NCBI RefSeq assembly: GCF_000265205.3
Contig: NC_018000.1
Coordinates: 1,922,001-1,986,000 of the forward strand
Reading direction: 5' to 3'
Length of the DNA stretch: 64,000 nt
Source: Sinorhizobium fredii USDA 257
GTDB taxonomy: Bacteria > Pseudomonadota > Alphaproteobacteria > Rhizobiales > Rhizobiaceae
The notes below the pieces were generated by a model. The model ran no database searches, was not told the origin of the DNA, and saw only the letters and a program-made list of their open reading frames with translations. This document shows, piece by piece, positions 1 to 64,000 of the stretch. Made by a program: the position numbers and the translations under genes. How positions within the stretch are numbered: position 1 is the stretch's first letter; every line of letters begins with the position of its first letter.

Positions 1-167
1 ATCGCGGCCAGAGTCAATCTCTTTTGAAATGATGTCTTCCAAGACCGGACTGGGGAGAAGCTGGCCGTCTCCTAAGAATTGCCAGAGCGGAGACATACAT
101 ATAGATGAAGCCGTAAGCAGCATTGTTAGCGAACGCTCAAAGCCGCCATTTTGTAAGGACCCTGTAG

Positions 168-887
168 ATGACTCTGCCGCCTCGAGTTCAGCAAGCGTGT
201 GATGAGATGCGCCGCCACCTCGATCAATTTAACTGGACCAAATTGACCAACGGGCGTCGCCAAGTTCTTGAAGCTTTTCTCGAACTTGCAACAACGCAAG
301 GTTTCTCTGGCGTAACGATGAGAGGACTTGCCAAGGCTCTCGATGTGAAGGCGTCCAGTATCTATTTTCATTTTCCGGACGGGCGAGATGAAATCGTCGC
401 CCAGACGCTGCGATGGCATTATCACTGCTGGGGTTCCGCGATCCTCAGCGCTGTCGAGAACAGCGCTGGCGTGGGCGAATTTTGGGACAGCATGGTCCGG
501 ACACATGTGAAGCGGCAGCTCGAACTTCCAGAAAGCGATCTATGGGACATACTCGTTGCTACAGATCGTATTTGCGGTTTCCTACAGCCAGGAATTCGGC
601 AGGAAATTGAGCACTGGCTGCAATTGTGTGTGCGAATGTACGAGGCAGCGGCCTGCGAAATGGGCTACAAGAATTGTGAGGTTTCGGCGCGGGCCATCAT
701 GAAGCTGCTCGATGGTGTTAGGTCATGGTGCGACTGGTCAGGACCAGGCAGCGATCTCGAAGCGTGCACCGCGCGGGCCATCGCGATGTCGCGCGCTATA
801 TTGGCGTCGCAGTCTGATCAGGCAAACGCCTCCATAGATCGCGTGGGGAGTGCGAGCACGGCGCCAGCCCGATCAAGCCGGCGATGA
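168..887 (+). CDS. TetR/AcrR-family transcriptional regulator
   Basis: Putative DNA-binding repressor, 239 aa. A TetR N-terminal helix-turn-helix is visible at about residues 28-75, with the typical run GVTMRGLAKALDV followed by KASSIYFHFPDGRDEI. The C-terminal ligand/dimer domain is not recognisable and the Ser/Ala/Arg-rich tail is probably disordered. The start is supported by AAGGA about 8 nt before the ATG. It is convergent with the BKACE gene (stop codons about 170 bp apart), so it could govern the neighbouring catabolic genes, but no operator can be tied to it. The ligand is unknown. Confidence 0.85.
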   Translation: MTLPPRVQQACDEMRRHLDQFNWTKLTNGRRQVLEAFLELATTQGFSGVTMRGLAKALDVKASSIYFHFPDGRDEIVAQTLRWHYHCWGSAILSAVENSAGVGEFWDSMVRTHVKRQLELPESDLWDILVATDRICGFLQPGIRQEIEHWLQLCVRMYEAAACEMGYKNCEVSARAIMKLLDGVRSWCDWSGPGSDLEACTARAIAMSRAILASQSDQANASIDRVGSASTAPARSSRR

Positions 888-1055
888 TCTATGCCACTGA
901 TCTATAAATCAGAAGGAATCAACTCGCGGTTCGCTTCCTGTCGGGTTGTGTGTGAGCAATCAGGTCCTTGATTGTGCAGAAAACTCGAGCGGGTGCCGCG
1001 TGGCCTCGGCGTCGGGTTGCTGCCTGGGCAGCAAACATAAATGGCGGCAACTAAG

Positions 1056-1931
1056 CTATGCCAATCCAAGTAGTGCCCTGGCTTCCTTAGGTGTCGCCAG
1101 TTCGCCCCCTAACAGGCGAATTATCTTGGCGGCTTTCTCGACGAGTTGCGCGTTCGATGACGCCACAAGACCTTTTTCCAGATAAAAATTATCCTCCAGA
1201 CCGACGCGCGTATGCCCACCCATGAGGTGCGCCTGCGCGACAATCGAAAATTCTGCACGGCCAACCCCGAAAGCCGACCAAAGCGCACCATGCGGCATCG
1301 CGCCCAAGAAATAGGAGAGCATCTGCGCCGTCGCTGGAGCACCCCACGGAACGCCGAGAGCGAACTGCAGGAAGCTGTCTTGAGGGATCGTTCCGGCCGC
1401 CATCATCTTTTGAGCCAAGGCAAGGTGACCGGGCTCAAATATCTCCAGCTCGGGCTTCACACCTGCGAGCATAATACCTGCCGCGATTTGTTCGATCTGT
1501 GCCGGCGTGTTGACGAGTGCACCTCGGCCGAAATTCAGTGAACCCATGTCCAGACTGCAGATTTCGGGCTTCAGTTCCACTATGTGACGAACCCGTTCAG
1601 CCGGCGGCCTTACATTCGATCCGGCGTCAAAACCGTTAGTCGTTTCGAGACTCGGAACAAACCGGCCTCCCGGGCCGGTGGTGAGATTGATAACGACGTC
1701 AACGCTGGCGCCACGGATCCGATCGACCACTTCCTTGTAGTGATCGAGTTCCATACTCGCCTTGCCGGTGTCAGGATCACGTACATGAATATGTACAATC
1801 GCAGCACCCGCCTTTGCCGCATCAACCGCCGCAGTTGCTATCTGTCGCGGCGTTACCGGCACTTGCGGATGCCGTTGTACGGAATCGTCACCACCTGTGA
1901 CAGCGCAGGTGAGTATCGTAGGTGTTGTCAA
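1056..1931 (-). CDS. Beta-keto acid cleavage enzyme (BKACE, DUF849)
   Basis: The family condenses a beta-keto acid with acetyl-CoA and releases acetoacetate plus a new acyl-CoA; 3-keto-5-aminohexanoate cleavage enzyme (Kce) and dehydrocarnitine cleavage enzyme are known members. The 291-aa TIM barrel is full length. The Zn-binding HxH pair is at His47/His49 (AIVHIHVRDP), and the conserved RVGLEDNFYL motif carrying the third (Glu) ligand is near residue 253. The start is TTG, placed by a strong AGGAGGGG ribosome site 5 nt upstream. It is second in a leftward operon 47 bp behind the MmgE/PrpD gene, under the operator at 3363-3379. The true keto acid is not readable from sequence; the transaminase encoded at 10210 would make a fitting substrate. 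Confidence 0.9.
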   Translation of the reverse strand: MTTPTILTCAVTGGDDSVQRHPQVPVTPRQIATAAVDAAKAGAAIVHIHVRDPDTGKASMELDHYKEVVDRIRGASVDVVINLTTGPGGRFVPSLETTNGFDAGSNVRPPAERVRHIVELKPEICSLDMGSLNFGRGALVNTPAQIEQIAAGIMLAGVKPELEIFEPGHLALAQKMMAAGTIPQDSFLQFALGVPWGAPATAQMLSYFLGAMPHGALWSAFGVGRAEFSIVAQAHLMGGHTRVGLEDNFYLEKGLVASSNAQLVEKAAKIIRLLGGELATPKEARALLGLA

Positions 1932-1978
1932 GCTCCCCTCCTACTTTCTGATGAACCCACTGGAATCGACGTGACAGC

Positions 1979-3346
1979 TCATGCTCGAAGTCGCTTGGGA
2001 AAGGTCAGCACGGAAACGAGCCTTGACAAATTGCTGACGTTTTCCAGCTCAAGCATCTGCCCCTCGATTTCCTTGATCTCGTCGCTCGAATACAGGCCCG
2101 CAAAATCCATGCATTTCTGAAACTTGCCGACTACTTCCGAAGATCCGAAGCGGCTGTTTGCGGGTTCGCCCGGCGAGTCATGGCAAAGCTTCTCAAACAC
2201 ACGGCCATTCTTCATTTTGATGGTGATGGGGCTATCGAAAGCTTCCACGCCCCCTTTTGGCCAGTCCTTGTGAACCGTGACGGTAACCCTGCTCCTAGCC
2301 TCTTGCCATTTGGGATCCACGGCCTTTTCATCCGAAAAACTGTCAAGGAAGACCGTGCCTTCGAGGAAACAAGCGACGGTAGCATGAGGCAAGCTGAATC
2401 GCGCCTGTTCTGCGCTAACGGGCTGGTCGTACTTTAGTATCTGCGAGTGCGTTACGTTTATCCCATGATCCACACTTTCGACATCCTCCCAGCGAAGCCC
2501 GTGCTCGCGTATCAGTTCCAAGAGGCCGTCCATGTTTCGGTGCTTGAAGAAGCAGCATGGGTATTTCTTGATGCCGACATGATAGATTCGGTACCCGTCG
2601 CCGAGTTCAAGGTCGAACGTCGGCGTATCAGCCCATAGCTCCCCGAAGCCGTGCGTGCCTTCAAGGATGTCTGGTTGCCCGACATAGCCGAGTGAGGCGA
2701 GCTCCGCCGAGCAGACGCCGTCGCGGCCGGCAAAACCGGCCTCGATGATGTGCGCGCCGCTCCCAGTCTGCTTCAGGAGACCGGCCGCTTGGGAAACGGC
2801 CAAACTGATCGCAGCAGTCGTCTGCTCAGGATCGAGATTCATCAGCTTGGCCGCCGCGACTGCATTCCCGATGGTGCCGAGAGCGGCCCAGCTTGCCCAT
2901 CCCTTCTTCATTCCTCGGTCGAAGGCGAGCCCAAGCCGGGCAGCCACCTCATACCCAAGAATGAGTGCTTCGAGCAGCCGCTCCCCCGAAAGCTCGTACT
3001 TTTCACTCAACGCGAAGACAGCCGGCCAATGTCCGCAGGAGTACATGGTCTCCGGGAAGCTGTCGTCCTCCAGTTCGGTTGCGTGGGCAGAATTGGCGTT
3101 GGCAATCGTTGCGTATTCCACCGGAGCGCGGAAACCAGCGCCGTATACGCCAGCTTCGGCATGACCACCTTTGCTCTGAACGTATTTGATGATCGTCTGG
3201 CCGACTTTCATCTTCGTGCCGGCGAGGTTCATGCCGACATGGCTCAGCCCCAGAAGCTTCGTGTATTGGACGACGTCCGAAGGCACATCTGAAAGGGACG
3301 TTGCGCGAACGAATTCGGCGATATCGCGTGTAGTAGTGGCTCCCAT
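1979..3346 (-). CDS. MmgE/PrpD family protein
   Basis: Member of the 2-methylcitrate dehydratase / cis-aconitate decarboxylase fold family, 455 aa and full length. Family hallmarks seen include the N-terminal helical region, ANSAHATELEDDSF, the AAAKLMNLDPEQT stretch, and the C-terminal SRVTVTVHK and GEPANS segments. The ATG at 3346 is chosen because GGAGGAG lies 6 nt upstream and because the promoter operator (3363-3379) sits just before it; a longer reading frame would run through that operator. It is first gene of a two-gene operon with the BKACE. Within this regulon it may dehydrate or decarboxylate a branched intermediate, but MmgE/PrpD proteins are functionally diverse and no substrate is assigned. 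Confidence 0.88.
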   Translation of the reverse strand: MGATTTRDIAEFVRATSLSDVPSDVVQYTKLLGLSHVGMNLAGTKMKVGQTIIKYVQSKGGHAEAGVYGAGFRAPVEYATIANANSAHATELEDDSFPETMYSCGHWPAVFALSEKYELSGERLLEALILGYEVAARLGLAFDRGMKKGWASWAALGTIGNAVAAAKLMNLDPEQTTAAISLAVSQAAGLLKQTGSGAHIIEAGFAGRDGVCSAELASLGYVGQPDILEGTHGFGELWADTPTFDLELGDGYRIYHVGIKKYPCCFFKHRNMDGLLELIREHGLRWEDVESVDHGINVTHSQILKYDQPVSAEQARFSLPHATVACFLEGTVFLDSFSDEKAVDPKWQEARSRVTVTVHKDWPKGGVEAFDSPITIKMKNGRVFEKLCHDSPGEPANSRFGSSEVVGKFQKCMDFAGLYSSDEIKEIEGQMLELENVSNLSRLVSVLTFPKRLRA

Positions 3347-3362
3347 CGTCTTCTCCTCCCAC

Positions 3363-3379
3363 GTTCCGATTTTCGGCAC
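3363..3379 (-). promoter_or_regulatory. Operator copy A of the 17-bp palindrome
   Basis: On the + strand it reads GTTCCG-ATTTT-CGGCAC, a near-perfect inverted repeat with a 5-bp spacer. It lies between the predicted transcription start and the ribosome site of the MmgE/PrpD-BKACE operon. Copies with 0-2 changes per arm lie at 3504, 5661, 6339 and 20094. The first base of the TTGACA box is 46 bp from the first base of the operator. The arrangement fits repressor blocking; the IclR protein encoded at 12290 is the best candidate by proximity and family, which is inference. Confidence 0.7.
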
Positions 3380-3397
3380 AAAATACAGCTTATTGCA

Positions 3398-3425
3398 ATT
3401 ATGTCGGTATTTGCCCTAGTGTCAA
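3398..3425 (-). promoter_or_regulatory. Sigma70-like promoter of the MmgE/PrpD-BKACE operon
   Basis: The leftward-reading strand has TTGACA (3425-3420), a 16-bp spacer, then CATAAT (3403-3398). This places the transcript start near 3390, about 11 bp before operator copy A. Confidence 0.6.
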
Positions 3426-3457
3426 CTCGATCAGTGATGACAAAATCTAAGCTGGAT

Positions 3458-3488
3458 TTGACAAGCTCGAGCCAGCATGCAATATACC
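3458..3488 (+). promoter_or_regulatory. Likely promoter of livF copy 1
   Basis: A perfect TTGACA at 3458-3463 is followed by an AT-rich stretch; the -10 box is not clear (TATACC at 3483 with a 19-bp spacer is one option). The operator starts 46 bp after the first base of TTGACA, as in the other units of the regulon. Confidence 0.45.
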
Positions 3489-3503
3489 ATAAACCTAGAC
3501 GCT

Positions 3504-3520
3504 GTATCGTTTTTCGGGAC
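3504..3520 (+). promoter_or_regulatory. Operator copy B of the 17-bp palindrome
   Basis: Reads GTATCG-TTTTT-CGGGAC, upstream of livF copy 1 and divergent from copy A. It shares TCGTTTTTCGGGAC or CCGTTTTTCGGGAC with copy D in front of hyuA. Confidence 0.65.
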
Positions 3521-3602
3521 AAGGCAACGTTTTACCTCCATCTCGCGACAAAGCGCGCCGTCCCGGCTGGCTCATCGCACCGAAGATTCAGGGGGGCATA
3601 AT

Positions 3603-4322
3603 ATGCTCGAAGTGAAGCAGTTGTTTGCGGGATATGGCCGTCTGACGGCCCTCAAAGGCATCAACCTTACTGTCAAACAGGGTGAAATCGTGTTCGTCGT
3701 CGGCCCCAACGGCGCAGGAAAGTCGACATTACTTAAGACCATTGCAGGCCTTATGTCTCCAAGTTCGGGCGAGATTTTCTTTCAGGGTAGCCGCATCGAC
3801 AGGAAGGTTCCGGAGCAACTATGCCGTAGCGGACTCGCGCTCATTCCTGAGGGGCGTCACATTTTCAAAACACTGACGGTTCAGGAGAACTTGAAGGTCG
3901 GTTCGATGATCCGAAGAAACTCCGCTGAGGTGCGGGCGGACCTGGAGACCATCCTCGACACGTTTCCCATTTTGCGTGAGCGCTTCAATGGCATAGCGGG
4001 ACACCTTTCTGGCGGTGAACAGCAGCAGCTGGCTATCGCCCGCTCAATTCTGCAGCGCCCTTCTCTACTTATGATTGATGAACCGTCGCTGGGATTGGCA
4101 CCGTTGGTCATCGATCAAGTATATGAAAGTTTGCGGACCCTTAATCAGTCGGGCCTGACGCTACTTATTGTCGAACAGTCAACCGCTAGGATCATGGAGC
4201 TCGCCTCTCGCATCTACGTTGTTCGAAACGGCGATGTGGTGCTAGAGGGAACGCCTGATCAATTGGCAGACGGCCGCGCCCTGGATGCCGCGTATTTCGG
4301 TTTTGCTTCGGCGACGGCTTAG
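3603..4322 (+). CDS. livF: Branched-chain-type ABC transporter ATPase LivF, copy 1
   Basis: One of two nucleotide-binding subunits of a LivFGHM-type importer for an amino acid-like or amide substrate, acting at the inner membrane face. 239 aa. Walker A GPNGAGKST is near residue 36, the signature LSGGEQQQ near 132, Walker B LLMIDEPSLGL follows. The ATG at 3603 is chosen because LivF proteins begin MLEV(K/Q)QLFAGYG, with GGGGGG shortly upstream. It stands alone behind its own copy of the operator, about 12 kb from the binding protein, livG, livH and livM of cluster 1, which lack an adjacent livF. A close paralogue with almost the same sequence is at 31484-32203. It ends 17 bp from the convergent aldo/keto reductase. 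Confidence 0.93.
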   Translation: MLEVKQLFAGYGRLTALKGINLTVKQGEIVFVVGPNGAGKSTLLKTIAGLMSPSSGEIFFQGSRIDRKVPEQLCRSGLALIPEGRHIFKTLTVQENLKVGSMIRRNSAEVRADLETILDTFPILRERFNGIAGHLSGGEQQQLAIARSILQRPSLLMIDEPSLGLAPLVIDQVYESLRTLNQSGLTLLIVEQSTARIMELASRIYVVRNGDVVLEGTPDQLADGRALDAAYFGFASATA

Positions 4323-4338
4323 ATATCGAATGTGCCTC

Positions 4339-5373
4339 TCACGCCGCAGGCTCTGCATAGCTGGCATGCAAGGCCCAGTCGGCGGCACTGAGCCGACCTG
4401 CGGCAAGTTTACGTTGATGCCAGTAGGGGTAGAGGTAAGGGGGAAGGCTGATGTCATTCAATCGAGCGAGCTCGCCCGGGCTTAACGTTACATCGACGGA
4501 CGCGATATTTTCCAAGAAATGCTGCTCGGTGAGGCCGCCCACCACTACTGAAGTGACCCCTGGCCTGCCAAGCACCCAGGCCAACGCAACATGCGACATC
4601 GGAATACCGCGCGCGTCGGCTATGTCCCTTATGACATCGGTAATGCGCCAGAGACGCTCCTCGTCGCGGATCGGCGGCCCGTTCCAGCTGACATCGTCGC
4701 CGCACCATTTCGGCGGGTTTTCTTTACTGAAGAGGCCCGAAAGGAGCCCGGACGTTAGAGGGCTCCAAACCATGATCCCGACACCTTGATCGACAGCAAT
4801 CGGAAGCAACTCGTACTCTGCCTCACGCGCTTCCAATGTGTAGTGAATTTGTTGGGCGATGAAGCGTGGGTAGCAGCGCATTTCGGCAACATGCAGCGAC
4901 TTCATGACGTGCCACCCTGAGTAGTTGGAACACCCAGCGTACCGAATTTTGCCTTGCCGCATGAGCGTGTCCAGTGCCTCGAGTGTCTCCTCTATGGGTG
5001 TAAGCCCATCCCATTCATGCATCAGATAGAGGTCGATGTAATCGGTACGTAGCCTTTCGAGGCTCCGTTCACATTCGCGAATTATGTGATAGCGCGATGC
5101 ACCCTCGTCGTTAGGTCCGTCCCCGACGCGCATACGCGCCTTCGTCGTGATGAGTACCTGATCGCGCCAACCCAGGAGGACCTCGCCCAGAATCGCCTCT
5201 GACCGTCCGCCCGTATACATGTTGGCTGTGTCGAAAAGGTTGATACCGCCGTCAACGCAGACATTCACCAAACGCCGCGCCTCTGCTAAGCTATGCGCCT
5301 CTCCGAAAGACAGCGTCCCCATGCTTAGAGCGGACACTTTCAGCCCGCTGCTTCCCAGATTTCTGTACTGCAT
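4339..5373 (-). CDS. Aldo/keto reductase
   Basis: NADPH-dependent oxidoreductase of the AKR superfamily, 344 aa, cytosolic. The N-terminal MQYRNLGSSGLKVSALSMG, the LFDTANMYTGGRSE segment (catalytic Asp and Tyr), the Lys in VLITTKAR and the His in LYLMHEWD together give the AKR tetrad. The C-terminal VVVGGLTEQHFLENI resembles the cofactor-binding end. The start at 5373 follows GGAGAAGGAG. It is convergent with livF copy 1; operator copy C lies about 290 bp upstream and could place it in the same regulon. It resembles the voltage-gated potassium channel beta-subunit/YghZ-type AKRs more than the aldose reductase type. The substrate is unknown. Confidence 0.9.
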   Translation of the reverse strand: MQYRNLGSSGLKVSALSMGTLSFGEAHSLAEARRLVNVCVDGGINLFDTANMYTGGRSEAILGEVLLGWRDQVLITTKARMRVGDGPNDEGASRYHIIRECERSLERLRTDYIDLYLMHEWDGLTPIEETLEALDTLMRQGKIRYAGCSNYSGWHVMKSLHVAEMRCYPRFIAQQIHYTLEAREAEYELLPIAVDQGVGIMVWSPLTSGLLSGLFSKENPPKWCGDDVSWNGPPIRDEERLWRITDVIRDIADARGIPMSHVALAWVLGRPGVTSVVVGGLTEQHFLENIASVDVTLSPGELARLNDISLPPYLYPYWHQRKLAAGRLSAADWALHASYAEPAA

Positions 5374-5660
5374 GCTCCTTCTCCATGTTCGCCAAGCCAA
5401 ATCCAGAGCCAACACGAGCTCGTCCGCGAATTAGCTGGAGAGCGCTATATTCTCACTGCTGCCGGCATGCAGACAGCCGGCACTGCCAGCCAGCAGGAAC
5501 GGAAGATCGAGGACTAGATCCGCAGTTCTCACCCGCTGTCATCAGCAGGCTCGGTCCAAATCCGCCCTCTCCGTGGAGGAGCTCGGTCGTTGTTTACCAC
5601 GCAACCCGCATGCATGACGGCACCATGCGAGTGCCAATGGTGTTGCTCGGAAGATTTATG

Positions 5661-5677
5661 GTTCCGTTTTTCGGCAC
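5661..5677 (-). promoter_or_regulatory. Operator copy C of the 17-bp palindrome
   Basis: Reads GTTCCG-TTTTT-CGGCAC on the + strand, differing from copy A in one spacer base. On the leftward strand a TTGACT box (5718-5713), a 17-bp spacer and TTAGTT precede it, so it could control the aldo/keto reductase. The box-to-operator distance is 41 rather than 46-47, so this pairing is weaker than the others. Confidence 0.5.
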
Positions 5678-5970
5678 TTTGTCCTGAAGAACTAAACATG
5701 GTACGGTAGTCGAGTCAACAGTTTCCAAGCCTCAGCGGTTGCACGGCAAGACTACGAGGGGCTGTAGCGCCGACATTCAAACGTGTTCCAAGGATCGCTT
5801 CATGCCATCGAGTTGCTCGTGGAGAGATCCTTGCGTATTCCTGGAAGGGTCGCTTGAACAGCCGTTGTTCTGTCGGACTTGGTGACTGTAGGCCAATGGC
5901 CTATTTCGGCGAGCGGCTGGATGTCGACAAAACCCCCGGACTTCAGTCGCCGTTGATCATGGCTGGGAAC

Positions 5971-5990
5971 GGCCAGTAATTGGAGCTTGG
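5971..5990 (+). repeat. 20-bp direct repeat, copy 1
   Basis: GGCCAGTAATTGGAGCTTGG, identical to positions 6062-6081, 91 bp further on. Function unknown. Confidence 0.8.
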
Positions 5991-6061
5991 CAACGCTCGC
6001 GAAAGCACTTGCGACGCTTGAATTGAGGTGGCGGCAGAGGCGAGGTGTAGCTTTTTTGCCA

Positions 6062-6081
6062 GGCCAGTAATTGGAGCTTGG
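6062..6081 (+). repeat. 20-bp direct repeat, copy 2
   Basis: Second perfect copy of the repeat at 5971-5990; the flanking bases differ. Confidence 0.8.
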
Positions 6082-6291
6082 ATGAGCGTTTCGTCGCGTG
6101 CTCTGGTGGAACAAAGAGTCCGTATGTACCGCATTTCGAGGCATCGCATCGAATTATGATACATATGGCGGTTTGAGTTTTCGTCAGATTGGGTGTGGAG
6201 GCGAGCGGCCAATGGACGTCGCTGGCCTGCTACCGGTCTAGTTCCGGAGGAGTTTGGCGAAATTCCTGCTGCGTCACCCGCGCAACATCCC

Positions 6292-6320
6292 TTGACAAGT
6301 CCCGCACCTAAGCTTCTAAT
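6292..6320 (+). promoter_or_regulatory. Sigma70-like promoter of the hyuA operon
   Basis: TTGACA (6292-6297), 17-bp spacer, TCTAAT (6315-6320): a near-consensus promoter, predicted start near 6327, just before operator copy D. Confidence 0.65.
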
Positions 6321-6338
6321 GTCATTATTTAGCACAAA

Positions 6339-6355
6339 GTACCGTTTTTCGGGAC
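6339..6355 (+). promoter_or_regulatory. Operator copy D of the 17-bp palindrome
   Basis: Reads GTACCG-TTTTT-CGGGAC, 20 bp before the hyuA ATG and 47 bp after the first base of TTGACA. Binding here would block transcription of the hyuA-hyuB-transaminase-thioesterase operon. Confidence 0.7.
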
Positions 6356-6375
6356 GAACTGGACAAAGGTGAACT

Positions 6376-8406
6376 ATGAGCATCAGCGTCGGCGTGGATG
6401 TAGGCGGAACTTTTACCGATCTTTTTATGATGGATACGGAGAGCTTGGAGTTCCGCACCACCAAGATTCCCACAACGGTCGATGATCGGTCCCGGGGATT
6501 TTTGAACGGCCTGGAGACTATTGGCGCGCGACCTGCCACGATCGACTGGCTCATCCACGGCACCACGGCCGGCACGAATGCCGTTCTGGAGCGTAAGGGT
6601 GCGCGATGCGGTCTGATCACGACTCGCGGCTTTCGGGACGTCCTTGAGATAGGTCGCAGAACGCGCCCGAACGCCTACGGTCTATCGGGCAGCTTCGATC
6701 CCTTGATCGAACGCGATTTCCGTCTCGAAGTCTCCGAGCGGATCGATTCCCGCGGCAACGTTGTCGTTCCGCTCAACGAGGATGAGGTACGGGCAACCGC
6801 TCGTCGGTTGCTGGAGATGGGCGCCGAAGCGCTGGTCGTGGTCTTCCTGCATTCCTACATTAGTGATGATCACGAGGCGCGGGCGGCAGAGATCGTTCGG
6901 GAGATCTGGCCCAATGACCACGTCGTAGCGAGCCACGAAGTCATACGCGAAATGCGGGAGTTTGAGCGCTCCAGCACCGCTGCTATTCACGCGTCGATTG
7001 GGCCTGTGGTCAGCCGTTACATCTCTGATGTCGCAAGTCAGCTGAAGCAGAACGGTTTCAGGAACGAATTGCTCGTAATGCAAGCAAACGGCGGAATGAT
7101 GGCTTCCTCGCTCGTAAGCCGCCATGCCGTCCAGACAGTTATGTCGGGCCCGGCTGCTGGTGTTCTAGCGGCAGCAGCCATCGCCAAACGCGCGGGGATC
7201 GACAATCTGGTTACCGGGGATATGGGTGGCACGAGCTTCGATGTCGCAATCGTATCAAACGGCGAGCCAATTGTATCGTCTGAAAAGGATCTGGCCTACG
7301 CCGTTCCGATCCGCATCCCAATGATCGACATTCATACGATCGGCGCTGGTGGTGGCAGCATTGCCCGCTTGGACAAAGCAGGCATGATACGCGTCGGTCC
7401 AGAAAGCGCCGCCTCGTTTCCCGGGCCGATCGGCTTTGGGAGGGGAGGCAGCGAACCCACTATTACGGACGCCAACTTCCTGCTCGGGCGACTGAATCCG
7501 AGCGTGGTCACCGGTTCGGCTGTGGCGGCCCCCCTGGACAAGATTGCCTCTACGCTCGAAGACCGAATCGGGCGCCAGCTTGGCTTCGATGCTTACCAGA
7601 CAGCGGCGGCAATCCTGGACGTCGCAAATGCTGAACTCGCGGGAGCCATTCGGCTGGTGTTGATCGAAAAAGGCCACGACCCTCGTGATTTCGCTCTAAT
7701 GCCATTCGGCGGCGCTGGGCCGCTGCATGCGGTATCGATCGCGCGCGATCTTAGCATTCCCCGCGTTCTCGTCCCGCGCTACCCAGGTCTTAATTCGGCA
7801 CTTGGCTGCGTCCTCGCCGATGTTAGGCATGACTTCGTTCAGACAGTCAATGAACCGCTGGGCGGGCTCAACCGCAACTCCATTCAGAACTTACTTGCCG
7901 AGCAAGAGCGCGCCGGCCGTGATCTGCTCGAGCAGGAAAAAGTGAGTGTTGCCCATGTCGAGGTGTCGCACGAGTTCGATCTTCTTTTCCGTGGTCAGTC
8001 ACACACGCTACGTGTGCCGATGCGGGGGTCGCACTTCGATCCCGAGGCTTTGGAGGCGAACTTCCTTGCCACATATCTGGCACGGTACAATCTATCCTTA
8101 CCCGAGATGCACCCGACACTCGTGAATGTGCGTACAACCGTTATCGGCGTGCGGGAACGGATAGACCTCGGCATCTTCAGGCCGAAGCCGGGCAGACTGG
8201 AAGATGCCATTACCGGATCGCGCGACGTCTACTTCGGTGATCGGTGGATTAAGTCGCTGACATACAATCGCGACAAGCTGCCCGAGGGCTCCGAAATTAG
8301 CGGTCCTGCAATCATCGAACAGCCCGACAGCACATTTGTTCTCCACCCGGACGCAACCGCCAAAGTCGACGATATTGGCAACCTTCTCGTGCATGTTCAC
8401 GGCTGA
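6376..8406 (+). CDS. hyuA: Hydantoinase/oxoprolinase family subunit A
   Basis: ATP-binding subunit of an ATP-dependent enzyme that opens cyclic amides (N-methylhydantoinase, 5-oxoprolinase, caprolactamase) or, in relatives, carboxylates ketones (acetone or acetophenone carboxylase). 676 aa, normal for the family. The N-terminal phosphate-binding motif [14 protein letters not shown], the [17 protein letters not shown] segment, MSGPAAGV and [11 protein letters not shown] (second phosphate loop) are all present, with FGGAGPLHA near residue 450. The start follows AAGGTG. It is first in the operon with subunit B 30 bp downstream, then a class III aminotransferase and a thioesterase. That neighbourhood favours lactam or cyclic ureide opening to an amino acid over ketone carboxylation, but the choice is inference. 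Confidence 0.92.
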
Positions 8407-8436
8407 ACCCCGCCCTGTCACTGAGGAAAACTGAAG

Positions 8437-10146
8437 ATGTCCAAAGCCCTACAGCGCGACGGCGCAGTCTCCATGCTCGCAGATGTCGACCCCGTCACCC
8501 TGACGGTCATCGAGAAAGGTCTTCAACAGGTTTGTACCGAGATGGATCTTGTGCACGAGAAAACTTCGTTCTCGCCGATTATCTCGGAAGCGTACGATCG
8601 CGCAAACGGCATCTACCATCGCGAGGATGGCCGAATGATCGCTCAAGGCGAATTAGGTTTGCCCATCTTCTTGGGGCAACTCGCAGTCACCACCAATACG
8701 GTTATAAGGACCAGGGACGATCTAGTCGACGGTGACATTGTCATCATGAATGACCCCTATTTGGGCGGCTCCCACCTAATGGACGTCAGGATGATCCGTC
8801 CGTTCTACTATAATGGCCGTCTGTGGGCCTATCTCTCCAACGTCGGCCACTGGCGGGACACCGGTGGAGTCGTTCCGGGAGGGTTTACGACTCGGTCGAC
8901 GGAGATCCATCAGGAGGGCTTACGCATCCCCCCCATCAAGCTTGTGAAGGCGGGCGAGATGCAGGATGACGTGCTCCAGCTCATCCTTAACAACATCAGG
9001 GTGCCTAACGATTCTCTTGGCGACGTAAAGGCGCAGATTGCAGCGCTCAGCGCCGGCGCGAAACGCTTGACCGCTCTGCTTGACCGTTACGGCGAGAACC
9101 TTGTGGACCAAGCCATTGCCGAATTGGAAGTGCGCTCCGAACGCCTGATGCGATCCCACATCGAGACGATTCCCGACGGCGTCTGGAGCGCGGTCGCTCA
9201 TGTTGATAGCGATGGGATCGTGAACGAGCCGCTGACAATTCGTGTGAACCTCCAAGTTTCTGGATCTGACATGCAGGTGGACTTCGCGGGCTCGAGTGCG
9301 CCGTGCGCCGGACCCTTGAACACCGTGTGGGCGACTACGCTCAGCGCCGTTTACATCGCGCTGAAGCATATTTTCCCAGATGTTCCGATGAACGCAGGTT
9401 GTTTCCGCCCTATCCAGGTGGAGGAGCCGCGCGGCACCTTCCTCTATGCCGAATACCCTAGTCCTACAGCGGGTTCGGCGGCCGAGGTATCACAGCGCAT
9501 TATTGAAGCCATCTTGTTGGCGCTCGCACCGGCCATACCCGATAGGATCTTCGCTCCGCCGGCGGGAACAAGCGGCAATCTCAGCCTCGGCGGCGTCGAC
9601 CCATTAACTGGTGAGAACTACGTCATGTATTATTTTTCCGGCGGAGGCTACGGGGGTTGGTATGACGGTGACGGTATTAGTAACGGCTGTGCCACTATTG
9701 GCATTTCCAAGACGCAACCGGTCGAGGTTCTGGAGCTTCGCTATCCCGTGATCTTTGAGCATTATTCGCTTCGAGAGGATTCGGGTGGGGCCGGAAAATA
9801 TCGAGGGGGATTGGGCGTCGATTATCGAATGAAGCTCCTGAGGGGAACGGCAACGGCCTCATTCATGATGGACCATGGACGGCAGGGCCCACCCGGCACG
9901 CTTGGTGGGCTCCCCGGGGCTGCGAACGAAATTGTCGTCTCTCGCGATGGTCAAGCCGAGATACCCGAACACATTTCAAAGGGAGAAGGATATGTCATGC
10001 GACCAGGAGATTGGATTGATGTGAAAACCCCGGGTGGAGGAGGATATGGAGATCCTTGCGAAAGAGACTGCGGTCGCATAGCGAAGGATGAGAAGAGTGG
10101 TTACCTGGCTCGAACGAGCAGCTTTATGCCCTCGCCGGGTGAATAA
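8437..10146 (+). CDS. hyuB: Hydantoinase/oxoprolinase family subunit B
   Basis: Partner of the subunit encoded just upstream; together they form the ATP-dependent amidohydrolase. 569 aa, typical length. Family features: DPVTLTVIEKGLQQV at the N terminus, the metal-binding-type stretch NDPYLGGSHLMDVRMIRPFY, VGHWRDTGG, the DFAGSSAPCAGPLN region, YPSPTAGSAAEVSQRI and the closing TPGGGGYGDP. GAGGA lies before the ATG. The gap to hyuA is 30 bp and to the aminotransferase 63 bp, so all are likely co-transcribed. Confidence 0.92.
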   Translation: MSKALQRDGAVSMLADVDPVTLTVIEKGLQQVCTEMDLVHEKTSFSPIISEAYDRANGIYHREDGRMIAQGELGLPIFLGQLAVTTNTVIRTRDDLVDGDIVIMNDPYLGGSHLMDVRMIRPFYYNGRLWAYLSNVGHWRDTGGVVPGGFTTRSTEIHQEGLRIPPIKLVKAGEMQDDVLQLILNNIRVPNDSLGDVKAQIAALSAGAKRLTALLDRYGENLVDQAIAELEVRSERLMRSHIETIPDGVWSAVAHVDSDGIVNEPLTIRVNLQVSGSDMQVDFAGSSAPCAGPLNTVWATTLSAVYIALKHIFPDVPMNAGCFRPIQVEEPRGTFLYAEYPSPTAGSAAEVSQRIIEAILLALAPAIPDRIFAPPAGTSGNLSLGGVDPLTGENYVMYYFSGGGYGGWYDGDGISNGCATIGISKTQPVEVLELRYPVIFEHYSLREDSGGAGKYRGGLGVDYRMKLLRGTATASFMMDHGRQGPPGTLGGLPGAANEIVVSRDGQAEIPEHISKGEGYVMRPGDWIDVKTPGGGGYGDPCERDCGRIAKDEKSGYLARTSSFMPSPGE

Positions 10147-10209
10147 AAGTGGGCGGCTTTGACACGATCAAAGTCGCAGAAAGTTCGAGTTCCAGGGGGA
10201 AATATTCCT

Positions 10210-11604
10210 ATGCGATTGAATGGCAATGTCGTAGACGAGCTGAATCGCTCGATAGATCAATTGAGGCGCGAATTCGCGCAAAGAAATCCGCTGAGCGAAC
10301 GCGCTGCTCTCGATGCGAGGCGGGTTCTCCCAGGAGGCAATACCCGATCTGTGCTGTTTTACGAACCGTTTCCGCTGACGATCCTATCCGGAAAGGGGGC
10401 CGACATAACCGATCTGGACGGCCATAGCTATGCCGATTTCGTCGGCGAGTTTTCCGCCGGATTGTACGGCCATTCGGATGCAGTCATTCGGAAGGCCATC
10501 ATCGACGCGCTCGATGATGGCACCGTTCTCGCCGGCCCCAATCGATACGAGGCAAAGTTCGCGGAATCCTTGCAATCTCGTTTTCCCAGCATGGAACTCC
10601 TGCGCTTCTGCAATTCCGGTACTGAGGCGAACATCCTTGCCCTCGTTACCGCGCAGTATTTCACGCGCCGGCGCAAGATCATGGTTTTCGAAGGTGCATA
10701 TCACGGCGGCGTGCTAGTTTTCCCAATTGGTGGAAGCCCGATTAACGTGCCGTTCGATTTCATCGTCGCTCCCTATAATGATGGCGACGCGGCTGCGAAG
10801 CTTATTAAAGAAAATCAAAACGACCTTGCGGCCGTCATCGTCGAACCAATCTTGGGCGCGGGCGGAAATCTTCCGGGCACGACCGATTTCTTTTCCGCTC
10901 TCAGGCGCGAAACTGAAGCTGTCGGAACGCTCCTGATCTTCGACGAAGTCAAGACCTCGCGTTGTGGCGCTGCCGGAATGCAGGGCCGGATTGGCATCAG
11001 GCCAGATTTGACGACCCTCGGCAAATATCTTGGCGGAGGGTTGCCGATTGGTGCGTTCGGTGGGCGTACCGACATCATGGATCACTATAATCCCTACAAG
11101 CCTGACTCACTACGCCATGCGGGGACCTTCAACAATAATGTTTGCACGATGGCCGCTGGACTCGCTGGTTTGACGAAGGTGTTTACGCCTGAGCGTGCTG
11201 ACGTCTTTCATGAGGAAAGCGAGCGGCTGCGACTGGAGTTCCAGCGGATCGTCGATCTCAGTTCCGTGCCGTTGTGTTTCACAGGTCTCGGATCGCTCTG
11301 TACACTTCATCTTGCTGGAACGCCGCTTCAGGAAGCGGCAGATGTGACACCGCTTAGCCGTCGGGTCGGCCTTCTTTTCCACATGTACGGCTTGCTGAAC
11401 GGCGTCGCCGTCGCCGGGCGCGGAGACTTCTACCAATCTCTTCCGATGACTGCGGCACATCGCCAAGCAGCAAGCGCGGTCCTTGCCGCGTTCGTTGGCG
11501 AATATGGAGAACTAATCTCCAGTCTCGCGGAAGAGAATGCGCGGGCACTCCCGCGAAGCGCTTGCCTACAGCGCATATCTACCAATCGTCAAAGCAACGC
11601 GTGA
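10210..11604 (+). CDS. Class III aminotransferase, beta-transaminase (beta-amino acid aminotransferase) type
   Basis: PLP enzyme predicted to move the amino group of a beta-amino acid to a keto acid acceptor. 464 aa. PLP lysine is Lys272 in LTTLGKYLGGG; FDEVKTSR holds the PLP-nitrogen Asp. The regions PGGNTRSVLFYEPFPLTI, FCNSGTEAN, AYHGGVL and HAGTFNNNVCTMAAG closely follow the Variovorax/Mesorhizobium beta-phenylalanine aminotransferases as I remember them. Arg46 and Arg404 fall where those enzymes have carboxylate-binding Arg41 and Arg398. Related glutamate-1-semialdehyde aminomutases are the alternative, less likely here. The start at 10210 follows AGGGGGA. Placement after hyuAB and in the same regulon as a BKACE suggests it makes the beta-keto acid that the BKACE cleaves. 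Confidence 0.87.
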   Translation: MRLNGNVVDELNRSIDQLRREFAQRNPLSERAALDARRVLPGGNTRSVLFYEPFPLTILSGKGADITDLDGHSYADFVGEFSAGLYGHSDAVIRKAIIDALDDGTVLAGPNRYEAKFAESLQSRFPSMELLRFCNSGTEANILALVTAQYFTRRRKIMVFEGAYHGGVLVFPIGGSPINVPFDFIVAPYNDGDAAAKLIKENQNDLAAVIVEPILGAGGNLPGTTDFFSALRRETEAVGTLLIFDEVKTSRCGAAGMQGRIGIRPDLTTLGKYLGGGLPIGAFGGRTDIMDHYNPYKPDSLRHAGTFNNNVCTMAAGLAGLTKVFTPERADVFHEESERLRLEFQRIVDLSSVPLCFTGLGSLCTLHLAGTPLQEAADVTPLSRRVGLLFHMYGLLNGVAVAGRGDFYQSLPMTAAHRQAASAVLAAFVGEYGELISSLAEENARALPRSACLQRISTNRQSNA

Positions 11605-11617
11605 TTACGGGAGAAAT

Positions 11618-12079
11618 GTGGTGGACGAGACTTCGGCCAAGAGCGCATTTGATCAAGCCATGAAGAATTACAAACCTGAGTTTGGCAAGTTCTTTCTGGC
11701 GCAGTTGCTGGCGCTCGATATTTCGTACCCCGATGATAGATGTGTCATCCGCTTTCCTGTGCACGACTTCCTCTTCAATCCGCAGGGATCGCTGCACGGC
11801 GGGGTCGTTGCCACGGTGATGGATATTTCGATGGGGCATCTCCTCCATCGCAGCTATGACCGCGCCGGTACGACAATAGAAATGAAGGTTCAGTACATGC
11901 GCCCGATAAATGCTGGAACCGCTGTCTGCACCGGACAGTTCTTGAAGCGCGGGAGGAGTATTGCGTTCCTGGAGTCTCGCCTTGAGGACTCGTCAGGAGC
12001 ACTGGCGGCTATCGCCACATCAACGTGGAAGTGCAGCAAACCGGGTCAGAACGAGAAAGAGATCGCTGAGCGCATCTGA
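11618..12079 (+). CDS. PaaI-type hotdog-fold thioesterase
   Basis: Predicted acyl-CoA thioesterase, 153 aa, cytosolic. The hotdog signature FNPQGSLHGGVVATVMDISMGH carries the HGG loop and the acidic residue on the central helix; VQYMRPINAG and a ARG-like basic strand follow. The GTG at 11618 is preferred because GGGAGAA precedes it and it lies 13 bp after the aminotransferase stop; an in-frame ATG at 11537 would overlap that gene by 68 bp and has no good ribosome site. Last gene of the hyuA operon. It may release CoA from the BKACE product. Confidence 0.85.
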   Translation: MVDETSAKSAFDQAMKNYKPEFGKFFLAQLLALDISYPDDRCVIRFPVHDFLFNPQGSLHGGVVATVMDISMGHLLHRSYDRAGTTIEMKVQYMRPINAGTAVCTGQFLKRGRSIAFLESRLEDSSGALAAIATSTWKCSKPGQNEKEIAERI

Positions 12080-12289
12080 AATCGATCAGGCAACCGTCGA
12101 GCGCTGGGCGATGCCGCGTCCTCCGGGTTGATTCGTATTCCAACTTGATCTTGTCCGAAGGTGCGAGGTTGCAATGCGGCCAGCTTTTTGGAACTATGTC
12201 CTAGATTTCTGGGTTTGCAACGGGGCTGACTGAGCGGTTATTGCATTCGTCAGAAGCGTGGCGTGACAATGCGTAAGGAGGCAAATGCG

Positions 12290-13087
12290 ATGACCGAAGA
12301 GTCCGATTCGGCGGCGGGACCACTTGAACGGTATATTTCCTTCCTGGAACTCATCGCAGCATTCCCTGGCGAGCTTACAACCGCAGATGTCGCGCACGCG
12401 CTGCAACTACCGAAATCGACAGCCCACCGGCTGCTGCGTGTCCTGAGCCGCTCGGGCCTTGTCGAGGGTGGAGATCACAAGGAGCGCACCCTTTCACTTG
12501 GAAATCGACTGACGCGGCTCGTGTATGCTGCTGGCCATGCAGATTGGATCGAAGCTGCAGTTCTGCCAACGCTCGTTCAAGCAACGGCGAAGTTTCCAAA
12601 TGCCTCTATTTTTGTGTCTCGACTGGCCGGCCATCGCGTCTTTGTCGTTGCCTCGGCCGCAGGTGATCCACGCTGGAAAAGCTATGTCATACCGGGCCAA
12701 GAGTTGCCTCCCCATGCCGCAGCGAGCGCCAAAATCATTCTCGCCCATCAGGACCCATCGATATTAGACAAGGCACTGGAGAGGCCTTTGCAGGCTTTCA
12801 CCCGGAACACGGTTACCGATCCTGGCATCGTCAGGAAGGAGATAGAGGAAGCTCGCAATGAGGGCTTTGCAGCTTGCGTGGAGTGCATTCACGAGGGGAT
12901 GTCAGCATTATCGGTCCCGATCCACATACCGACAGACGGGGTCATTTACTCGGTTGGCATCACTGGCCCTATAACGCGCGCGATCACGGAAGATCGTGCG
13001 TCTATCGTAGCCCTGCTGCGGGAAATCGCTAAGGCCCTGACACCCATCCTTTCGCTGCGCGGGCGTACTGGAGGAAAGGCGGCGTGA
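12290..13087 (+). CDS. IclR-family transcriptional regulator
   Basis: 265 aa. N-terminal winged helix-turn-helix (about residues 15-70) with TTADVAHALQLPKSTAHRLL, then the IclR effector domain including PHAAASAKIILA, and GFAACVECIHEGMSALSVP near residue 200. AGGAGG lies 8 nt before the ATG at 12290, which decides this start over an upstream in-frame ATG. It sits inside region 1 between the hyuA operon and the convergent FAD oxidase. IclR proteins bind short pseudo-palindromes, so it is the best candidate reader of the 17-bp palindrome; no copy of that palindrome is seen before its own gene, so it may not be autoregulated. The TetR protein at 168 is the alternative. Confidence 0.9.
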   Translation: MTEESDSAAGPLERYISFLELIAAFPGELTTADVAHALQLPKSTAHRLLRVLSRSGLVEGGDHKERTLSLGNRLTRLVYAAGHADWIEAAVLPTLVQATAKFPNASIFVSRLAGHRVFVVASAAGDPRWKSYVIPGQELPPHAAASAKIILAHQDPSILDKALERPLQAFTRNTVTDPGIVRKEIEEARNEGFAACVECIHEGMSALSVPIHIPTDGVIYSVGITGPITRAITEDRASIVALLREIAKALTPILSLRGRTGGKAA

Positions 13088-13166
13088 TGTTCACGCTGCG
13101 AAGGAATGATGGTCAGTCCTTCACGCCGGTCGCGAATGCTGCGGCCCATGTCTCGCCATAAGCCTG

Positions 13167-14594
13167 TTATAAATCCGATCCGCGGACAGGCGGAACGTGT
13201 ACTAGCTTGCCTGGATTGAAGGTCGTCGAAGGGTCCAGTGCTCTCCGAACGCGCTGCATCAGGGATAAGGAGGTGCGATCCTTGTAATGCGCCAGAAGCT
13301 CGATCTTTGATTGGCCGATGCCGTGTTCCGCGCTGATCGATCCTCCCAGTGTCGTAACGAGGTCGTAAACTGCCCGGTTGATGCAATCCGCGTCTTCAGC
13401 GGGGGCCAAAACATTGAAGTGTATATTGCCGTCTCCGACATGCCCGAATGCAATCGGCCGTGCATGGGGGACGTGAGTTCTTACAGTTGCTGGAGCTCGC
13501 GCCAGGAAATCGGAGATACGCGAGACTGGGATCGAGATGTCGTGCTTGGCGCTTGGGCCATGGCGGCGCTCGGCTTCTGTGATCTCGTCGCGCAGACGCC
13601 AAAGCTCCACGCGCTGCTTCTCGCTTTGCGCCAGCACTGCATCCATTGCAATGCCGATTTCAAAAGCGCTCGCCAGGCTTCTTTCGACGATATCATCGAG
13701 GACCACTTCCTTCACCGTCGCGGAAACCTCCGCCAACACGTACCAGGGGTAGGACTGTTCAAATGGATCACGTGCTTCCTCCACCACTCCGAACACGAGA
13801 TCGAGGCAGACGCGCTCGATCAGTTCAAAGGCGGTCAGTGAGTCTCCAAGTTCCGATTGGAGATACCTTAACAAGCGAACAGCTGCCGCTGGCGACGGAA
13901 CGGCGATAAACGTCGTAACGCATGAGTGCGGCAACGGGAAAAGCTTGATCGCGGCCGCCGTGACAATACCGAGAGTGCCTTCCGAACCAATGAATAGCTG
14001 CTTGAGATCGTAGCCGGCATTGTTCTTACGGAGTCGCTGAAGCCCGTTCCAAATCGACCCGTCGGCCAATATCACCTCAAGGCCCAAGACCAGCTCACGC
14101 GTCGAGCCGAAACGCAGAACGTTGGTTCCCCCGGCATTTGTAGAGACTATGCCGCCAATTTGCGCGCTTCCTTCCGCCGCAAGACTGATCGGTAACAGCC
14201 GACCAGCAGTCCTAGCAGCCGCCTGCGCGTTCTGAAGAATAACGCCGGCCTCCACGACGATCACGTTGTCGAGGAGATCGAGGTCGCGAATTCGATTGAG
14301 GCGCCTCAACGACACCACGATCTGCTGCGACCCCTCATGCTTGGTGAGTGGCACGCCGCCGCCGACCAATCCAGTGTTGCCGCCCTGCGGGACGACCTTC
14401 ACGCCATGGGCTGATGCGATCCGCACCGCGACGGCCACCTCGTCCGCTGTGGACGGCTCCACAACCCCAAGCGCCGTTCCGCGGTACCGGCTCCTCCAGT
14501 CCACGAGATAAGGAGCCATGTCGTTTGCGTCGGTCTTGATGGCCGAATGCCCGAGCGCCGATCTCAGCTCTCTCAGAAAGGGTTTCTCGTGCAG
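13167..14594 (-). CDS. FAD-binding oxidase of the D-2-hydroxyacid dehydrogenase (GlcD) type, likely CTG start
   Basis: Flavoprotein predicted to oxidise a D-2-hydroxy acid. N-terminal FAD domain with VVPQGGNTGLVGGGVP and the SAQIGGIVSTNAGGTNVLRFG loop; C-terminal domain with the metal/substrate His cluster FGHVGDGNIHFNVL and SAEHGIGQSK. The first ATG (14519) falls inside a conserved block: the preceding in-frame codons read FLRELRSALGHSAIKTDAND, which matches the usual N terminus of this family. The only start-like codon behind a ribosome site is CTG at 14594, 8 nt after a perfect AGGAGG. I therefore annotate 475 aa from CTG. It lies 65 bp behind the PLP decarboxylase gene and is likely co-transcribed with it. 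Confidence 0.85.
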   Translation of the reverse strand: MHEKPFLRELRSALGHSAIKTDANDMAPYLVDWRSRYRGTALGVVEPSTADEVAVAVRIASAHGVKVVPQGGNTGLVGGGVPLTKHEGSQQIVVSLRRLNRIRDLDLLDNVIVVEAGVILQNAQAAARTAGRLLPISLAAEGSAQIGGIVSTNAGGTNVLRFGSTRELVLGLEVILADGSIWNGLQRLRKNNAGYDLKQLFIGSEGTLGIVTAAAIKLFPLPHSCVTTFIAVPSPAAAVRLLRYLQSELGDSLTAFELIERVCLDLVFGVVEEARDPFEQSYPWYVLAEVSATVKEVVLDDIVERSLASAFEIGIAMDAVLAQSEKQRVELWRLRDEITEAERRHGPSAKHDISIPVSRISDFLARAPATVRTHVPHARPIAFGHVGDGNIHFNVLAPAEDADCINRAVYDLVTTLGGSISAEHGIGQSKIELLAHYKDRTSLSLMQRVRRALDPSTTFNPGKLVHVPPVRGSDL

Positions 14595-14659
14595 TTTAAA
14601 AACCTCCTGCTTCGGCAGCTACCGGGAGGCTCCCGGCCCCGCCGCCGCTAGATTTCCGA

Positions 14660-15916
14660 TTAGTAGCTATGTTCGTCGTATGCCACAGGCGCCGCCACAT
14701 TGCCGCGCACATGATCAATGGCCTTGCGAACCTCCGCCAGATACTCGGTGACGGTTGCAAGGTGAGCGGGATTGACGCCTTGCTGAATGGCTTTTGGTTC
14801 GCGCATGCGCCCTCGTAGCCAGCCGCATTCTTCGAGGCGATCCGCAACGGCATAAATGTCGAGCTTGGGGTCGCTGGTTGCAAACGAGATCAGATTGCTC
14901 TCGCCATTCGGCGTCAGGCAATAAATGTCGGGAATTGCATTCAAGCCTTCTATCAACTGCATGGTGGCATCCATCGTGAGCTTCGCCGCCCGAAGGTAGC
15001 CCTCCACGCCGAGAAAGTGCATCACGGCCCAAGCGGACGCGATCGCTCCGCCGGCCTTTGTTCCAAGGAAGGTAGGGGTGGAATAAGTACCACGCGGCCA
15101 GCCGCTGAAAGAGAAGCGTTCGTGTTCTTGATCCTCGACATCTCGATAGAGCACGACGCTTGCACCTTTAGCCGCATATCCGAACTTATGAATATCCGCC
15201 GACAGGCTGGATACGCCAGGCACGCGGAAGTCCCACTCGGGAATTGGATACCCGAGCCGCTCGGCGAACGGCGAAAGAAATCCTCCCCAGCAGCCATCCA
15301 CATGAAGACGCAGGTCTCTTTCTTGCGCCAGCCTTCCGATCTTGCTGATCGGATCGAAGGTTCCAAATGGATAATTCGGCGCAGACGCAAAGAGCATCAT
15401 CGTCTTTTGGTCGATCGAAGTGCGCAGGAGTGCAGGGTCTGCCCGGAATTCAGCGGTGTGCGGTGTCCGCCTGATATCGACGCCCAGGAGTTGACCAGCC
15501 TTGTCGAGGCAAGGGTGAGCGGTCTCGCAAGCCACGATGTTGTAGCGTCCATCTGGCTCGCCGCGCCTGTGCCGCGTCAGGTCGCGCGCGGTCTTGACCG
15601 CCATGAAAATGCTTTCGGTTCCACCCGACGTGAAGGAGGCTCCGGCGGCCGCGGGTGCGTTGAAGAGCGATATCGCCATCGACTTGATGTCGTCGGTCAT
15701 CAACTCGAGGCTCTTGAAGGCGCGGCCGGCGCCCAAGCCGTTTTCGGCTATGTATTCGCCATAGGCCTCGCGCTGCACATCAAGGGTCTCGTCGTCGACG
15801 AAGTAGGTATAAGAGGGCACCCGTCCAGCGCGCCAGTCGAAGTCGAGCGACTTCATCTGCCTGAGCTCCTGCATTATGACGTCTCTTTCCAAACCCTTTG
15901 CCGGTATCTGCTTCAT
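14660..15916 (-). CDS. Group II PLP-dependent decarboxylase / sphingosine-1-phosphate-lyase-like enzyme
   Basis: Fold-type I PLP enzyme, 418 aa. The Schiff-base lysine is Lys244 in SADIHKFGYAAKG, the PLP Asp is Asp207 in HVDGCWGG, and GASFTSGGTESIFMAV is the phosphate-binding region. The layout matches glutamate/tyrosine decarboxylase relatives and sphingosine-1-phosphate lyase; bacterial members can cleave phosphorylated amino alcohols, decarboxylate amino acids or split beta-hydroxy amino acids, so the reaction is not decided. It follows livM copy 1 by 95 bp on the same strand and precedes the FAD oxidase, so it probably belongs to the transport operon controlled by operator copy E. Confidence 0.85.
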   Translation of the reverse strand: MKQIPAKGLERDVIMQELRQMKSLDFDWRAGRVPSYTYFVDDETLDVQREAYGEYIAENGLGAGRAFKSLELMTDDIKSMAISLFNAPAAAGASFTSGGTESIFMAVKTARDLTRHRRGEPDGRYNIVACETAHPCLDKAGQLLGVDIRRTPHTAEFRADPALLRTSIDQKTMMLFASAPNYPFGTFDPISKIGRLAQERDLRLHVDGCWGGFLSPFAERLGYPIPEWDFRVPGVSSLSADIHKFGYAAKGASVVLYRDVEDQEHERFSFSGWPRGTYSTPTFLGTKAGGAIASAWAVMHFLGVEGYLRAAKLTMDATMQLIEGLNAIPDIYCLTPNGESNLISFATSDPKLDIYAVADRLEECGWLRGRMREPKAIQQGVNPAHLATVTEYLAEVRKAIDHVRGNVAAPVAYDEHSY

Positions 15917-16011
15917 CTCGCGTTATCCTGAATCTGCCCGCTTTAGCTGCGGGACAACCTCGAAGTGAAAGTAAGGGGCACTCTGCGCTGGCGCGATAGT
16001 TCCGAAGCCGG

Positions 16012-17127
16012 CTAGGCTCTTACGGAACTTGTGTCTTCAACATCGTTCACAAAGGCTGCACCGTCTTCCTCAGCCGTTTTTAGGCTAGGTGCCTCCGGTG
16101 CTTCGGCTGCGTGGTTTGCCATTGACCAAGGCAAGCTAAGTTCTCGCCCGCCCATAATCCCGCCCTTCCGAAAGACCAGGATCAGTAGCATGATGACGGC
16201 GAGGATCAGCTCCTGCGACCCCGGTGGGAAAGCGATGTCCATGGCCCCAAGCTGAAAGCCTGCTTCCGCGCGGCGGAAGACATCGATCACAACACTGATA
16301 ACAGCCACGCCTAATACTGTCCCTGCGAGGCTTTGCATGCCGCCAATCACGAGCATCGCCACGATCAAGAATGTCTGGTTCAGGAAAAAGGTCCCGATTG
16401 AGACGGTGCCCGTGAAATGCGCAAAAAGGACGCCGCCAAGTCCTGCCACGAAGCCGGACAAGGTAAAGGCAAACAGACGCGTCCAATAGAGGGATATGCC
16501 CGAAGCGGCGGCGGCTATTTCATCCTCACGCGTAGCCCTTAGCATGAGCCCCCAACGTGATGTCTGGTAAAGATAGGCGATGACAATAGCGACGAGGGCA
16601 CACGCTAAAGCGACCCAGATCGTCACGTAGACGGGCAGGCCCACGATGGTTGATGTCCCCATCGTGACGCTATCCCAATTGGAGTAAACGACATTTAGGA
16701 TGAAGAGGAGCGCGAGCGTCGAGATCGAGGCGCCTAGGCCAGTAAGCCGCATCAGGACTAGCCCCGACAGAAAGGCGACGCCTCCTGCCAATCCAATCGA
16801 CGTCAGTGCCGCCGGCAGAAGGGGGAACGTATTGTCACGCAGAAAGGCAGGCAGACCAGACATAGTTATGGGCTTTAGCATCTGGCAGCACGTCTGCCAT
16901 GCTGTCGCATAGGCGGCGATCGCACAAAAAGCCATATGCCCGAATGAGACGATCCCGGAATTGCCCACGAATATGTATAGGCCGACGGCGAAGACGAGGC
17001 GTATCAACGCTTCTGTGGCGACGCGGTGCACGCTCGGCGAGGTGAACTGTGCAAGGAGGAGCACTGCGATCAACAACGGGACGACCAAGCCAATAACTGG
17101 GAACATGAGACGGACCAGGCGCATCAC
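16012..17127 (-). CDS. livM: Branched-chain-type ABC permease LivM, copy 1
   Basis: Inner-membrane permease, 371 aa, about ten hydrophobic segments. The LivM signature SGFVAGLGGVLFAHFTGTVS and the cytoplasmic loop RWGLMLRATREDEIAAAASGI are seen. The ATG overlaps the livH stop as ATGA, showing translational coupling. The cytosolic C-terminal tail from about residue 335 is acidic and variable. It is a close paralogue of the permease at 26031-27128. Confidence 0.92.
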   Translation of the reverse strand: MMRLVRLMFPVIGLVVPLLIAVLLLAQFTSPSVHRVATEALIRLVFAVGLYIFVGNSGIVSFGHMAFCAIAAYATAWQTCCQMLKPITMSGLPAFLRDNTFPLLPAALTSIGLAGGVAFLSGLVLMRLTGLGASISTLALLFILNVVYSNWDSVTMGTSTIVGLPVYVTIWVALACALVAIVIAYLYQTSRWGLMLRATREDEIAAAASGISLYWTRLFAFTLSGFVAGLGGVLFAHFTGTVSIGTFFLNQTFLIVAMLVIGGMQSLAGTVLGVAVISVVIDVFRRAEAGFQLGAMDIAFPPGSQELILAVIMLLILVFRKGGIMGGRELSLPWSMANHAAEAPEAPSLKTAEEDGAAFVNDVEDTSSVRA

Positions 17128-18038
17128 ACTCTCTCCTTGGCAGCGCTCGTCACGATCAGACCCTGCGGACGCACGAGCAAAATGAGAATGACCAGCGCGA
17201 AAACACCGGCATCGCGAAAGGCACGCATGTCCTCCGGGAGATAGGATTGCAGTAGGACGCTGACGATCCCGACGATGAACCCGCCTAGAACGGCGCCGGG
17301 CAAGGACCCCATTCCCCCGATAACTGTGGCGAAGAACGCGTAGACGACGAGCATCATGCCCAGTCTGATGTCGAGCATCCCCGTCTGTATCACGAAAAGC
17401 AACGATATGGTGCCGCCCAGGATACCGCTGATCGCGAACGCGATGGCAATGACGCGGTTGGCCGGCACACCAAGCAGTCGAGCCATCTGGAAGTCTTCAG
17501 CCGCTGCTCGCAGCTGGACGCCAAGTGACGTCTTCTTGAGGAACAAGACCAAGGCTATCAGCAGCGTAACCGCGACCGCCATCGTCAGGAGTTGCACACC
17601 AGGAACCCGGATTCCGAACAGCTCCACGGCCCGAGTGAGCGATTCGCCTATGCTGACTGCTTTCGGGCGCCCGCCATGCAGCAGAGTGAGGAGACTTTGC
17701 AGGAAGTAACTCACGGCGAAGGACGAAATTAGAAGGGTCGTCGGATTGGAACTGCGCAGTGGACGAAAGGCGATGCGTTCGGTCAATAGCGCCAGGACAG
17801 TGACGGTCAAGACAACGCAGCCGATCATCAGTGCCGGCGGCAGGGCGCCAAACAGCAGCGGAGGTGTGATCGACGCAGTTGGCACGACGAGCGAATAGGC
17901 ACCTATGGTAACGTAATCGGCCTGGGCGAAGTTGATGAGCCTCATCACACCGAAAACCAAGCCAATGGCGAGCGCGACGAGAGCATAGAGACTGCCAAGG
18001 GCGATCGCGTCGATGAGGACTTGCACAACGTTGGTCAT
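17124..18038 (-). CDS. livH: Branched-chain-type ABC permease LivH, copy 1
   Basis: Second permease of the importer, 304 aa, hydrophobic throughout. It has the LivH N terminus VLIDAIALGSLYALVALAIG and the VFGVMRLINFAQ motif, and ends in LVRPQGL like the family. AGGATG precedes the ATG. It sits 8 bp after livG and overlaps livM by 4 bp. Paralogue at 27128-28042. Confidence 0.93.
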   Translation of the reverse strand: MTNVVQVLIDAIALGSLYALVALAIGLVFGVMRLINFAQADYVTIGAYSLVVPTASITPPLLFGALPPALMIGCVVLTVTVLALLTERIAFRPLRSSNPTTLLISSFAVSYFLQSLLTLLHGGRPKAVSIGESLTRAVELFGIRVPGVQLLTMAVAVTLLIALVLFLKKTSLGVQLRAAAEDFQMARLLGVPANRVIAIAFAISGILGGTISLLFVIQTGMLDIRLGMMLVVYAFFATVIGGMGSLPGAVLGGFIVGIVSVLLQSYLPEDMRAFRDAGVFALVILILLVRPQGLIVTSAAKERV

Positions 18039-18046
18039 GAGACATC

Positions 18047-18802
18047 CTATATTACTGCATCTGCGCGAGAGGTTTTGTGTCCGAGATATGCGCGCAGCAC
18101 ATTCGGATCCATCTTGATCTGTTCTGGAGTGCCTTCTGCCAGGCTCTTGCCGCCGTCCAGAACGTGGATCCGCTGACAGACACCCATGATGACTTGCATG
18201 TTGTGCTCAATCAGCAGCACGCCACATCCGAAGCGTTTCGGAATTCCAGTAATGGTCGCCATTAGCTGCTCGCACTCTCGATCGTTCATGCCGGAAGCGG
18301 GCTCATCGAGCAGTGCAAATGACGGCTGTACGGCTAGTGCGCGTGCGATGCTGATACGTCTTTCGTCGCTGTAAGGCAGTGAATGGCAGAGGCGATCATG
18401 TCCTCGGTTATAACCGATCCATTCGAGTATATCTCGGGCTTGGTCCGTGGCAGACGTGTTCGACAGACCAATGCCGAGACCAGCGACGGTAAGATTTTGC
18501 AGCACCGTCAACTCGCGGAAAAGCCTCGCGGCTTGAAAACTGCGTGCAATACCTGCTTGCGCCATCTTTCTTGCCGACAGTGCCGAAACATCTTCGCCAT
18601 CGAGACTAACGACGCCGGGACTTGGGCGTTGGAACCCACTGAGAACATTGACCATAGTGGTCTTGCCGGCCCCGTTCGGCCCAATAAGTCCCAGTATATC
18701 CCCGGCCTGTAGAGTGAGATCGACACCGCGCAGCGCTTTGATGCCACCGAAAGCAACATGTATGTTCTTGGCCTCAAGGACCTGTTTCCTACGTTGACCC
18801 AT
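18047..18802 (-). CDS. livG: Branched-chain-type ABC transporter ATPase LivG, copy 1
   Basis: Nucleotide-binding subunit, 251 aa. Walker A GPNGAGKTT near residue 40, Walker B FALLDEPASGMND, and the LivG-type switch LLIEHNMQVIM are visible. The signature region reads SLPYSDERRISIARAL rather than the textbook LSGGQ, as is common in LivG (SYGXQR). AAGGTGGAG precedes the ATG. Second gene of the transport operon, behind the binding protein gene. Confidence 0.93.
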   Translation of the reverse strand: MGQRRKQVLEAKNIHVAFGGIKALRGVDLTLQAGDILGLIGPNGAGKTTMVNVLSGFQRPSPGVVSLDGEDVSALSARKMAQAGIARSFQAARLFRELTVLQNLTVAGLGIGLSNTSATDQARDILEWIGYNRGHDRLCHSLPYSDERRISIARALAVQPSFALLDEPASGMNDRECEQLMATITGIPKRFGCGVLLIEHNMQVIMGVCQRIHVLDGGKSLAEGTPEQIKMDPNVLRAYLGHKTSRADAVI

Positions 18803-18836
18803 AGCTCCACCTTACGAGGTGCCGTCATAAAATCTT

Positions 18837-18860
18837 GTGTCCGCCCGCGTGGGCGGACAC
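18837..18860 (-). terminator. Intercistronic hairpin after the binding-protein gene, copy 1
   Basis: GTGTCCGCCC-GCGT-GGGCGGACAC: a perfect 10-bp stem with a 4-base loop, 18 bp past the binding-protein stop and before livG. On the transcript it is followed by a short U-containing stretch, so it may be a partial terminator or an mRNA stabiliser that lifts binding-protein output over the membrane subunits. Confidence 0.7.
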
Positions 18861-18878
18861 AGTCGGACATTCGCCCCT

Positions 18879-20078
18879 CTATTGACCTACGCGGAAAAGG
18901 AGCTTCATGTCGGGAAGGAAGGTGTTCCTGAACATTTCCACCGCCCGAAACGAACCGTTTTCAACCTTCATGATAAGCTGAGGCCGGTTGATTTGGATAT
19001 GGAGCTGGTCGGTATAAGTCGTCAGACCAGCGGTGAAAGGTTCGTCCTTGTACTGGTTCATCACGGCAAGAACCGCTTGCGATTCCGTCGTTCCGGCCTT
19101 TTCGACCGCACGCGCCCATTGTTCGATCGAACTGTAGCCAAGCACGGCGAATGACGAGGTTGGATCTTCGTTCCAACGCTGCTTGAAGGCAGTCAAAAAC
19201 TCTCCGATCTCCTTGCGCGGGTCGTCTCCATAAAGCGACATGATTGCGGGAATGTAGAACTCTTTGAGATCGGGCAGTGCGCCGAGCCAGTAATTGTCGG
19301 TCATGCCGGTCAACGAGACGATCGGGGTGTCTATACCAGCGGCGCGGATCTGGCGGATCGCGGATGCTCCACCCGGGGTGTAGGTGCAGAGAAAGATGAC
19401 ATCAGGAGCCGTCCCGAGACCCTTGAGGCGGGTGATTTGTGAAGCGATCGAAGGATCGTCATTCTTGAACGTGTCGGAACCGAGGAGTTTCCCACCCAGA
19501 TCATTCCATCCAGCGCGATAACCCGCGCATCCCGATTTGCTATATTCGATTGATACGTCTTCGAGAGCATAAGCATTTCGGTGACCCATGACTTTGTAGG
19601 CATATTCAGCCATGACGATGCCTTGGGTCTGTGCGGCGGTATGCGCCGTAAAGACCAGCGGGCCCACTCCCTGCACACCCATTTTCGGGTCGCCTGCACC
19701 GGGTGAAATGGCAATAATGCCGGCGTTTTGGGCCGCCAGCGCCGCCGGAGCGCCGTAATCATAGTCTGTCGGCACAATCATCATTTCCGCGCCCCAGTCG
19801 AGGAGCGATGCGCCCGCCGTTCCCGCGAGCGTCTGGTCGGTCTTGGTGTCGACAACCCGGTATTCGATTTGGCGGCCAAGTAGACCACCAGCCTTATTGA
19901 TCTCCTCAATCTTAAGCACAGCCGCCTTGAACGGCCCTACGTCGTAGTTTGCCATCCATCCAGACTGAGCAATCGCGAAGCCGATTTTGATCGGCTCCTT
20001 ATCCTGCGCGAAGGCGCTTGCCGCGAACGCTGCCCCAAGAAGCGCGCCAAGCCCCCAACCACGTGCCGTGAAATACAT
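18879..20078 (-). CDS. livK: Periplasmic substrate-binding protein of branched-chain-type ABC importer, copy 1
   Basis: Periplasmic type I binding protein (Leu/Ile/Val-binding family), 399 aa. Signal peptide at about residues 1-24 (MYFTARGWGLGALLGAAFAA, cleavage near AFA-QD). The mature start PIKIGFAIAQSGWMANYD and NKAGGLLGRQIEYRVVDTKTD are family-typical. GGGAGGT lies 5 nt before the ATG. First gene of the operon; operator copy E is 16 bp upstream. The paralogue at 29030 is clearly related along its whole length but more divergent than the membrane subunits, as expected if ligands differ. It need not bind a branched-chain amino acid; amide and urea binders share this fold. Confidence 0.9.
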   Translation of the reverse strand: MYFTARGWGLGALLGAAFAASAFAQDKEPIKIGFAIAQSGWMANYDVGPFKAAVLKIEEINKAGGLLGRQIEYRVVDTKTDQTLAGTAGASLLDWGAEMMIVPTDYDYGAPAALAAQNAGIIAISPGAGDPKMGVQGVGPLVFTAHTAAQTQGIVMAEYAYKVMGHRNAYALEDVSIEYSKSGCAGYRAGWNDLGGKLLGSDTFKNDDPSIASQITRLKGLGTAPDVIFLCTYTPGGASAIRQIRAAGIDTPIVSLTGMTDNYWLGALPDLKEFYIPAIMSLYGDDPRKEIGEFLTAFKQRWNEDPTSSFAVLGYSSIEQWARAVEKAGTTESQAVLAVMNQYKDEPFTAGLTTYTDQLHIQINRPQLIMKVENGSFRAVEMFRNTFLPDMKLLFRVGQ

Positions 20079-20093
20079 CGACTACCTCCCTTA

Positions 20094-20110
20094 GTCCTGA
20101 AAAACGGAAC
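20094..20110 (-). promoter_or_regulatory. Operator copy E of the 17-bp palindrome
   Basis: In the transcription sense it reads GTTCCG-TTTTT-CAGGAC, 16 bp before the binding-protein ATG. Its first base is 47 bp from the first base of the TTGACA box at 20157-20152. One arm base differs from the others. Confidence 0.65.
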
Positions 20111-20151
20111 TTCGTCCCGTTCTTCAGTATGTCACCACAGGTTCACGTTCT

Positions 20152-20157
20152 TGTCAA
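20152..20157 (-). promoter_or_regulatory. -35 box of the liv cluster 1 operon
   Basis: Perfect TTGACA on the leftward strand; no convincing -10 box is seen at 17 bp (TGACAT). It is called because of the constant 46-47 bp spacing to the operator shared with three other units. Confidence 0.45.
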
Positions 20158-21185
20158 ATGCGCAATGAGGACATCAGCTGGTTCTCATCTGAGGTGAAAC
20201 CGCGACGCAGCGGGAGCTCTCTTGCTTGGATTGACCGCGCGGCCAACCTGCTCTTCCGCATCGTTTGTGGAAGCGGCTGGACGATCGCGATCCAGGGGGA
20301 AGAAAACGAGTTCGGCGAGGTTGCTGTCGCGGGGTAGGAATTGACAAGAGTTGGGAGCGCCTGTTCCACGCAGAGATCGGCTTGCCGATCGAAGAAGGCG
20401 AGACGATCATGGCGGCGCTGCACTGCGCGGTGGTAAACCGCTGGCCCGACCTCGTCCCCCTCTTTCGTCAGGTCTGCCCGGATCGTCACACGTTTCGCCG
20501 CGCCAGACCCAAACCCTCGGCACGGTCGAGGCGCGCAATCCCCGCCGAGTGCGGTGCGGGATTGCCACTCGGGGATGGCCCGCGCCTTCGAAGCGCTGAA
20601 AGAAATCTGTCCCGATAAGACGACGCTCGAATCGATGGAAATGACAGCACGACTGGGAGGCATGAAGCCGTGCCGGCAGGCGGCGAAAGTGCTGGCCGGA
20701 ATTCCTACCTCTCGATCCAACCAAAACGCATGCCACCGTGCGCAAGCGCGCCCAGGATTGGCGAGCGCCGGACGCTCGAATTGCACAGGAAGAACGACGC
20801 GCAAGGTCTCACCAAACGGAATAACGGAGCCAGCTCGATACGCATCTTCCCTGTAACCGCCGCAGAGAGCTCGTCATCAGCATTGAACGGTTCATTTCCG
20901 CGGCGCCCATTCCAATTCAGCACAAACTTCAAGCTCGCTGTGGCAGATGGACCGCGGCGGTCGGGGCAAGCGCGCGGCCGGCTATTGCCACTAACGCCGG
21001 CCGACGCTGATGGGATCCGCCAAGCTCAAATGAAGATCGACGCAGGCTTGGCTTGCCGTCGTTTTCGGTCGTATCGCCTACACGCCGACTACGAGGCTCG
21101 AGCAATTGCTCCCGTGAACCTGGCAGCCACCGAAGTCTTGACAAACATCAGGCTGCCTAGCCTGCGGCTTTAGCCGGATTATTGT
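20158..21185. other. Intergenic stretch of about 1 kb without a recognisable gene
   Basis: Overlapping short frames on both strands, none with a clear ribosome site or family motif. One + strand frame around 20330-20620 looks protein-like in composition but I cannot name it. It is possibly a decayed insertion. Confidence 0.4.
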
Positions 21186-21950
21186 CTAGATTGCCAACTC
21201 CCCACCGTCGATCCGGAACGTGGTGCCAGTAACAAACGAGGCCTCGTCAGATGCAAGATATGTGAAGAGACCTGCTACCTCTGCCGGGACGCCCATTCGG
21301 CGCATCGGAACCGTGGATTGAAGAAATTCGTCGCGGAAGTCGTGTGCATCGCGACCGAAACGTGCGCTCATGACTTCGAGATCGGAGAAATTAAGCGCCG
21401 TGTCGATTTGACCGGGCGCCACGGCATTGGCGGTAATGCCATATCGCGCCAGTTCCATACTAATAGCCCTCATAAGAGCCATGACGGCGCCCTTGCTAGC
21501 CGCATACGCTGTCGACGGCGCGTGTCCCTCACCTCGTAGACCGGCAATCGATGACGTTGCGAGCAGTCGCCCTCCCTTGCCTGCCTCCACCATTACACTA
21601 GCGGCTGCACGGAGCGTCATCATCACGCCAATAAGATTGACGTCGATAACCTGCATCCAGGACTCGCGAGACCCGTGAATGAAATCCTCGATTTTACCAA
21701 TCCCGGCATTGGCGACGCAAATATCGAGCCCGTTGAACGCGCGTGCGGCCTCAATTGCGCGATCGATATCTGCCGCAACGGTTACGTCACCTTGCACCCA
21801 CGTGAGCCGAGGATCGGGCGAGCTGGCTTCCACTGCGCGATCAAATGCAACAACCTTCGCACCCTCGCGCAGAAATCTCTCAACGGTGGCCCTGCCGATG
21901 CCATTTCCAGCACCGGTCACGATGGCAACTTTGTCTTGAAGAACGCCCAC
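21186..21950 (-). CDS. Short-chain dehydrogenase/reductase (SDR)
   Basis: NAD(P)-dependent classical SDR, 254 aa. Cofactor motif TGAGNGIG near residue 12, ANAGIG at about 80, the catalytic Ser in ATSSIAG and YAASKGAV give Ser-Tyr-Lys, and the end FRIDGGELAI is family-typical. The start codon is GTG with AAAGGA upstream. It is last of a leftward group with potA and the truncated permease, 37 bp after potA. An alcohol or beta-hydroxy acid substrate is possible; nothing in sequence decides it. Confidence 0.9.
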   Translation of the reverse strand: MGVLQDKVAIVTGAGNGIGRATVERFLREGAKVVAFDRAVEASSPDPRLTWVQGDVTVAADIDRAIEAARAFNGLDICVANAGIGKIEDFIHGSRESWMQVIDVNLIGVMMTLRAAASVMVEAGKGGRLLATSSIAGLRGEGHAPSTAYAASKGAVMALMRAISMELARYGITANAVAPGQIDTALNFSDLEVMSARFGRDAHDFRDEFLQSTVPMRRMGVPAEVAGLFTYLASDEASFVTGTTFRIDGGELAI

Positions 21951-21987
21951 TTGGAAATTTCCTTTCTACATTAACTGATGCTGGTGT

Positions 21988-23127
21988 TCAGCTCGCTTGC
22001 GGCGGTTCGTAAGGCGAACTATTTTGTTGGGGATCATCGGTGTCCTCGACGAACAGGACGTCATCCGGGCTCCAGCTCAGCACGACAGCTCGACCTTTAT
22101 CCGCAACACCAAACACCTCGGCGGCTGCAGATACATTGAGAAGCGCACCACTCTCCGACCGAACAAGCAGCTCGTAGTTCAGCCCGGTGAACACCGCGCG
22201 TTCCACCGTTCCCTTGATCTCGTTTGTGGCCCCTGTGGGAGCACCCGATGAAAGTCGCGCTCGACCGCGCGGCAACACTGCTGCCAAGCGCGAATGCTGC
22301 GGGATGGCCGGCTGCACTCGTCCTTCCAAGACAATCCCCAAAGCCTCCAGGCGCGCATGAACTCCATCACGGCGGGTGGATCCCTTTACGATCGTACCCA
22401 GATTGATGAACCGAGCCACGTGGGTCGAGCGGGGGTTGCGGTAGAGCATTTGCGGAGTGTCAATCTGTGCGATCTGCCCGCGATCCATAATTGCGATCCG
22501 ATCGGCCATTGCGCAGGCTTCTTCCTGATCGTGCGTGACATGGATGAATGTCGTGTTCGTCTCCCTTTTCAAGGTGACGAGTTCCTCCTGCATTTGGCGA
22601 CGAAGGGTTAGATCCAGGGCGCCGAGCGGTTCATCCAAGAGCAACACCGACGGCCCATTGGCGAGCGCGCGGGCCAGCGCCGCCCGTTGCTGCTGTCCGC
22701 CCGACAGTTCGGAGATTTTCCGATTTTCAAGCCCCCCGAGGCCCACCATCCTAAGCGCCTGAGACGACCGGTGATCTTGTTCAGAGCGCCGAGCGCCAGT
22801 CATTTTCAATCCAAAGGCGACATTGGCACCCAACCTCAGGTGGGGAAATAGTGCATAGCTTTGGAAGACGGTGTTCGTCGGACGCCTATATGGCGGCGCA
22901 AAAGTCACATCTTTTCCGTCGATGAACACAGTTCCGGCATCAGGCTCGACAAATCCGCCGATAATGCGAAGAGTGGTGGTCTTGCCGCACCCGCTTGGGC
23001 CAAGCAAAGCAAAGAGTTCCCCCCTCTCCACCTCGAAGGAGATGCCGTTGCTCCCTTCCCCGAGAGCTGGACCTTGCTGTCCGGCGTAGCGTTTTGACAG
23101 GTTCGAGCATCGCAATGCAACGGACAT
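21988..23127 (-). CDS. potA: Polyamine-type ABC transporter ATPase PotA
   Basis: 379 aa. Walker A GPSGCGKTT, signature LSGGQQQRAALARAL, Walker B VLLLDEPLGALD and switch HVTHDQEEA, followed by a C-terminal TOBE-type domain, place it in the spermidine/putrescine/iron(III) importer family. The ATG at 23127 follows AAGGAT; a GTG at 23157 overlapping the permease stop has no ribosome site. The partner permease just upstream is truncated and no binding-protein gene is nearby, so it may be non-functional as a system or work with components elsewhere. Confidence 0.9.
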   Translation of the reverse strand: MSVALRCSNLSKRYAGQQGPALGEGSNGISFEVERGELFALLGPSGCGKTTTLRIIGGFVEPDAGTVFIDGKDVTFAPPYRRPTNTVFQSYALFPHLRLGANVAFGLKMTGARRSEQDHRSSQALRMVGLGGLENRKISELSGGQQQRAALARALANGPSVLLLDEPLGALDLTLRRQMQEELVTLKRETNTTFIHVTHDQEEACAMADRIAIMDRGQIAQIDTPQMLYRNPRSTHVARFINLGTIVKGSTRRDGVHARLEALGIVLEGRVQPAIPQHSRLAAVLPRGRARLSSGAPTGATNEIKGTVERAVFTGLNYELLVRSESGALLNVSAAAEVFGVADKGRAVVLSWSPDDVLFVEDTDDPQQNSSPYEPPQAS

Positions 23128-23153
23128 TGTCTCAATCCTTGTGTTTTTGGAAA

Positions 23154-24347
23154 TCACTGGGAAACGTTTTGGATGGCATTAGGCGCAGGCACCGACGGAC
23201 CACCTTTACCCCGTGTCGCAAGCAGCGCGCCCATTATCAAAAGAGCGAACGACACAAGGACAAGCGTCACTGATAACGCCACCACCGCAGGCGTTACATT
23301 GAAACGCAACTGACCGAATATATAAAGCGGGAGGGTGCTGTCAGCGCCAGTCACAAGCGCTGTCAGGATGAACTCATCCATGGATAAGGCGAAGGAAATC
23401 AATGCGGCGGCCACTATACCTGGCAAGGCTTGCGGCACCGAAACCCGCACCAGAGCCGTCACCGGGGGCGCTCCGAGGTCCATGGCCGCCAGTTCGAGGT
23501 TTGGATCGAGACCTTCGAGACGGATCAGCACAAGTAAGGTGACGACGGGCAGCCAGAGAATGGTGTGGCCGGTGATAATCGTCCAGAGCCCACGTTCGAT
23601 GCCGAGAGCATTGAGGCCGATGATGATCGCAAGTCCAAGCAGCATGGGCGGGAGAAAAAGCGGAACGGAGATAATCGCCAAACTTGCCTGACGCCATCGG
23701 CCGTAACTTCTCGCGAGTTGTACCGCCGCAACCGTGCCGAGAACGACGCTGATACTGACAGACGCGAACGCTACGATCAAACTGTTGCGCAGGCTTTCCA
23801 GGAGAAGTGGATCATCCAGGATCGCCGCAAACCAGCGGAGTGTGACGCCGTTAAAAGGGAAGCCGATTGACGTGTTGTCGTTGAGGGCCAGCACGAGGAG
23901 AAGCCCGATCGGTGTGTAGAGAAATGCGAGGAATGCGATTGCGTACGCCTTGAGCACGGGCGATCTGGATGGATTGAATTGGCGTGAGAACGTTCCGATC
24001 TGGGCTGCTCCGCCTGTCACCTGACGGAGCACGAGCAGGAGCACAAAAACGATGACGAGGAGAATTAACGCCAACGCTGATCCAAAACCCCATTGAACCG
24101 AGGAACCAAACTGACGCTGGATGATATTTGAATAGAGGTATCCATCGGTCCCGCCAATCAATTGGGGCGTCACATAGTCGCCCAAGATTGTGATAGTGCT
24201 GAAAACGAAACCACCGATAATACCCGTTCGAGCCACAGGCAGAGTCACATAAAAGAGTCCCTGCCAAGGGCGTGCGCCCAGATCCGCTGCCGCCTCCAGA
24301 ATGGTTGGATTCGTGCGCTCCAGCGCAATAAAAGCCGAAATAACCAT
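23154..24347 (-). CDS. Truncated PotB joined to complete PotC permease
   Basis: 397 aa, inner membrane. Residues 1 to about 115 match only the C-terminal half of a PotB-type permease, starting just before its EAA loop (ILEAAADLGARPWQGLFYVT). After a short linker, residues 130-390 form a complete PotC-type permease with its own EAA loop (ELAAMDLGAPPVTALVRVSV). Two-domain permeases exist in the iron and thiamine importers, but the first domain here lacks its first three or so membrane helices, so this looks like a fused potB-potC gene cut at its 5' end. The ATG at 24347 has no clear ribosome site. No binding protein is encoded nearby. Confidence 0.75.
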   Translation of the reverse strand: MVISAFIALERTNPTILEAAADLGARPWQGLFYVTLPVARTGIIGGFVFSTITILGDYVTPQLIGGTDGYLYSNIIQRQFGSSVQWGFGSALALILLVIVFVLLLVLRQVTGGAAQIGTFSRQFNPSRSPVLKAYAIAFLAFLYTPIGLLLVLALNDNTSIGFPFNGVTLRWFAAILDDPLLLESLRNSLIVAFASVSISVVLGTVAAVQLARSYGRWRQASLAIISVPLFLPPMLLGLAIIIGLNALGIERGLWTIITGHTILWLPVVTLLVLIRLEGLDPNLELAAMDLGAPPVTALVRVSVPQALPGIVAAALISFALSMDEFILTALVTGADSTLPLYIFGQLRFNVTPAVVALSVTLVLVSFALLIMGALLATRGKGGPSVPAPNAIQNVSQ

Positions 24348-25203
24348 TTATAGGTCATTCGAATGTTAACGTATACAAAGGGGCATAGCGCGGGAATGTC
24401 AACGATTACATAAGGGAATTTTCAACGCCGTATATAAGGACGTAAGAAATGGAATGCTGCCGTCGCGTTCGAGCGGCAACAGAAAACATAACCCGAAGGT
24501 GTCTGCGCGAAGCTCGGGGCTATTTAAGCAAACGTTTCGCTGGATCTCGAGGCGCGACAATGGGAACCGAGCGTCCCCCCCCGATCACGATTCCTCAATC
24601 TTTCGGGGAAAAGGGCCTCAGGGGCCTATGGGACCCCTTCCGTTTCGGCTCGTGTGAAGCAGTCTCCCGCCAACTGCAACGGCTACCCGACGCTTTGCAT
24701 CAAAGAAGGCTATTGCTTCATCTAAATTTGGAACCGTAAGGCCGAAATGAACGGTAAGGAGAAAACCTGGAAGTCCTCTGGACATATCTACTCTCCTCTC
24801 CATGTCCTCGGCTCCGAAACCGGTCTCGCGCAGGGACCAGCTAGGAAACAGGGGCTTTCCAATCTGCCTACGAGGTCCCCGACTAGATTCTGAGACGCTT
24901 GCGATTGTAGTATTTCCTGCCGGCATAAGTACCGACCGAGGACGTCGAACTACGCCTAGCACTAGTCGTCGCCACAACGTCAGTCGTCTGCCGGAAACTG
25001 TCCGACCGTCTCACATTGGAGAACTGCCGATTTCATCCTTTCCCCAAATTGGCGTCTGGGGCACCCAACTCCGAATGGATTACTCTGGCCAGCCGTCGAA
25101 CCCAACAGCGAATAGCCACCAACATCAACGATTACACCATGGGTTTTTGCTTAGGCGGCGCGGAGGCCGCCCTTGCTTGCGTTTGAAAGCAACCCGCATA
25201 CCA
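24348..25203. other. Rearranged intergenic region with a promoter-like segment
   Basis: About 0.85 kb between the truncated permease and aroQ. Near the permease end the leftward strand has TTGACA (24402-24397) and a GTATAC core (24371-24376) of the kind bound by FadR-type GntR regulators, which may be the regulatory region joined to the broken gene. A VOC-protein fragment lies at 24618-24785. I see no other gene. Confidence 0.5.
24618..24785 (-). pseudogene. VOC (glyoxalase/dioxygenase) family 5' fragment
   Basis: A leftward frame starts MSRGLPGFLLTVHFGLTVPN and continues LDEAIAFFDAK, matching the first strand and helix of VOC-family proteins (metal His in the HFGLTVP strand). GAGAGGAG lies upstream of the ATG, so this is a genuine gene start. 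Similarity stops after about 35 residues and the frame ends soon after; full-length members have about 130-160 residues. It is a remnant. Confidence 0.6.
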
Positions 25204-25659
25204 TTATGGGACGCGACGAACGGCCTGGATATCGGCTATCGCATCGATCGCATAGAGGTAGCTGCGAAACCCTAGGCCTGCAATAACGCCGTTGGCCACC
25301 CTGGAGACGTGGGAACTATGCCTAAAGGGCTCTCTGCTATGAATATTTGAAATGTGAACCTCTATGACAGGCTCCTCCACTATTTTGAGGGCGTCAGCTA
25401 TCGCAACCGATGTAGTCGCCCAAGCACCGGGGTTGACCACCACCGAAGCACCTCTGTCTCTCGCCTCCTGAATCCAGTCTATGAGGAAACCTTCATGATT
25501 AGTTTGGCGGAAGAAAAGCATTTCGAGGCCATGTCGCGCTGCCCGCTCTCGGCACATAGCCTCAATGTCCTGCAGCGTTGTCGTTCCATAAACCTCAGGC
25601 TCTCGGCTGCCTAACAGGTTCAAGGAAGGTCCGTTCAGTACGACAATAGACGATGCCAT
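25204..25659 (-). CDS. aroQ: Type II 3-dehydroquinate dehydratase
   Basis: Converts 3-dehydroquinate to 3-dehydroshikimate, in the shikimate pathway or in quinate breakdown. 151 aa, family length. Motifs: VLNGPSLNLLGSREPEVYG (with the catalytic Tyr loop), FFRQTNHEGFLIDWIQEA, VVNPGAWATTSVAIADAL, EVHISNIHSREPFRHSS (catalytic His region). GAGGGGG precedes the ATG at 25659. It follows the NIPSNAP gene directly, at the tail of liv cluster 2. A second, catabolic-type copy in such a cluster is common in rhizobia; a lone copy elsewhere cannot be excluded. Confidence 0.93.
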   Translation of the reverse strand: MASSIVVLNGPSLNLLGSREPEVYGTTTLQDIEAMCRERAARHGLEMLFFRQTNHEGFLIDWIQEARDRGASVVVNPGAWATTSVAIADALKIVEEPVIEVHISNIHSREPFRHSSHVSRVANGVIAGLGFRSYLYAIDAIADIQAVRRVP

Positions 25660-25670
25660 CGCATACCCCC

Positions 25671-25997
25671 TCACAAGATTGCTTGCGCCAGGACAGGCTG
25701 CAGAATCTGATTAGAAGCATACCTGACAAGTGGCCCGTCCTTGTCGGTTTCTGCCCAGACCTTTTGCCATTCTTCGTCCTTGAGAAAGGCCGCCCATTTC
25801 TGGTCGCGCTCGGCCAGGTTCTCCCATTCGATCATGTAGATCAATTGGTCATTGGCTTCACCAATTGCCACAGTCCAAAAACCAACAGGCTTGATCCCCA
25901 GACGTTTGAAAATCTCAATCGTATGCTTCTCGAATCGTTGAACAACTTGCCCCAATTTCTTCGGCGCAGTGTGATAAACTCGGAGTTCGTGGATCAT
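25671..25997 (-). CDS. NIPSNAP family protein
   Basis: 108 aa, dimeric alpha-beta barrel (ferredoxin-like) fold family with no fixed reaction. The start MIHELRVYH and the run ALxxF-type helix followed by FWTVAIGEANDQLIYMIEWENLAERDQKW are hallmarks. Its stop lies within 15 bp of the aroQ start; it is 34 bp behind livM copy 2, so it is likely in the same transcript. Often found beside catabolic enzymes of amides and aromatic acids; the role is unknown. Confidence 0.85.
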   Translation of the reverse strand: MIHELRVYHTAPKKLGQVVQRFEKHTIEIFKRLGIKPVGFWTVAIGEANDQLIYMIEWENLAERDQKWAAFLKDEEWQKVWAETDKDGPLVRYASNQILQPVLAQAIL

Positions 25998-26030
25998 GGT
26001 TTTGCTCCTTCTATTTTAGGTTAGCCTGGC

Positions 26031-27128
26031 TTATGGCCGCGGAGGTAAGGCGGACAGTCTTTGCGCCGGGTCTTTTGTCGGCGTGACGAGCGGCGCACGG
26101 ACGTGGCCTTCCTTCGAACGTCCTGGCCACGTGAACTCACGGCCTGCCATGATGCCATCCTTTCGAAATATCAGGATCAAGAGCATCAGAGTTGCGAGTA
26201 TCAACTCCTGTGATCCGGGAGGGATTGCGACATCGATAGACCCGATGGAGAAACCGGCCTCGGCGCGTCGAAACACATCAGTCACCGCGCTTATGACCGT
26301 AACACCAACCACCGCGCCGGCGAGGCTTCGCATTCCGCCCACCACCAGCATCGCCACGATTAGAAACGTGTGGCTCAGGAAGAATGTGCCGATTGAGACT
26401 GTCCCGGTGAAGTGCGCAAACAGAACACCAGCCAGTCCGGCGACAGAGCCGGACAACGTGAAAGCGGCAAGGCGCGTCCAGTAGAGCGACAAGCCTGAGG
26501 CTGCCGCGGCCACCTCATCCTCACGCGTCGCTCTCAGCATCAGGCCCCAGCGCGACCTCTGAAATAGGTACGCAATCACAATGACGAGGACGGCAGCCGA
26601 AAGAGCTCCCCACGCCGTCACGTAAACTGGCAACCCCACAATTGTGGAATTACCCATGGTGACGCTGACCCAATTGGAATAGATAACGTTGAGAATGAAC
26701 AGGAGGGCAAGCGTCGAGATCGATGCGCTAAGGCTGGAGAGCCTCATCAGTATTAAACCTGACAAGAATGCGACTCCAGCCGCGAGGCCAATCGACGTCA
26801 TTGCTGCTGGAAAAAGCGGGAACGTATTGTCCCGAACAAACGCTGGCAAGCCCGTCATCGTGATCGGCTTCATCAATGCGCAACAGGTCTGCCATGCCGT
26901 TGCATAGGCAGCAATCGCACAGAATGCCATATGTCCAAAGGACACGATGCCAGAGTTACCTGCAAAGATGTAAAGTCCGACCGCAAATACGAGGCGTATC
27001 AGAGCCTCTGTCGTCACTCGCTGGGTGCCTGGCGAGCCAAACACTTCGATGACGAGTACCACGATCAGCAACGGGATTATCAACGCCAGAACTGGGTAGA
27101 AGCGTTGGATTAGTTGGACACGACGCAT
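26031..27128 (-). CDS. livM: Branched-chain-type ABC permease LivM, copy 2
   Basis: 365 aa inner-membrane permease. It matches livM copy 1 almost residue for residue from about residue 25 to 335 (for example GNSGIVSFGHMAFCAIAAYA is shared) and differs mainly in the first 20 residues and the cytosolic tail. It overlaps livH copy 2 by one base (TGATG). Confidence 0.93.
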   Translation of the reverse strand: MRRVQLIQRFYPVLALIIPLLIVVLVIEVFGSPGTQRVTTEALIRLVFAVGLYIFAGNSGIVSFGHMAFCAIAAYATAWQTCCALMKPITMTGLPAFVRDNTFPLFPAAMTSIGLAAGVAFLSGLILMRLSSLSASISTLALLFILNVIYSNWVSVTMGNSTIVGLPVYVTAWGALSAAVLVIVIAYLFQRSRWGLMLRATREDEVAAAASGLSLYWTRLAAFTLSGSVAGLAGVLFAHFTGTVSIGTFFLSHTFLIVAMLVVGGMRSLAGAVVGVTVISAVTDVFRRAEAGFSIGSIDVAIPPGSQELILATLMLLILIFRKDGIMAGREFTWPGRSKEGHVRAPLVTPTKDPAQRLSALPPRP

Positions 27129-28042
27129 CAGACTCTTTCCTTAGCAGCACTTGTCACGATCAGGCCGTGGGGCCGAATGAGAAGTATCAGGATGACCAAC
27201 GTAAACACTCCGGCATCCCGAAAGGCGCGAACCTCCTCCGGCAGGTATGCCTGCAAAAGAACGCTTACGATTCCGACGATGTAGCCACCAAGCACGGCGC
27301 CTGGCAAAGACCCTATGCCGCCGATCACGGTTGCAAAAAACGCATAGACGGTCGGCATTAGGCCCATTCGGATATCCAGTGTGCCAGTCTGGATCACGAA
27401 CAACAGTGAGATGGTGCCACCCAGGATGCCACTGATAGCAAAGGCGATCGCGATCACACGATTGGCTGGTACGCCGAGCAGACGTGCCATCTGAAAATTC
27501 TCGGCGGCAGCCCGGAGTTGGACGCCAAGCGGAGTTTTCTTGAGAAACAGAACCAAGGCGATCAGGAGTGTTAGCGCGACCCCCATAGTTACCAGTTGTA
27601 CGCCCGGAATGCGGATACCGAAGATTTCGACCGCGCTGGTAAGCCCTTCTCCGATACTAATGGTTTTGGGGCGCCCGCCATGGAACATCAGGATCAAGCT
27701 TTGCAGAAAATAGCTTACCGCGAACGAGGAGATGAGCAGCGTGGTTGTGTCGGTATTTCGCAAGGGACGGAACGCGAGCCGTTCGGTCAACAATGCGAGT
27801 AATGTCACTGTGAGAGTGACGCAGAATATCATCGCCACTGACGGCAAAGCACCGAACAGCAAAGCCGGCACAGCGGAGGTCGACGGAATGACAAGCGAAT
27901 AGGCGCCCACCACGATGTAGTCGGCTTGAGCGAAATTGATAAGCCGCATCACGCCAAACACTAGGCCGATTGCAAGCGCTACAAGGGCGTATAGGCTCCC
28001 GAGAGCGATGGCATCAATCAGTACTTGCACAAAGTTGGTCAC
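27128..28042 (-). CDS. livH: Branched-chain-type ABC permease LivH, copy 2
   Basis: 304 aa, the same length as copy 1 and closely paralogous from VLIDAIALGSLYALVALAIG to the last residues VTSAAKERV. Hydrophobic multi-spanning permease. 9 bp after livG copy 2. Confidence 0.93.
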   Translation of the reverse strand: MTNFVQVLIDAIALGSLYALVALAIGLVFGVMRLINFAQADYIVVGAYSLVIPSTSAVPALLFGALPSVAMIFCVTLTVTLLALLTERLAFRPLRNTDTTTLLISSFAVSYFLQSLILMFHGGRPKTISIGEGLTSAVEIFGIRIPGVQLVTMGVALTLLIALVLFLKKTPLGVQLRAAAENFQMARLLGVPANRVIAIAFAISGILGGTISLLFVIQTGTLDIRMGLMPTVYAFFATVIGGIGSLPGAVLGGYIVGIVSVLLQAYLPEEVRAFRDAGVFTLVILILLIRPHGLIVTSAAKERV

Positions 28043-28051
28043 GGTAAGCCC

Positions 28052-28807
28052 CTAAATGATTGCATCTTTGTGTGAGCCCTTGTTTCCAAGGTAAGCGCGT
28101 AAGACGTTTGGATCTTTCCTGATCTCGTCCGGGGTGCCTTCAGCAAGGCTCTTCCCGCCGTCGAGCACATGTATCCGATGACAGACGCCCATAATGACTT
28201 GCATATTGTGTTCGATCAGCATGACGCCACACCCAAAGCGACGAGGGATGTTGACGATTGTCTCCATAAGTTGCTCGCACTCCTGATCATTCATGCCGGA
28301 AGCGGGTTCATCGAGAAGGACAAAAGAGGGCTGTAGTGCGAGCGCCCGAGCGATGCTTATCCGACGTTCGTCACTATACGGCAGTGAATCGCACCTGTGG
28401 TCGGGGCCGTGTCGATAACCGACCCAGTTCAATATATCTTCTGCCTGCGCGACAGCGCTCCTGCGGGACAAGCCAATGCCAAGCCCAGCTACAACCAGGT
28501 TTTCCGTTACCGTAAGTCCACGGAACAGCCGTGCCGATTGAAAGCTCCGTCCGATGCCGAACTGTGCCATCTTGCGCGCTGACAATGCCGAAATGTCTTC
28601 TCCGTCGACAACGACGGCGCCGGGCGCGGGCTTTTGAAAGCCTGTTAAGACGTTGACCATAGTGGTCTTGCCTGCGCCATTTGGGCCGATCAGCCCCAAA
28701 ATGTCACCCGCACGCAGGGCGAGATTAACACCACTGAGCGCCCGAACCCCGCCGAAAACGACGTGTATGTCCTTCGCCTCAAGCTTTTCCTTACGAGCCT
28801 TCGTCAT
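28052..28807 (-). CDS. livG: Branched-chain-type ABC transporter ATPase LivG, copy 2
   Basis: 251 aa, the same length as copy 1. Walker A GPNGAGKTT, Walker B FVLLDEPASGMND and MLIEHNMQVIM are conserved. The ATG at 28807 is chosen by alignment with copy 1 (MTKARKEKLEAKDIHVVFGG against MGQRRKQVLEAKNIHVAFGG); only a weak ribosome site is seen. Confidence 0.92.
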   Translation of the reverse strand: MTKARKEKLEAKDIHVVFGGVRALSGVNLALRAGDILGLIGPNGAGKTTMVNVLTGFQKPAPGAVVVDGEDISALSARKMAQFGIGRSFQSARLFRGLTVTENLVVAGLGIGLSRRSAVAQAEDILNWVGYRHGPDHRCDSLPYSDERRISIARALALQPSFVLLDEPASGMNDQECEQLMETIVNIPRRFGCGVMLIEHNMQVIMGVCHRIHVLDGGKSLAEGTPDEIRKDPNVLRAYLGNKGSHKDAII

Positions 28808-28982
28808 CGTTGTACTACAATCTCCGCTATCTAAATGAGCGCCGCTCTCTAGGTCATAACCGGGGATGGCACACCAAATCTGGAGTGACCGCGCTTCGGG
28901 CTCCATGCGAGAAAGACACCCAAACACGGCGCCGTGTGCATGCGGACTTTCTCCAGGCGAGAAACTGCGTCACCGCCGAGCT

Positions 28983-29011
28983 GCCGCGCGCAATAGGTCG
29001 CTGCGCGCGGC
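28983..29011 (-). terminator. Intercistronic hairpin after the binding-protein gene, copy 2
   Basis: GCCGCGCGCA, 9-base loop, TGCGCGCGGC: a perfect 10-bp stem, 19 bp after the binding-protein stop and before livG copy 2. Different in sequence from the hairpin at 18837 but in the same place, so the structure rather than the sequence is kept. Confidence 0.65.
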
Positions 29012-29029
29012 GCTTATTCCAACTCGGGT

Positions 29030-30238
29030 TCACTGACCGCTTCTCAGAAGCAGTTTCAGATCCGGTACGAACTCGTTGCGGTACAATTCTTGTGGACGGA
29101 AGGCCCCGTTCTCGACCTTCATGATGAGTTGCGGACGGCTGACCTGGATGTGGATCTGATCGGTGTAGGAGGTGGGTCCACACGTGATGGGCTCATCGCG
29201 AAACTGGTTCATCACCGCCAGGACCGCGTCCGATTCAACGGATTGCGCCTTTTCCACTGCCCGCGCCCACTGCTCGATTGCGCAATAGCCCAGAACCGAG
29301 AACTCCGTGATGGGCAGGGCGCCCCAGCGAGCCTTATATTTTTCAAGGAAGGCATTGATCTCCGGACGCGGGTCACCGCCGTTGATCGACATCAGCGTGG
29401 GTACGTAAAAGTCCTTCAGTCCGGGAACCCCGTTGAGCCAGAAATTGCCGCTCATGCCAGTATCCGACAAAATCGGCAAATCAATTCCCGCAGCTCTGAT
29501 CTGGCGAACCGCAGAGGGACCTTCAGGTAGTGAACTGCACATGAAGATGAAGTCAGGCTCCTCCTGCAGTCCCTTAATTCGCGTTATCTGAGCGGCGATG
29601 GATGGGTCTTCCTTTTGGAAAGTGTCTCTTCCCGAAAGTGAGCCTCCAGCGGCTTTCCAGGCCGCGACGAAGCCCGCACATGACGACTTCGTGGCCTCCA
29701 TGGAAACATCCTCAAGCATGTAGGCGGTCTTCATGTTCAGCTTCTTGAAGGCGTATTCGGCCATGACGATGCCCGCGGCCTGGCCGGCAGTGTGCGCCGT
29801 GAACACATACGGACCAACGCCCTGTGCGCCCATCTTGGGGTCGCTCGCACCGGTCGAGATGGCGATGGTGCCCGCGTTCTGTGCGACCAGAGCGGCCGGA
29901 GAGCCCATGTCGTAGTCGGGAGGCACGATAAGTACATTGGCGCCCCAATCGACAAGGGAGGCCGCAGCACTGGTGGCGACGGTTGGATCGGTTTTCGTAT
30001 CGATCACGTTGTATTCAATCTGACGCCCCAACAGTCCGCCGGCCTTGTTGATTTCCTCAATTTTAAGGACCGCCGCTTTGTGCGGCTCTTCATCGTAGGC
30101 CGCGAGCCAACCCGAAAGAGCAGTCGCAAACCCCACCTTGATTGGCTCCTCCGCCTGAGCAACAGAGGCCCAGCCTGCAAGTGCAATCGCCAGACCACTT
30201 ACGCTTAGACGCACAATAGGTCGCATGTTCAATTTCAT
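29030..30238 (-). CDS. livK: Periplasmic substrate-binding protein of branched-chain-type ABC importer, copy 2
   Basis: 402 aa. Signal peptide about residues 1-29 (cleavage near AQA-EE). The mature protein EPIKVGFATALSGWLAAYDE and NKAGGLLGRQIEYNVIDTKTD parallels copy 1 throughout. AAGGGGGA lies 6 nt before the ATG at 30238. First gene of the transport run livK-livG-livH-livM-NIPSNAP-aroQ. No copy of the region 1 palindrome is found upstream, so the two transporters appear to be controlled differently. Confidence 0.9.
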   Translation of the reverse strand: MKLNMRPIVRLSVSGLAIALAGWASVAQAEEPIKVGFATALSGWLAAYDEEPHKAAVLKIEEINKAGGLLGRQIEYNVIDTKTDPTVATSAAASLVDWGANVLIVPPDYDMGSPAALVAQNAGTIAISTGASDPKMGAQGVGPYVFTAHTAGQAAGIVMAEYAFKKLNMKTAYMLEDVSMEATKSSCAGFVAAWKAAGGSLSGRDTFQKEDPSIAAQITRIKGLQEEPDFIFMCSSLPEGPSAVRQIRAAGIDLPILSDTGMSGNFWLNGVPGLKDFYVPTLMSINGGDPRPEINAFLEKYKARWGALPITEFSVLGYCAIEQWARAVEKAQSVESDAVLAVMNQFRDEPITCGPTSYTDQIHIQVSRPQLIMKVENGAFRPQELYRNEFVPDLKLLLRSGQ

Positions 30239-31021
30239 CGTCGTATCCCCCTTTTCGTTTGTTAAGATTTGAGTTGCCGCGTGTCGTGCAAGCTGCGCAC
30301 GACACCTAACCTCTTCAGCGACGCCACTATCGCCATCACAAAATGACTGCGATGCGATCATCGACAAGCTTCAAACGATCGTCACCGAGAACGGCCGCAA
30401 GAACGGCACTTCCAGCGCACACATGCCTCATTGGCCGATTTTTTGAAACGCTACTTGAGGGTGGAATTTTAACAACCGCCGTGCGGCTTGAAGCCTGAGA
30501 AACAAGTCGGTTCAAGTCTCACCATTGGTAGTTCACCCTCTTTTGCCCTGGTTCGTTTTTATAAGAAACTCAGGTTGTTTAGGGGAGGATATAGCGATAT
30601 CTGGCAGACGAAAGGTCCAAAATTCACGAAAATGAAAGGACCAGTTAACCCGCGACGGTCAGACTGGTTTTGCCCAGACAATTGTCCTGGGGCTCAAAAG
30701 CCTCCGTGGCCCTGGCTGCTGTCGATGCTCGGTCGAATGGATCGTGAAGCTGTTCAGTCCGCGACTGCTCCGAGAAAGCAAAGCAAGCGAGGCCATCATA
30801 TCGCTAGCGAAGGCGGTAAAACTGCCGATGCTCCAGCGCCAAACCAAGGAGCCCGCCTGCCATTGAACGCTTTCCCCAATGCGCGCGAGCACAGGCGTTC
30901 CTGTTGTCGCGTGAGCGTACCAGCGCATCCCTCGATGACGTCCTGGGAAGTGGTGCGGTAGGAGCGGTAGCGATCAGTGTTTTTCCGGTCGGGCCGGATA
31001 AACCTGATGAAGAGACCACCG
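30239..31021. other. Leader and intergenic region before liv cluster 2
   Basis: About 0.8 kb between the binding protein and the IS256 relic. It includes a GGTCCA/GGACCA pair at 30614-30643 (separate entry). The stretch 30690-30960 has open frames on both strands but no family match. Confidence 0.45.
30614..30643. promoter_or_regulatory. Paired GGTCCA/GGACCA boxes, possible MocR site
   Basis: GGTCCA at 30614 and GGACCA at 30638, with starts 24 bp apart, each preceded by AAA. The same core and the same 24-bp phase are found at 36741/36765 beside the MocR gene. Upstream of liv cluster 2. Inference only. Confidence 0.35.
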
Positions 31022-31480
31022 ATGGCCGACGATTTGATGAACCTGCGCTTGCTTGTTGAGACTACCGGGGACGCGGTTGCTGCCGGAGATGATCGCCTTT
31101 GCAGCCGAGAAATGGTGGCGTTGGACGTGGGCGTGAAGACGGGCGCGACCTATTGCGACGGAACATCTTTCGGCTTATCCACCGCACCGGCTACCGCGAG
31201 CGCGACTAGGAGACGCGTGTCTGGACCGTGGGACTGCATATCACGACGCTTCGCCCCGGCAGCTAGTTCCCGCGCTTTTTCGAACGTTGCCGCATGGCCG
31301 GCATGGCGGGCGCATCATCTCGGACGCCCATGAAGTGGATCAAGGCCGCCGTCATCGAGATTCTATCCCGCCACATGGCAGAGGTGCCGGGTCCAATTTA
31401 TGGAACGCGCTGGCCTACGCCGGAAAGAACGGCCGAAGCGTCTCCGCCTTCATCGCCACGGGTTTACCCAGGCATCAAGC
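31022..31480 (+). pseudogene. IS256-family transposase relic
   Basis: A frame beginning MADDLMNLRLLVETTGDA and MVALDVGVKTGATY matches the N terminus of IS256-type transposases. After a frameshift the sequence continues RTGYRERD-stop-ETRVWTVGLH and ITTLRPGS-stop-FPRFFE (TAG at 31207 and 31264), then, after loss of about 100 residues, SDAHEV and NALAYAGKNGRSVSAFIATG from the catalytic core. At least two stops, two frameshifts and a large deletion: dead. It ends a few bases from the livF copy 2 stop, and no terminal inverted repeat pair could be defined. Confidence 0.8.
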
Positions 31481-31483
31481 GGT

Positions 31484-32203
31484 CTATGCCGCGTCAGATA
31501 CGAAACCAAAATATGCCGCATCCAAGTCACGTCCGTCCGTCAGTTTGTCCGGTGTGCCTTCCAGCACCACGTTACCGTTCCGAAGGACGTATATACGGCT
31601 AGCGAGTTCCATTATTCTTTGCGTGGACTGCTCTACGATCAGTAGCGTCAATCCGTTTTGATTCAACTGGCGCAAGCTCTCATAGACCTGGTCTATTACC
31701 AGCGGAGCCAGGCCAAGGGAAGGCTCGTCAATCATCAACAGGGAAGGACGCTGCAGGATGGCCCGGGCGATCGCAAGCTGTTGCTGCTCTCCCCCTGAAA
31801 GGTGACCGGCAACGCCGTTGAAACGTTCTCGCAAGATGGGAAAGGTATCGAGCACCATCTCCATATCCGCCCTCACTTCGGCGGAATTTTTCCGCACCAG
31901 CGTACCGACGAGCAGGTTTTCCTGTACGGTTAGCGTCTTGAATATGTGCCTGCCCTCGGGGATAAGCGCCAGACCGCTCCGGCAGATGCGCTCGGGTGCA
32001 TTCCCGGCGGTGCTCTTGCCATGAAAGGAGACATTACCTGACACAGGGGAAATTAGACCGGAAACCGCCTTCAGGAGTGTGGATTTACCCGCTCCATTCG
32101 GGCCCACCACGAAGACGATTTCACCTTTGCGGACAGTTATGTCTATTCCCTTAAGTGCAGTGAGACGACCGTACCCCGCAACGATCTGCTGGACTTCGAG
32201 CAT
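31484..32203 (-). CDS. livF: Branched-chain-type ABC transporter ATPase LivF, copy 2
   Basis: 239 aa, identical length and near-identical sequence to livF copy 1 (both start MLEV and share GPNGAGKSTLLK, LSGGEQQQLAIAR, SLLMIDEPSLGLAPLVIDQV). GGAGAG lies before the ATG at 32203. Same strand as the binding protein and permeases of cluster 2 but separated from them by about 1.25 kb carrying the transposase relic, so it may originally have headed the operon. Confidence 0.93.
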   Translation of the reverse strand: MLEVQQIVAGYGRLTALKGIDITVRKGEIVFVVGPNGAGKSTLLKAVSGLISPVSGNVSFHGKSTAGNAPERICRSGLALIPEGRHIFKTLTVQENLLVGTLVRKNSAEVRADMEMVLDTFPILRERFNGVAGHLSGGEQQQLAIARAILQRPSLLMIDEPSLGLAPLVIDQVYESLRQLNQNGLTLLIVEQSTQRIMELASRIYVLRNGNVVLEGTPDKLTDGRDLDAAYFGFVSDAA

Positions 32204-32355
32204 GCGACTCTCCAATTTAGACGAGGATACGATCGGGATCTGCATCTGAATTCCCGATCGTATCGCGGTTCACCTTCCTGCATAGGGAGGCGGTGGACTC
32301 AAGCGGTCTTCTGACCAGCCATTGGTTTACATCCCGCACTGAAGCAACGCGGGCG

Positions 32356-33144
32356 CTACAGGTAGTCTACGATCCCACCTTCCACCCGCAGCGAAGCGCC
32401 GGTCGTGGCCGAGGCCTGCATGGAGCAGGCATACACCACCATGTTGGCCACCTCCTCGCCCGTTGCCGCGCGGCGGATAATTGAAGACGGCCGACTTTTC
32501 AGGACAAACTCGGTTGTTAGTGCCTCGACGGACCTTTCAGAATTCTCGTCCGCTCCGAGCATGGCGGCCACTCCCTCCGACACCGTCGGGCCGGGTAGAA
32601 CCGAATTCACGGTAACGCCGGTGCCCGCCATGCGTTTGGCAAGCCCACGCGCCATGGACAAGATTCCCGTCTTCGTAAAGGCATAATGGATGGAATCCGC
32701 TGGAACGTTGAGAGCCGATTCAGACGAAATGAATATGACCCTGCCCCAACCCTTCTTCTGCATGCCAGGCAGGTAGGCCCTTGAAAGCCGAACACCGGAA
32801 AGGACATTGACTTCGAAGAGCCGCTCCCACAACGCATCGGAAGCCTCGAAGAAATCTTGGGGCCCATAGATGCCCACGTTGTTGATCAGCATGTCGCAGG
32901 CTGGATAAGCGCTGACTAGTCCGGCACATCCCTCTGCCGATCCGAGATCACCAGCAAAACCCGCAACCAAGCCGTTTTGCTGTATGTCCCCTATAGCAGC
33001 CACCGCCCGGTCAACGGCCTGTTGGCTGCGTCCGTTGATGACGACATTTGCCCCGCTTGCGGCGAGGCCCTTTGCTATTGCAAGGCCAATGCCCGCGGTC
33101 GACCCTGTTATGATGGCTGTCTTGCCGGAAAGATCTATTTTCAA
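32356..33144 (-). CDS. Short-chain dehydrogenase/reductase (SDR)
   Basis: 262 aa. TGSTAGIG cofactor motif at residue 14, NNVGIYG at about 88, catalytic Ser in FISSESALN and YAFTKTG (Tyr-x3-Lys). The start is TTG with AGGGAGG 6 nt upstream. The loop ASMQASATTGASLRVEGG near the end is usual. It lies between livF copy 2 and the formamidase, same strand. Substrate unknown. Confidence 0.88.
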   Translation of the reverse strand: MKIDLSGKTAIITGSTAGIGLAIAKGLAASGANVVINGRSQQAVDRAVAAIGDIQQNGLVAGFAGDLGSAEGCAGLVSAYPACDMLINNVGIYGPQDFFEASDALWERLFEVNVLSGVRLSRAYLPGMQKKGWGRVIFISSESALNVPADSIHYAFTKTGILSMARGLAKRMAGTGVTVNSVLPGPTVSEGVAAMLGADENSERSVEALTTEFVLKSRPSSIIRRAATGEEVANMVVYACSMQASATTGASLRVEGGIVDYL

Positions 33145-33225
33145 GTTCCGCCTCCCTAACCACGTTTACACTTGGCCCGTGCTTACCCTTCGCGCCAGCG
33201 GGCCCTGGGCCGCATCTGTGTCGCG

Positions 33226-34140
33226 TTAGCTGATGAAGTCTTTCCTTACCTTGCACACATATGTGGATTTCGGGTTCATGATCTGAGTCGCGCGACCTTC
33301 CGCGATCGACGACAGCAGCATGTAGGCATCCGGCTCGGAGAAACCGTACTCATCGGCCAGCCAGTAAATCATCTCACGATAAGCGACACGCATCGCGTCT
33401 TCGAGAGGTCGACCCAATCCGACCGTACCAATATGCGTCGCGTCTTCAAACCGGGGCCATGTCATGCGTGTCGGCCGATCTTTGATATCGATTGCCAGCG
33501 TAATACGTGCGCCGACATCGATCGCGCCTACGCCGCAGACTTCGCCATCTCCTTGGCGGGCATGGCAGTCCCCGATGTAAAAATAGGCGCCATCCGCATT
33601 GACCGGCAGATATACGGTGCACCCCGGCCCCATCTCCTGCACGTCAATATTCCCACCATGCTCCCCATTATCGAGGCTCAAGATGCTACCGTAGGCAGGA
33701 GCCACGCCAATAACACCGGCCATAGGCGCCACAGGAAGAGTTCTCTTCTCGTCCCAATGGACGAGGCCGTCTGCGATCCGAACCGGCTTAAACCTCGAGA
33801 ACTTTTTATCGCGGTTGAAAATCCACTCTTGGAACAATCCACTATGCGGCATCAATCCCGTCAGCCCAATCTCGTCCAGCTCCATGGACTTGATTCGCAC
33901 ACAGATCATCTGACCGGCTTTGGCCCCCTTGACTTCGATCGGCCCGGTTAGCGGATTGAAAAAGGGGTAGCGGAAGTCATCAAGGCTCAACTCCGCTTCA
34001 AGCGACGTGACAAGCCCGCCATTATAAGCAATTTCGCATTCGACCGTGACGTCTTCACCAGGAGATATTTGAGCGACAAACTCGTCCGCCGTGGTCATTT
34101 GATATTTTAAGTTTTCTTTCTTAATCACCTTCGTTGTCAT
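33226..34140 (-). CDS. Acetamidase/formamidase family protein
   Basis: Family hydrolyses short amides such as formamide or acetamide to acid plus ammonia. 304 aa, matching the shorter (AmdA-like) members. The segments MICVRIKSMELDEIG, HGGNIDVQEMGPGCTVYLPV and FYIGDCHARQGDGEVCGVG are the family core with the metal-binding His/Asp. GGAGAAC precedes the ATG. Its presence beside a liv-type importer (relatives import amides and urea) suggests amide use by region 2. Confidence 0.9.
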   Translation of the reverse strand: MTTKVIKKENLKYQMTTADEFVAQISPGEDVTVECEIAYNGGLVTSLEAELSLDDFRYPFFNPLTGPIEVKGAKAGQMICVRIKSMELDEIGLTGLMPHSGLFQEWIFNRDKKFSRFKPVRIADGLVHWDEKRTLPVAPMAGVIGVAPAYGSILSLDNGEHGGNIDVQEMGPGCTVYLPVNADGAYFYIGDCHARQGDGEVCGVGAIDVGARITLAIDIKDRPTRMTWPRFEDATHIGTVGLGRPLEDAMRVAYREMIYWLADEYGFSEPDAYMLLSSIAEGRATQIMNPKSTYVCKVRKDFIS

Positions 34141-34255
34141 CAGCGTTCTCCATCTAAGGCTGCGGGGCGGCTTCGAGAGCTAAAGTCGATCGCCGGAGAG
34201 GCAGCGCACAAAATCCAGTGTCCGAATGAAGACGTTCGCGCGGCTGGTTTGGCTC

Positions 34256-35371
34256 TCATTCGAATGTACAAGCTGATTCCGCGTGTTCGCGCACCGCCGT
34301 CCATTGCAACGCGCAGCCCGCACCAGGCTGGTCTGATACCTGGAACTTTCCACGTTTTATGGTCGGAAACTCTGTCAGAAGCTTTCGGATGGGGTCAGTC
34401 CCCGTGTGTTCAGGGATGTATTCCACGGCCATGACTGTTTTTTGCGCGCACGCAATGTGGAGATGCAGATAGGGGAACACGTGAGGAAGAACCCGTCTTC
34501 CGTGAGCGGCCGCAAGTGCTATCGCATTCATCGCTGCCATAACACCTCCGCTTCCTGTTGCATCCACGCGCAGGACATCGACATTTTGCACAAGATCAAG
34601 GAAACCATAAGGATCAAGGACATCCTCGCCAACGGCAACCGGTGTCTTCAGCTTCGCCCGAAGTTCACCGGCGAGACGCCATTGCTGCGGAAGAAAGGGA
34701 TCCTCGATAAAAGCGAGATTGCAGTCATCAATCCGCCTGCACGTTTCCAGCGCTTCAGAGATTGACCGCCACGACCAGTGAGTATCCACGGCCAAATTGG
34801 CCTTGCCGGCGAACCTGGAGGCAAGGGCGTGAATATATCTAGTATTCGCTGCGACATCCGGCCCTTTTATCATCACCTTCAGTAAGGTCTCATCGTCCCC
34901 GCAATGGCGTTCAATCTCGTCTTCGATTTCCGCTATCGCACGTTCTGCATAGGAAAAGCCGACGACAGGCATTGCCGGCACCTCGGTGCGCAAGCCACCC
35001 AACAAGATGTACAAGGGAATTCCGGCGGCTTTTGCCGCAATGTCCCAAAGGGCGACATCGATCAGGCTGAGGGCTCTGACGTAGCCTGCTCTTGCAGGTA
35101 TGTGAGCTGTCTCGAACTCCAAATTGAAGGCTTGTCGCATCAGGGCATCTCGCCCGATCAGGCGCGGCGCAATTATCTGCAACGCCTCGAACAAGTTGCT
35201 GCCGCTCCTGTATCCTATCGAGAAACCTTCCACCCCCGCGTTAGTCACGACGCGCAAGCAGACGTAGTCGCGGCTTTCAACCCGAACCGAGCCGAGAAGG
35301 ACGGGTTTTTCGAGCGGGAGCCTGCAAACAGCGAGCTCCACTCGGTTGATCCTGATACCGCCCCTCGTCAT
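34256..35371 (-). CDS. Enolase superfamily, mandelate racemase/muconate lactonizing enzyme type
   Basis: 371 aa. Divalent metal ligands are seen as Asp in LAVDTHWSW, Glu in FIEDPF and Glu in VGEDV; the general bases appear as the Lys pair region LLKVMIKG and the Asp-His dyad (VDATGSGG and LPHVFPYLH). These are racemase-like features. The ATG at 35371 follows GAGGAGG; a TTG at 35389 is the alternative. Followed closely upstream by a class IV aminotransferase on the same strand. An acid-sugar dehydratase or amino/hydroxy acid racemase role is possible; not decided. Confidence 0.85.
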   Translation of the reverse strand: MTRGGIRINRVELAVCRLPLEKPVLLGSVRVESRDYVCLRVVTNAGVEGFSIGYRSGSNLFEALQIIAPRLIGRDALMRQAFNLEFETAHIPARAGYVRALSLIDVALWDIAAKAAGIPLYILLGGLRTEVPAMPVVGFSYAERAIAEIEDEIERHCGDDETLLKVMIKGPDVAANTRYIHALASRFAGKANLAVDTHWSWRSISEALETCRRIDDCNLAFIEDPFLPQQWRLAGELRAKLKTPVAVGEDVLDPYGFLDLVQNVDVLRVDATGSGGVMAAMNAIALAAAHGRRVLPHVFPYLHLHIACAQKTVMAVEYIPEHTGTDPIRKLLTEFPTIKRGKFQVSDQPGAGCALQWTAVREHAESACTFE

Positions 35372-35467
35372 CGGTACTGCCCTCCTCAATCTGGCATCTG
35401 GCCACAGGTGAATCGGCGAAATTCACTGGAGACCTGCGGCTTTACTCAGTTTTGCGTCACAGGCGCC

Positions 35468-36421
35468 TCAGCGTTGGTCGTACCGCACAGGCTCGCCATG
35501 CCAGCCGCTTTTGCGCTTGTTCCAGTAAGTCTCGCGAATCTTCTCGCTAATCGGTCCCGGCCGGTCATTGTTCATGATCCGGCCGTCTATCCGGCTTACG
35601 CCGATCACGCCGCCTGCGGTCGATGTTACAAAAATCTCGTCGGCATCGCGGAACTCTTGGGCTGAGATCTTGCGGGCCTCAACCTTGATGCCAAGCTCCT
35701 CGCAAAGTTCCAGAACGGATCGGCGACTGATGCCCTCGAGCATATTGTGGTCCGGCGTCGCGACGACTCCGTCGACAACGATAAACACGTTGAAACCGGG
35801 GCCCTCTGTGACATTACCGTTCAGGTCGAGCAGAACCGGAAAATCCGCGCCCTTCTCTTCTGCCTCGAACATCGAGATGTTCATGTCACCCCAATGAAAG
35901 TTCTTGGCAGTGGCATCGACGCACTCGTGCGGGATGCGAGGCGTGGACGAGATCATCATATGTATGCCCCGCTCGATCTTTTCGGCGGGAACGAGCGTCG
36001 AGAAAGGCGCCGCGTAGCACGCAAGATAGTTTCTGGCCTTGGCCGGATGCCGGATGCCATGCCCCGCTTGGCCACGCAGGCAGTCCATTGCGACATACGC
36101 ACTACGCAAGCCCGACAATGCCATCAGCTTGTGCAGGATCTCGCGGATCTCCTCGTCGGTTTCCTTTGGCGTAAACCGGTAACGCTCAATCGAGCGACGA
36201 AACCGTGCGATGTGATCGTCAAGCCGGAAAAAGACTCCATCCCATACACTGACGACGTCATAAACTACGTCCGACCGACGGTAAGCCCAGTCTGTCACCG
36301 GGACTCGCGCCTCCGCAATTGGCATGAATTTGCCATCGAGATAAGCCGCGCCTGTAGACCATTGATTAACTTGGCCCTCTTCGGGCTTATCGCGGTAGTC
36401 GACACTGACCATAATTGGCAT
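35468..36421 (-). CDS. Class IV aminotransferase (D-amino acid / branched-chain type)
   Basis: PLP enzyme of fold type IV, 317 aa. The PLP lysine is in DATAKNFHWGDMN, ISMFEAEEKGADFPVLLD and NGNVTEGPGFNVFIV are the hallmark strands, and VTSTAGGVIGVSRIDGR the substrate loop. Starts at 36421 or 36412 are both possible behind AGGAG. D-amino acid aminotransferase is favoured by its nearness to the racemase-like gene, but branched-chain or (R)-amine transaminases share the fold. Confidence 0.88.
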   Translation of the reverse strand: MPIMVSVDYRDKPEEGQVNQWSTGAAYLDGKFMPIAEARVPVTDWAYRRSDVVYDVVSVWDGVFFRLDDHIARFRRSIERYRFTPKETDEEIREILHKLMALSGLRSAYVAMDCLRGQAGHGIRHPAKARNYLACYAAPFSTLVPAEKIERGIHMMISSTPRIPHECVDATAKNFHWGDMNISMFEAEEKGADFPVLLDLNGNVTEGPGFNVFIVVDGVVATPDHNMLEGISRRSVLELCEELGIKVEARKISAQEFRDADEIFVTSTAGGVIGVSRIDGRIMNNDRPGPISEKIRETYWNKRKSGWHGEPVRYDQR

Positions 36422-36730
36422 CCTCTCCTATTCTACACTCGCCGCAAGCTATAATATTCTCCAGACAACAATGGTGCAATTTTACAAACCCGCGACCACC
36501 GATCTGCATATATTACAACATAATTCGCTATTCTTTACGTAAATCCGATGTTAAAACCCACACCCGCATGAACGTATACAAGATGATCGTCGCTAATGTT
36601 CATTTTGAAGCGCATGCGCGGCCACGCCATAGCGGTATTTGACAGTATTATGCTCCATATGTCATAAAGACACGGGCAAAGCGTCCGTATCCAGTTTTAG
36701 CTTTCCCAAGGAAGCTAGTTCCGAGATTGG
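36422..36730. promoter_or_regulatory. AT-rich divergent promoter region
   Basis: About 300 bp between the class IV aminotransferase and the MocR regulator, read in opposite directions. Noticeably AT-rich compared with flanks (for example around 36500-36560), as expected for a shared control region. No gene seen. Confidence 0.5.
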
Positions 36731-38230
36731 ATGCGCGAAAGGTCCAGTTTTTTGCGAAACAGACGGTCCACTTCTCACGCAGTCCGGCTGCCGGTCGATG
36801 CATTTTCGATAGATCGGGAAAGCCGAGAGCCAATTCAGCAACAGATTTATACGGCCCTGCGCGACCTTATTCTGCGGGGGGTGCTGACACCGGGCCTCAA
36901 ACTCCCATCGTCAAGGGAGCTTTCAAGAAACATTTTGGTATCGCGGAACACGGTGGTGCGCGCCTATGAGCAGCTGAACAGTGAGGGATATGTCGAAACG
37001 CGACACGGAGCAAAGACCTATGTTGCGAACATTCCCCCTCCCAGCTCTTCGGTGACGCGGCAAGACATGCCCGAGAAAACCGGTCACGTATCCCGCTTCG
37101 CCCATGCATTCGACACAGAAACCAGAATCAATTTCGATGCTGACCGTTCGGCATTGCGCCCTAGCACGCCGGACATCGCGGTGTTCCCGTTCAAGACGTG
37201 GAACAGGCTTTTAGGCAGACATTTGCTGCATCCGAATGTGGATCTCTTCAACTACAACTACGATCTCGGTTACCCGCCCCTGCAAGAAGCGATTGCAAGA
37301 TATGTCCAGGCTTATCGAGGGGTCGTGTGTGAACCTCGGCAAGTTGTCGTCACGAACGGCGCGCAGGCGGCGCTCGATCTGTTGTCACGCATTCTGTTGG
37401 AGGATGGAGATGTCGTTTGGATGGAGGAGCCGGGTTACGTCAACGCCAGGCTGGTATTCAGCGCAGCAGGCGCCGAGATTGAACCGCTGCATGTCTCCGA
37501 AGAGGGCTGGGAGCTTCAAAGCGTACCTCACGGCAACGTTCGGCTGATCTATACGACGCCCTCCTGTCAGCACCCCCTCGGATTGAGTATGCGTGTCGAA
37601 CAGCGATTGCGCTTGCTTGAAATTGCCAATCGAAATGCTGCATGGATCATCGAAGATGACTTCGACAGCGAGTATCGGTTGTTCGGCAGATCGATTCCAG
37701 CAATGCAGGGGAATGATAATTTTGGACTCACGATATACGTGGGTACTTTTGCAAAAACGTTGTTTCCCGCAATCCGAGTCGGGTTCATGGTCGTGCCGCA
37801 GTCAATTTGCGAACAAGTCAAGCGAGCTGCCCTCTATTGCGGCCAGCAGGTCAGTTTGCCACTGCAAGCCACGCTCAGCGATTTCATCATGAACGGACAT
37901 TTCGCTAGTCACTTGCGTCGCACAAGGCGCCTGTACGCTGAACGACGCGAGGCATTTCTGAACTTTGGCCAAAAATATCTAAGCGAGTGGATGGAACCTT
38001 TTGAGGCCGACGTTGGGATACAGATCGCATTCCGTTTCAAGCGCCCTCTCGACGATGTCGCAATCGCCAGCAAGGCGAATGATGTGAAGCTGAATGTGAT
38101 TCCACTTTCAAGATATTACTATCGCGAACCCGTTCGCGGCCTGTTACTGGGTTACGCTGCAATCGACGAACGCGCAATGCAATCCCACTTGGCGCTGCTT
38201 GCGGAAGTAATTGAAAAACAAGCTTCCTAA
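36731..38230 (+). CDS. MocR-type regulator (GntR helix-turn-helix fused to aminotransferase domain)
   Basis: 499 aa. N-terminal GntR winged helix at about residues 25-95 (GLKLPSSRELSRNILVSRNTVVRAYEQL) joined to a fold-type I aminotransferase-like domain with the PLP lysine in YVGTFAKTLFPAIRVGF. MocR proteins sense PLP and amino compounds and regulate linked genes. The start is uncertain: ATG at 36731 has a weak ribosome site, while TTG at 36752 lies about 8 nt after GAAAGG. If the TTG is used, the GGTCCA boxes at 36741 and 36765 straddle the start, as in an autoregulated gene. Likely targets are the divergent aminotransferase and racemase-like genes. Confidence 0.9.
   Translation: MRERSSFLRNRRSTSHAVRLPVDAFSIDRESREPIQQQIYTALRDLILRGVLTPGLKLPSSRELSRNILVSRNTVVRAYEQLNSEGYVETRHGAKTYVANIPPPSSSVTRQDMPEKTGHVSRFAHAFDTETRINFDADRSALRPSTPDIAVFPFKTWNRLLGRHLLHPNVDLFNYNYDLGYPPLQEAIARYVQAYRGVVCEPRQVVVTNGAQAALDLLSRILLEDGDVVWMEEPGYVNARLVFSAAGAEIEPLHVSEEGWELQSVPHGNVRLIYTTPSCQHPLGLSMRVEQRLRLLEIANRNAAWIIEDDFDSEYRLFGRSIPAMQGNDNFGLTIYVGTFAKTLFPAIRVGFMVVPQSICEQVKRAALYCGQQVSLPLQATLSDFIMNGHFASHLRRTRRLYAERREAFLNFGQKYLSEWMEPFEADVGIQIAFRFKRPLDDVAIASKANDVKLNVIPLSRYYYREPVRGLLLGYAAIDERAMQSHLALLAEVIEKQAS
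36741..36770 (+). promoter_or_regulatory. Paired GGTCCA direct repeat, possible MocR site
   Basis: GGTCCA at 36741 and 36765, in direct orientation with starts 24 bp apart. Direct repeats about two helix turns apart are typical of MocR operators. It overlaps the first codons of the regulator if the upstream ATG is used. Confidence 0.4.
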
Positions 38231-38288
38231 TGGCGTACAGATTGCCGCGCGATATGCGAATCCAGTGTCGCGCTGGGCCAAGCCAACG

Positions 38289-38765
38289 TTAACATTTGTT
38301 CCGCCGGCGCGTTTTTGGTTTCGTCGCAAGCACGTTGCGTATCGCAAAGCTAGAATGGATCCTTGAAACTCCTGGCAGGGTCGACAGTATCTCCTTGTGG
38401 ATACGCTCGAACTCGTCCGCATTAGCGACCTCGACGCGCAGGAGATAGTCCGAACCTCCGGTCATCAAAAAACACTCACGGATTTCCGGATGCTTGCGCA
38501 CCGCAGCCTCGAAGCGATCGAGGTGATCTTCTGTCTGCCGTTCCAGCGTGATGTTGATGATGACGGCAATAGTTGTCTCGACATTCGCCGACTCCACCAG
38601 TGCCGTATAACCGCGGATGACACCGGACTGCTCCATCAGCCTGATGCGCCGTAAGCAAGCGGACGGAGAAAGCCCGACGTCAGCCGCCAGGCTTGCATTG
38701 CTCCTGCGCGCATCGAGCCGCAGCAGTCGAAGAATATTGCGGTCAATCGCGTCAAGCGCAGCCAT
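38289..38765 (-). CDS. Lrp/AsnC-family regulator of alanine use
   Basis: 158 aa. N-terminal helix-turn-helix DAIDRNILRLLRLDARRSNA and SLAADVGLSPSACLRRIRLM, then a RAM ligand domain. Divergent from dadX with a 125-bp spacer, the usual place of the alanine-responsive activator of dadA/dadX in proteobacteria (DadR). Convergent with the MocR gene. The DadR role follows from context. Confidence 0.9.
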   Translation of the reverse strand: MAALDAIDRNILRLLRLDARRSNASLAADVGLSPSACLRRIRLMEQSGVIRGYTALVESANVETTIAVIINITLERQTEDHLDRFEAAVRKHPEIRECFLMTGGSDYLLRVEVANADEFERIHKEILSTLPGVSRIHSSFAIRNVLATKPKTRRRNKC

Positions 38766-38890
38766 TGCAGATCATTCCTTTTGTTCGCTGTTTCTTTCAT
38801 AGTTCATGGATCTACGCAATAATCGATCAACCTTTCTCCGGAAATTTGACGATCATTTCACTAGGTTCCCCCAATAATTGGAGACCGGGA

Positions 38891-40024
38891 ATGGACAGCG
38901 CGAGTCAGGATTACAAGCAAACCAGAACGACCGGCTTGGGCGGCGCGTCGGGCTACCTGACGATCGACCTCAGAGCCCTCGCCCGCAACTATGAGAAACT
39001 GGCTGCCGAGGTTGCACCCGCGCGCGCAGCGGCTGTCGTCAAGGCCAACGCCTATGGGCTCGGCGCTGATCGGGTCGCCACGAAGCTCTATGAGCACGGC
39101 TGCCGCCATTTCTTCGTCGCTCAGTTCCTGGAAGCCCTGCACCTGCGCCCATTTCTCGCTGCCGACGCCACGATCTTTGTCCTGAATGGCCTTCAACCTG
39201 GCAATGAGGTCGCCTGGGCCTGGGACGGCATCGTTCCGGTCATCAACTCGCTGGAACAATGGCAGCAGTGGGCCCGAGCCGCCCAAGCACTCGGGCGCGG
39301 GCTGCCTGCGGTGCTGCAATTCGACACCGGGATGTCGCGCCTTGGCGTGCCGCCGGAAGAACGGGCGGCCCTTGCCGGCCTGCTGAGAGCAAGTGACGGG
39401 ATCGATGTCCTGTCCATCATGAGCCATCTCGCCTCCGCCGATGATAGCGCGAGCGAGCAGAACGGCGACCAGCTTGCCGAGTTGAACCGCATCGCGGCGG
39501 ATTTCCCCGAATTCGATTTATGCTTCGCCAATTCGGGCGGTGTCTTCCTCGGCGAGGCCTATCATGGCGTGCTCGCTCGCCCCGGCATCGCGCTCTATGG
39601 TGGCGCGCCGACAGTTGGCATGCCGAACCCCATGGAACCGGTTGTGCAACTTGATGTCGCCGTGGTGCAGACGCGCACGGTGCCAGCCGGCACGCGTGTC
39701 GGCTATGGCGGCGCGCATATCACGACGGGAGAAACCCGCCTCGCAACCATCGCCGCCGGTTATGCGGATGGCCTTCCGCGCAGCCTGAGCGACCGGGGCG
39801 CGGTTTATTGCAACGGCATCCGCCTGCCGATCCTCGGCCGAGTGTCTATGGACAGTATCACCGTCAACATCTCGGCCCTGCCGGAAGACCGCCTGCGCCT
39901 CGGTAGCCTCGTGGAAGTCATAGGGCCCAACCAAACGCTCGAGGACGTCGCTCGCGACGCCGGCACCATTTCCTATGAAATCCTGACCGGTCTCGGCCAT
40001 CGCTATGAACGGCGATACCGCTGA
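38891..40024 (+). CDS. dadX: Catabolic alanine racemase
   Basis: Interconverts L- and D-alanine, feeding the D-amino acid dehydrogenase next door. 377 aa, PLP fold type III. PLP lysine in AVVKANAYGLGADRV near residue 56, catalytic Tyr in RVGYGGAHIT, and GRVSMDSITVNIS. The ATG at 38891 follows GGAG and matches the usual start of the barrel domain about 25 residues on; earlier codons would run through the control region. 27 bp before dadA. Confidence 0.93.
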   Translation: MDSASQDYKQTRTTGLGGASGYLTIDLRALARNYEKLAAEVAPARAAAVVKANAYGLGADRVATKLYEHGCRHFFVAQFLEALHLRPFLAADATIFVLNGLQPGNEVAWAWDGIVPVINSLEQWQQWARAAQALGRGLPAVLQFDTGMSRLGVPPEERAALAGLLRASDGIDVLSIMSHLASADDSASEQNGDQLAELNRIAADFPEFDLCFANSGGVFLGEAYHGVLARPGIALYGGAPTVGMPNPMEPVVQLDVAVVQTRTVPAGTRVGYGGAHITTGETRLATIAAGYADGLPRSLSDRGAVYCNGIRLPILGRVSMDSITVNISALPEDRLRLGSLVEVIGPNQTLEDVARDAGTISYEILTGLGHRYERRYR

Positions 40025-40051
40025 ACCCATCTTTCTTCCAGTGAGGACATC

Positions 40052-41302
40052 ATGAAAGTTATCGTTCTCGGCGCCGGCATCGTCGGTGTCACGTCGGCCT
40101 ATCAACTTGCCAAAACCGGGCACGAGGTGACCGTCATCGACCGCCAGCAGGGGGCGGCGCTGGAGACGAGCTTTGCCAATGCAGGCGAAGTCTCCTTCGG
40201 CTACTGCTCACCCTGGGCCGCGCCCGGTATACCGATGAAGGCAATGAAATGGCTGTTTATGGAGCACGCACCACTGATCCTGCGCCCCAAAGTCGATGTC
40301 GCAATGTTGTGCTGGCTGGTGAAGATGTTTTCGAACTGCACATCCAACCGCTATTCCATCAACAAGAGCCGCATGCTGCGCCTTGCCGCCTACAGCCGCG
40401 TCTCGCTCGCCGAGTTGCGCGCCGAGACCGGCATAACATATGACGAGCGCATGCAGGGCACGCTGCAACTGTTCCGCACGCAGCGGCAGCTCGACGCTTC
40501 CGGCAAGGACGTCAAGGCGCTCGCCGCCGACGGCATTCCCTATGAAGTTCTCGATCGAGACGGCTGCGTCCGCGTCGAGCCGGCACTGAAACATGTGCGG
40601 GACAAGATCGCAGGCGGCCTACTGACGCCGAAGGACGAGACCGGCGACTGCTTCAAATTTACGAATGCACTCGCAAAGAAGGCGGAAGAACTCGGCGTGC
40701 ATTTTGCCTATGGCACCGAGATCAAGGGACTGGACGTCGAGGCCGGTCGGGTGTGCGGCGTCGTTTCCAACAAGGGAAAGCTCGTCGCTGATGCAGTGGT
40801 CGTCGCCCTCGGCAGCTATTCGCCGCTGCTGGTACGACGGTTCGGCATCCGCCTGCCAGTCTATCCGGTCAAGGGCTATTCGCTGACTATCCCGATTACC
40901 GATGCCTCGCGCGCTCCGGAATCGACGGTGATGGACGAGACCTACAAGATCGCCATCACGCGCCTCGGCGACCGTATCCGTGTAGGCGGCATGGCGGAAA
41001 TCTCCGGTTACACCAATGATCTCGGCCAAGCCCGCCGCCGCACACTCGAACATTCCGTAACCGACCTATTTCCCGGCGGCGATGCTGCCAAGGCCTCGTT
41101 CTGGTCGGGTCTGCGCCCCATGACGCCGGACGGCACGCCGGTCATCGGTCCGACGAAGATTGCCGGCCTCTTCCTCAACACCGGCCACGGCACGCTCGGC
41201 TGGACGATGAGCTCAGGTTCGGCCCGCGTAATCGCCGACCTCGTCTCCAGCCGCAAGCCCGAGATCGACGCAACGGATCTCGCAGTCGCCCGCTACACCT
41301 GA
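40052..41302 (+). CDS. dadA: D-amino acid dehydrogenase small subunit
   Basis: FAD enzyme that oxidises D-alanine and other D-amino acids to keto acids, passing electrons to the respiratory chain; peripheral membrane. 416 aa. N-terminal dinucleotide-binding [37 protein letters not shown], and near the C terminus [14 protein letters not shown] and [17 protein letters not shown] are DadA hallmarks. GAGGA precedes the ATG. Confidence 0.95.
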
Positions 41303-41470
41303 CACATCTTCACTCCACCACACGGGAGTCAACTGGTCGTGTCCGGCCAGCTTCCGATCCGCCAATCGCACCTGCCCAACGATGCGTTCACCTTGCAGCC
41401 ATCGCCCAAAAACCGGCTCGGTGGTAAGCAGTTCGTCCGCTACGGAACCACCGCAACCCCCACCCGAAGC

Positions 41471-41502
41471 AACAAAAAACCCGCCGAAAAACTGACGGGT
41501 TT
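41471..41502 (-). terminator. Rho-independent terminator of ribB
   Basis: Leftward transcript: AAACCCG, loop, CGGGTTT followed by TTTTG. Stem of 7 bp including the A/T closing pairs and a T tract. It lies about 65 bp past the ribB stop, beyond the CT microsatellite. Confidence 0.65.
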
Positions 41503-41525
41503 GTCGGTGATCTGGAGAGGCATCG

Positions 41526-41559
<34 letters not shown>

Positions 41560-41567
41560 TCCTCGAC

Positions 41568-42200
41568 TCAGGCAGCATCTGCAGCGTCGGCCGACTGCTC
41601 TTCGACGAACTTGATCAAATCCTTAATGGTGATCAACGGCATCCCGTGCGTCTCGGCGAAGACAATAAGCTCCGGAAGCCTTGCCATCGTTCCATCGTCA
41701 TTGGCGACTTCGCAGATCACTCCCGAAGGGGCTTTCCCGGCAAGACGCGCAAGCTCGATTGCAGCCTCCGTGTGTCCCGGACGGCCGAGCACACCGTTTG
41801 GGTGGGCCCTGAGGGGAAATATGTGGCCCGGTCGTGCGAATTCCGCCGGTTGGGCGGCGGGATCCACCAGCGCCTTGACCGTCGCTGCGCGGTCGGCGGC
41901 GGAAATGCCAGTGGTGGTTCCGGGCAGGTAGTCTACGGAAACCGTGAAGGCCGTCTTGTGCAGTTCGGTGTTCTGCGGAACCATCAGCGGGATCTCAAGC
42001 GCATCGAGTCGCCTGCCCTCCATCGCCACGCAGATAAGTCCGCGGGCATGTTTCATCATGAACGCGATCGTCTCTGGCGTCACTGCCTCAGAGGCGACGA
42101 TAATATCGCCCTCGTTCTCACGATCCTCGTCGTCCACCGCAACTATCATGCCGCCGCGCGCCAGGACCGCTATTGCGTCTTCAATTTTTGAGATTGCCAT
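41568..42200 (-). CDS. ribB: 3,4-dihydroxy-2-butanone-4-phosphate synthase
   Basis: Makes the four-carbon precursor of riboflavin from ribulose 5-phosphate. 210 aa, RibB domain alone (no GTP cyclohydrolase II fused). Motifs: VDDEDRENEGDIIVAS, MKHARGLICVAM, HTEAAIELARLAG and GVICEVANDDGTMAR. AAAGG precedes the ATG at 42200. An FMN riboswitch lies upstream, which independently confirms the riboflavin role and means translation or transcription falls when FMN is abundant. A lone riboswitch-controlled ribB beside catabolic genes suggests an extra copy that supplies flavin under demand. Confidence 0.95.
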   Translation of the reverse strand: MAISKIEDAIAVLARGGMIVAVDDEDRENEGDIIVASEAVTPETIAFMMKHARGLICVAMEGRRLDALEIPLMVPQNTELHKTAFTVSVDYLPGTTTGISAADRAATVKALVDPAAQPAEFARPGHIFPLRAHPNGVLGRPGHTEAAIELARLAGKAPSGVICEVANDDGTMARLPELIVFAETHGMPLITIKDLIKFVEEQSADAADAA

Positions 42201-42291
42201 TTCATGCCTTTCAAGGGTTGCCGTTATCGGCGTCTCAATCCCTTGGGCGAACAGGCCCACAGCCGCCATGTCAGGGGCGGTTTTGCAGACA

Positions 42292-42433
42292 TGTTCTCTT
42301 CCATCCGGACTATACCGTCGGCCCCGGCATCGCACCGGGTCTGCTGACCTTCCACCTTGGAGTGGAAGCGCTCGCGGGCTCCAGGAAATTCCTGATACCG
42401 CCGGTGGGGAATCTCACCCCGCCCCGAGAACGT
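42292..42433 (-). ncRNA. FMN riboswitch (RFN element)
   Basis: On the leftward strand the conserved blocks appear in order: GTTCTCGGGGCGGGGTGAGA, TTCCCCACCGGCGGTA, GCCCGCGAGCGC, the variable stem, GGTCAGCAGACCCGGTG, GATGCCGGGGCCGACGGT, and ATAGTCCGGATGGAAGAGAA. All paired regions of the FMN aptamer can be traced. It sits about 90 bp before the ribB ATG. Confidence 0.96.
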
Positions 42434-42824
42434 TATTCAGATAATCAGGGGCCCGTTCCAATTTCAAGAAGAAATCCGTCATGAATCTGTCCGAATGCGC
42501 AAAGGCATTCTAAAAGTTGCTTGAACGCCATTGCATTATTGGTCGGCCGGCAATTGTGAACCCTGCGTGCTCCACCGGTCCGAAGCTTTTGCCGCCCTGC
42601 CGCAGTCATCGTTGACGCTGCTGGCATTGTCACATTGCCGACGAGACACAGCCTGGCCTTCCTCCGCTTGAATGCCTCCGACGATAAAGCTCGTGCGATC
42701 GCTTGCGGAATGCGCAGACGCACCAACTGCCGGTGCCACCTGTGATCGCAACTATTCTATCGAGCGAGACCGTGAGCGAAGCTGTTAAAGCCTCGCTCCG
42801 GCCATGTTGGTGCCGTCCAGTGGC
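42434..42824. other. Intergenic region between the FMN riboswitch and tal
   Basis: About 390 bp. The ribB promoter must lie next to 42440-42500. Past the tal stop (about 42775-42805) a GAGCGA...TCGCTC hairpin without a T tract could end the tkt-tal transcript. No gene seen. Confidence 0.4.
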
Positions 42825-43478
42825 TTACACAATCGACTGACCGGTGGCGGCCCAGTCCTTTGTGAACTGCTCAAGCCCCTTGTCTGTCAGCACATGGTTG
42901 GCAAGACCCTTGATGACATTCGCAGGGATCGTCGCGACATCTGCGCCCGCCAAGGCGGCGTCCTTGACGTGGTTGGCAGATCGGATCGACGCAGCAAGGA
43001 TCTGGGTCTCAAAATTATAGTTGTCGTAAATCTGACGGATGTCGCGGATCAGCTCCATGCCGTCAGTGTTGATGTCATCAAGGCGACCAACGAACGGGGA
43101 GATGTAGGTAGCTCCGGCCTTGGCGGCGAGAAGCGCCTGGTTTGCCGAGAAGCAGAGGGTTACGTTGGTACGAATGCCCTTCTGGGAGAAGTGCCTGCAC
43201 GCCTTTAGACCATCAAGGGTCAGCGGAAGCTTGATCACGACGTTTGTGGCGATTTTGGCAAGCAGCTCGCCTTCGTTGACCATGCCCTCAAAATGCGTCG
43301 AAGCAACCTCCGCAGAAACAGGTCCGTCGACGATCGAGCAAATTTCCGCAATGACTTCCTTGAAGTCCCGGCCAGACTTGGCGATCAGGGATGGATTGGT
43401 CGTCACCCCATCCAGGAGACCGTAGTCGTTCAGTTCCTTGATCTCGGCAACAACGGCGGTGTCTACGAAAAACTGCAT
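42825..43478 (-). CDS. tal: Transaldolase, short (TalC/MipB) type
   Basis: Transfers a three-carbon unit between sedoheptulose 7-phosphate and glyceraldehyde 3-phosphate. 217 aa, the short family. [14 protein letters not shown], the Schiff-base Lys in [38 protein letters not shown] and [12 protein letters not shown] match. It overlaps the tkt stop by one base (TAATG) with GGAG upstream. Last gene of the leftward sugar operon. Fructose-6-phosphate aldolase shares the fold and cannot be fully excluded. Confidence 0.93.
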
Positions 43479-45505
43479 TAGATATTCTCCTTGCTGGCCA
43501 TAACGGCCTTTGCCCTCGCCACGATGGCATCTTTGGTAATTCCGAACTCGGCGTAGAGCCGTTCCGCGGGAGCGGAGGCTCCAAATCCAGACATGCCGAT
43601 GACGTCATCTTCGGAGGCGACGTAGCGCGTCCATCCGAACTTCCCTGCCGCCTCGACGCCCAGGCGCGGCGCGCTACCGAGAACCTCGGCCTGGTATGCT
43701 CGCGGCATCTGGTCGAAGAGTTGCCAGGATGGCATCGACACGACAGCGACCGAATAGCCTTGGCGATGCAGCTCCTCGGAAGCCTCAACCGCAAGCGCGA
43801 CCTCAGTGCCGGTAGCGATGATTGTGACGTCGCGACCTTTCCCAAAGTGCCGAATGACGTAAGCGCCCTTTGCGCTGAGGTTTTCGTTGGAAGAGTCCAG
43901 TCTGAGCTGCGGCACGTCCTGGCGCGAGAGAGCGAGCAACGTAGGGACGTGGCGAATGCGGATCGCAATCTCCCAGGCCTCCAGCGTTTCCACCGTATCG
44001 GCCGGGCGCATAACATTGAGGCCGGGGATAGCTCGCAAGGATGCCAGGTGTTCGACCGGCTGGTGAGTTGGACCATCTTCGCCAAGACCGATGGAATCGT
44101 GGGTCATGACGTAGATGACGCCGAGCTTCATCAGCGCAGAGAGACGGATGGCATTGCGGGCGTAATCGGAGAACATCAAAAATGTGCCGCCGTACGGAAT
44201 AAGTCCGCCATGAACGCAAAGGCCGTTCATTGCCGCCGCCATCGCGAACTCGCGGACACCGTAGCCAATGTACCGACCAGCCGCCTCGCGAGTGTATTGT
44301 GTATCAACTGCCTTCACGCGGGTGAGGTTCGAACCGGTCAAGTCGGCCGAGCCGCCGATCATTTCAGGGACGCTTCCGGCTAGCGCCTCCAAGGCCATCT
44401 GGCTGGCCTTGCGGGTGGCAGCCTTCTTGGGTTCGGCGAAGAGATCGGCTCGCGCCTTTTCGATCGCGCTGTCAAAACCCTGCGGCAGCTTTCCTTCCAC
44501 TCTCCGGGTGAACTCCGATTTGAGGTCGTGCGGTTTTGAGTGAAGCAGTTCTTCCCATGCCTGGCGCTCTTCGCGTCCGCGTTGGCCGACAGCTCTCCAC
44601 TGGTTAGCGAGGTTCTCCGGAATTTCGAACGGAGCCTCGCGCCAACCAATCACTTCCTTCGTCGTCGCAGCTTCGGCGCTTCCAAGTGGGGAACCGTGGA
44701 CAGCGTAAGTTCCTGCCTTGTTGGGTGATCCGAACCCGATCACAGTCTTTGCCGCAATCAGAGACGGCTTGCTCGTCTCCGCCTTTGCCTTCTGCAGCGC
44801 GGCATCAAGAGCGTGTGAGTCATGACCGTCACAGGACTGTACATGCCAACCACATGCCGCGAACCGAGCAGGAATATCTTCGGAGAAGCTAACCGAGGTA
44901 GGTCCATCAATCGTTATCTGATTATCGTCGTAGATGACAATCAGCTTGCCGAGACCAAGGTGCCCGGCGAGCGAGATCGCCTCCTGACCAATCCCCTCTT
45001 GAAGGCAGCCGTCGCCTACGAAGACATAGGTGCGGTGGTTGACCAGATCGTCGCCAAACTCGGCCGCCAAGCGCTTTTCGGCAAGCGCCATGCCGACGGC
45101 CGTCGCGATCCCCTGCCCCAGTGGCCCGGTTGTCGTTTCGACGCCCTTGGCATGACCATATTCTGGATGCCCCGCCGTGATTGATCCCCATTGACGGAAG
45201 TTGCGAATTTCCTCGATGGTCATGTCCTCATAGCCGGTGAGATGTAGCAGGCCGTAGAGCAACATCGATGCGTGGCCATTAGACAGGACGAAACGGTCTC
45301 TGTTCGGCCAATCCGGAGCGCTGGCGTCAAATCGCAGATGTTTCCTGAACAGTACCGTTGCGGCATCGGCCATTCCCATGGGAGCACCCGGGTGACCTGA
45401 CTTTGCCGCTTCGACAGCATCGATAGCCAAAGCGCGTATGCAGTTGGCCAGCGCGAAATTCTCGGGATCGATTTTCGCCTTCTCGGCGACCAATGAGACA
45501 GACAT
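43478..45505 (-). CDS. tkt: Transketolase, full length
   Basis: Thiamine diphosphate enzyme moving two-carbon ketol units in the pentose phosphate pathway. 675 aa, complete. [11 protein letters not shown] and GHPEYG hold catalytic His residues, [20 protein letters not shown] is the ThDP/metal motif, and [19 protein letters not shown] the C-terminal activation region. GGAGAATCT precedes the ATG. It sits between tpiA and tal in the leftward operon. The window also encodes a split transketolase at 50922-52699, so two distinct ones are present. Confidence 0.95.
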
Positions 45506-45593
45506 AGATTCTCCGTTTGCTAACCAGACGGCTGCATCGATTTGCGGCTAGTAAGGATTTTTGCCCGGATTGAACGGGCATCCGGTTGAATCG

Positions 45594-46337
45594 TTAAGCG
45601 TTCAGCGCTTCCGCAATTGCGGAGAAATCAGAGGCTTTGAGCGAAGCCCCGCCGACGAGTGCGCCATCAACGTACTCAATCGCAAAGATTGACTCGGCAT
45701 TTGATGGCTTTACCGAGCCGCCGTACAGCACCGAAACGGAACCACCATCGTCCCCAAACCGCTTCTTAAGGGCGGCATGGATCGCAAGATGGACTTCAGC
45801 AATCTGGGCTACAGTAGGCACGCGTCCCGTACCAATCGCCCACACGGGCTCATAGGCAACGACAGTGTTGGCCGATGTTGCCGTCTCTGGAGCGGAACCG
45901 GCCAGCTGCCGCTCGATGACGGCAAGCGTTTGGTTCGCATCCCTTTCGCCTTGAGTTTCGCCAACGCAAATGATCGCCACCAAGCCGCTCTGGATTGCCG
46001 TCGCGGCTTTTGCGGATACCAGTGCGTCGGTCTCTCCGTGTTCGGTCCTGCGTTCCGAGTGCCCCAGGATCACGAATTTCGCACCAGCATCCAGAAGCAT
46101 ATCTGCTGAGACGTCTCCGGTAAAAGCTCCGGATTTTTGTGCGTGGCAATCTTGCGCGCCAATCAGGAGCTTCGATCCTTTGGATGCGGCGCATGCTCGC
46201 TCTATGAGCGTGAATGGGGGGATGACGACCAGGTCGCAATCGAGTCGGTCCGCCGTGGTCGTCATCGCCATGACCTCTTCTAGGGAGGAAGAGAGGCCAT
46301 TCATTTTCCAGTTTCCTGCGACTAGCTTCCTGCGCAT
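45594..46337 (-). CDS. tpiA: Triose-phosphate isomerase
   Basis: Interconverts dihydroxyacetone phosphate and glyceraldehyde 3-phosphate. 247 aa from ATG at 46337. N-terminal [13 protein letters not shown] (catalytic Lys), VILGHSERR (His), [13 protein letters not shown] (Glu) and [10 protein letters not shown] (phosphate loop) are all present. A GTG at 46346 overlapping the SDR stop as GTGA is an equally possible start and shows coupling. Probably a second, operon-borne copy serving the sugar pathway. Confidence 0.94.
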
Positions 46338-46342
46338 AACGA

Positions 46343-47137
46343 TCACCAGCAGCAGAACCCGCCGTCGACGAGAAGGTCGACACCGGTCACGAAACTTGCA
46401 GCATCCGACAGGAGGAAGACGGCCGGGCCGACCATTTCATCGACCGTCGCCATGCGCTGCATCGGCGTCTGCTCCTCGAACAGCTTGGTCTGGTGCACCA
46501 TCTCGGGTCGAGTGTTCATCGGGGTGGCCGTATAGCCAGGACTGATCGTATTGACACGGATGCCGCGCCCTACCCATTCCATCGCCATCGACTTCGTCAT
46601 GTGGATCACGCCGGCCTTTGAGGCGTTATAATGGCACTGGCTGAGGCCGCGGTTGACGATCACGCCGGACATCGAGGCGATGTTGACGATCGAGCCGCGA
46701 CCGTTCTTCAGCATGGCGCGCGCCTCCGCCTGGCAGGAGAGGAAAACGCCTTTCAGGTTGATGTCCATCATCGTCTGGAATTGGCTTTCCTCCATCTCCT
46801 CCGCCGGGTTCGCATTGGCGATGCCGGCCGCATTGACGGCGAGGGTCAGCGGGCCAAGTTCCGCCTCGGTGCGGACGACTGCTTCGTTGAGCGCCGCGCT
46901 GCTGGTCACGTCCGCGGCGATCTGGATGCTGCGGCGCCCTACCTTCGCGATAAAATCTGCGGTGGTTGCGAGGCCATCGTCGGTCCGGCGGTCGAGCAGC
47001 GTGACATTTGCGCCGCATTGCGCCAGCCCCATGGCGATGCGCTGGCCAATGCCGCTGCCCGCACCGGTCACCAAGGCAACATTTCCGGAAAGATCGAACA
47101 ATTTCGGCGCGTTGAGAGTGATTTCAGACATAAACAT
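46343..47137 (-). CDS. SDR, probable polyol or sugar dehydrogenase
   Basis: 264 aa classical [15 protein letters not shown] cofactor loop near residue 25, NAAGIAN, catalytic Ser in IASMSG and [12 protein letters not shown], and the end [16 protein letters not shown] start at 47131 is equally possible. Sits 11 bp behind the sugar ATPase and is coupled to tpiA. In a sugar uptake operon ending in tpiA-tkt-tal, an SDR would oxidise the imported polyol to a ketose before phosphorylation; this is inference. Confidence 0.9.
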
Positions 47138-47147
47138 TCTTCCCTGT

Positions 47148-48635
47148 TCAGATCGTCGCCAGTTCCATGACCGAGACGTCGTTTGCGTCCTCGCGGCTCA
47201 GGATACCCGACTGCTTACCCTTGGCCATGACCATGATGCGGCTGGATACACCGAGTACCTCCTCGAGGTCCGAACTGACCACGATCACGGCTACACCCTG
47301 CCGGGCGAGGTCCATTATGAGATCATAGATCGATGAGCGGGCACCCACATCGATGCCGCGTGTCGGTTCGTCCAGCACCACGACCTGCGGCTTGCGCGCC
47401 AGCCACTTGGCGAGCACGACCTTCTGCTGGTTACCGCCGGAAAGCTCGCTCGCATTCTGGCCGCCGCGGCCCTTGACGCCGAATTTCCTGATATAGTCCT
47501 CGGCGAACTGTTGGATACGGCGCGAGGAGAGCCAGCCGCTAGAGGCGATCTCGCCGAGATTGGCGTAGCCGATATTCTCCGCAATCGAATGATCGAGCAC
47601 GACTCCCTGAAGCTTGCGGTCCTCCGGCACGAGAACGATGCCATTGCGGATCGCGTCGATGGGGGAGCGAGGCGTAATGGCCTTGCCGCGCAGGAGCACT
47701 TCCCCGCCGGAAATAGGGTCGGCGCCGGTGATGGCGCGCACCAGTTCGGTGCGACCGGCGCCCATGAGGCCGGCGATGCCGAAGACTTCGCCCTTGCGTA
47801 CGAAAAAGTTGATGTCGCGGAAAGCGTTGGAGGGTGAGGAAAGGCTCCGGACCTCCAGCGTCACCTCATCCGTGGGCGTCGGAAGCGCCGGGAACATGCG
47901 CTCCAGGGAGCGGCCGACCATCGCCTCGACAATAGTGCGGATCGGCACGTCGCCGCTGTCGAACTCCTGCACCTTGGCGCCGTCACGCATGACGACGATG
48001 CGGTCGGCGATCTGGCGGATTTCCTCGAGGCGGTGTGAAATGTAGATGATGCCGACCCCTTCCGCCCTCAGCCGTTCGATCTGCTGGAAGAGAAGCTGAG
48101 TCTCCTCGCCACCCAGCGCGGCGGTCGGTTCGTCGAGGATGAGGAGGCGCGCATTGAGCGTCAGCGCCTTGGCGATTTCGATGAGCTGCTGCTTGCCGGT
48201 CGAAAGCCCTTCGACAAGGCGGTCGGGCGAGATGTCGAGGCCGAGCCGGTGAAGGCCGCTGCGTGCCCGATCTTCCATCGCCTTGCGATCGATCCGGCCC
48301 GCCTTCATCGGGTAGCGGCCGACGAACACGTTCTCCGCAATGGAGAGCTTCGGAAGCAGCTTCAGCTCCTGATGGATCATGCCTACCCCCTCGTCCATCG
48401 CGGCGCGGGGATCGGCGGGAGTGTAACTTTTGCCGAGCCAGGTCATTTCTCCGGCCGAGGGCTGGACGGTGCCGGAAATGATGTTCGACAGGGTCGATTT
48501 TCCGGCACCGTTTTCACCGAGCAGCGCCACGACTTCTCCCGGATAGATGTCGAGATCAACACCGTGGAGAACCTTGATCGGGCCGTAGGACTTCTGAATT
48601 CCACGGAGCGACAGGATGGGAGAGCGGGTCGTCAT
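47148..48635 (-). CDS. Sugar ABC transporter ATPase (RbsA/MglA type)
   Basis: 495 aa with two ATPase domains in tandem, as usual for ribose/xylose-type importers. First domain: GENGAGKST near residue 41 and LLILDEPTAALGG. Second: MGAGRTELVRAI in place of Walker A (normal in this family), LSGGNQQKVVLAKWL and VVVLDEPTRGIDVGA. 31 bp after the binding protein gene. Confidence 0.94.
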   Translation of the reverse strand: MTTRSPILSLRGIQKSYGPIKVLHGVDLDIYPGEVVALLGENGAGKSTLSNIISGTVQPSAGEMTWLGKSYTPADPRAAMDEGVGMIHQELKLLPKLSIAENVFVGRYPMKAGRIDRKAMEDRARSGLHRLGLDISPDRLVEGLSTGKQQLIEIAKALTLNARLLILDEPTAALGGEETQLLFQQIERLRAEGVGIIYISHRLEEIRQIADRIVVMRDGAKVQEFDSGDVPIRTIVEAMVGRSLERMFPALPTPTDEVTLEVRSLSSPSNAFRDINFFVRKGEVFGIAGLMGAGRTELVRAITGADPISGGEVLLRGKAITPRSPIDAIRNGIVLVPEDRKLQGVVLDHSIAENIGYANLGEIASSGWLSSRRIQQFAEDYIRKFGVKGRGGQNASELSGGNQQKVVLAKWLARKPQVVVLDEPTRGIDVGARSSIYDLIMDLARQGVAVIVVSSDLEEVLGVSSRIMVMAKGKQSGILSREDANDVSVMELATI

Positions 48636-48666
48636 GGCGCTGCTGCCTTTCGGGTCTGAATCCGGG

Positions 48667-49599
48667 TTACGGGTGGCTCTTCACGAATTCCGGCGCGTTC
48701 TCGCAGGTTGTCAGAACGGCGTTCGGCGTCTGACGTTCCTCGACCTTCTGGCCGGCGGCGACGGCAAGCGCGGATTCGACGGCGAGGACGCCCATCTTCT
48801 GCGTGCTCTGGGTCGCGGTGGCGATGAACGGACCCTTGCACTTGGCAAGGTATTCGAGGGCCGAGACGTCGCCGTCATAGCCGCCGATGATCACCTTGTC
48901 CGAGAGATTGGCGACATCGACCGCCTTCGCAGCGCCCATGGCGAGGCCGTCGGCCTGGCCGAAGATAATGGTGATGTCCGGATTGGCCTGCAACATGTTC
49001 TGCGCGATCGAGAAGCCCTCGTCCGCCGACCACATGTTGCTCCACTGCTGGTCGACCAGCTCGACGCCCTTGCTCTCGTCGATGGCGCGCTTGCATCCAG
49101 TGAAACGGTCGACTTCCGGCGTCGTGCCCTTCTGTCCGTGGATGATCGCCATCTTGCCCGCGCCACCGGCCTTCTCGATGATGTGCTTGCAGACGGCGTA
49201 AGCGGATTCGACGCTCTCGCCAGCGATGAAGGTATCACCCGGCGCGCCTTCCGGAACGCGGTCGACGTTGATCACCGGAATGCCAGCTTCGCGGGCAAGG
49301 CGGGTCGGCACAGCAGCGGCGGCGGCCCCGGCCGGGATATAGATGAACGCATCGATGTCCTGGGTCATCAGGTCCTGCACCTGACTGACCTGGGTGTTCG
49401 TGTCGTTCTTCGCGTCGACGACGACCACGTCAATGCCCTTCTCCTTGGCGTGTTTTTCGACGCCGAGCTTGATCTGGTTGAAGAAGTCAGCCTGGAGGTT
49501 CGGAACGGCAAGGCCGATCTTTTTTACCTCCGCAGCGGCCGCGGGAGACGCAAGCACCGCAGCCGCGGTTGCTGTCATCAGGAGTTTGGACAACTTCAT
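48667..49599 (-). CDS. Sugar ABC transporter periplasmic binding protein (RbsB type)
   Basis: 310 aa. Signal peptide about residues 1-23 (MKLSKLLMTATAAAVLASPA, cleavage near AAA-AEV). Mature type I fold with IGLAVPNLQADFFNQIKLGV, NDTNTQVSQVQDLM and VIIGGYDGD. GGAGGAG lies 6 nt before the ATG at 49599. Unlike the other three binding-protein genes in the window, no strong hairpin follows it; only 31 bp separate it from the ATPase. Confidence 0.93.
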   Translation of the reverse strand: MKLSKLLMTATAAAVLASPAAAAEVKKIGLAVPNLQADFFNQIKLGVEKHAKEKGIDVVVVDAKNDTNTQVSQVQDLMTQDIDAFIYIPAGAAAAAVPTRLAREAGIPVINVDRVPEGAPGDTFIAGESVESAYAVCKHIIEKAGGAGKMAIIHGQKGTTPEVDRFTGCKRAIDESKGVELVDQQWSNMWSADEGFSIAQNMLQANPDITIIFGQADGLAMGAAKAVDVANLSDKVIIGGYDGDVSALEYLAKCKGPFIATATQSTQKMGVLAVESALAVAAGQKVEERQTPNAVLTTCENAPEFVKSHP

Positions 49600-49732
49600 A
49601 GTTTTCTCCTCCGAGTTGTTTGGTGGCTTCCTGTCCTGGCAGAAGGGGACCACCCACCCTTTTTGTCGGCCCGCACCATTGCTGACCGTTTTCGATGCCC
49701 AGCCGCGTCCGCGCAGGCGGGGCGAATAATCG

Positions 49733-50707
49733 TTACTTGCGTTTGCGGTAAGTCTCGGCGGTCACGGCGAGCACGATGACGCCGCCGATAATGACCTGCT
49801 GCATAAACGGGGAGACGCTGAGCAGGTTGAGGCCATTGCGCAGCACGCCGATGATCAGCACGCCGATGATGGTACCGCCGATGCCGCCAGTGCCGCCGGA
49901 GAGAGAGGTGCCACCGATGACAACCGCCGCGATGGCGTCGAGTTCATAGGACACGCCCGAGGACGGCTGCACAGAGTCGAGGCGCGCCGCGAGCACCATG
50001 CCAGAAAGACCGGCGAGCAAGCTCGACACGACATAGACGAGCACGGTTGCACGGTTCACGTTGATGCCTGCGAGTCGAGCAACTTCAGCGTTGCCGCCGA
50101 TCGCATAGAGCGAGCGCCCGCCATGACGGTAGCGGAGATAGAGCAATCCGACGATAAAGACCACCAGCATCACGGCTACGGTTAGCGTCAGGACGCCGCC
50201 AAAACGAACGATCGCCATTGTATTAAACCAGGCGGGAAAGCCGATGAGCTGCTGTCCGTCGGTGATCATGTTTGCAAGGCCGCGCGCAATCGACATCATG
50301 GCGAGCGTCGCGATAAAGGCCGGCACGTTGAAGCGCGTTATGAGCAGCCCCGCGACAAGGCCATTGAGCGAGGCAACCAGCAGCGCGAGTGGGATGGCCA
50401 ACCACATCGGCACGCCCGCCATTATGTTCAGATAACCGAGCACCATCATCGCCAGCGCCATGACGGAGCCGACCGCAAGATCGATCCCGCCGATCAGGAT
50501 GACCAATGTCATGCCTACGGCCATAACGCCAAGCACCGTGATCTGATCGAGCACATTGAGAAAGTTCCGGACCGATAGGAATTTGTCACTTGCGAAGGTC
50601 AGGAAGAGGCACAGGACGATGAGACCAATTAAGGGCCCGGTTGCACCCCGCAGCGAGGGCAGCACTCTTCGGCCGACCACATCGTGTGTTTTCGCTAGCG
50701 CCACCAT
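49733..50707 (-). CDS. Sugar ABC transporter permease (RbsC type)
   Basis: 324 aa, about eight to ten membrane segments. GMTLVILIGGIDLAVGSVMAL, GLLITRFNVPAFIATLAMMS and LDAIAAVVIGGTSLSGGTGG are signature stretches of RbsC-like permeases. GGAGG lies 4 nt before the ATG at 50707. First gene of the leftward operon, so the order here is permease, binding protein, ATPase. Confidence 0.94.
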   Translation of the reverse strand: MVALAKTHDVVGRRVLPSLRGATGPLIGLIVLCLFLTFASDKFLSVRNFLNVLDQITVLGVMAVGMTLVILIGGIDLAVGSVMALAMMVLGYLNIMAGVPMWLAIPLALLVASLNGLVAGLLITRFNVPAFIATLAMMSIARGLANMITDGQQLIGFPAWFNTMAIVRFGGVLTLTVAVMLVVFIVGLLYLRYRHGGRSLYAIGGNAEVARLAGINVNRATVLVYVVSSLLAGLSGMVLAARLDSVQPSSGVSYELDAIAAVVIGGTSLSGGTGGIGGTIIGVLIIGVLRNGLNLLSVSPFMQQVIIGGVIVLAVTAETYRKRK

Positions 50708-50754
50708 AAATCCTCCTTCTCCAGCTATCTGCAGGCTCCCCACCGAAGCTAGCA

Positions 50755-50907
50755 TAAATATTCACTAGTGTCTGCAAATTCATACATTAGCATTGATCGA
50801 CGTGTCAACGAATATTCTTGCGCCCAGGGAAATTGGTTACAGAATGGGTTTGGCGCTTGACAACGCCGCTCAATCTGCAAACATATTGCGTAGTGTATAA
50901 ATATTCC
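50755..50907. promoter_or_regulatory. Divergent promoter of the sugar locus with AATATTC boxes
   Basis: Between the permease and the split transketolase. ATAAATATTCAC at 50755-50766, GAATATTC near 50810 and ATAAATATTCC at 50897-50907 share a core with the palindrome around 54240 before the SorC-type gene, so they are candidate operators of that regulator. The outer boxes could also be -10 elements. Confidence 0.45.
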
Positions 50908-50921
50908 GTATGAGAGGTAAC

Positions 50922-51731
50922 ATGCAGCCGAACGATCTCGACCGCATCGCTCGACAGATACGCCTTCGCGATCTGCAAGCGGTTTTCGAAGCCGGCGCCG
51001 GCCACATCGGCGGGGAGATGTCCGCAATAGACATTCTGACGGCGCTCTATTTTCGCGTGCTGCGCATCTGGCCCGAACAGCCGAAGCATCCGGAGCGCGA
51101 CCGTTTCGTACTGTCGAAAGGCCATGTGGCGCTAGCGCTCTATGTGACGCTCGCCAAGCGTGGCTTCATAGCGGAAGAAGAAATCAGCACATTCCTGAAG
51201 CCACATTCCCGCCTGAACGGGCATCCGAACTGCAACAAGGTTCCGGGCGTCGAGACCAACACAGGCCCGCTTGGGCACGGCCTGCCGGTTGCAGTCGGCA
51301 TGGCGAAGGCCGCCAAGCTGACCGGCGCGAATTACCGCACCTATGTCATGACCGGTGACGGCGAGATGCAGGAGGGATCGAACTGGGAGGCGATCGCATC
51401 GGCCGCGCAGTTCGGCCTCGACAACCTGACCCTGATCATCGACCACAACCGCTTCCAGCAGGGCGCGGCGCTGAAGGACACCAACAACCTTGCTCCCTTT
51501 CCCGCCAAGCTCGAAGCCTTCGGCTGGGACGTCACCGAGATCAACGGCAACGCCATGGACGAGATCGTGCCCGCGCTGGAGCGCCGCGGCGAACGCCCGC
51601 ACTGCATCGTCGCCCATACCAACAAGGGCCACGGCATTTCCTTCATGCAGGACAAGGTCGACTGGCACCACAAGGTGCCGAATGCAGAACAATACAAAAT
51701 AGCCGTGGCTGAGCTTTCGGAGGCCCTGTAA
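50922..51731 (+). CDS. Transketolase N-terminal half (ThDP-binding subunit)
   Basis: 269 aa subunit of a two-piece transketolase. The His motif GAGHIGGEMSAIDIL, LSKGHVALALYVTLA, GPLGHGLPVAVGMA and TGDGEMQEGSNWEAIASAAQ (ThDP and Mg) are present. The ATG at 50922 follows GAGAGG. Its stop overlaps the next start as TAATG. Split transketolases serve special substrates (for example apulose 4-phosphate in apiose breakdown); here the product would enter the tkt/tal/tpi enzymes of the divergent operon. Confidence 0.93.
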   Translation: MQPNDLDRIARQIRLRDLQAVFEAGAGHIGGEMSAIDILTALYFRVLRIWPEQPKHPERDRFVLSKGHVALALYVTLAKRGFIAEEEISTFLKPHSRLNGHPNCNKVPGVETNTGPLGHGLPVAVGMAKAAKLTGANYRTYVMTGDGEMQEGSNWEAIASAAQFGLDNLTLIIDHNRFQQGAALKDTNNLAPFPAKLEAFGWDVTEINGNAMDEIVPALERRGERPHCIVAHTNKGHGISFMQDKVDWHHKVPNAEQYKIAVAELSEAL

Positions 51732-52699
51732 TGAAGGATGTGATCCCCTCTCCCAAGCTGCACGATTGCCGAGACGCCTTCGTTGCCGTGCTGGAGCGCC
51801 TGGGCGCAGATAACCCCAAGGTCGTGGCGGTCTGCAACGACTCCGTCGGCTCGTCCAAGCTCGGCGGCTTCAAGTCCAAATGGCCGGAACGGCTGGTTAA
51901 TGTCGGCATCGCCGAACAGAACATGGTGGGCGTGGGCGCGGGCCTTGCAAATGGCGGGCTGCTACCCTTCGTCTGCGGCGCCGCCTGCTTCCTGACCGGC
52001 CGGTCGCTGGAACAGATAAAGGCCGACATCGCCTATTCGAACGCGAACGTGAAGCTGGTCGGAATATCTTCCGGCATGGCCTATGGCGAACTTGGTCCGA
52101 CGCACCATTCCATCGAGGATTTCGCCTGGACCCGCGTGCTGCCGAATCTGCCCGTGATTGCGCCCTGTGATTCGATCGAAACGGCCGCGGCCGTGGAATG
52201 GGCGGCTCATTACGAGGGTCCGGTCTTCCTGCGCCTGTCGCGCGTCGGCGTCCCGGATCTCCTTCCGCCGGGTCACAAGTTCGAGGTGGGCAAGGCCAAC
52301 CTGCTGCGCGACGGCGACGACATCACCCTTGTCGCCAACGGCACGCTGACCCATCGCATGCTCAAGGCGGCCGATATCTTGGCTGAACAGGGATTCGAGG
52401 CTCGCGTCCTCAACATGGCGACGGTCCGGCCGATTGATGTCGAGGCCGTGGTGGCTGCCGCCCGCGAAACCGGCGCCATCCTGACAGCCGAAGAACATTC
52501 CACCTTTGGCGGCCTTGGTTCGGCAATTGCAGAATTCGTGGTGGCCGAAGCCCCAGTGCCGATGAAGATCCTCGGCGTTCCGGGCATCTTTGCCCCTACC
52601 GGTTCGGCCGAATTCCTGCTCGACGAATTCGGCATGTCGCCTGCCGCCATCGCCGAGGCGGCCGTAGCATTGATTGCACGCAAGTCTTCCCGCGCATGA
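51731..52699 (+). CDS. Transketolase C-terminal half
   Basis: 322 aa, pyrimidine-binding plus C-terminal domains. NVGIAEQNMVGVGAGLANGG (with the catalytic Glu), GELGPTHHSIEDFAWTRVLPN, VFLRLSRVGVPDLL and ILTAEEHSTFGGLGSAIAEF match. One-base overlap with the N-terminal half makes equal production likely. Confidence 0.93.
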   Translation: MKDVIPSPKLHDCRDAFVAVLERLGADNPKVVAVCNDSVGSSKLGGFKSKWPERLVNVGIAEQNMVGVGAGLANGGLLPFVCGAACFLTGRSLEQIKADIAYSNANVKLVGISSGMAYGELGPTHHSIEDFAWTRVLPNLPVIAPCDSIETAAAVEWAAHYEGPVFLRLSRVGVPDLLPPGHKFEVGKANLLRDGDDITLVANGTLTHRMLKAADILAEQGFEARVLNMATVRPIDVEAVVAAARETGAILTAEEHSTFGGLGSAIAEFVVAEAPVPMKILGVPGIFAPTGSAEFLLDEFGMSPAAIAEAAVALIARKSSRA

Positions 52700-52779
52700 T
52701 TGTGCGGGTTTAGATTTCGTGCCGGGCGCGGCCAACCCTCCCTGTCGCCGCGCCCCAATTTCTACCTGCCGGAGCCACC

Positions 52780-54249
52780 ATGACAACCGCCATTCTCGCC
52801 ATCGACCAGGGCACCACGAATTCCAAGGCCGTGCTCGTTTCCACCAGCGGGGAAATCCTGTCACGCGGCTCTTCTCCTGTTGGCATCGAACATCCCCAGC
52901 CTGGCTGGGTCGAACAGAGTCCGCTGCGTATTTGGGAATCGGTGCAGGAAGCGATCGCCGCCTGCCTGCAGGCCGCCCCTGTTGTGGATGTCCTCGGCAT
53001 TGCAATATCCAATCAGCGCGAGTCCGTTACGGTGTGGGATGCCAGCACGGGAGAACCGCTCGGCCCGGTGGTGAGCTGGCAGTGCCGCCGCAGCGCGCCG
53101 ACCTGCGCCGAACTGATCGCGGCGGGTCATGGCGCGCGCGTCCAGGCGCTTACGGGACTTCCCATCGATCCGATGTTCCCAGGCCCGAAGATGAAGTGGT
53201 TGCTCGACCGCATGCCCGCCGGTCACAGGGTCCGGCTCGGAACGATCGACGCTTGGCTGATCCATTGCTTCACGGACGGCGCGGTCCACGCATGCGATGC
53301 CGCCAACGCCGCCCGCAGCCAGCTCTACGACCTCAACGGACAGGTCTGGAGTGACGAACTGTGCGGCCTTTTCGGTGTGCCGAAATCCGCCCTGCCGGAG
53401 GTACGCGACAGCGCCGCGAGTTTCGGAACGACGAAGAATGTGCCAGGCCTCCGCGACGGTATTCCAATCGCCTCGGCCATCGGCGACAGCCATGCCGCCC
53501 TCTTCGGCCACGGTGCCTTCAATCCCGGCGACGGCAAGGTGACCTTTGGCACCGGCTCGTCGATCATGACGACCCTGCCCCGCTTCATTGCCCCAGAGCG
53601 GGGTATTACCACGACGATCGCCTGGTCGATCGCCGGAAAACCAACCTATGCGTTCGAGGGCAACATCCTCGTCTCGGCCGCCGCCCTGCCCTGGATGGCC
53701 GAGATGCTGGGCCTTCCGGATATACAAGCCCTCACCGATCTCGCCGCAACCGCTGAGCCCGGCGGGCCGGGCTTCGTGCCGGCTTTCGTCGGCCTCGGTG
53801 CGCCCTACTGGCATGCTGATGCACGAGCACTGTTTTCAGGCATCACCTTCAACACGACCCGCGCCCAAATGGCCCGAGCCGTAACCGATTCCATGGCCTT
53901 TCAAGTCCATGACGTCTTCAAGGCGATGTCCGATCAATCGCCGACGCCACTCGGTTGTCTCTACGTCGATGGCGGGCCAAGCCAGAACACTTTCCTCATG
54001 CAATGCGTGGCCGACACGCTGAACCACGTCATCATCCAATGCGACGCGCCCGAGGCCTCCGCCCTTGGTGCGGCGTACCTCGCTGGCCTTTCGCTGGGTG
54101 TCTGGTCCGATCTTGCCGCGATCGCGGCCCTGCCCCGCGCCGGCAATCCCATCGTGCCGCGTGCCTGCGATGCTTCAGATCGCCTACTGGTTTGGCAGGA
54201 CGCGATCTACCGCTCGACCGCTCCGGGTTCTTCAACTATGAGTGAATAA
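52780..54249 (+). CDS. FGGY-family sugar kinase
   Basis: Phosphorylates a ketose, polyol or related sugar. 489 aa. The N-terminal phosphate loop AIDQGTTNSKAVLVS, the IGIAISNQRESV-type strand (here ALGIAISNQRES variant), KVTFGTGSSIM and YVDGGPSQNTFLMQ with ASALGAAYLAGLSLG near the end are FGGY hallmarks. GGAG before the ATG. Third in the rightward operon; the substrate is likely the ketose produced by an SDR, giving the transketolase donor. It resembles glycerol kinase/erythritol kinase-like members; the substrate is not assigned. Confidence 0.93.
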   Translation: MTTAILAIDQGTTNSKAVLVSTSGEILSRGSSPVGIEHPQPGWVEQSPLRIWESVQEAIAACLQAAPVVDVLGIAISNQRESVTVWDASTGEPLGPVVSWQCRRSAPTCAELIAAGHGARVQALTGLPIDPMFPGPKMKWLLDRMPAGHRVRLGTIDAWLIHCFTDGAVHACDAANAARSQLYDLNGQVWSDELCGLFGVPKSALPEVRDSAASFGTTKNVPGLRDGIPIASAIGDSHAALFGHGAFNPGDGKVTFGTGSSIMTTLPRFIAPERGITTTIAWSIAGKPTYAFEGNILVSAAALPWMAEMLGLPDIQALTDLAATAEPGGPGFVPAFVGLGAPYWHADARALFSGITFNTTRAQMARAVTDSMAFQVHDVFKAMSDQSPTPLGCLYVDGGPSQNTFLMQCVADTLNHVIIQCDAPEASALGAAYLAGLSLGVWSDLAAIAALPRAGNPIVPRACDASDRLLVWQDAIYRSTAPGSSTMSE

Positions 54250-54259
54250 AAATTCACTC
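54240..54259. promoter_or_regulatory. Perfect palindrome, probable SorC-regulator operator
   Basis: GAGTGAA, 6-bp spacer TAAAAA, TTCACTC. It overlaps the kinase stop codon and lies 12 bp before the regulator ATG, so binding would give autoregulation. Shares GTGAATA/TATTCAC with the divergent promoter at 50755-50907. Confidence 0.6.
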
Positions 54260-54271
54260 CCGGAGGCCCCC

Positions 54272-55222
54272 ATGGGACGGCTCAACGAGCTGCGACTAAT
54301 AGCCCGCGTTGCCCAGATGTACCATATCGAAGGCAAGCTCCAGGCGGAGATCGCCGAGGTTATGCATATGTCACAGGCCACCGTTTCGCGCATGCTGAAG
54401 CGGGCCGAGCAGGAAGACATCGTGCGCACGACAGTCATCCCGCCGGCGGGGACATTTACCGAGCTCGAATCCGCGCTGCGCGAACGCTATGCGCTAACGG
54501 AGGCCATTGTCATCGACTGTTCCGAGGACCGCGACGGGGCGATCATGGCCCGCATCGGCGAGGCCGCAGCCCACTTCCTCGAAGTCACCCTGCAGCAGGA
54601 CGAGATTGTCGGCGTCTCGAGCTGGAGCCAGACCATTCTGCGCATGGTGGACAACATCCATCCGCTCAAGAACGCCAAGGCCAAGTACATCGTCCAGATC
54701 CTCGGTGGCATGGGCGACGCCTCGGTGCAGACCCATGCCACGCAGCTCATGGCGCGACTGGGACGGCTTACTGGCGGCGAGCCGCGGCTCCTCCTCGTCC
54801 AGGGTATCACCTCCTCGCGCGAGGCAAAGCTCGTCATGCTGGCCGACCCTGTCGTGCGTGAGACGATGGACCTCTTCGGCCGTCTCAGCCTTGCCATCGT
54901 CGGCATCGGCGCGGTCGAGCCGTCCGAACTCCTCGCCCGCTCCGGCAACGTCTTCTCCCGTCAGGAAATGGCGATGCTGCACGAGGCGGGCGCGGTTGGC
55001 GAGATCTCCTACCGGTTCTATGACAAGGACGGAAAACCGGTCGAAACGCCCCTCAACGAGCGCGTCATCGGCATTTCGCTGGAGGACCTGCGCAAGACTG
55101 ACCGGGTTATCGCACTGGCGGGCGGGGAATCGAAAACCCAGGCCATCGCCGGTGCCCTGAAACTCGGCATCATCGATGTGCTTGTCACCGACAAGTTCAC
55201 CGCAGCACGCCTCACGGCCTGA
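54272..55222 (+). CDS. SorC/DeoR-type sugar-binding transcriptional regulator
   Basis: 316 aa. N-terminal helix-turn-helix at about residues 20-45 (KLQAEIAEVMHMSQATVSRML), then a sugar-phosphate-binding domain with VGVSSWSQT and IVGIGAVEPSELL, ending VIALAGGESKTQAIAGALKL. The same family as the erythritol regulator EryD. GGAGG lies 5 nt before the ATG at 54272, which settles the start over a GTG at 54242. It likely controls both divergent operons. Confidence 0.93.
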   Translation: MGRLNELRLIARVAQMYHIEGKLQAEIAEVMHMSQATVSRMLKRAEQEDIVRTTVIPPAGTFTELESALRERYALTEAIVIDCSEDRDGAIMARIGEAAAHFLEVTLQQDEIVGVSSWSQTILRMVDNIHPLKNAKAKYIVQILGGMGDASVQTHATQLMARLGRLTGGEPRLLLVQGITSSREAKLVMLADPVVRETMDLFGRLSLAIVGIGAVEPSELLARSGNVFSRQEMAMLHEAGAVGEISYRFYDKDGKPVETPLNERVIGISLEDLRKTDRVIALAGGESKTQAIAGALKLGIIDVLVTDKFTAARLTA

Positions 55223-55270
55223 TCCATTCGGATCAGTCCTCGGCCTGCTGCGCTTTATGGAGGAAAGACC

Positions 55271-56056
55271 ATGAGACGTTTCGCAGGCCAGACGGTATTC
55301 GTCACCGGGGGCAACAAGGGCATCGGGCGTGGTATCGCCAAGCGATTCGCCGACGAGGGCGCAAAGGTGGCCATCGCGGCGATCGAAAAGGACACGCCTG
55401 CGGCCGCCGAAGCGATTGCCAAGGAGACCGGCGCCGAGGTGATCGGCCTTGTGCTGGACGTTACCGATGCAAAGGCCGTGCAGGAGGCATATGGCGAGGC
55501 TGAGACGAAGCTCGGCGCCATTTCCGTTTCCGTACAGAATGCCGGGGTCATCACCATCGCCAAGGTCGAGAACCTCACAGAGCGCGAATGGGACCTCAAC
55601 CTCGATGTTAACACCAAGGGAGTCTTTCTCTGCTGCCAGGAGGCAATCCGCCGCTTCCGCGTCAGCGGCACCAAGGGCCGTCTCATCAATACCGCCTCCG
55701 GCCAGGCTCGCCAGGGCTTCATCTACACCCCGCACTACGCCGCCTCGAAATTCGGCGTGGTCGGCCTGACGCAGAGCCTTGCAAAGGAACTCGCCCGCGA
55801 AGGCATTACCGTGAACGCCATTTGCCCCGGCATCATCCACACCGAGATGTGGGACTATAACGACCGTGTCTGGGGAAAAATGCTTGGCGAGTACGGTCCC
55901 GGCGAACTGATGGCTGAATGGGTCGAAGGCATCCCTCTGGGCCGAGCCGGTACGCCCGCCGAAGTCGGCGCGCTCGTCGCCTTTCTCGCCTCGGAAGATG
56001 CTGCCTACATTACCGGCCAGACCATCAATGTCGATGGCGGCTTGATCATGTCTTGA
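55271..56056 (+). CDS. SDR, probable sugar alcohol dehydrogenase
   Basis: 261 aa classical SDR. TGGNKGIGRGIA, QNAGVITI, Ser in NTASGQA, YAASKFGVVGLT and the end GQTINVDGGLIMS are seen. GGAGG precedes the ATG. Last gene of the rightward sugar operon. Closest in look to sorbitol/meso-butanediol-type dehydrogenases (the run DYNDRVWGKMLG is typical). With the SDR at 46343 it could give two successive polyol oxidations or an oxidation and an epimerisation. Confidence 0.9.
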   Translation: MRRFAGQTVFVTGGNKGIGRGIAKRFADEGAKVAIAAIEKDTPAAAEAIAKETGAEVIGLVLDVTDAKAVQEAYGEAETKLGAISVSVQNAGVITIAKVENLTEREWDLNLDVNTKGVFLCCQEAIRRFRVSGTKGRLINTASGQARQGFIYTPHYAASKFGVVGLTQSLAKELAREGITVNAICPGIIHTEMWDYNDRVWGKMLGEYGPGELMAEWVEGIPLGRAGTPAEVGALVAFLASEDAAYITGQTINVDGGLIMS

Positions 56057-56114
56057 TGCGCGATTCACACTGGCCACACGCGGCTCCAGCTTGTGCCCGA
56101 GCAAGCGCGCGTCG

Positions 56115-56459
56115 ATCATTACCGGCGAACAGAACGTCGATTTGATTTCGGATCTGATCGGCAAGATGGATGAGCAAGGGCTGGATCGCGTTGAGGCCGC
56201 TTCAGAGGCGCAAGCGAAGTGGATGGTTCATGTCGCCGAAGTGGCGGCAGGCACGCTCTATCGCGAGGCCAATGCCTGGTATACGGGTCGAAACGTTCCA
56301 GGCAAGAAGGTAGTGTTCATGCCTTATGCAGGCGGCGTGGGAACCTACGAACGAATCTGCGAAAGTGTGGCGGCCGACGGCTATCGGGGTTTCCTGATTG
56401 ATCCAGCGCAGACGCGCGCTTCAGCGCCCAGGACAACTGCCCAAAGCGCCGCATACTGA
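56115..56459 (+). pseudogene. Baeyer-Villiger monooxygenase 3' fragment
   Basis: Residues EQNVDLISDLIGKMDEQGLD, KWMVHVAEVAAGTLYREANA, NVPGKKVVFMPYAGGVGTYE and YRGFLID match the C-terminal 110 residues of cyclohexanone/phenylacetone-type monooxygenases (normal length over 500). The FAD and NADPH Rossmann motifs and the family fingerprint are absent from the window. It begins about 60 bp after the upstream SDR stop; no promoter or ribosome site fits. A remnant left by deletion or recombination. Confidence 0.8.
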
Positions 56460-56470
56460 AACCTGCCAAG

Positions 56471-56500
56471 AAGTCAGGGGCAATGCCACCGCCCTGACTT
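56471..56500. terminator. Hairpin after the monooxygenase fragment
   Basis: AAGTCAGGG, 12-base loop, CCCTGACTT: a 9-bp perfect stem, without a T tract. It may end the original monooxygenase transcript or the sugar operon. Confidence 0.45.
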
Positions 56501-56731
56501 CCGTCACGGATTTCCGAAGCGTGGCAGTCTCGCGTCGAACTGATAGCGATTGCGATAACCTTTGCTGGGGCGCGACCGACTTCAGAGAAGAAGAAGAAGA
56601 ACTCGATCCCGACAAAGAGACCACATCAACCGGTCTGCGGAACAGGTGATACCAGACCATCACCGGTGTTCTACAATTGCATTCCCAGGCACGGAAAGTC
56701 CAAGCCGCGCCAACCCGGAAAGAGCTCCGAT

Positions 56732-57610
56732 TTAACCGCCAAGCGAGACCAATTTCGCCGCGGCGAGGTTCGCCGCCTGCAGCGCCTCTTCGATCACCGC
56801 GCCTTTGGCAAGCTCCGCGGCGAGAACGCCGGTGAACTCGTCTCCGGCCCCGTGGGTGCTCACGAGCTCGACCTTGATCGGTTCAATCGAGAACTCCTCG
56901 CCTTGGTTCGTGGCACAGGCGACCCCATCTCCGCCAGCCGTCACCACTGCCACCGGAAACTTCTCGGCCAACAGCTTCGCGGCATTCAACGCTCCCCGCA
57001 GCGTGTCAACCACCGCAACATCGGCAAATTGCTCCGCTTCGATGGCGTTGACGACGATGATGTCGACCAACTTCGCCAGCTCCGCCGAGAGAGGACGGGC
57101 CGGCGCGGCATTGAGGATGACCCTGCCCCCGGCGGACTTCATGGCGCGGGCGGCCGAAACGTTGGCGTGTTCCAGAACTTCGTTCTGCAGCACAAGCACT
57201 CCGTTGCCGGTGAAGAGTTCCGCGGCCCCGCTCACGTCTGATTGTCCGAGGGTCAGGTTGCTGCCTGAGACGATAACCGCGCCGTAATCGCCCTCGCTGT
57301 CGAAGATCGCGACGCTCATGCCGCTTCCGACTCCGTCCACGATTTTCACGAACCGGTGGTCAACGCTGTTTCGACACAGGTTCTCTGCCAGGGCACGGCC
57401 GAATTCATCGTCGGCGACCGCGCCGATCATAGAGGTCCGGATGCCTGTCTTGGCCGCCGACACAGCCTGGTTGCCCCCCTTGCCACCGCACTTCGGATGC
57501 CACCGGTCCCCGGTGACTGTCTCACCTTTTCGAGGGCGCGCGGGGCCATGCACCATGATGTCGTAATGCAGGCTTCCGAAGACGACGACGGAGGGGGATG
57601 CGGTGGTCAT
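56732..57610 (-). CDS. rbsK: Ribokinase-type PfkB sugar kinase
   Basis: Phosphorylates ribose or a similar sugar. 292 aa. VFGSLHYDIMVHGPARP at the start, GGKGGNQAVSAAKTG (substrate-binding Gly loop), and VSTHGAGDEFTGVLAAELA (anion hole and catalytic Asp) are ribokinase features. The ATG overlaps the RpiR stop as ATGA. Last gene of the leftward operon. The exact sugar (ribose, allulose, another ketose) is not readable. Confidence 0.9.
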   Translation of the reverse strand: MTTASPSVVVFGSLHYDIMVHGPARPRKGETVTGDRWHPKCGGKGGNQAVSAAKTGIRTSMIGAVADDEFGRALAENLCRNSVDHRFVKIVDGVGSGMSVAIFDSEGDYGAVIVSGSNLTLGQSDVSGAAELFTGNGVLVLQNEVLEHANVSAARAMKSAGGRVILNAAPARPLSAELAKLVDIIVVNAIEAEQFADVAVVDTLRGALNAAKLLAEKFPVAVVTAGGDGVACATNQGEEFSIEPIKVELVSTHGAGDEFTGVLAAELAKGAVIEEALQAANLAAAKLVSLGG

Positions 57611-58479
57611 GCGAGCTTGTCCCTGCGTTTCGAAGCGACGGCGGCCATTGTCTTTTCGAGATTCCTCTCAGCGGCCTGGTAGTTTCGCTGGGCCACCGCC
57701 ACAAAGAGCGCATCGAGTATGTTGAGCTGCGCGATCCGCGCCGCCGCGTTCTCGCCCATCAGCGGCGAGCCCTGTGCCGTGGAACACAGAACGATGTCCG
57801 CGATCTGGGCGAGCGGCGAGCCGCCGTAGTTGGTAACGGCGATGGTTCGGGCCCCGGATTTCCGCGCAAGCTGGATCGCGTCTATGACAGCCGTGGTTCT
57901 GCCGGAGTGAGAAAACCCGATCGCCACGTCATCCGAGCTAAGCAGCGAGGCTGACATCAACATCATGTGTGAGTCGTCCTGGACGTTGGCACGGACACCG
58001 ATCCGCAGGAACTTGTGCGCAACGTCCCGCGCGATCTGGGCGGAACCGCCGACACCGTAAAAATCACGCTGTCGCGCCTTCGCCACGAGATCGGCGGCAT
58101 GGTCGAACGCCTCGACATCCAGGATCGCCAGGGTTTCCTCCAGCGCGTGGATGGACGTGCGGAAAACCTTCTGGATGATTTCCTTCGTGCTGTCCTCGGG
58201 CGAGAGTTCTTGATGCATTTCGGCGGTCGGCAGTCTGTTGTAGCTCGAGACTGCAGAGCGGAAATCCCGATACCCGTTGAAGCCCAGCTTCTTCGTGATC
58301 TTGACGACCATGGCTTCGGATACACCGGCTTCCGCAGCGAGGTCCTTAAGGGCCGTTTCCTCGGAAAAATCGCGCAGCCCGAACACCGTTTCCACGACAC
58401 GCGCCTCCAAAGGGGTGAGCTGCGGCATCATCATCCGGATGCGCGGGCCCACCGCCTTGAGATCATTTGCAGAATTCAT
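57607..58479 (-). CDS. RpiR-family transcriptional regulator
   Basis: 290 aa. N-terminal RpiR helix-turn-helix (ALKDLAAEAGVSEAMVVKIT) and a C-terminal SIS sugar-phosphate-isomerase domain with YGVGGSAQIARDVAHKF, GFSHSGRT and AIAVTNYGGSPLAQIADIVL. The start at 58479 forms ATGA with the permease stop. An extended reading frame upstream is only the other-frame shadow of the permease. It probably represses the operon until a phosphorylated sugar is present. Confidence 0.92.
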   Translation of the reverse strand: MNSANDLKAVGPRIRMMMPQLTPLEARVVETVFGLRDFSEETALKDLAAEAGVSEAMVVKITKKLGFNGYRDFRSAVSSYNRLPTAEMHQELSPEDSTKEIIQKVFRTSIHALEETLAILDVEAFDHAADLVAKARQRDFYGVGGSAQIARDVAHKFLRIGVRANVQDDSHMMLMSASLLSSDDVAIGFSHSGRTTAVIDAIQLARKSGARTIAVTNYGGSPLAQIADIVLCSTAQGSPLMGENAAARIAQLNILDALFVAVAQRNYQAAERNLEKTMAAVASKRRDKLA

Positions 58480-59471
58480 CCTCTTCCCCTTGTGACGCGA
58501 TCGATCATCATCGCGACGAGGATAATAAGACCGGTGGCGAGAAGTTGATAGAATGCCTGGACGTTCATCAACGTCAGTCCGTTGCGCATGGCTCCCAAGA
58601 TGATCGCACCGAGGATCGTGCCGATAACGCTGCCCTTGCCGCCCATCAGGGAGGCGCCGCCGATCGCAGCCGCGGCGATCGCGTCGAGTTCCCAGAGATT
58701 CCCGAGGATCGGTTCGGCGGCGCCAAGCCGGCCGATGAGAATCATCGAGGCGAGCGCGGCCAGAACGCCCGAAATCACGTAAGCCGTAATCTTGGTGACG
58801 GCGATGGGGACACCAGCGATGTACGCAGCCTCCTCGTTGCCGCCCACCGCCAGAAGGTATTCGCCAAGCGGCGTCTTCTTGAGCAGGACCCAGGCGAGCA
58901 CGGCGACAATGGCGACCATGATGACCGAGTTCGGAATGCCCATTAGAGTGCCGTTGAACAACGCGCGGAAGGCGGGCGGGACGCCGAGCACGGGATTGCC
59001 GCCCGTGTAGATGAGCGCGATCGCACGGTAGGTGCTGAGTGTTCCGAGTGTCACGATGAACGGCTGCAATCCGGCGTAGGCCACCAGGACGCCGTTGACG
59101 AGTCCGCACAGGGTGCCGATCCCCATGCCTGCGAGGATCGCAAGCGGAACCGGCACGCCGGCCACGAGGAGCTTGGCAGTAATCACGGCAGCGATGGCCG
59201 CCGTAGGGCCGACCGAAAGATCGATGCCGCCGGAGATGATGACCAGGGTCATGCCGAGCGCGAGGCACGCGTTGATGCTGGATTGCTGCAGGATGTTCAG
59301 CAGGTTCCGATGTGAAAAGAAATCGGGGGCCAACAGGCCAAAGATAACCATGATGGCGATCAGCCCTATCAATGTGCCAGCGTCCCGCACCGAGAACGAT
59401 CCAAAAATCTTAGACGAAGGCACCGAGGTATTCTGGATTGCGTCAGACATGGAGGAGTTCCTGTTGGTCAT
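58476..59471 (-). CDS. Sugar ABC transporter permease (RbsC type)
   Basis: 331 aa, hydrophobic. GMTLVIISGGIDLSVGPTAAI, GLQPFIVTLGTLSTYRAIALI and LDAIAAAAIGGASLMGGKGS are signature stretches. The start overlaps the ATPase stop (ATGA); a second in-frame ATG at 59450 is possible. Confidence 0.93.
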   Translation of the reverse strand: MTNRNSSMSDAIQNTSVPSSKIFGSFSVRDAGTLIGLIAIMVIFGLLAPDFFSHRNLLNILQQSSINACLALGMTLVIISGGIDLSVGPTAAIAAVITAKLLVAGVPVPLAILAGMGIGTLCGLVNGVLVAYAGLQPFIVTLGTLSTYRAIALIYTGGNPVLGVPPAFRALFNGTLMGIPNSVIMVAIVAVLAWVLLKKTPLGEYLLAVGGNEEAAYIAGVPIAVTKITAYVISGVLAALASMILIGRLGAAEPILGNLWELDAIAAAAIGGASLMGGKGSVIGTILGAIILGAMRNGLTLMNVQAFYQLLATGLIILVAMMIDRVTRGRG

Positions 59472-60979
59472 GCCGCGCCAATGCGGCTGTCGGCCTTGCC
59501 GACCGCATAGGAGACGATCGCTTCCTCGGAGAGCTGATCGCGGCCCAGCTCTGCGACGATCCTACCGTCGCGCATGACGAGCACGCGGTCCGACACTCTC
59601 ATCACTTCCGGAAGCTCGGAGGAGACGACGATTACCGAGTGGCCTTCGGCCGCCAGCTCTTCGATAAGGTGGTAGATTTCCGCTTTTGCGCCCACGTCGA
59701 TGCCACGCGTCGGCTCATCGAACAGCAGGATGCGGGAGCGCGCCGCGAGCCACCGGGCGATGATCGCCTTCTGCTGGTTGCCTCCGCTGAAGAGCTTGAT
59801 CGGTCGATCAAGCTGGAACGGCCGAAGGTTCACGCGCTTCATCAGGTCTTCCGCCGTCCGCTTCAGCTTGCGGTGTTTTATGATGCCGGTGCTCGAGAAC
59901 CTGGCCATCGATGGCAACGCCATGTTGCTCGTGACCGACCGCCCGGGGATGATCCCCTCGCGCTTGCGCTCTTCCGGAAGCAGGCCGATGCCGGCGGCGA
60001 TGGCGGCGCGGGGGTTCGAAAGTGTTAACGCCGTTCCGTCGATCGTCACCGTGCCGGACGTCACCCGGTCGGCGCCCGAAAGCGCCCGCAGAAGTTCGGT
60101 CCGGCCGGAGCCCACGAGGCCGGCTACGCCAAGGACCTCTCCCTTGTGAAGGTCGAAAGAGACGTCACGAATGCGATGGGACGAGAGATCGCGGACTTCG
60201 ACGCTCACCGTCGCCGTGGCATGCGAACGATGTGACTCCGCCAACAGCTCGCGGCCAACCATCATCACGATGACATCGTCTGGGGCCGTTTTCCTGAGGT
60301 CGACCCCGGTGCTGACGACCTTCCCGTCGCGCATGACGGTTGCACGCTGGCAGACGCGAAAGACCTCGTCCATCTTGTGGGAGACGTAGATGATCGAAAT
60401 CCCGCTCGTGGCGAGCCGCTCGATGATTTCCGCCAAGCGGTCGAATTCGCTCGGAGTGAGACTCGAGGTCGGCTCGTCCATGGCGATGATGCTGGCTTTG
60501 TCGAGAAGCGCACGTGCGATTTCGACGACCTGGCGCTGCGCGACCTTCAACGAGGAAATCGGCGCGGAAGGATCAATCGACGGATCGATCATCGCCAAGG
60601 CTTCAGCCGCGCGACGCTCCTGTTCGCGGCGGTCAACGATGATGCCGCCGAGCCAGGTAAGGGAATGACCGAGGAACATGTTCTGGGCGACGGTGAGGTG
60701 CGGAACCTGCTGGAGTTCCTGGTGGATCATTGCGATGCCGGCCTGGCGGGCACTTTCCGGCTTCCTGAAGTGGCAGGCCGTGCCATCGACTTTCACCTCG
60801 CCCTCTGTGGGACGGAAAACGCCCGAGAGGATTCGAAGAAGCGTTGACTTGCCGGCGCCGTTCTCGCCAAGCAGGGCATGGATTTCTCCCGGTGCAACGT
60901 CGAACGACACGTCCGACAGCGCTTTGACGCCGGGGAAGACCTTGGAAATGTTCTCGAATGCAAGTCTCGGAATAGCCAT
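59468..60979 (-). CDS. Sugar ABC transporter ATPase (RbsA type)
   Basis: 503 aa, two tandem ATPase domains. First: GENGAGKST, IIAMDEPTSSL; second: VGSGRTELLRAL, FSGGNQQKAIIARWL and ILLFDEPTRGIDVGA. Follows the binding protein by 59 bp, with a strong hairpin in that gap. Confidence 0.94.
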   Translation of the reverse strand: MAIPRLAFENISKVFPGVKALSDVSFDVAPGEIHALLGENGAGKSTLLRILSGVFRPTEGEVKVDGTACHFRKPESARQAGIAMIHQELQQVPHLTVAQNMFLGHSLTWLGGIIVDRREQERRAAEALAMIDPSIDPSAPISSLKVAQRQVVEIARALLDKASIIAMDEPTSSLTPSEFDRLAEIIERLATSGISIIYVSHKMDEVFRVCQRATVMRDGKVVSTGVDLRKTAPDDVIVMMVGRELLAESHRSHATATVSVEVRDLSSHRIRDVSFDLHKGEVLGVAGLVGSGRTELLRALSGADRVTSGTVTIDGTALTLSNPRAAIAAGIGLLPEERKREGIIPGRSVTSNMALPSMARFSSTGIIKHRKLKRTAEDLMKRVNLRPFQLDRPIKLFSGGNQQKAIIARWLAARSRILLFDEPTRGIDVGAKAEIYHLIEELAAEGHSVIVVSSELPEVMRVSDRVLVMRDGRIVAELGRDQLSEEAIVSYAVGKADSRIGAA

Positions 60980-60998
60980 GGAAACGAACCTTTGAATT

Positions 60999-61025
60999 CG
61001 GACGGTCGGCAGCGCCGACCGTCCG
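60999..61025 (-). terminator. Intercistronic hairpin after the binding-protein gene, copy 3
   Basis: CGGACGGTCGGC, 3-base loop, GCCGACCGTCCG: a perfect 12-bp stem, no T tract, between the binding protein (stop at 61039) and the ATPase. Likely protects the upstream mRNA from 3' exonucleases or partly attenuates the downstream genes. Confidence 0.75.
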
Positions 61026-61038
61026 GCTTAGGAGGCGT

Positions 61039-62079
61039 TTACTGCCCGGCGGCCTTCATGAGCACGGCGCGCACGTCTTCGCCCTGGAAGTCCGTGATGT
61101 TGTCCTTCGTGATCAGCGCCTGGGGTGTGGCGACGACGCGCGGCAGCTTCTGGCCGGAAACAAGCCGCAGCGCGACTTCCATCGCAACTTCACCCGTCAG
61201 CACCGGGAAGCTGTCGACAGTACCTGTGAGTTCGCCTGCTTCGATCGACTTGTAGGCGTCGGAAATACCGTCGGTGCCAAAGACGACGACCTTGTCCTGA
61301 AGGCCGACGGCCTTCACCGCCTCAACGACGCCAAGCGCCATGCCGTCATTGTTGCAGTAAAAGCCGACGAGATCGGGATGCTGCTGCAGGATATTGGTCG
61401 CCGCGTCGTAGGACATCTGCCGATCCCAGTTGCCGGGCACGCTGGCGACCACGCTGAACTTGCCGCCTTCCTCGATCGTGCTCTTGAAGCCATCGGTGCG
61501 CTGCACAGCGGCGTAGACGCCTGCCTGACCTTCGATGATTGCGACCTTGCCGCCGTTGGGTCGGTTCTCGATGAACCACTTGGCGACGCGGACGCCGTTG
61601 TCACGCTGGACGTTGCCGACATAATGTTCGGCCTGCGGGATCACTGCATCATTGACGTTGACAACCGGCACGTTGGCGGCCTTCGCCTGTTCCATGACGG
61701 GCTGGAGGTTCGCGTCGGTTTGCGGCGAAACGAGGAGCACGTTGTAGCCCTGGGTGACCATGCCTTCAGCGATGGTGAGCTGGCCGAGCTGGTCGCCTTC
61801 GCTCTGGGCTGCCTGGTAGGCGACGCTGACGCCGACCTTGTCCGCAAACTTCTTGTAACCCTCGCCGAGCGAGCGCCAGTATTCGTTGGTCAGCGTCTTC
61901 GAGACGCCCCCGACCTTGAGGCCTTCCGGCAGCTTGGGAAGCGCGCCGAGCTTGGCCTCGAGCTCGGACCAGTCCATGCGATCAGGCTCCGAGTCCGAGT
62001 TGAGCGGTTTCAGGTCCTGCGCCGTCGCGATGCCAGCACAAAGGGTGGCGGCGAGAGCCGCAGCTAGAATTCTTTTCAT
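61039..62079 (-). CDS. Sugar ABC transporter periplasmic binding protein (RbsB type)
   Basis: 346 aa. Signal peptide about residues 1-20 (cleavage near ATA-QD). Mature type I fold: VGGVSKTLTNEYWRSLGEGY, LVSPQTDANLQPVMEQAK, VNVNDAVIPQAEHYVGN and CNNDGMALGVVEAVKAV. GGGAGGAAGAC precedes the ATG. It has an N-terminal insert (about residues 22-55) not present in E. coli RbsB. Second gene of the operon. Confidence 0.93.
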   Translation of the reverse strand: MKRILAAALAATLCAGIATAQDLKPLNSDSEPDRMDWSELEAKLGALPKLPEGLKVGGVSKTLTNEYWRSLGEGYKKFADKVGVSVAYQAAQSEGDQLGQLTIAEGMVTQGYNVLLVSPQTDANLQPVMEQAKAANVPVVNVNDAVIPQAEHYVGNVQRDNGVRVAKWFIENRPNGGKVAIIEGQAGVYAAVQRTDGFKSTIEEGGKFSVVASVPGNWDRQMSYDAATNILQQHPDLVGFYCNNDGMALGVVEAVKAVGLQDKVVVFGTDGISDAYKSIEAGELTGTVDSFPVLTGEVAMEVALRLVSGQKLPRVVATPQALITKDNITDFQGEDVRAVLMKAAGQ

Positions 62080-62105
62080 GTCTTCCTCCCGGTGGGTTGA
62101 TGTGG

Positions 62106-63125
62106 TCAGTAATCCGCGCCGAACATCAGTTCCTGCACAATGGCCTGCGTGGAAACGGAGTCCTGTCGGTCAATCGCGCTTGCCAGGCGATTGTCCTGCT
62201 CGAGGCGGTCGACGACCTTCAACATCCTTTGGACAGTCCTGATGTTGACCTCGCATTCATGGACCGGATCGAGACCGGTCAGATCGGGAAAAGTGTCGAA
62301 GTAGATCGCCCCCTCATAGCCGTCGCGGCGTATCTGGCGAAGCAGTTCGACCGTCTGGAGCGTATGCACCGCGCCGACCATAAGACCGTCGTCGCGCTTG
62401 GCGTAGCCGTCGTTGAGATGGACCCCGAGAACCCGGCTGTGACGGGCGATAAGTGCCGCGGCGAAGGCAGGCTGCTCGTCGGCATAGAGGACATGGGCGA
62501 AGTCGAGCGTGACTCCGAGGTTCCTCGCACCGACTTCCTTGATGGCCAGAAGCGTCGTCGCGGCATCCGGCATGAGACTGTAGGAGCGCGGCTCGTTCGG
62601 CTTGTACTCGATGGAGATCAGGCAATCCGTATCGTGCTCACAGACTTCACGGATTCCGTCAATTTCGTGTTGCCACATCTTGGCATAGTCTGCCTGAAAC
62701 GCGTAATCGAAGCCGTCCTGGCCGAGCCAGATCGTCATCAGGTTCGAACCCGCTTCACGCGCGGCATCGATCCCTTTCTTGGTGAGATCGATCGCGTCGC
62801 GGCGGACGTCTTCAGCTGGATGGGTGAACGCACCCAACTTGAACGCAGGGTTCGTATAGTACCGCATGGCGAAGCCATTGATCGAAAGACCAAGATCGCC
62901 CAGCTTCCGCGAGAGTTCCGCCGGGTCTTCGCTCACATGGTCGGGATAGTTTAGGTCGAGGTCAGTCAGACCCTCCACGCTTGCGGCCCGTTCTGCCATC
63001 TGCATGACGGAAGGCTTTCCGGACTGCCCCGGCCACGCAATGTGCGCGCCGGATGCGAACGAGTTGAGGCGTGTTGCGAAACGTGTCGGGTTCAAGGCAT
63101 TCGTCCAATTTGTGAAGTTATGCAC
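62106..63125 (-). CDS. TIM-barrel sugar isomerase/epimerase (xylose isomerase-like, AP endonuclease 2 fold)
   Basis: 339 aa. The run ISIEYKPNEPRSYSLMPDAA (metal Glu), GVTLDFAHVLYADEQPA (Asp/His ligands), GVHLNDGYAKRDDGL and AIYFDTFPD place it in the xylose isomerase-like barrel family. The start is GTG at 63125, with only a weak ribosome site; the conserved region begins around RFATRLNSFAS. It heads the operon with the RbsABC-type transporter, RpiR regulator and ribokinase, so it likely interconverts an aldose and ketose or epimerises a ketose before phosphorylation. Confidence 0.87.
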   Translation of the reverse strand: MHNFTNWTNALNPTRFATRLNSFASGAHIAWPGQSGKPSVMQMAERAASVEGLTDLDLNYPDHVSEDPAELSRKLGDLGLSINGFAMRYYTNPAFKLGAFTHPAEDVRRDAIDLTKKGIDAAREAGSNLMTIWLGQDGFDYAFQADYAKMWQHEIDGIREVCEHDTDCLISIEYKPNEPRSYSLMPDAATTLLAIKEVGARNLGVTLDFAHVLYADEQPAFAAALIARHSRVLGVHLNDGYAKRDDGLMVGAVHTLQTVELLRQIRRDGYEGAIYFDTFPDLTGLDPVHECEVNIRTVQRMLKVVDRLEQDNRLASAIDRQDSVSTQAIVQELMFGADY

Positions 63126-63133
63126 TACTTCAC
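63112..63133. promoter_or_regulatory. Inverted repeat across the operon start, candidate RpiR operator
   Basis: GTGAAGT, 8-bp spacer, ACTTCAC, spanning the GTG start codon of the isomerase gene. Perfect 7-bp arms. Candidate site for the RpiR protein of the same operon; inference. Confidence 0.4.
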
Positions 63134-63421
63134 ATCTTTTCGAACATTTGTAAAGCGGAAATAGCGATACGATGCACAGAATTCGTTCCGCGTAGCGAGA
63201 GCTTTTGTCGTCGCGTTGATGCGCGCCAGCCGATGGCTTTGTTGTCGATCATGCCGCGCAGCCACCGTAGACGGGCCGCCTTGCGGTAGGCGTCGCGGTT
63301 CTGCTCCGAGAATAATCAGGTGACAAACTCCGGGCGCTCGTCCTCGGGGCCGAAAAGGCTTCGACCGAACAGGTATCTTCGGGCGATTGCTGCGACCGGT
63401 CACGGCAATCCACAAGACCGG
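63134..63421. other. Upstream region with an unassigned coding-like stretch
   Basis: The operon promoter should lie here. On the leftward strand around 63230-63390 a frame reads RYLFGRSLFGPEDERPEFVT, a stop, then LFSEQNRDAYRKAARLRWLR; it looks like decayed protein-coding sequence that I cannot identify. Confidence 0.35.
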
Positions 63422-64000
63422 TCAAGAGCGGCTGTTCATCCGCTCGAACAGGGCCTCACCCATCCGGCGCGTGTGGGCGAAGATACCAACGAGGATCTCG
63501 TCCTTATGCTGCGCCAACGCTTTAGGCGAACTCTTCCGGAGAGACAATCATGTGGCTCGCCTTCCTTCGCTGCGCGTACCGCCGCCCAGGCTCGTATCGA
63601 CAACCGGTGGGGCGATCTCCACCACCCTGATGCCTGTCGATTTCAAGTGGTGACGCAGGCTGAGCGTGAAGGAGTGGATCGCGACCTGGTGGCGCAATAG
63701 ACCGGCACTTCCGCCATCGGCGAGAAGGCGAGGCCTGAGTTTATGCTGATGATGAACGCCTGCCCCTGCTGCCTCAGGGTGGCCGGCAGCTCGGCGGTCA
63801 GATGGATCGGCGCCGTGAAGTTGATCGCCACTTGATCGAGAATGTCGATCACCGGATGACGACATCGAGGGTCGGATGGTCCGCCTTCAGCCACTCGACC
63901 ATCGGCCGGCGGCTCTCCCTATCGGCAAACGTCGCAAATGCGAGTGACGAGTCCAGGCACTTCCTCTTGTGCCTTCCGAAGAGCGCGGTTTCGCTTCTGC
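63422..64000 (-). pseudogene. Frameshifted SDR (DltE-like) pseudogene, cut by the window edge
   Basis: Successive frames on the leftward strand give EEVPGLVTRICDV, RRPMVEWLKADHPTLDVVI, INFTAPIHLTAELPATLRQQ, FIISINSGLAFSPMAEVPVY (catalytic Ser and Tyr region), IHSFTLSLRHHLKSTGIRVV, EIAPPVVDTSLGG, and the tail LAQHKDEILVGIFAHTRRMG ending at a stop at 63422. Put together they form most of a DltE-like short-chain dehydrogenase, but at least four frame changes or stops break it. The 5' end lies outside the window. Confidence 0.8.

Follow-up and report, generated by a model that had tools for sequence, protein, structure and literature searches.

Five 17-bp palindromes in the window, the stretch of 64,000 nucleotides of Sinorhizobium fredii USDA 257 that was analysed, are in all likelihood the strong halves of tandem IclR operators that would join four, perhaps five, units into one local regulon. 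The IclR-family protein encoded at 12290, which has both the IclR helix-turn-helix domain (PF09339, 5.6e-12) and the C-terminal domain (PF01614, 8.9e-23) above cut-off, is very probably the reader of the sites. One repressor-blocked regulon read by this protein had been proposed in the initial annotation, and the proposal gains support from a second genome, Mesorhizobium sp. Root102, in which sites, genes and IclR recur together in a different order. The genes of the locus are listed below.

1056..1931, minus strand: BKACE, beta-keto acid cleavage enzyme (family match)
1979..3346, minus strand: MmgE/PrpD-family protein (prpD), ATG at 3346
3603..4322, plus strand: LivF-type ABC ATPase, ATG at 3603 preceded by a purine-rich stretch, by eye
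4339..5415, minus strand: aldo/keto reductase, possible member (family match)
6376..8406, plus strand: HyuA, hydantoinase/oxoprolinase A, relative of N-methylhydantoinase and caprolactamase alpha (family match)
8437..10146, plus strand: HyuB, hydantoinase B (family match)
10159..11604, plus strand: class III aminotransferase, nearest solved structures beta-phenylalanine aminotransferase and beta-transaminase
11537..12079, plus strand: hotdog thioesterase (family match)
12290..13087, plus strand: IclR-family regulator, proposed reader of the sites (family match)
13167..14519, minus strand: FAD-linked dehydrogenase of the D-2-hydroxyglutarate/D-lactate dehydrogenase kind (sequence match)
14660..15916, minus strand: PLP enzyme of the sphingosine-1-phosphate lyase/group II decarboxylase kind (sequence match)
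16012..20078, minus strand: LivM, LivH, LivG and periplasmic binding protein (SBP) of a branched-chain-type ABC transporter (sequence match)

The open reading frame of the regulator opens at a GTG at 12263, and the database copy of 265 aa starts at 12290. The listed GTG start of the MmgE/PrpD frame, 3379, falls inside the operator.

We scanned the whole window with the pattern GTWCCGTTTTTCGGSAC, allowing up to three mismatches. Matches were found at 3363, 3504, 5661, 6339 and 20094 only, each with zero or one mismatch, which agrees both with the five sites reported earlier by eye and with the claim that the window holds no further copies. The same pattern gave a mean of 0.47 and a maximum of 3 matches in shuffled windows, and five or more in 0 of 100 shuffles.

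3363..3379, minus strand: strong operator palindrome, MmgE/PrpD-BKACE unit (pattern scan)
3504..3520, plus strand: strong operator palindrome, livF (pattern scan)
5661..5677, minus strand: strong palindrome, probable target aldo/keto reductase (pattern scan)
6339..6355, plus strand: strong operator palindrome, hyuA (pattern scan)
20094..20110, minus strand: strong operator palindrome, SBP-livGHM unit (pattern scan)

Over the whole genome (7.03 Mb), these five are the top five matches and the only ones with zero or one mismatch; the set is thus confined to this locus within the source genome. Weaker matches (3 with two mismatches and 45 with three) are no commoner than for a control, the total at up to three mismatches being 53 for the site pattern vs 78 for the reversed pattern, and no IclR relative was found within about 1.5 kb of the three two-mismatch sites. 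On both grounds, a genome-wide regulon was rejected. The distance from site centre to translation start is 24 nt for the SBP gene, 25 nt for prpD and 29 nt for hyuA; it is 91 nt for livF and 254 nt for the reductase, against a usual range of 20-80 nt in the IclR family.

Four of the sites stand at a nearly constant distance from a perfect -35 box, and all four distances, counted from the first base of TTGACA, were measured as the initial annotation had claimed.

3420..3425, minus strand: TTGACA -35 of the prpD promoter, 46 bp from the site, 16-bp spacer to CATAAT
3458..3463, plus strand: TTGACA -35 of the livF promoter, 46 bp from the site, 16-bp spacer to CAATAT
6292..6297, plus strand: TTGACA -35 of the hyuA promoter, 47 bp from the site, 17-bp spacer to TCTAAT
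20152..20157, minus strand: TTGACA -35 of the SBP promoter, 47 bp from the site, 17-bp spacer to TGACAT

The window has 21 TTGACA in all on its two strands, and the chance of finding one at 46 or 47 bp, on either side, for four of five sites is about 1e-12, or about 1e-10 if any of 100 spacings is allowed. When the upstream stretches of the five sites were shuffled, a common spacing in four of the five was reached in 0 of 5000 trials. A chance origin of the spacing was rejected on the probability estimate and the shuffles together, and the earlier statement that it is hard to get by chance holds. The 5661 site lacks the 46/47 spacing, its nearest -35-like box being TTGACT at 41 bp, and the start of the aldo/keto reductase frame lies 246 bp downstream; because the promoter spacing is missing, the reductase is an uncertain target of this site. 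The -10 hexamers given above were placed by the operator register rather than located independently; seven of the eight placed in this way end in AT, and poor ones are AATGGT (BKACE of locus L031) and TGACAT (SBP of the window).

The operator had been described as a single 17-mer. The strong palindrome is real, but the full operator appears to be a tandem pair of about 37 bp, an arrangement known for IclR-family proteins, with a second, weaker palindrome, missed in the first description, 20 bp from the strong one on the promoter side. The companion was scored by leaving one site out at a time over nine sites (five of the window and four of Root102). At the -20 offset the mean score is +6.0, vs a mean of -20.1 and a best value of -7.6 at other offsets, and 0 of 20000 random-offset trials reached +6.0. 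Single companion scores range from -2.4 (prpD, the weakest and barely visible) to 14.8, and the companion is present at the 5661 site though the promoter spacing is absent there. In the register of the promoters, the final two bases of the -10 hexamer would also be the first two of the weak palindrome.

3383..3399, minus strand: weak companion palindrome, prpD (score -2.4), overlaps the -10 set by register
3484..3500, plus strand: weak companion palindrome, livF, 20 bp toward the promoter
5681..5697, minus strand: weak companion palindrome, 5661 site, 20 bp from the strong palindrome
6319..6335, plus strand: weak companion palindrome, hyuA, 20 bp toward the promoter
20114..20130, minus strand: weak companion palindrome, SBP unit, 20 bp toward the promoter

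From these positions we infer a simple switch. Each palindrome would take up one dimer of IclR 12290, and the distance of 20 bp, about two helical turns, would bring both dimers onto one face of the DNA. Counted from the -35 box, the tandem pair would span about -10 to +27, with the strong palindrome just downstream of the putative transcription start, and since the operator would cover this region the bound protein would exclude RNA polymerase. An inducer, probably a compound of the pathway, would release the protein. It is unlikely, although the best NCBIfam match of the protein is the PcaR/PcaU/PobR family (far below cut-off) and some of the -10 hexamers are weak, that IclR instead activates these promoters, or both activates and represses them. 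The PcaR/PcaU/PobR group includes several activators, and activator sites usually lie upstream of the -35; the sites here, at about -10 to +27, overlap the start, which fits repression, and the -35 boxes of the four units are perfect consensus.

In Root102, the IclR is 70% identical to that of the window, and 13 genes of the window set are found at 67-87% identity with their order changed. There, hyuA, BKACE, livF and the SBP gene each have a site, with TTGACA at 46 or 47 bp in all four, and so both sites and spacing are kept in a relative, a comparison that the initial annotation had named as a check. The Root102 sites have drifted to 1, 2, 3 and 4 mismatches from the window consensus. A scan of the Root102 genome at up to three mismatches is no richer than the control (51 vs 58 for the reversed pattern, with two unrelated places at two mismatches), and the specificity of the sites there therefore rests on their position; in the two further two-mismatch regions, the cluster proteins matched general ABC ATPases only. 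Two genomes from other families of the same order also have the element, with a site before hyuA and IclR homologs at 36-40% identity. Their hyuA promoters have TTGACA at 47 bp in one and TTGACC at 46 bp in the other, and the tandem palindromes share their first two bases with the ends of TTTAAT and TATAAT. The sites, the tandem spacing, the -35 spacing and the recurrence with IclR elsewhere are thereby established at the level of the sequence.

At E <= 1e-60 the regulator was found in 1 of 33 genus genomes, namely the source genome itself, at E <= 1e-40 in 3 of 150 relatives, and at E <= 1e-35 in 17 of 394 and 9 of 397 genomes (source included in each case), the homologs in the last two sets having only 32-46% identity. 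Both the close IclR and the site cluster are absent from the 32 genus mates searched, and these searches gave no further close relative with the gene set beyond the one locus of Root102. A protein listing for the regulator contains 44 entries, nine of them, besides the protein itself, at 80-87% over most or part of the query; two distant relatives were found on plasmids. We consider it improbable that another IclR paralog is chiefly responsible for reading the sites, or reads them alongside IclR 12290. IclR motifs are similar across the family, and 24 places in the source genome came up as candidates for relatives in a first search with this protein (gene status unconfirmed); some of these relatives may read similar palindromes. 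However, the sites are confined to the locus, they co-occur with this IclR and these genes in the reordered Root102, and the joint absence of regulator and cluster in the genus mates also argues against a paralog.

Many of the homologs with 32-46% identity have tandem palindromes of the same kind beside their own genes. Of 23 such loci, 16 have their best tandem match upstream of the gene and 5 downstream of it, in each case at no more than 350 bp; these exact counts need care, as the limit on both sides was chosen after an earlier look at the loci. With 300 permuted matrices the mean was 8.6 for both sides, none reaching 21, and 5.4 for upstream only, two reaching 16. The tandem score exceeds the best of eight TetR loci (16.7) in 17 of the 23 loci, 16 of these 17 matches being beside the gene, and lies within the TetR-locus range in the other 6; two of the 16 upstream cases, L058 and L064, have very low scores. 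The iclR gene of the window itself has a weak tandem candidate only, near 12178 (score 9.9, vs 18.6 for its Root102 counterpart). At L069, a further locus inspected by eye, a TTGACA precedes the first palindrome by 29 bp instead of 26 or 27. An aminotransferase is linked with the IclR homolog in nine of nine opened loci (seven of the 23 at 20 kb and two plasmid loci). These loci were picked mostly for a high IclR score and so do not sample the homologs at random, and in seven of them the identity of the aminotransferase is only 35-37%, a level that might also be reached with other class III aminotransferases. The link was compared with a narrow control of 128,689 bases, made up of five stretches of one orthologous block and 40 kb of window sequence.

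The TetR-family protein at 168, which had also been named as a local regulator to be assayed, is very improbable as the reader of the sites. Its gene adjoins the BKACE-prpD unit, and palindromes close to promoters are the kind of site that TetR proteins bind. However, the gene is part of a conserved block that takes in the adjacent 6-9 kb on the left, with 84-91% DNA identity in five genus mates (as far as the fetched sequence or the contig end reaches), and the homology ends at window positions 820-998, before BKACE. The protein is kept at 84-94% in these five genomes, which have no IclR match at E <= 1e-60. The six cluster proteins searched near it gave LivF only, at the level of ABC ATPases in general, and the site at up to one mismatch occurs once in one of the genomes and in none of the other four. 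Root102 has the sites but no TetR ortholog (best match 37%). Moreover, the gap between the TetR gene and its divergent neighbour holds another palindrome, TCTAACT-N6-AGTTAGA, in the source genome and four of the five relatives, the fifth being unaligned there. An explanation of the repeats as RNA structures (leader hairpins, terminators) or as a small repetitive element, at which their palindromic form, T-rich core and position in or near 5' leaders might hint, is scarcely credible and was rejected: the strand that carries the T-rich core, taken with respect to the gene, varies from unit to unit, the arms are imperfect, the companion palindromes agree in register rather more than in sequence, and the 46/47 spacing persists where the flanks change.

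Read by IclR 12290, the regulon would combine uptake (SBP-LivGHM and the separate LivF) with catabolism, the catabolic set presumably being HyuAB, the beta-type transaminase, BKACE, the thioesterase, MmgE/PrpD, the FAD dehydrogenase and the PLP lyase/decarboxylase. The presence of a relative of beta-amino-acid transaminases together with BKACE suggests that it serves beta-amino-acid or lactam catabolism. In the simplest pathway, a lactam or cyclic amide would be opened to a beta-amino acid, transaminated to a beta-keto acid and cleaved with acetyl-CoA. The closest solved relatives of the transaminase are the beta-phenylalanine aminotransferase 4ao9 and the beta-transaminases 6iz9 and 2yku (E 6e-121 to 2e-119), which we take to be from Variovorax and Mesorhizobium LUK. 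Residues R41, V43, E75 and Y76 form the motif of aromatic beta-amino acid transaminases, according to an excerpt of PMC9850050. In the alignment to 4ao9, the window enzyme keeps R41, V43 and E75 and has F for Y76, with the numbering and a 20-residue chain tag assumed.

A broader reading, which we hold tentatively and at somewhat less than an even chance, is that a new IclR subfamily controls beta-amino-acid/lactam catabolism (HyuAB, beta-transaminase, BKACE, Liv) in Hyphomicrobiales through a fixed composite element, in which TTGACA and a 16- or 17-bp spacer are followed by a -10 whose last two bases open the 37-bp tandem operator. The upstream palindrome would then be weak because its bases double as promoter, and since the element recurs before rearranged genes and in other families, the register itself would be under selection. 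The analysis supplies this regulator with a precise predicted operator, a list of the genes it would control and a likely class of substrate, and other genomes could be searched for the same pathway with the composite element as the key. To our knowledge, the natural pathways and inducers around beta-transaminases are poorly described. These enzymes are sought for the production of pure beta-amino acids (PMC3281772, in part), and the locus is a source of candidate partners and of a switch for them.

Among known enzymes, HyuA aligns with N-methylhydantoinase along almost its entire length (5.6e-132), and both HyuA and HyuB match the caprolactamase models but fall below the curated cut-offs for named enzymes of the N-methylhydantoinase/caprolactamase/acetophenone carboxylase family, including caprolactamase CapAB (NF050156 and NF050157; 500.2 and 327.9 vs cut-offs of 1000 and 1000). 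The regulator likewise lies outside the families of its best NCBIfam matches, PcaR/PcaU/PobR (TIGR02431, 95.1 bits vs a cut-off of 284.75) and BhcR (NF045644, 84.2 bits vs 350), and is distantly related in sequence to TtgV (2xrn, 1.3e-12), the blcABC repressor BlcR (3mq0, 7.8e-12) and a Pca-regulon regulator (8eju, 1.4e-11). The substrates of TtgV, BlcR and other solved IclR-family repressors presumably differ from those here. A literature search for an IclR regulator of beta-amino-acid or hydantoinase genes gave none by title or abstract opening among the matches listed. In the main text of Suvorova and Gelfand (2021, PMC8222616), as far as it was available to us, IclR-family proteins bind as dimers or tetramers, TtgV being named, with motifs of the form GKTYCRYW3-4RYGRAMC and, in 94 orthologous groups, tandem sites at distances of 18-22 nt; we saw in it neither this regulator nor its gene set nor its promoter register. 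The group 1 motifs of that study are alike in their 17-mer of the GTTYCRYW3RYGRAAC kind, their tandem sites at 20 nt, the position of most sites shortly before the translation start, and the Liv transporters in the regulons. Compared by eye with this consensus, the window sites agree at 15 of 17 positions at 5661 and 14 of 17 at 6339, and the centre-to-centre distance of 20 nt between the two palindromes of a pair is inside the group 1 range of 18-22 nt. The type of switch is already known, and the scattered gene set under one repressor would be a clean new example of it.

The five 17-bp palindromes proposed in the initial annotation are all present at the positions claimed, each with zero or one mismatch to the consensus GTWCCG-TTTTT-CGGSAC, and none of 100 shuffles held five sites. 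They are associated with the following units:

3363: site of prpD and the beta-keto acid cleavage enzyme (BKACE) gene
3504: site of livF
5661: site of, possibly, an aldo/keto reductase gene
6339: site of hyuA
20094: site of the periplasmic binding protein (SBP) gene and livGHM

The five best matches in a scan of the whole genome (7.03 Mb) were these same sites; with 48 weaker matches (two or three mismatches) the total was 53, compared to 78 for a reversed control pattern. Five of 32 genus mates had one match with at most one mismatch, and four of 32 had one match to the reversed control. Since the top five of the genome all lie here and the genus mates are close to the control, the sites form a local group.

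The fixed promoter geometry claimed for these sites also holds. Reading toward the gene, four of the five sites have a perfect TTGACA whose first base lies 46 or 47 bp ahead and, given 21 copies of TTGACA in the window, a chance origin of the four spacings is excluded for practical purposes. The exception is the site at 5661, with TTGACT at 41 bp; this site and the reductase as its target are uncertain. An exact 20-bp direct repeat, GGCCAGTAATTGGAGCTTGG, occurs at 5971-5990 and 6062-6081 (91 bp apart), in a long stretch without recognised gene ahead of hyuA.

A matrix derived from the strong sites, each left out in turn, was used to search for companions of nine sites, five from the window and four from Mesorhizobium sp. 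Root102. In these nine sites a weaker second palindrome, missed in the initial annotation, lies 20 bp toward the promoter, leaving a 3-bp gap from the strong site. Its mean score was 6.0 compared to -20.1 for other offsets and -7.6 for the best of those, and none of 20000 random-offset trials equalled the mean of 6.0; individual scores ranged from -2.4 (prpD) to 14.8, and this weakness may reflect bases doing double duty for the promoter. With positions counted from the -35, the predicted extent of the tandem operator is about -10 to +27, as would suit a repressor that keeps polymerase out. The start of the companion was used to fix the end of each -10 hexamer, and the hexamers are thus set by register and not independently found. 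Those of the window are CATAAT, CAATAT, TCTAAT and TGACAT; those of Root102 are TTTCAT, AATGGT, CCAAAT and TCAAAT, and seven of the eight end in AT. Under this assumption, the difference between 46 and 47 bp corresponds to a 16- or 17-bp spacer.

Among the genomes available, Root102 was the one close relative with a nearly full gene set. Its IclR is 70% identical to the window IclR, and BKACE, livF, hyuA, hyuB, transaminase, thioesterase, FAD enzyme, PLP enzyme, livMHG and SBP are found at 67-87% identity in a different gene order; prpD and the reductase had no match in the 20.8 kb compared. A site precedes each of hyuA, BKACE, livF and SBP, departing from the window consensus at 4, 2, 1 and 3 positions, respectively; in all four cases the distance to TTGACA is 46 or 47 bp. 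Scanning the Root102 genome with the window consensus did not single out these sites (the consensus gave 51 matches with at most three mismatches, the reversed control 58), and a match with 2 mismatches was seen at two unrelated places. A tandem palindrome pair ahead of Root102 iclR itself (9957-9993 of its locus, score 18.6) is a sign of putative autoregulation; the window iclR promoter has a weak candidate pair near 12178-12214 (score 9.9). Past the Root102 SBP gene (19262-19852), a serine recombinase/resolvase-like ORF recognised by eye may be tied to how the cluster moved.

We considered 23 loci with IclR homologs (E up to 1e-35). The best tandem match fell within 350 bp upstream of the gene in 16 and within 350 bp downstream in 5, compared to a mean of 8.6 of 23 on both sides for permuted matrices, none of 300 of which reached 21; on the upstream side alone, 16 was reached by two of 300. 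Best tandem scores of eight TetR loci ranged from 4.8 to 16.7. Seventeen of the 23 loci lie above this range, 16 of them with the match beside the gene; the six others include two upstream matches scoring very low (L058, L064). Two loci from other families of the order, L073 and L074 (IclR 36-40%, HyuA 69% identity), have the tandem pair in their hyuA promoters; TTGACA stands 47 bp away in one and TTGACC 46 bp away in the other, and the hexamers of the -10 register are TTTAAT and TATAAT. At four loci (L068, L070, L071, L072), the neighbourhood of the IclR homolog (36-41%) includes an aminotransferase relative (35-37%) as well as a BKACE (40-45%). Palindromes of the type of TTCTCGATAATCGGTAC and GTCTCGTTAATCGAGAA occur there too, and these loci perhaps carry a sister regulon.

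The other local regulator, the TetR-family protein at 168, does not fit as reader of the sites. Its gene and the 6-9 kb compared to its left are conserved in five genus mates up to 820-998, homology ending before BKACE; these relatives keep TetR without a close IclR, and six cluster proteins searched near their TetR gave nothing above ABC-ATPase-level matches. Root102 has no TetR ortholog (best match 37%). The TetR intergenic region carries a different palindrome, TCTAACT-N6-AGTTAGA, kept in its own genome and four of the five relatives, the fifth not being alignable there; it sits between the TetR gene and a divergent ABC binding-protein gene (L075 9951 to window 168) and is probably the TetR operator. 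Three of the five genus-mate TetR matches (L037, L038, L039) have one in-frame TGA each. The IclR-family protein at 12290, favoured in the initial annotation, has both IclR domains and co-occurs with the sites; it would very probably be their reader.

Because the conserved block stops at 820-998, where the regulon genes start, the cluster looks like an insert; a search of the window's first 45 kb did not reveal its right edge. The conserved block contains TetR and, further left, genes resembling by eye those for a spermidine/putrescine-type ABC transporter, an SDR, a hydrolase and dehydrogenase subunits. At 21186-24347, on the right-hand side of the SBP promoter, an SDR, an ABC ATPase with TOBE domain and a permease resemble in kind, by eye, genes left of TetR.

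Among solved structures, the regulated transaminase is closest to beta-phenylalanine aminotransferase (4ao9) and beta-transaminases; it keeps R41, V43 and E75 of a published motif and has F in place of Y76, on the assumption that the motif is numbered as in 4ao9. BKACE is by family name a beta-keto acid cleavage enzyme, and such acids are the product expected of a transaminase of this kind. HyuAB groups with N-methylhydantoinase and caprolactamase, at scores below the named cut-offs. An aminotransferase relative lies near iclR in all nine homolog loci opened out (51-53% in two, 35-37% in seven) and is absent from 128,689 bases of control sequence; the same nine have BKACE relatives (40-45%) in four and HyuA relatives in three. 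Based on these gene kinships and neighbourhoods, we propose that the regulon would serve catabolism of a beta-amino acid, or of a lactam yielding one.

Among the papers listed in a literature search, none was found on an IclR regulator of such genes. Suvorova and Gelfand (PMC8222616) describe GKTYCRYW3-4RYGRAMC as the motif type of group 1 in the IclR family and, in 94 orthologous groups, sites arranged in tandem at a distance of 18-22 nt. The present gene set and fixed promoter register were not seen in the text consulted. The window operator agrees with both its group 1 motif and its tandem spacing and, since it fits this description, is a further case of a known operator type.
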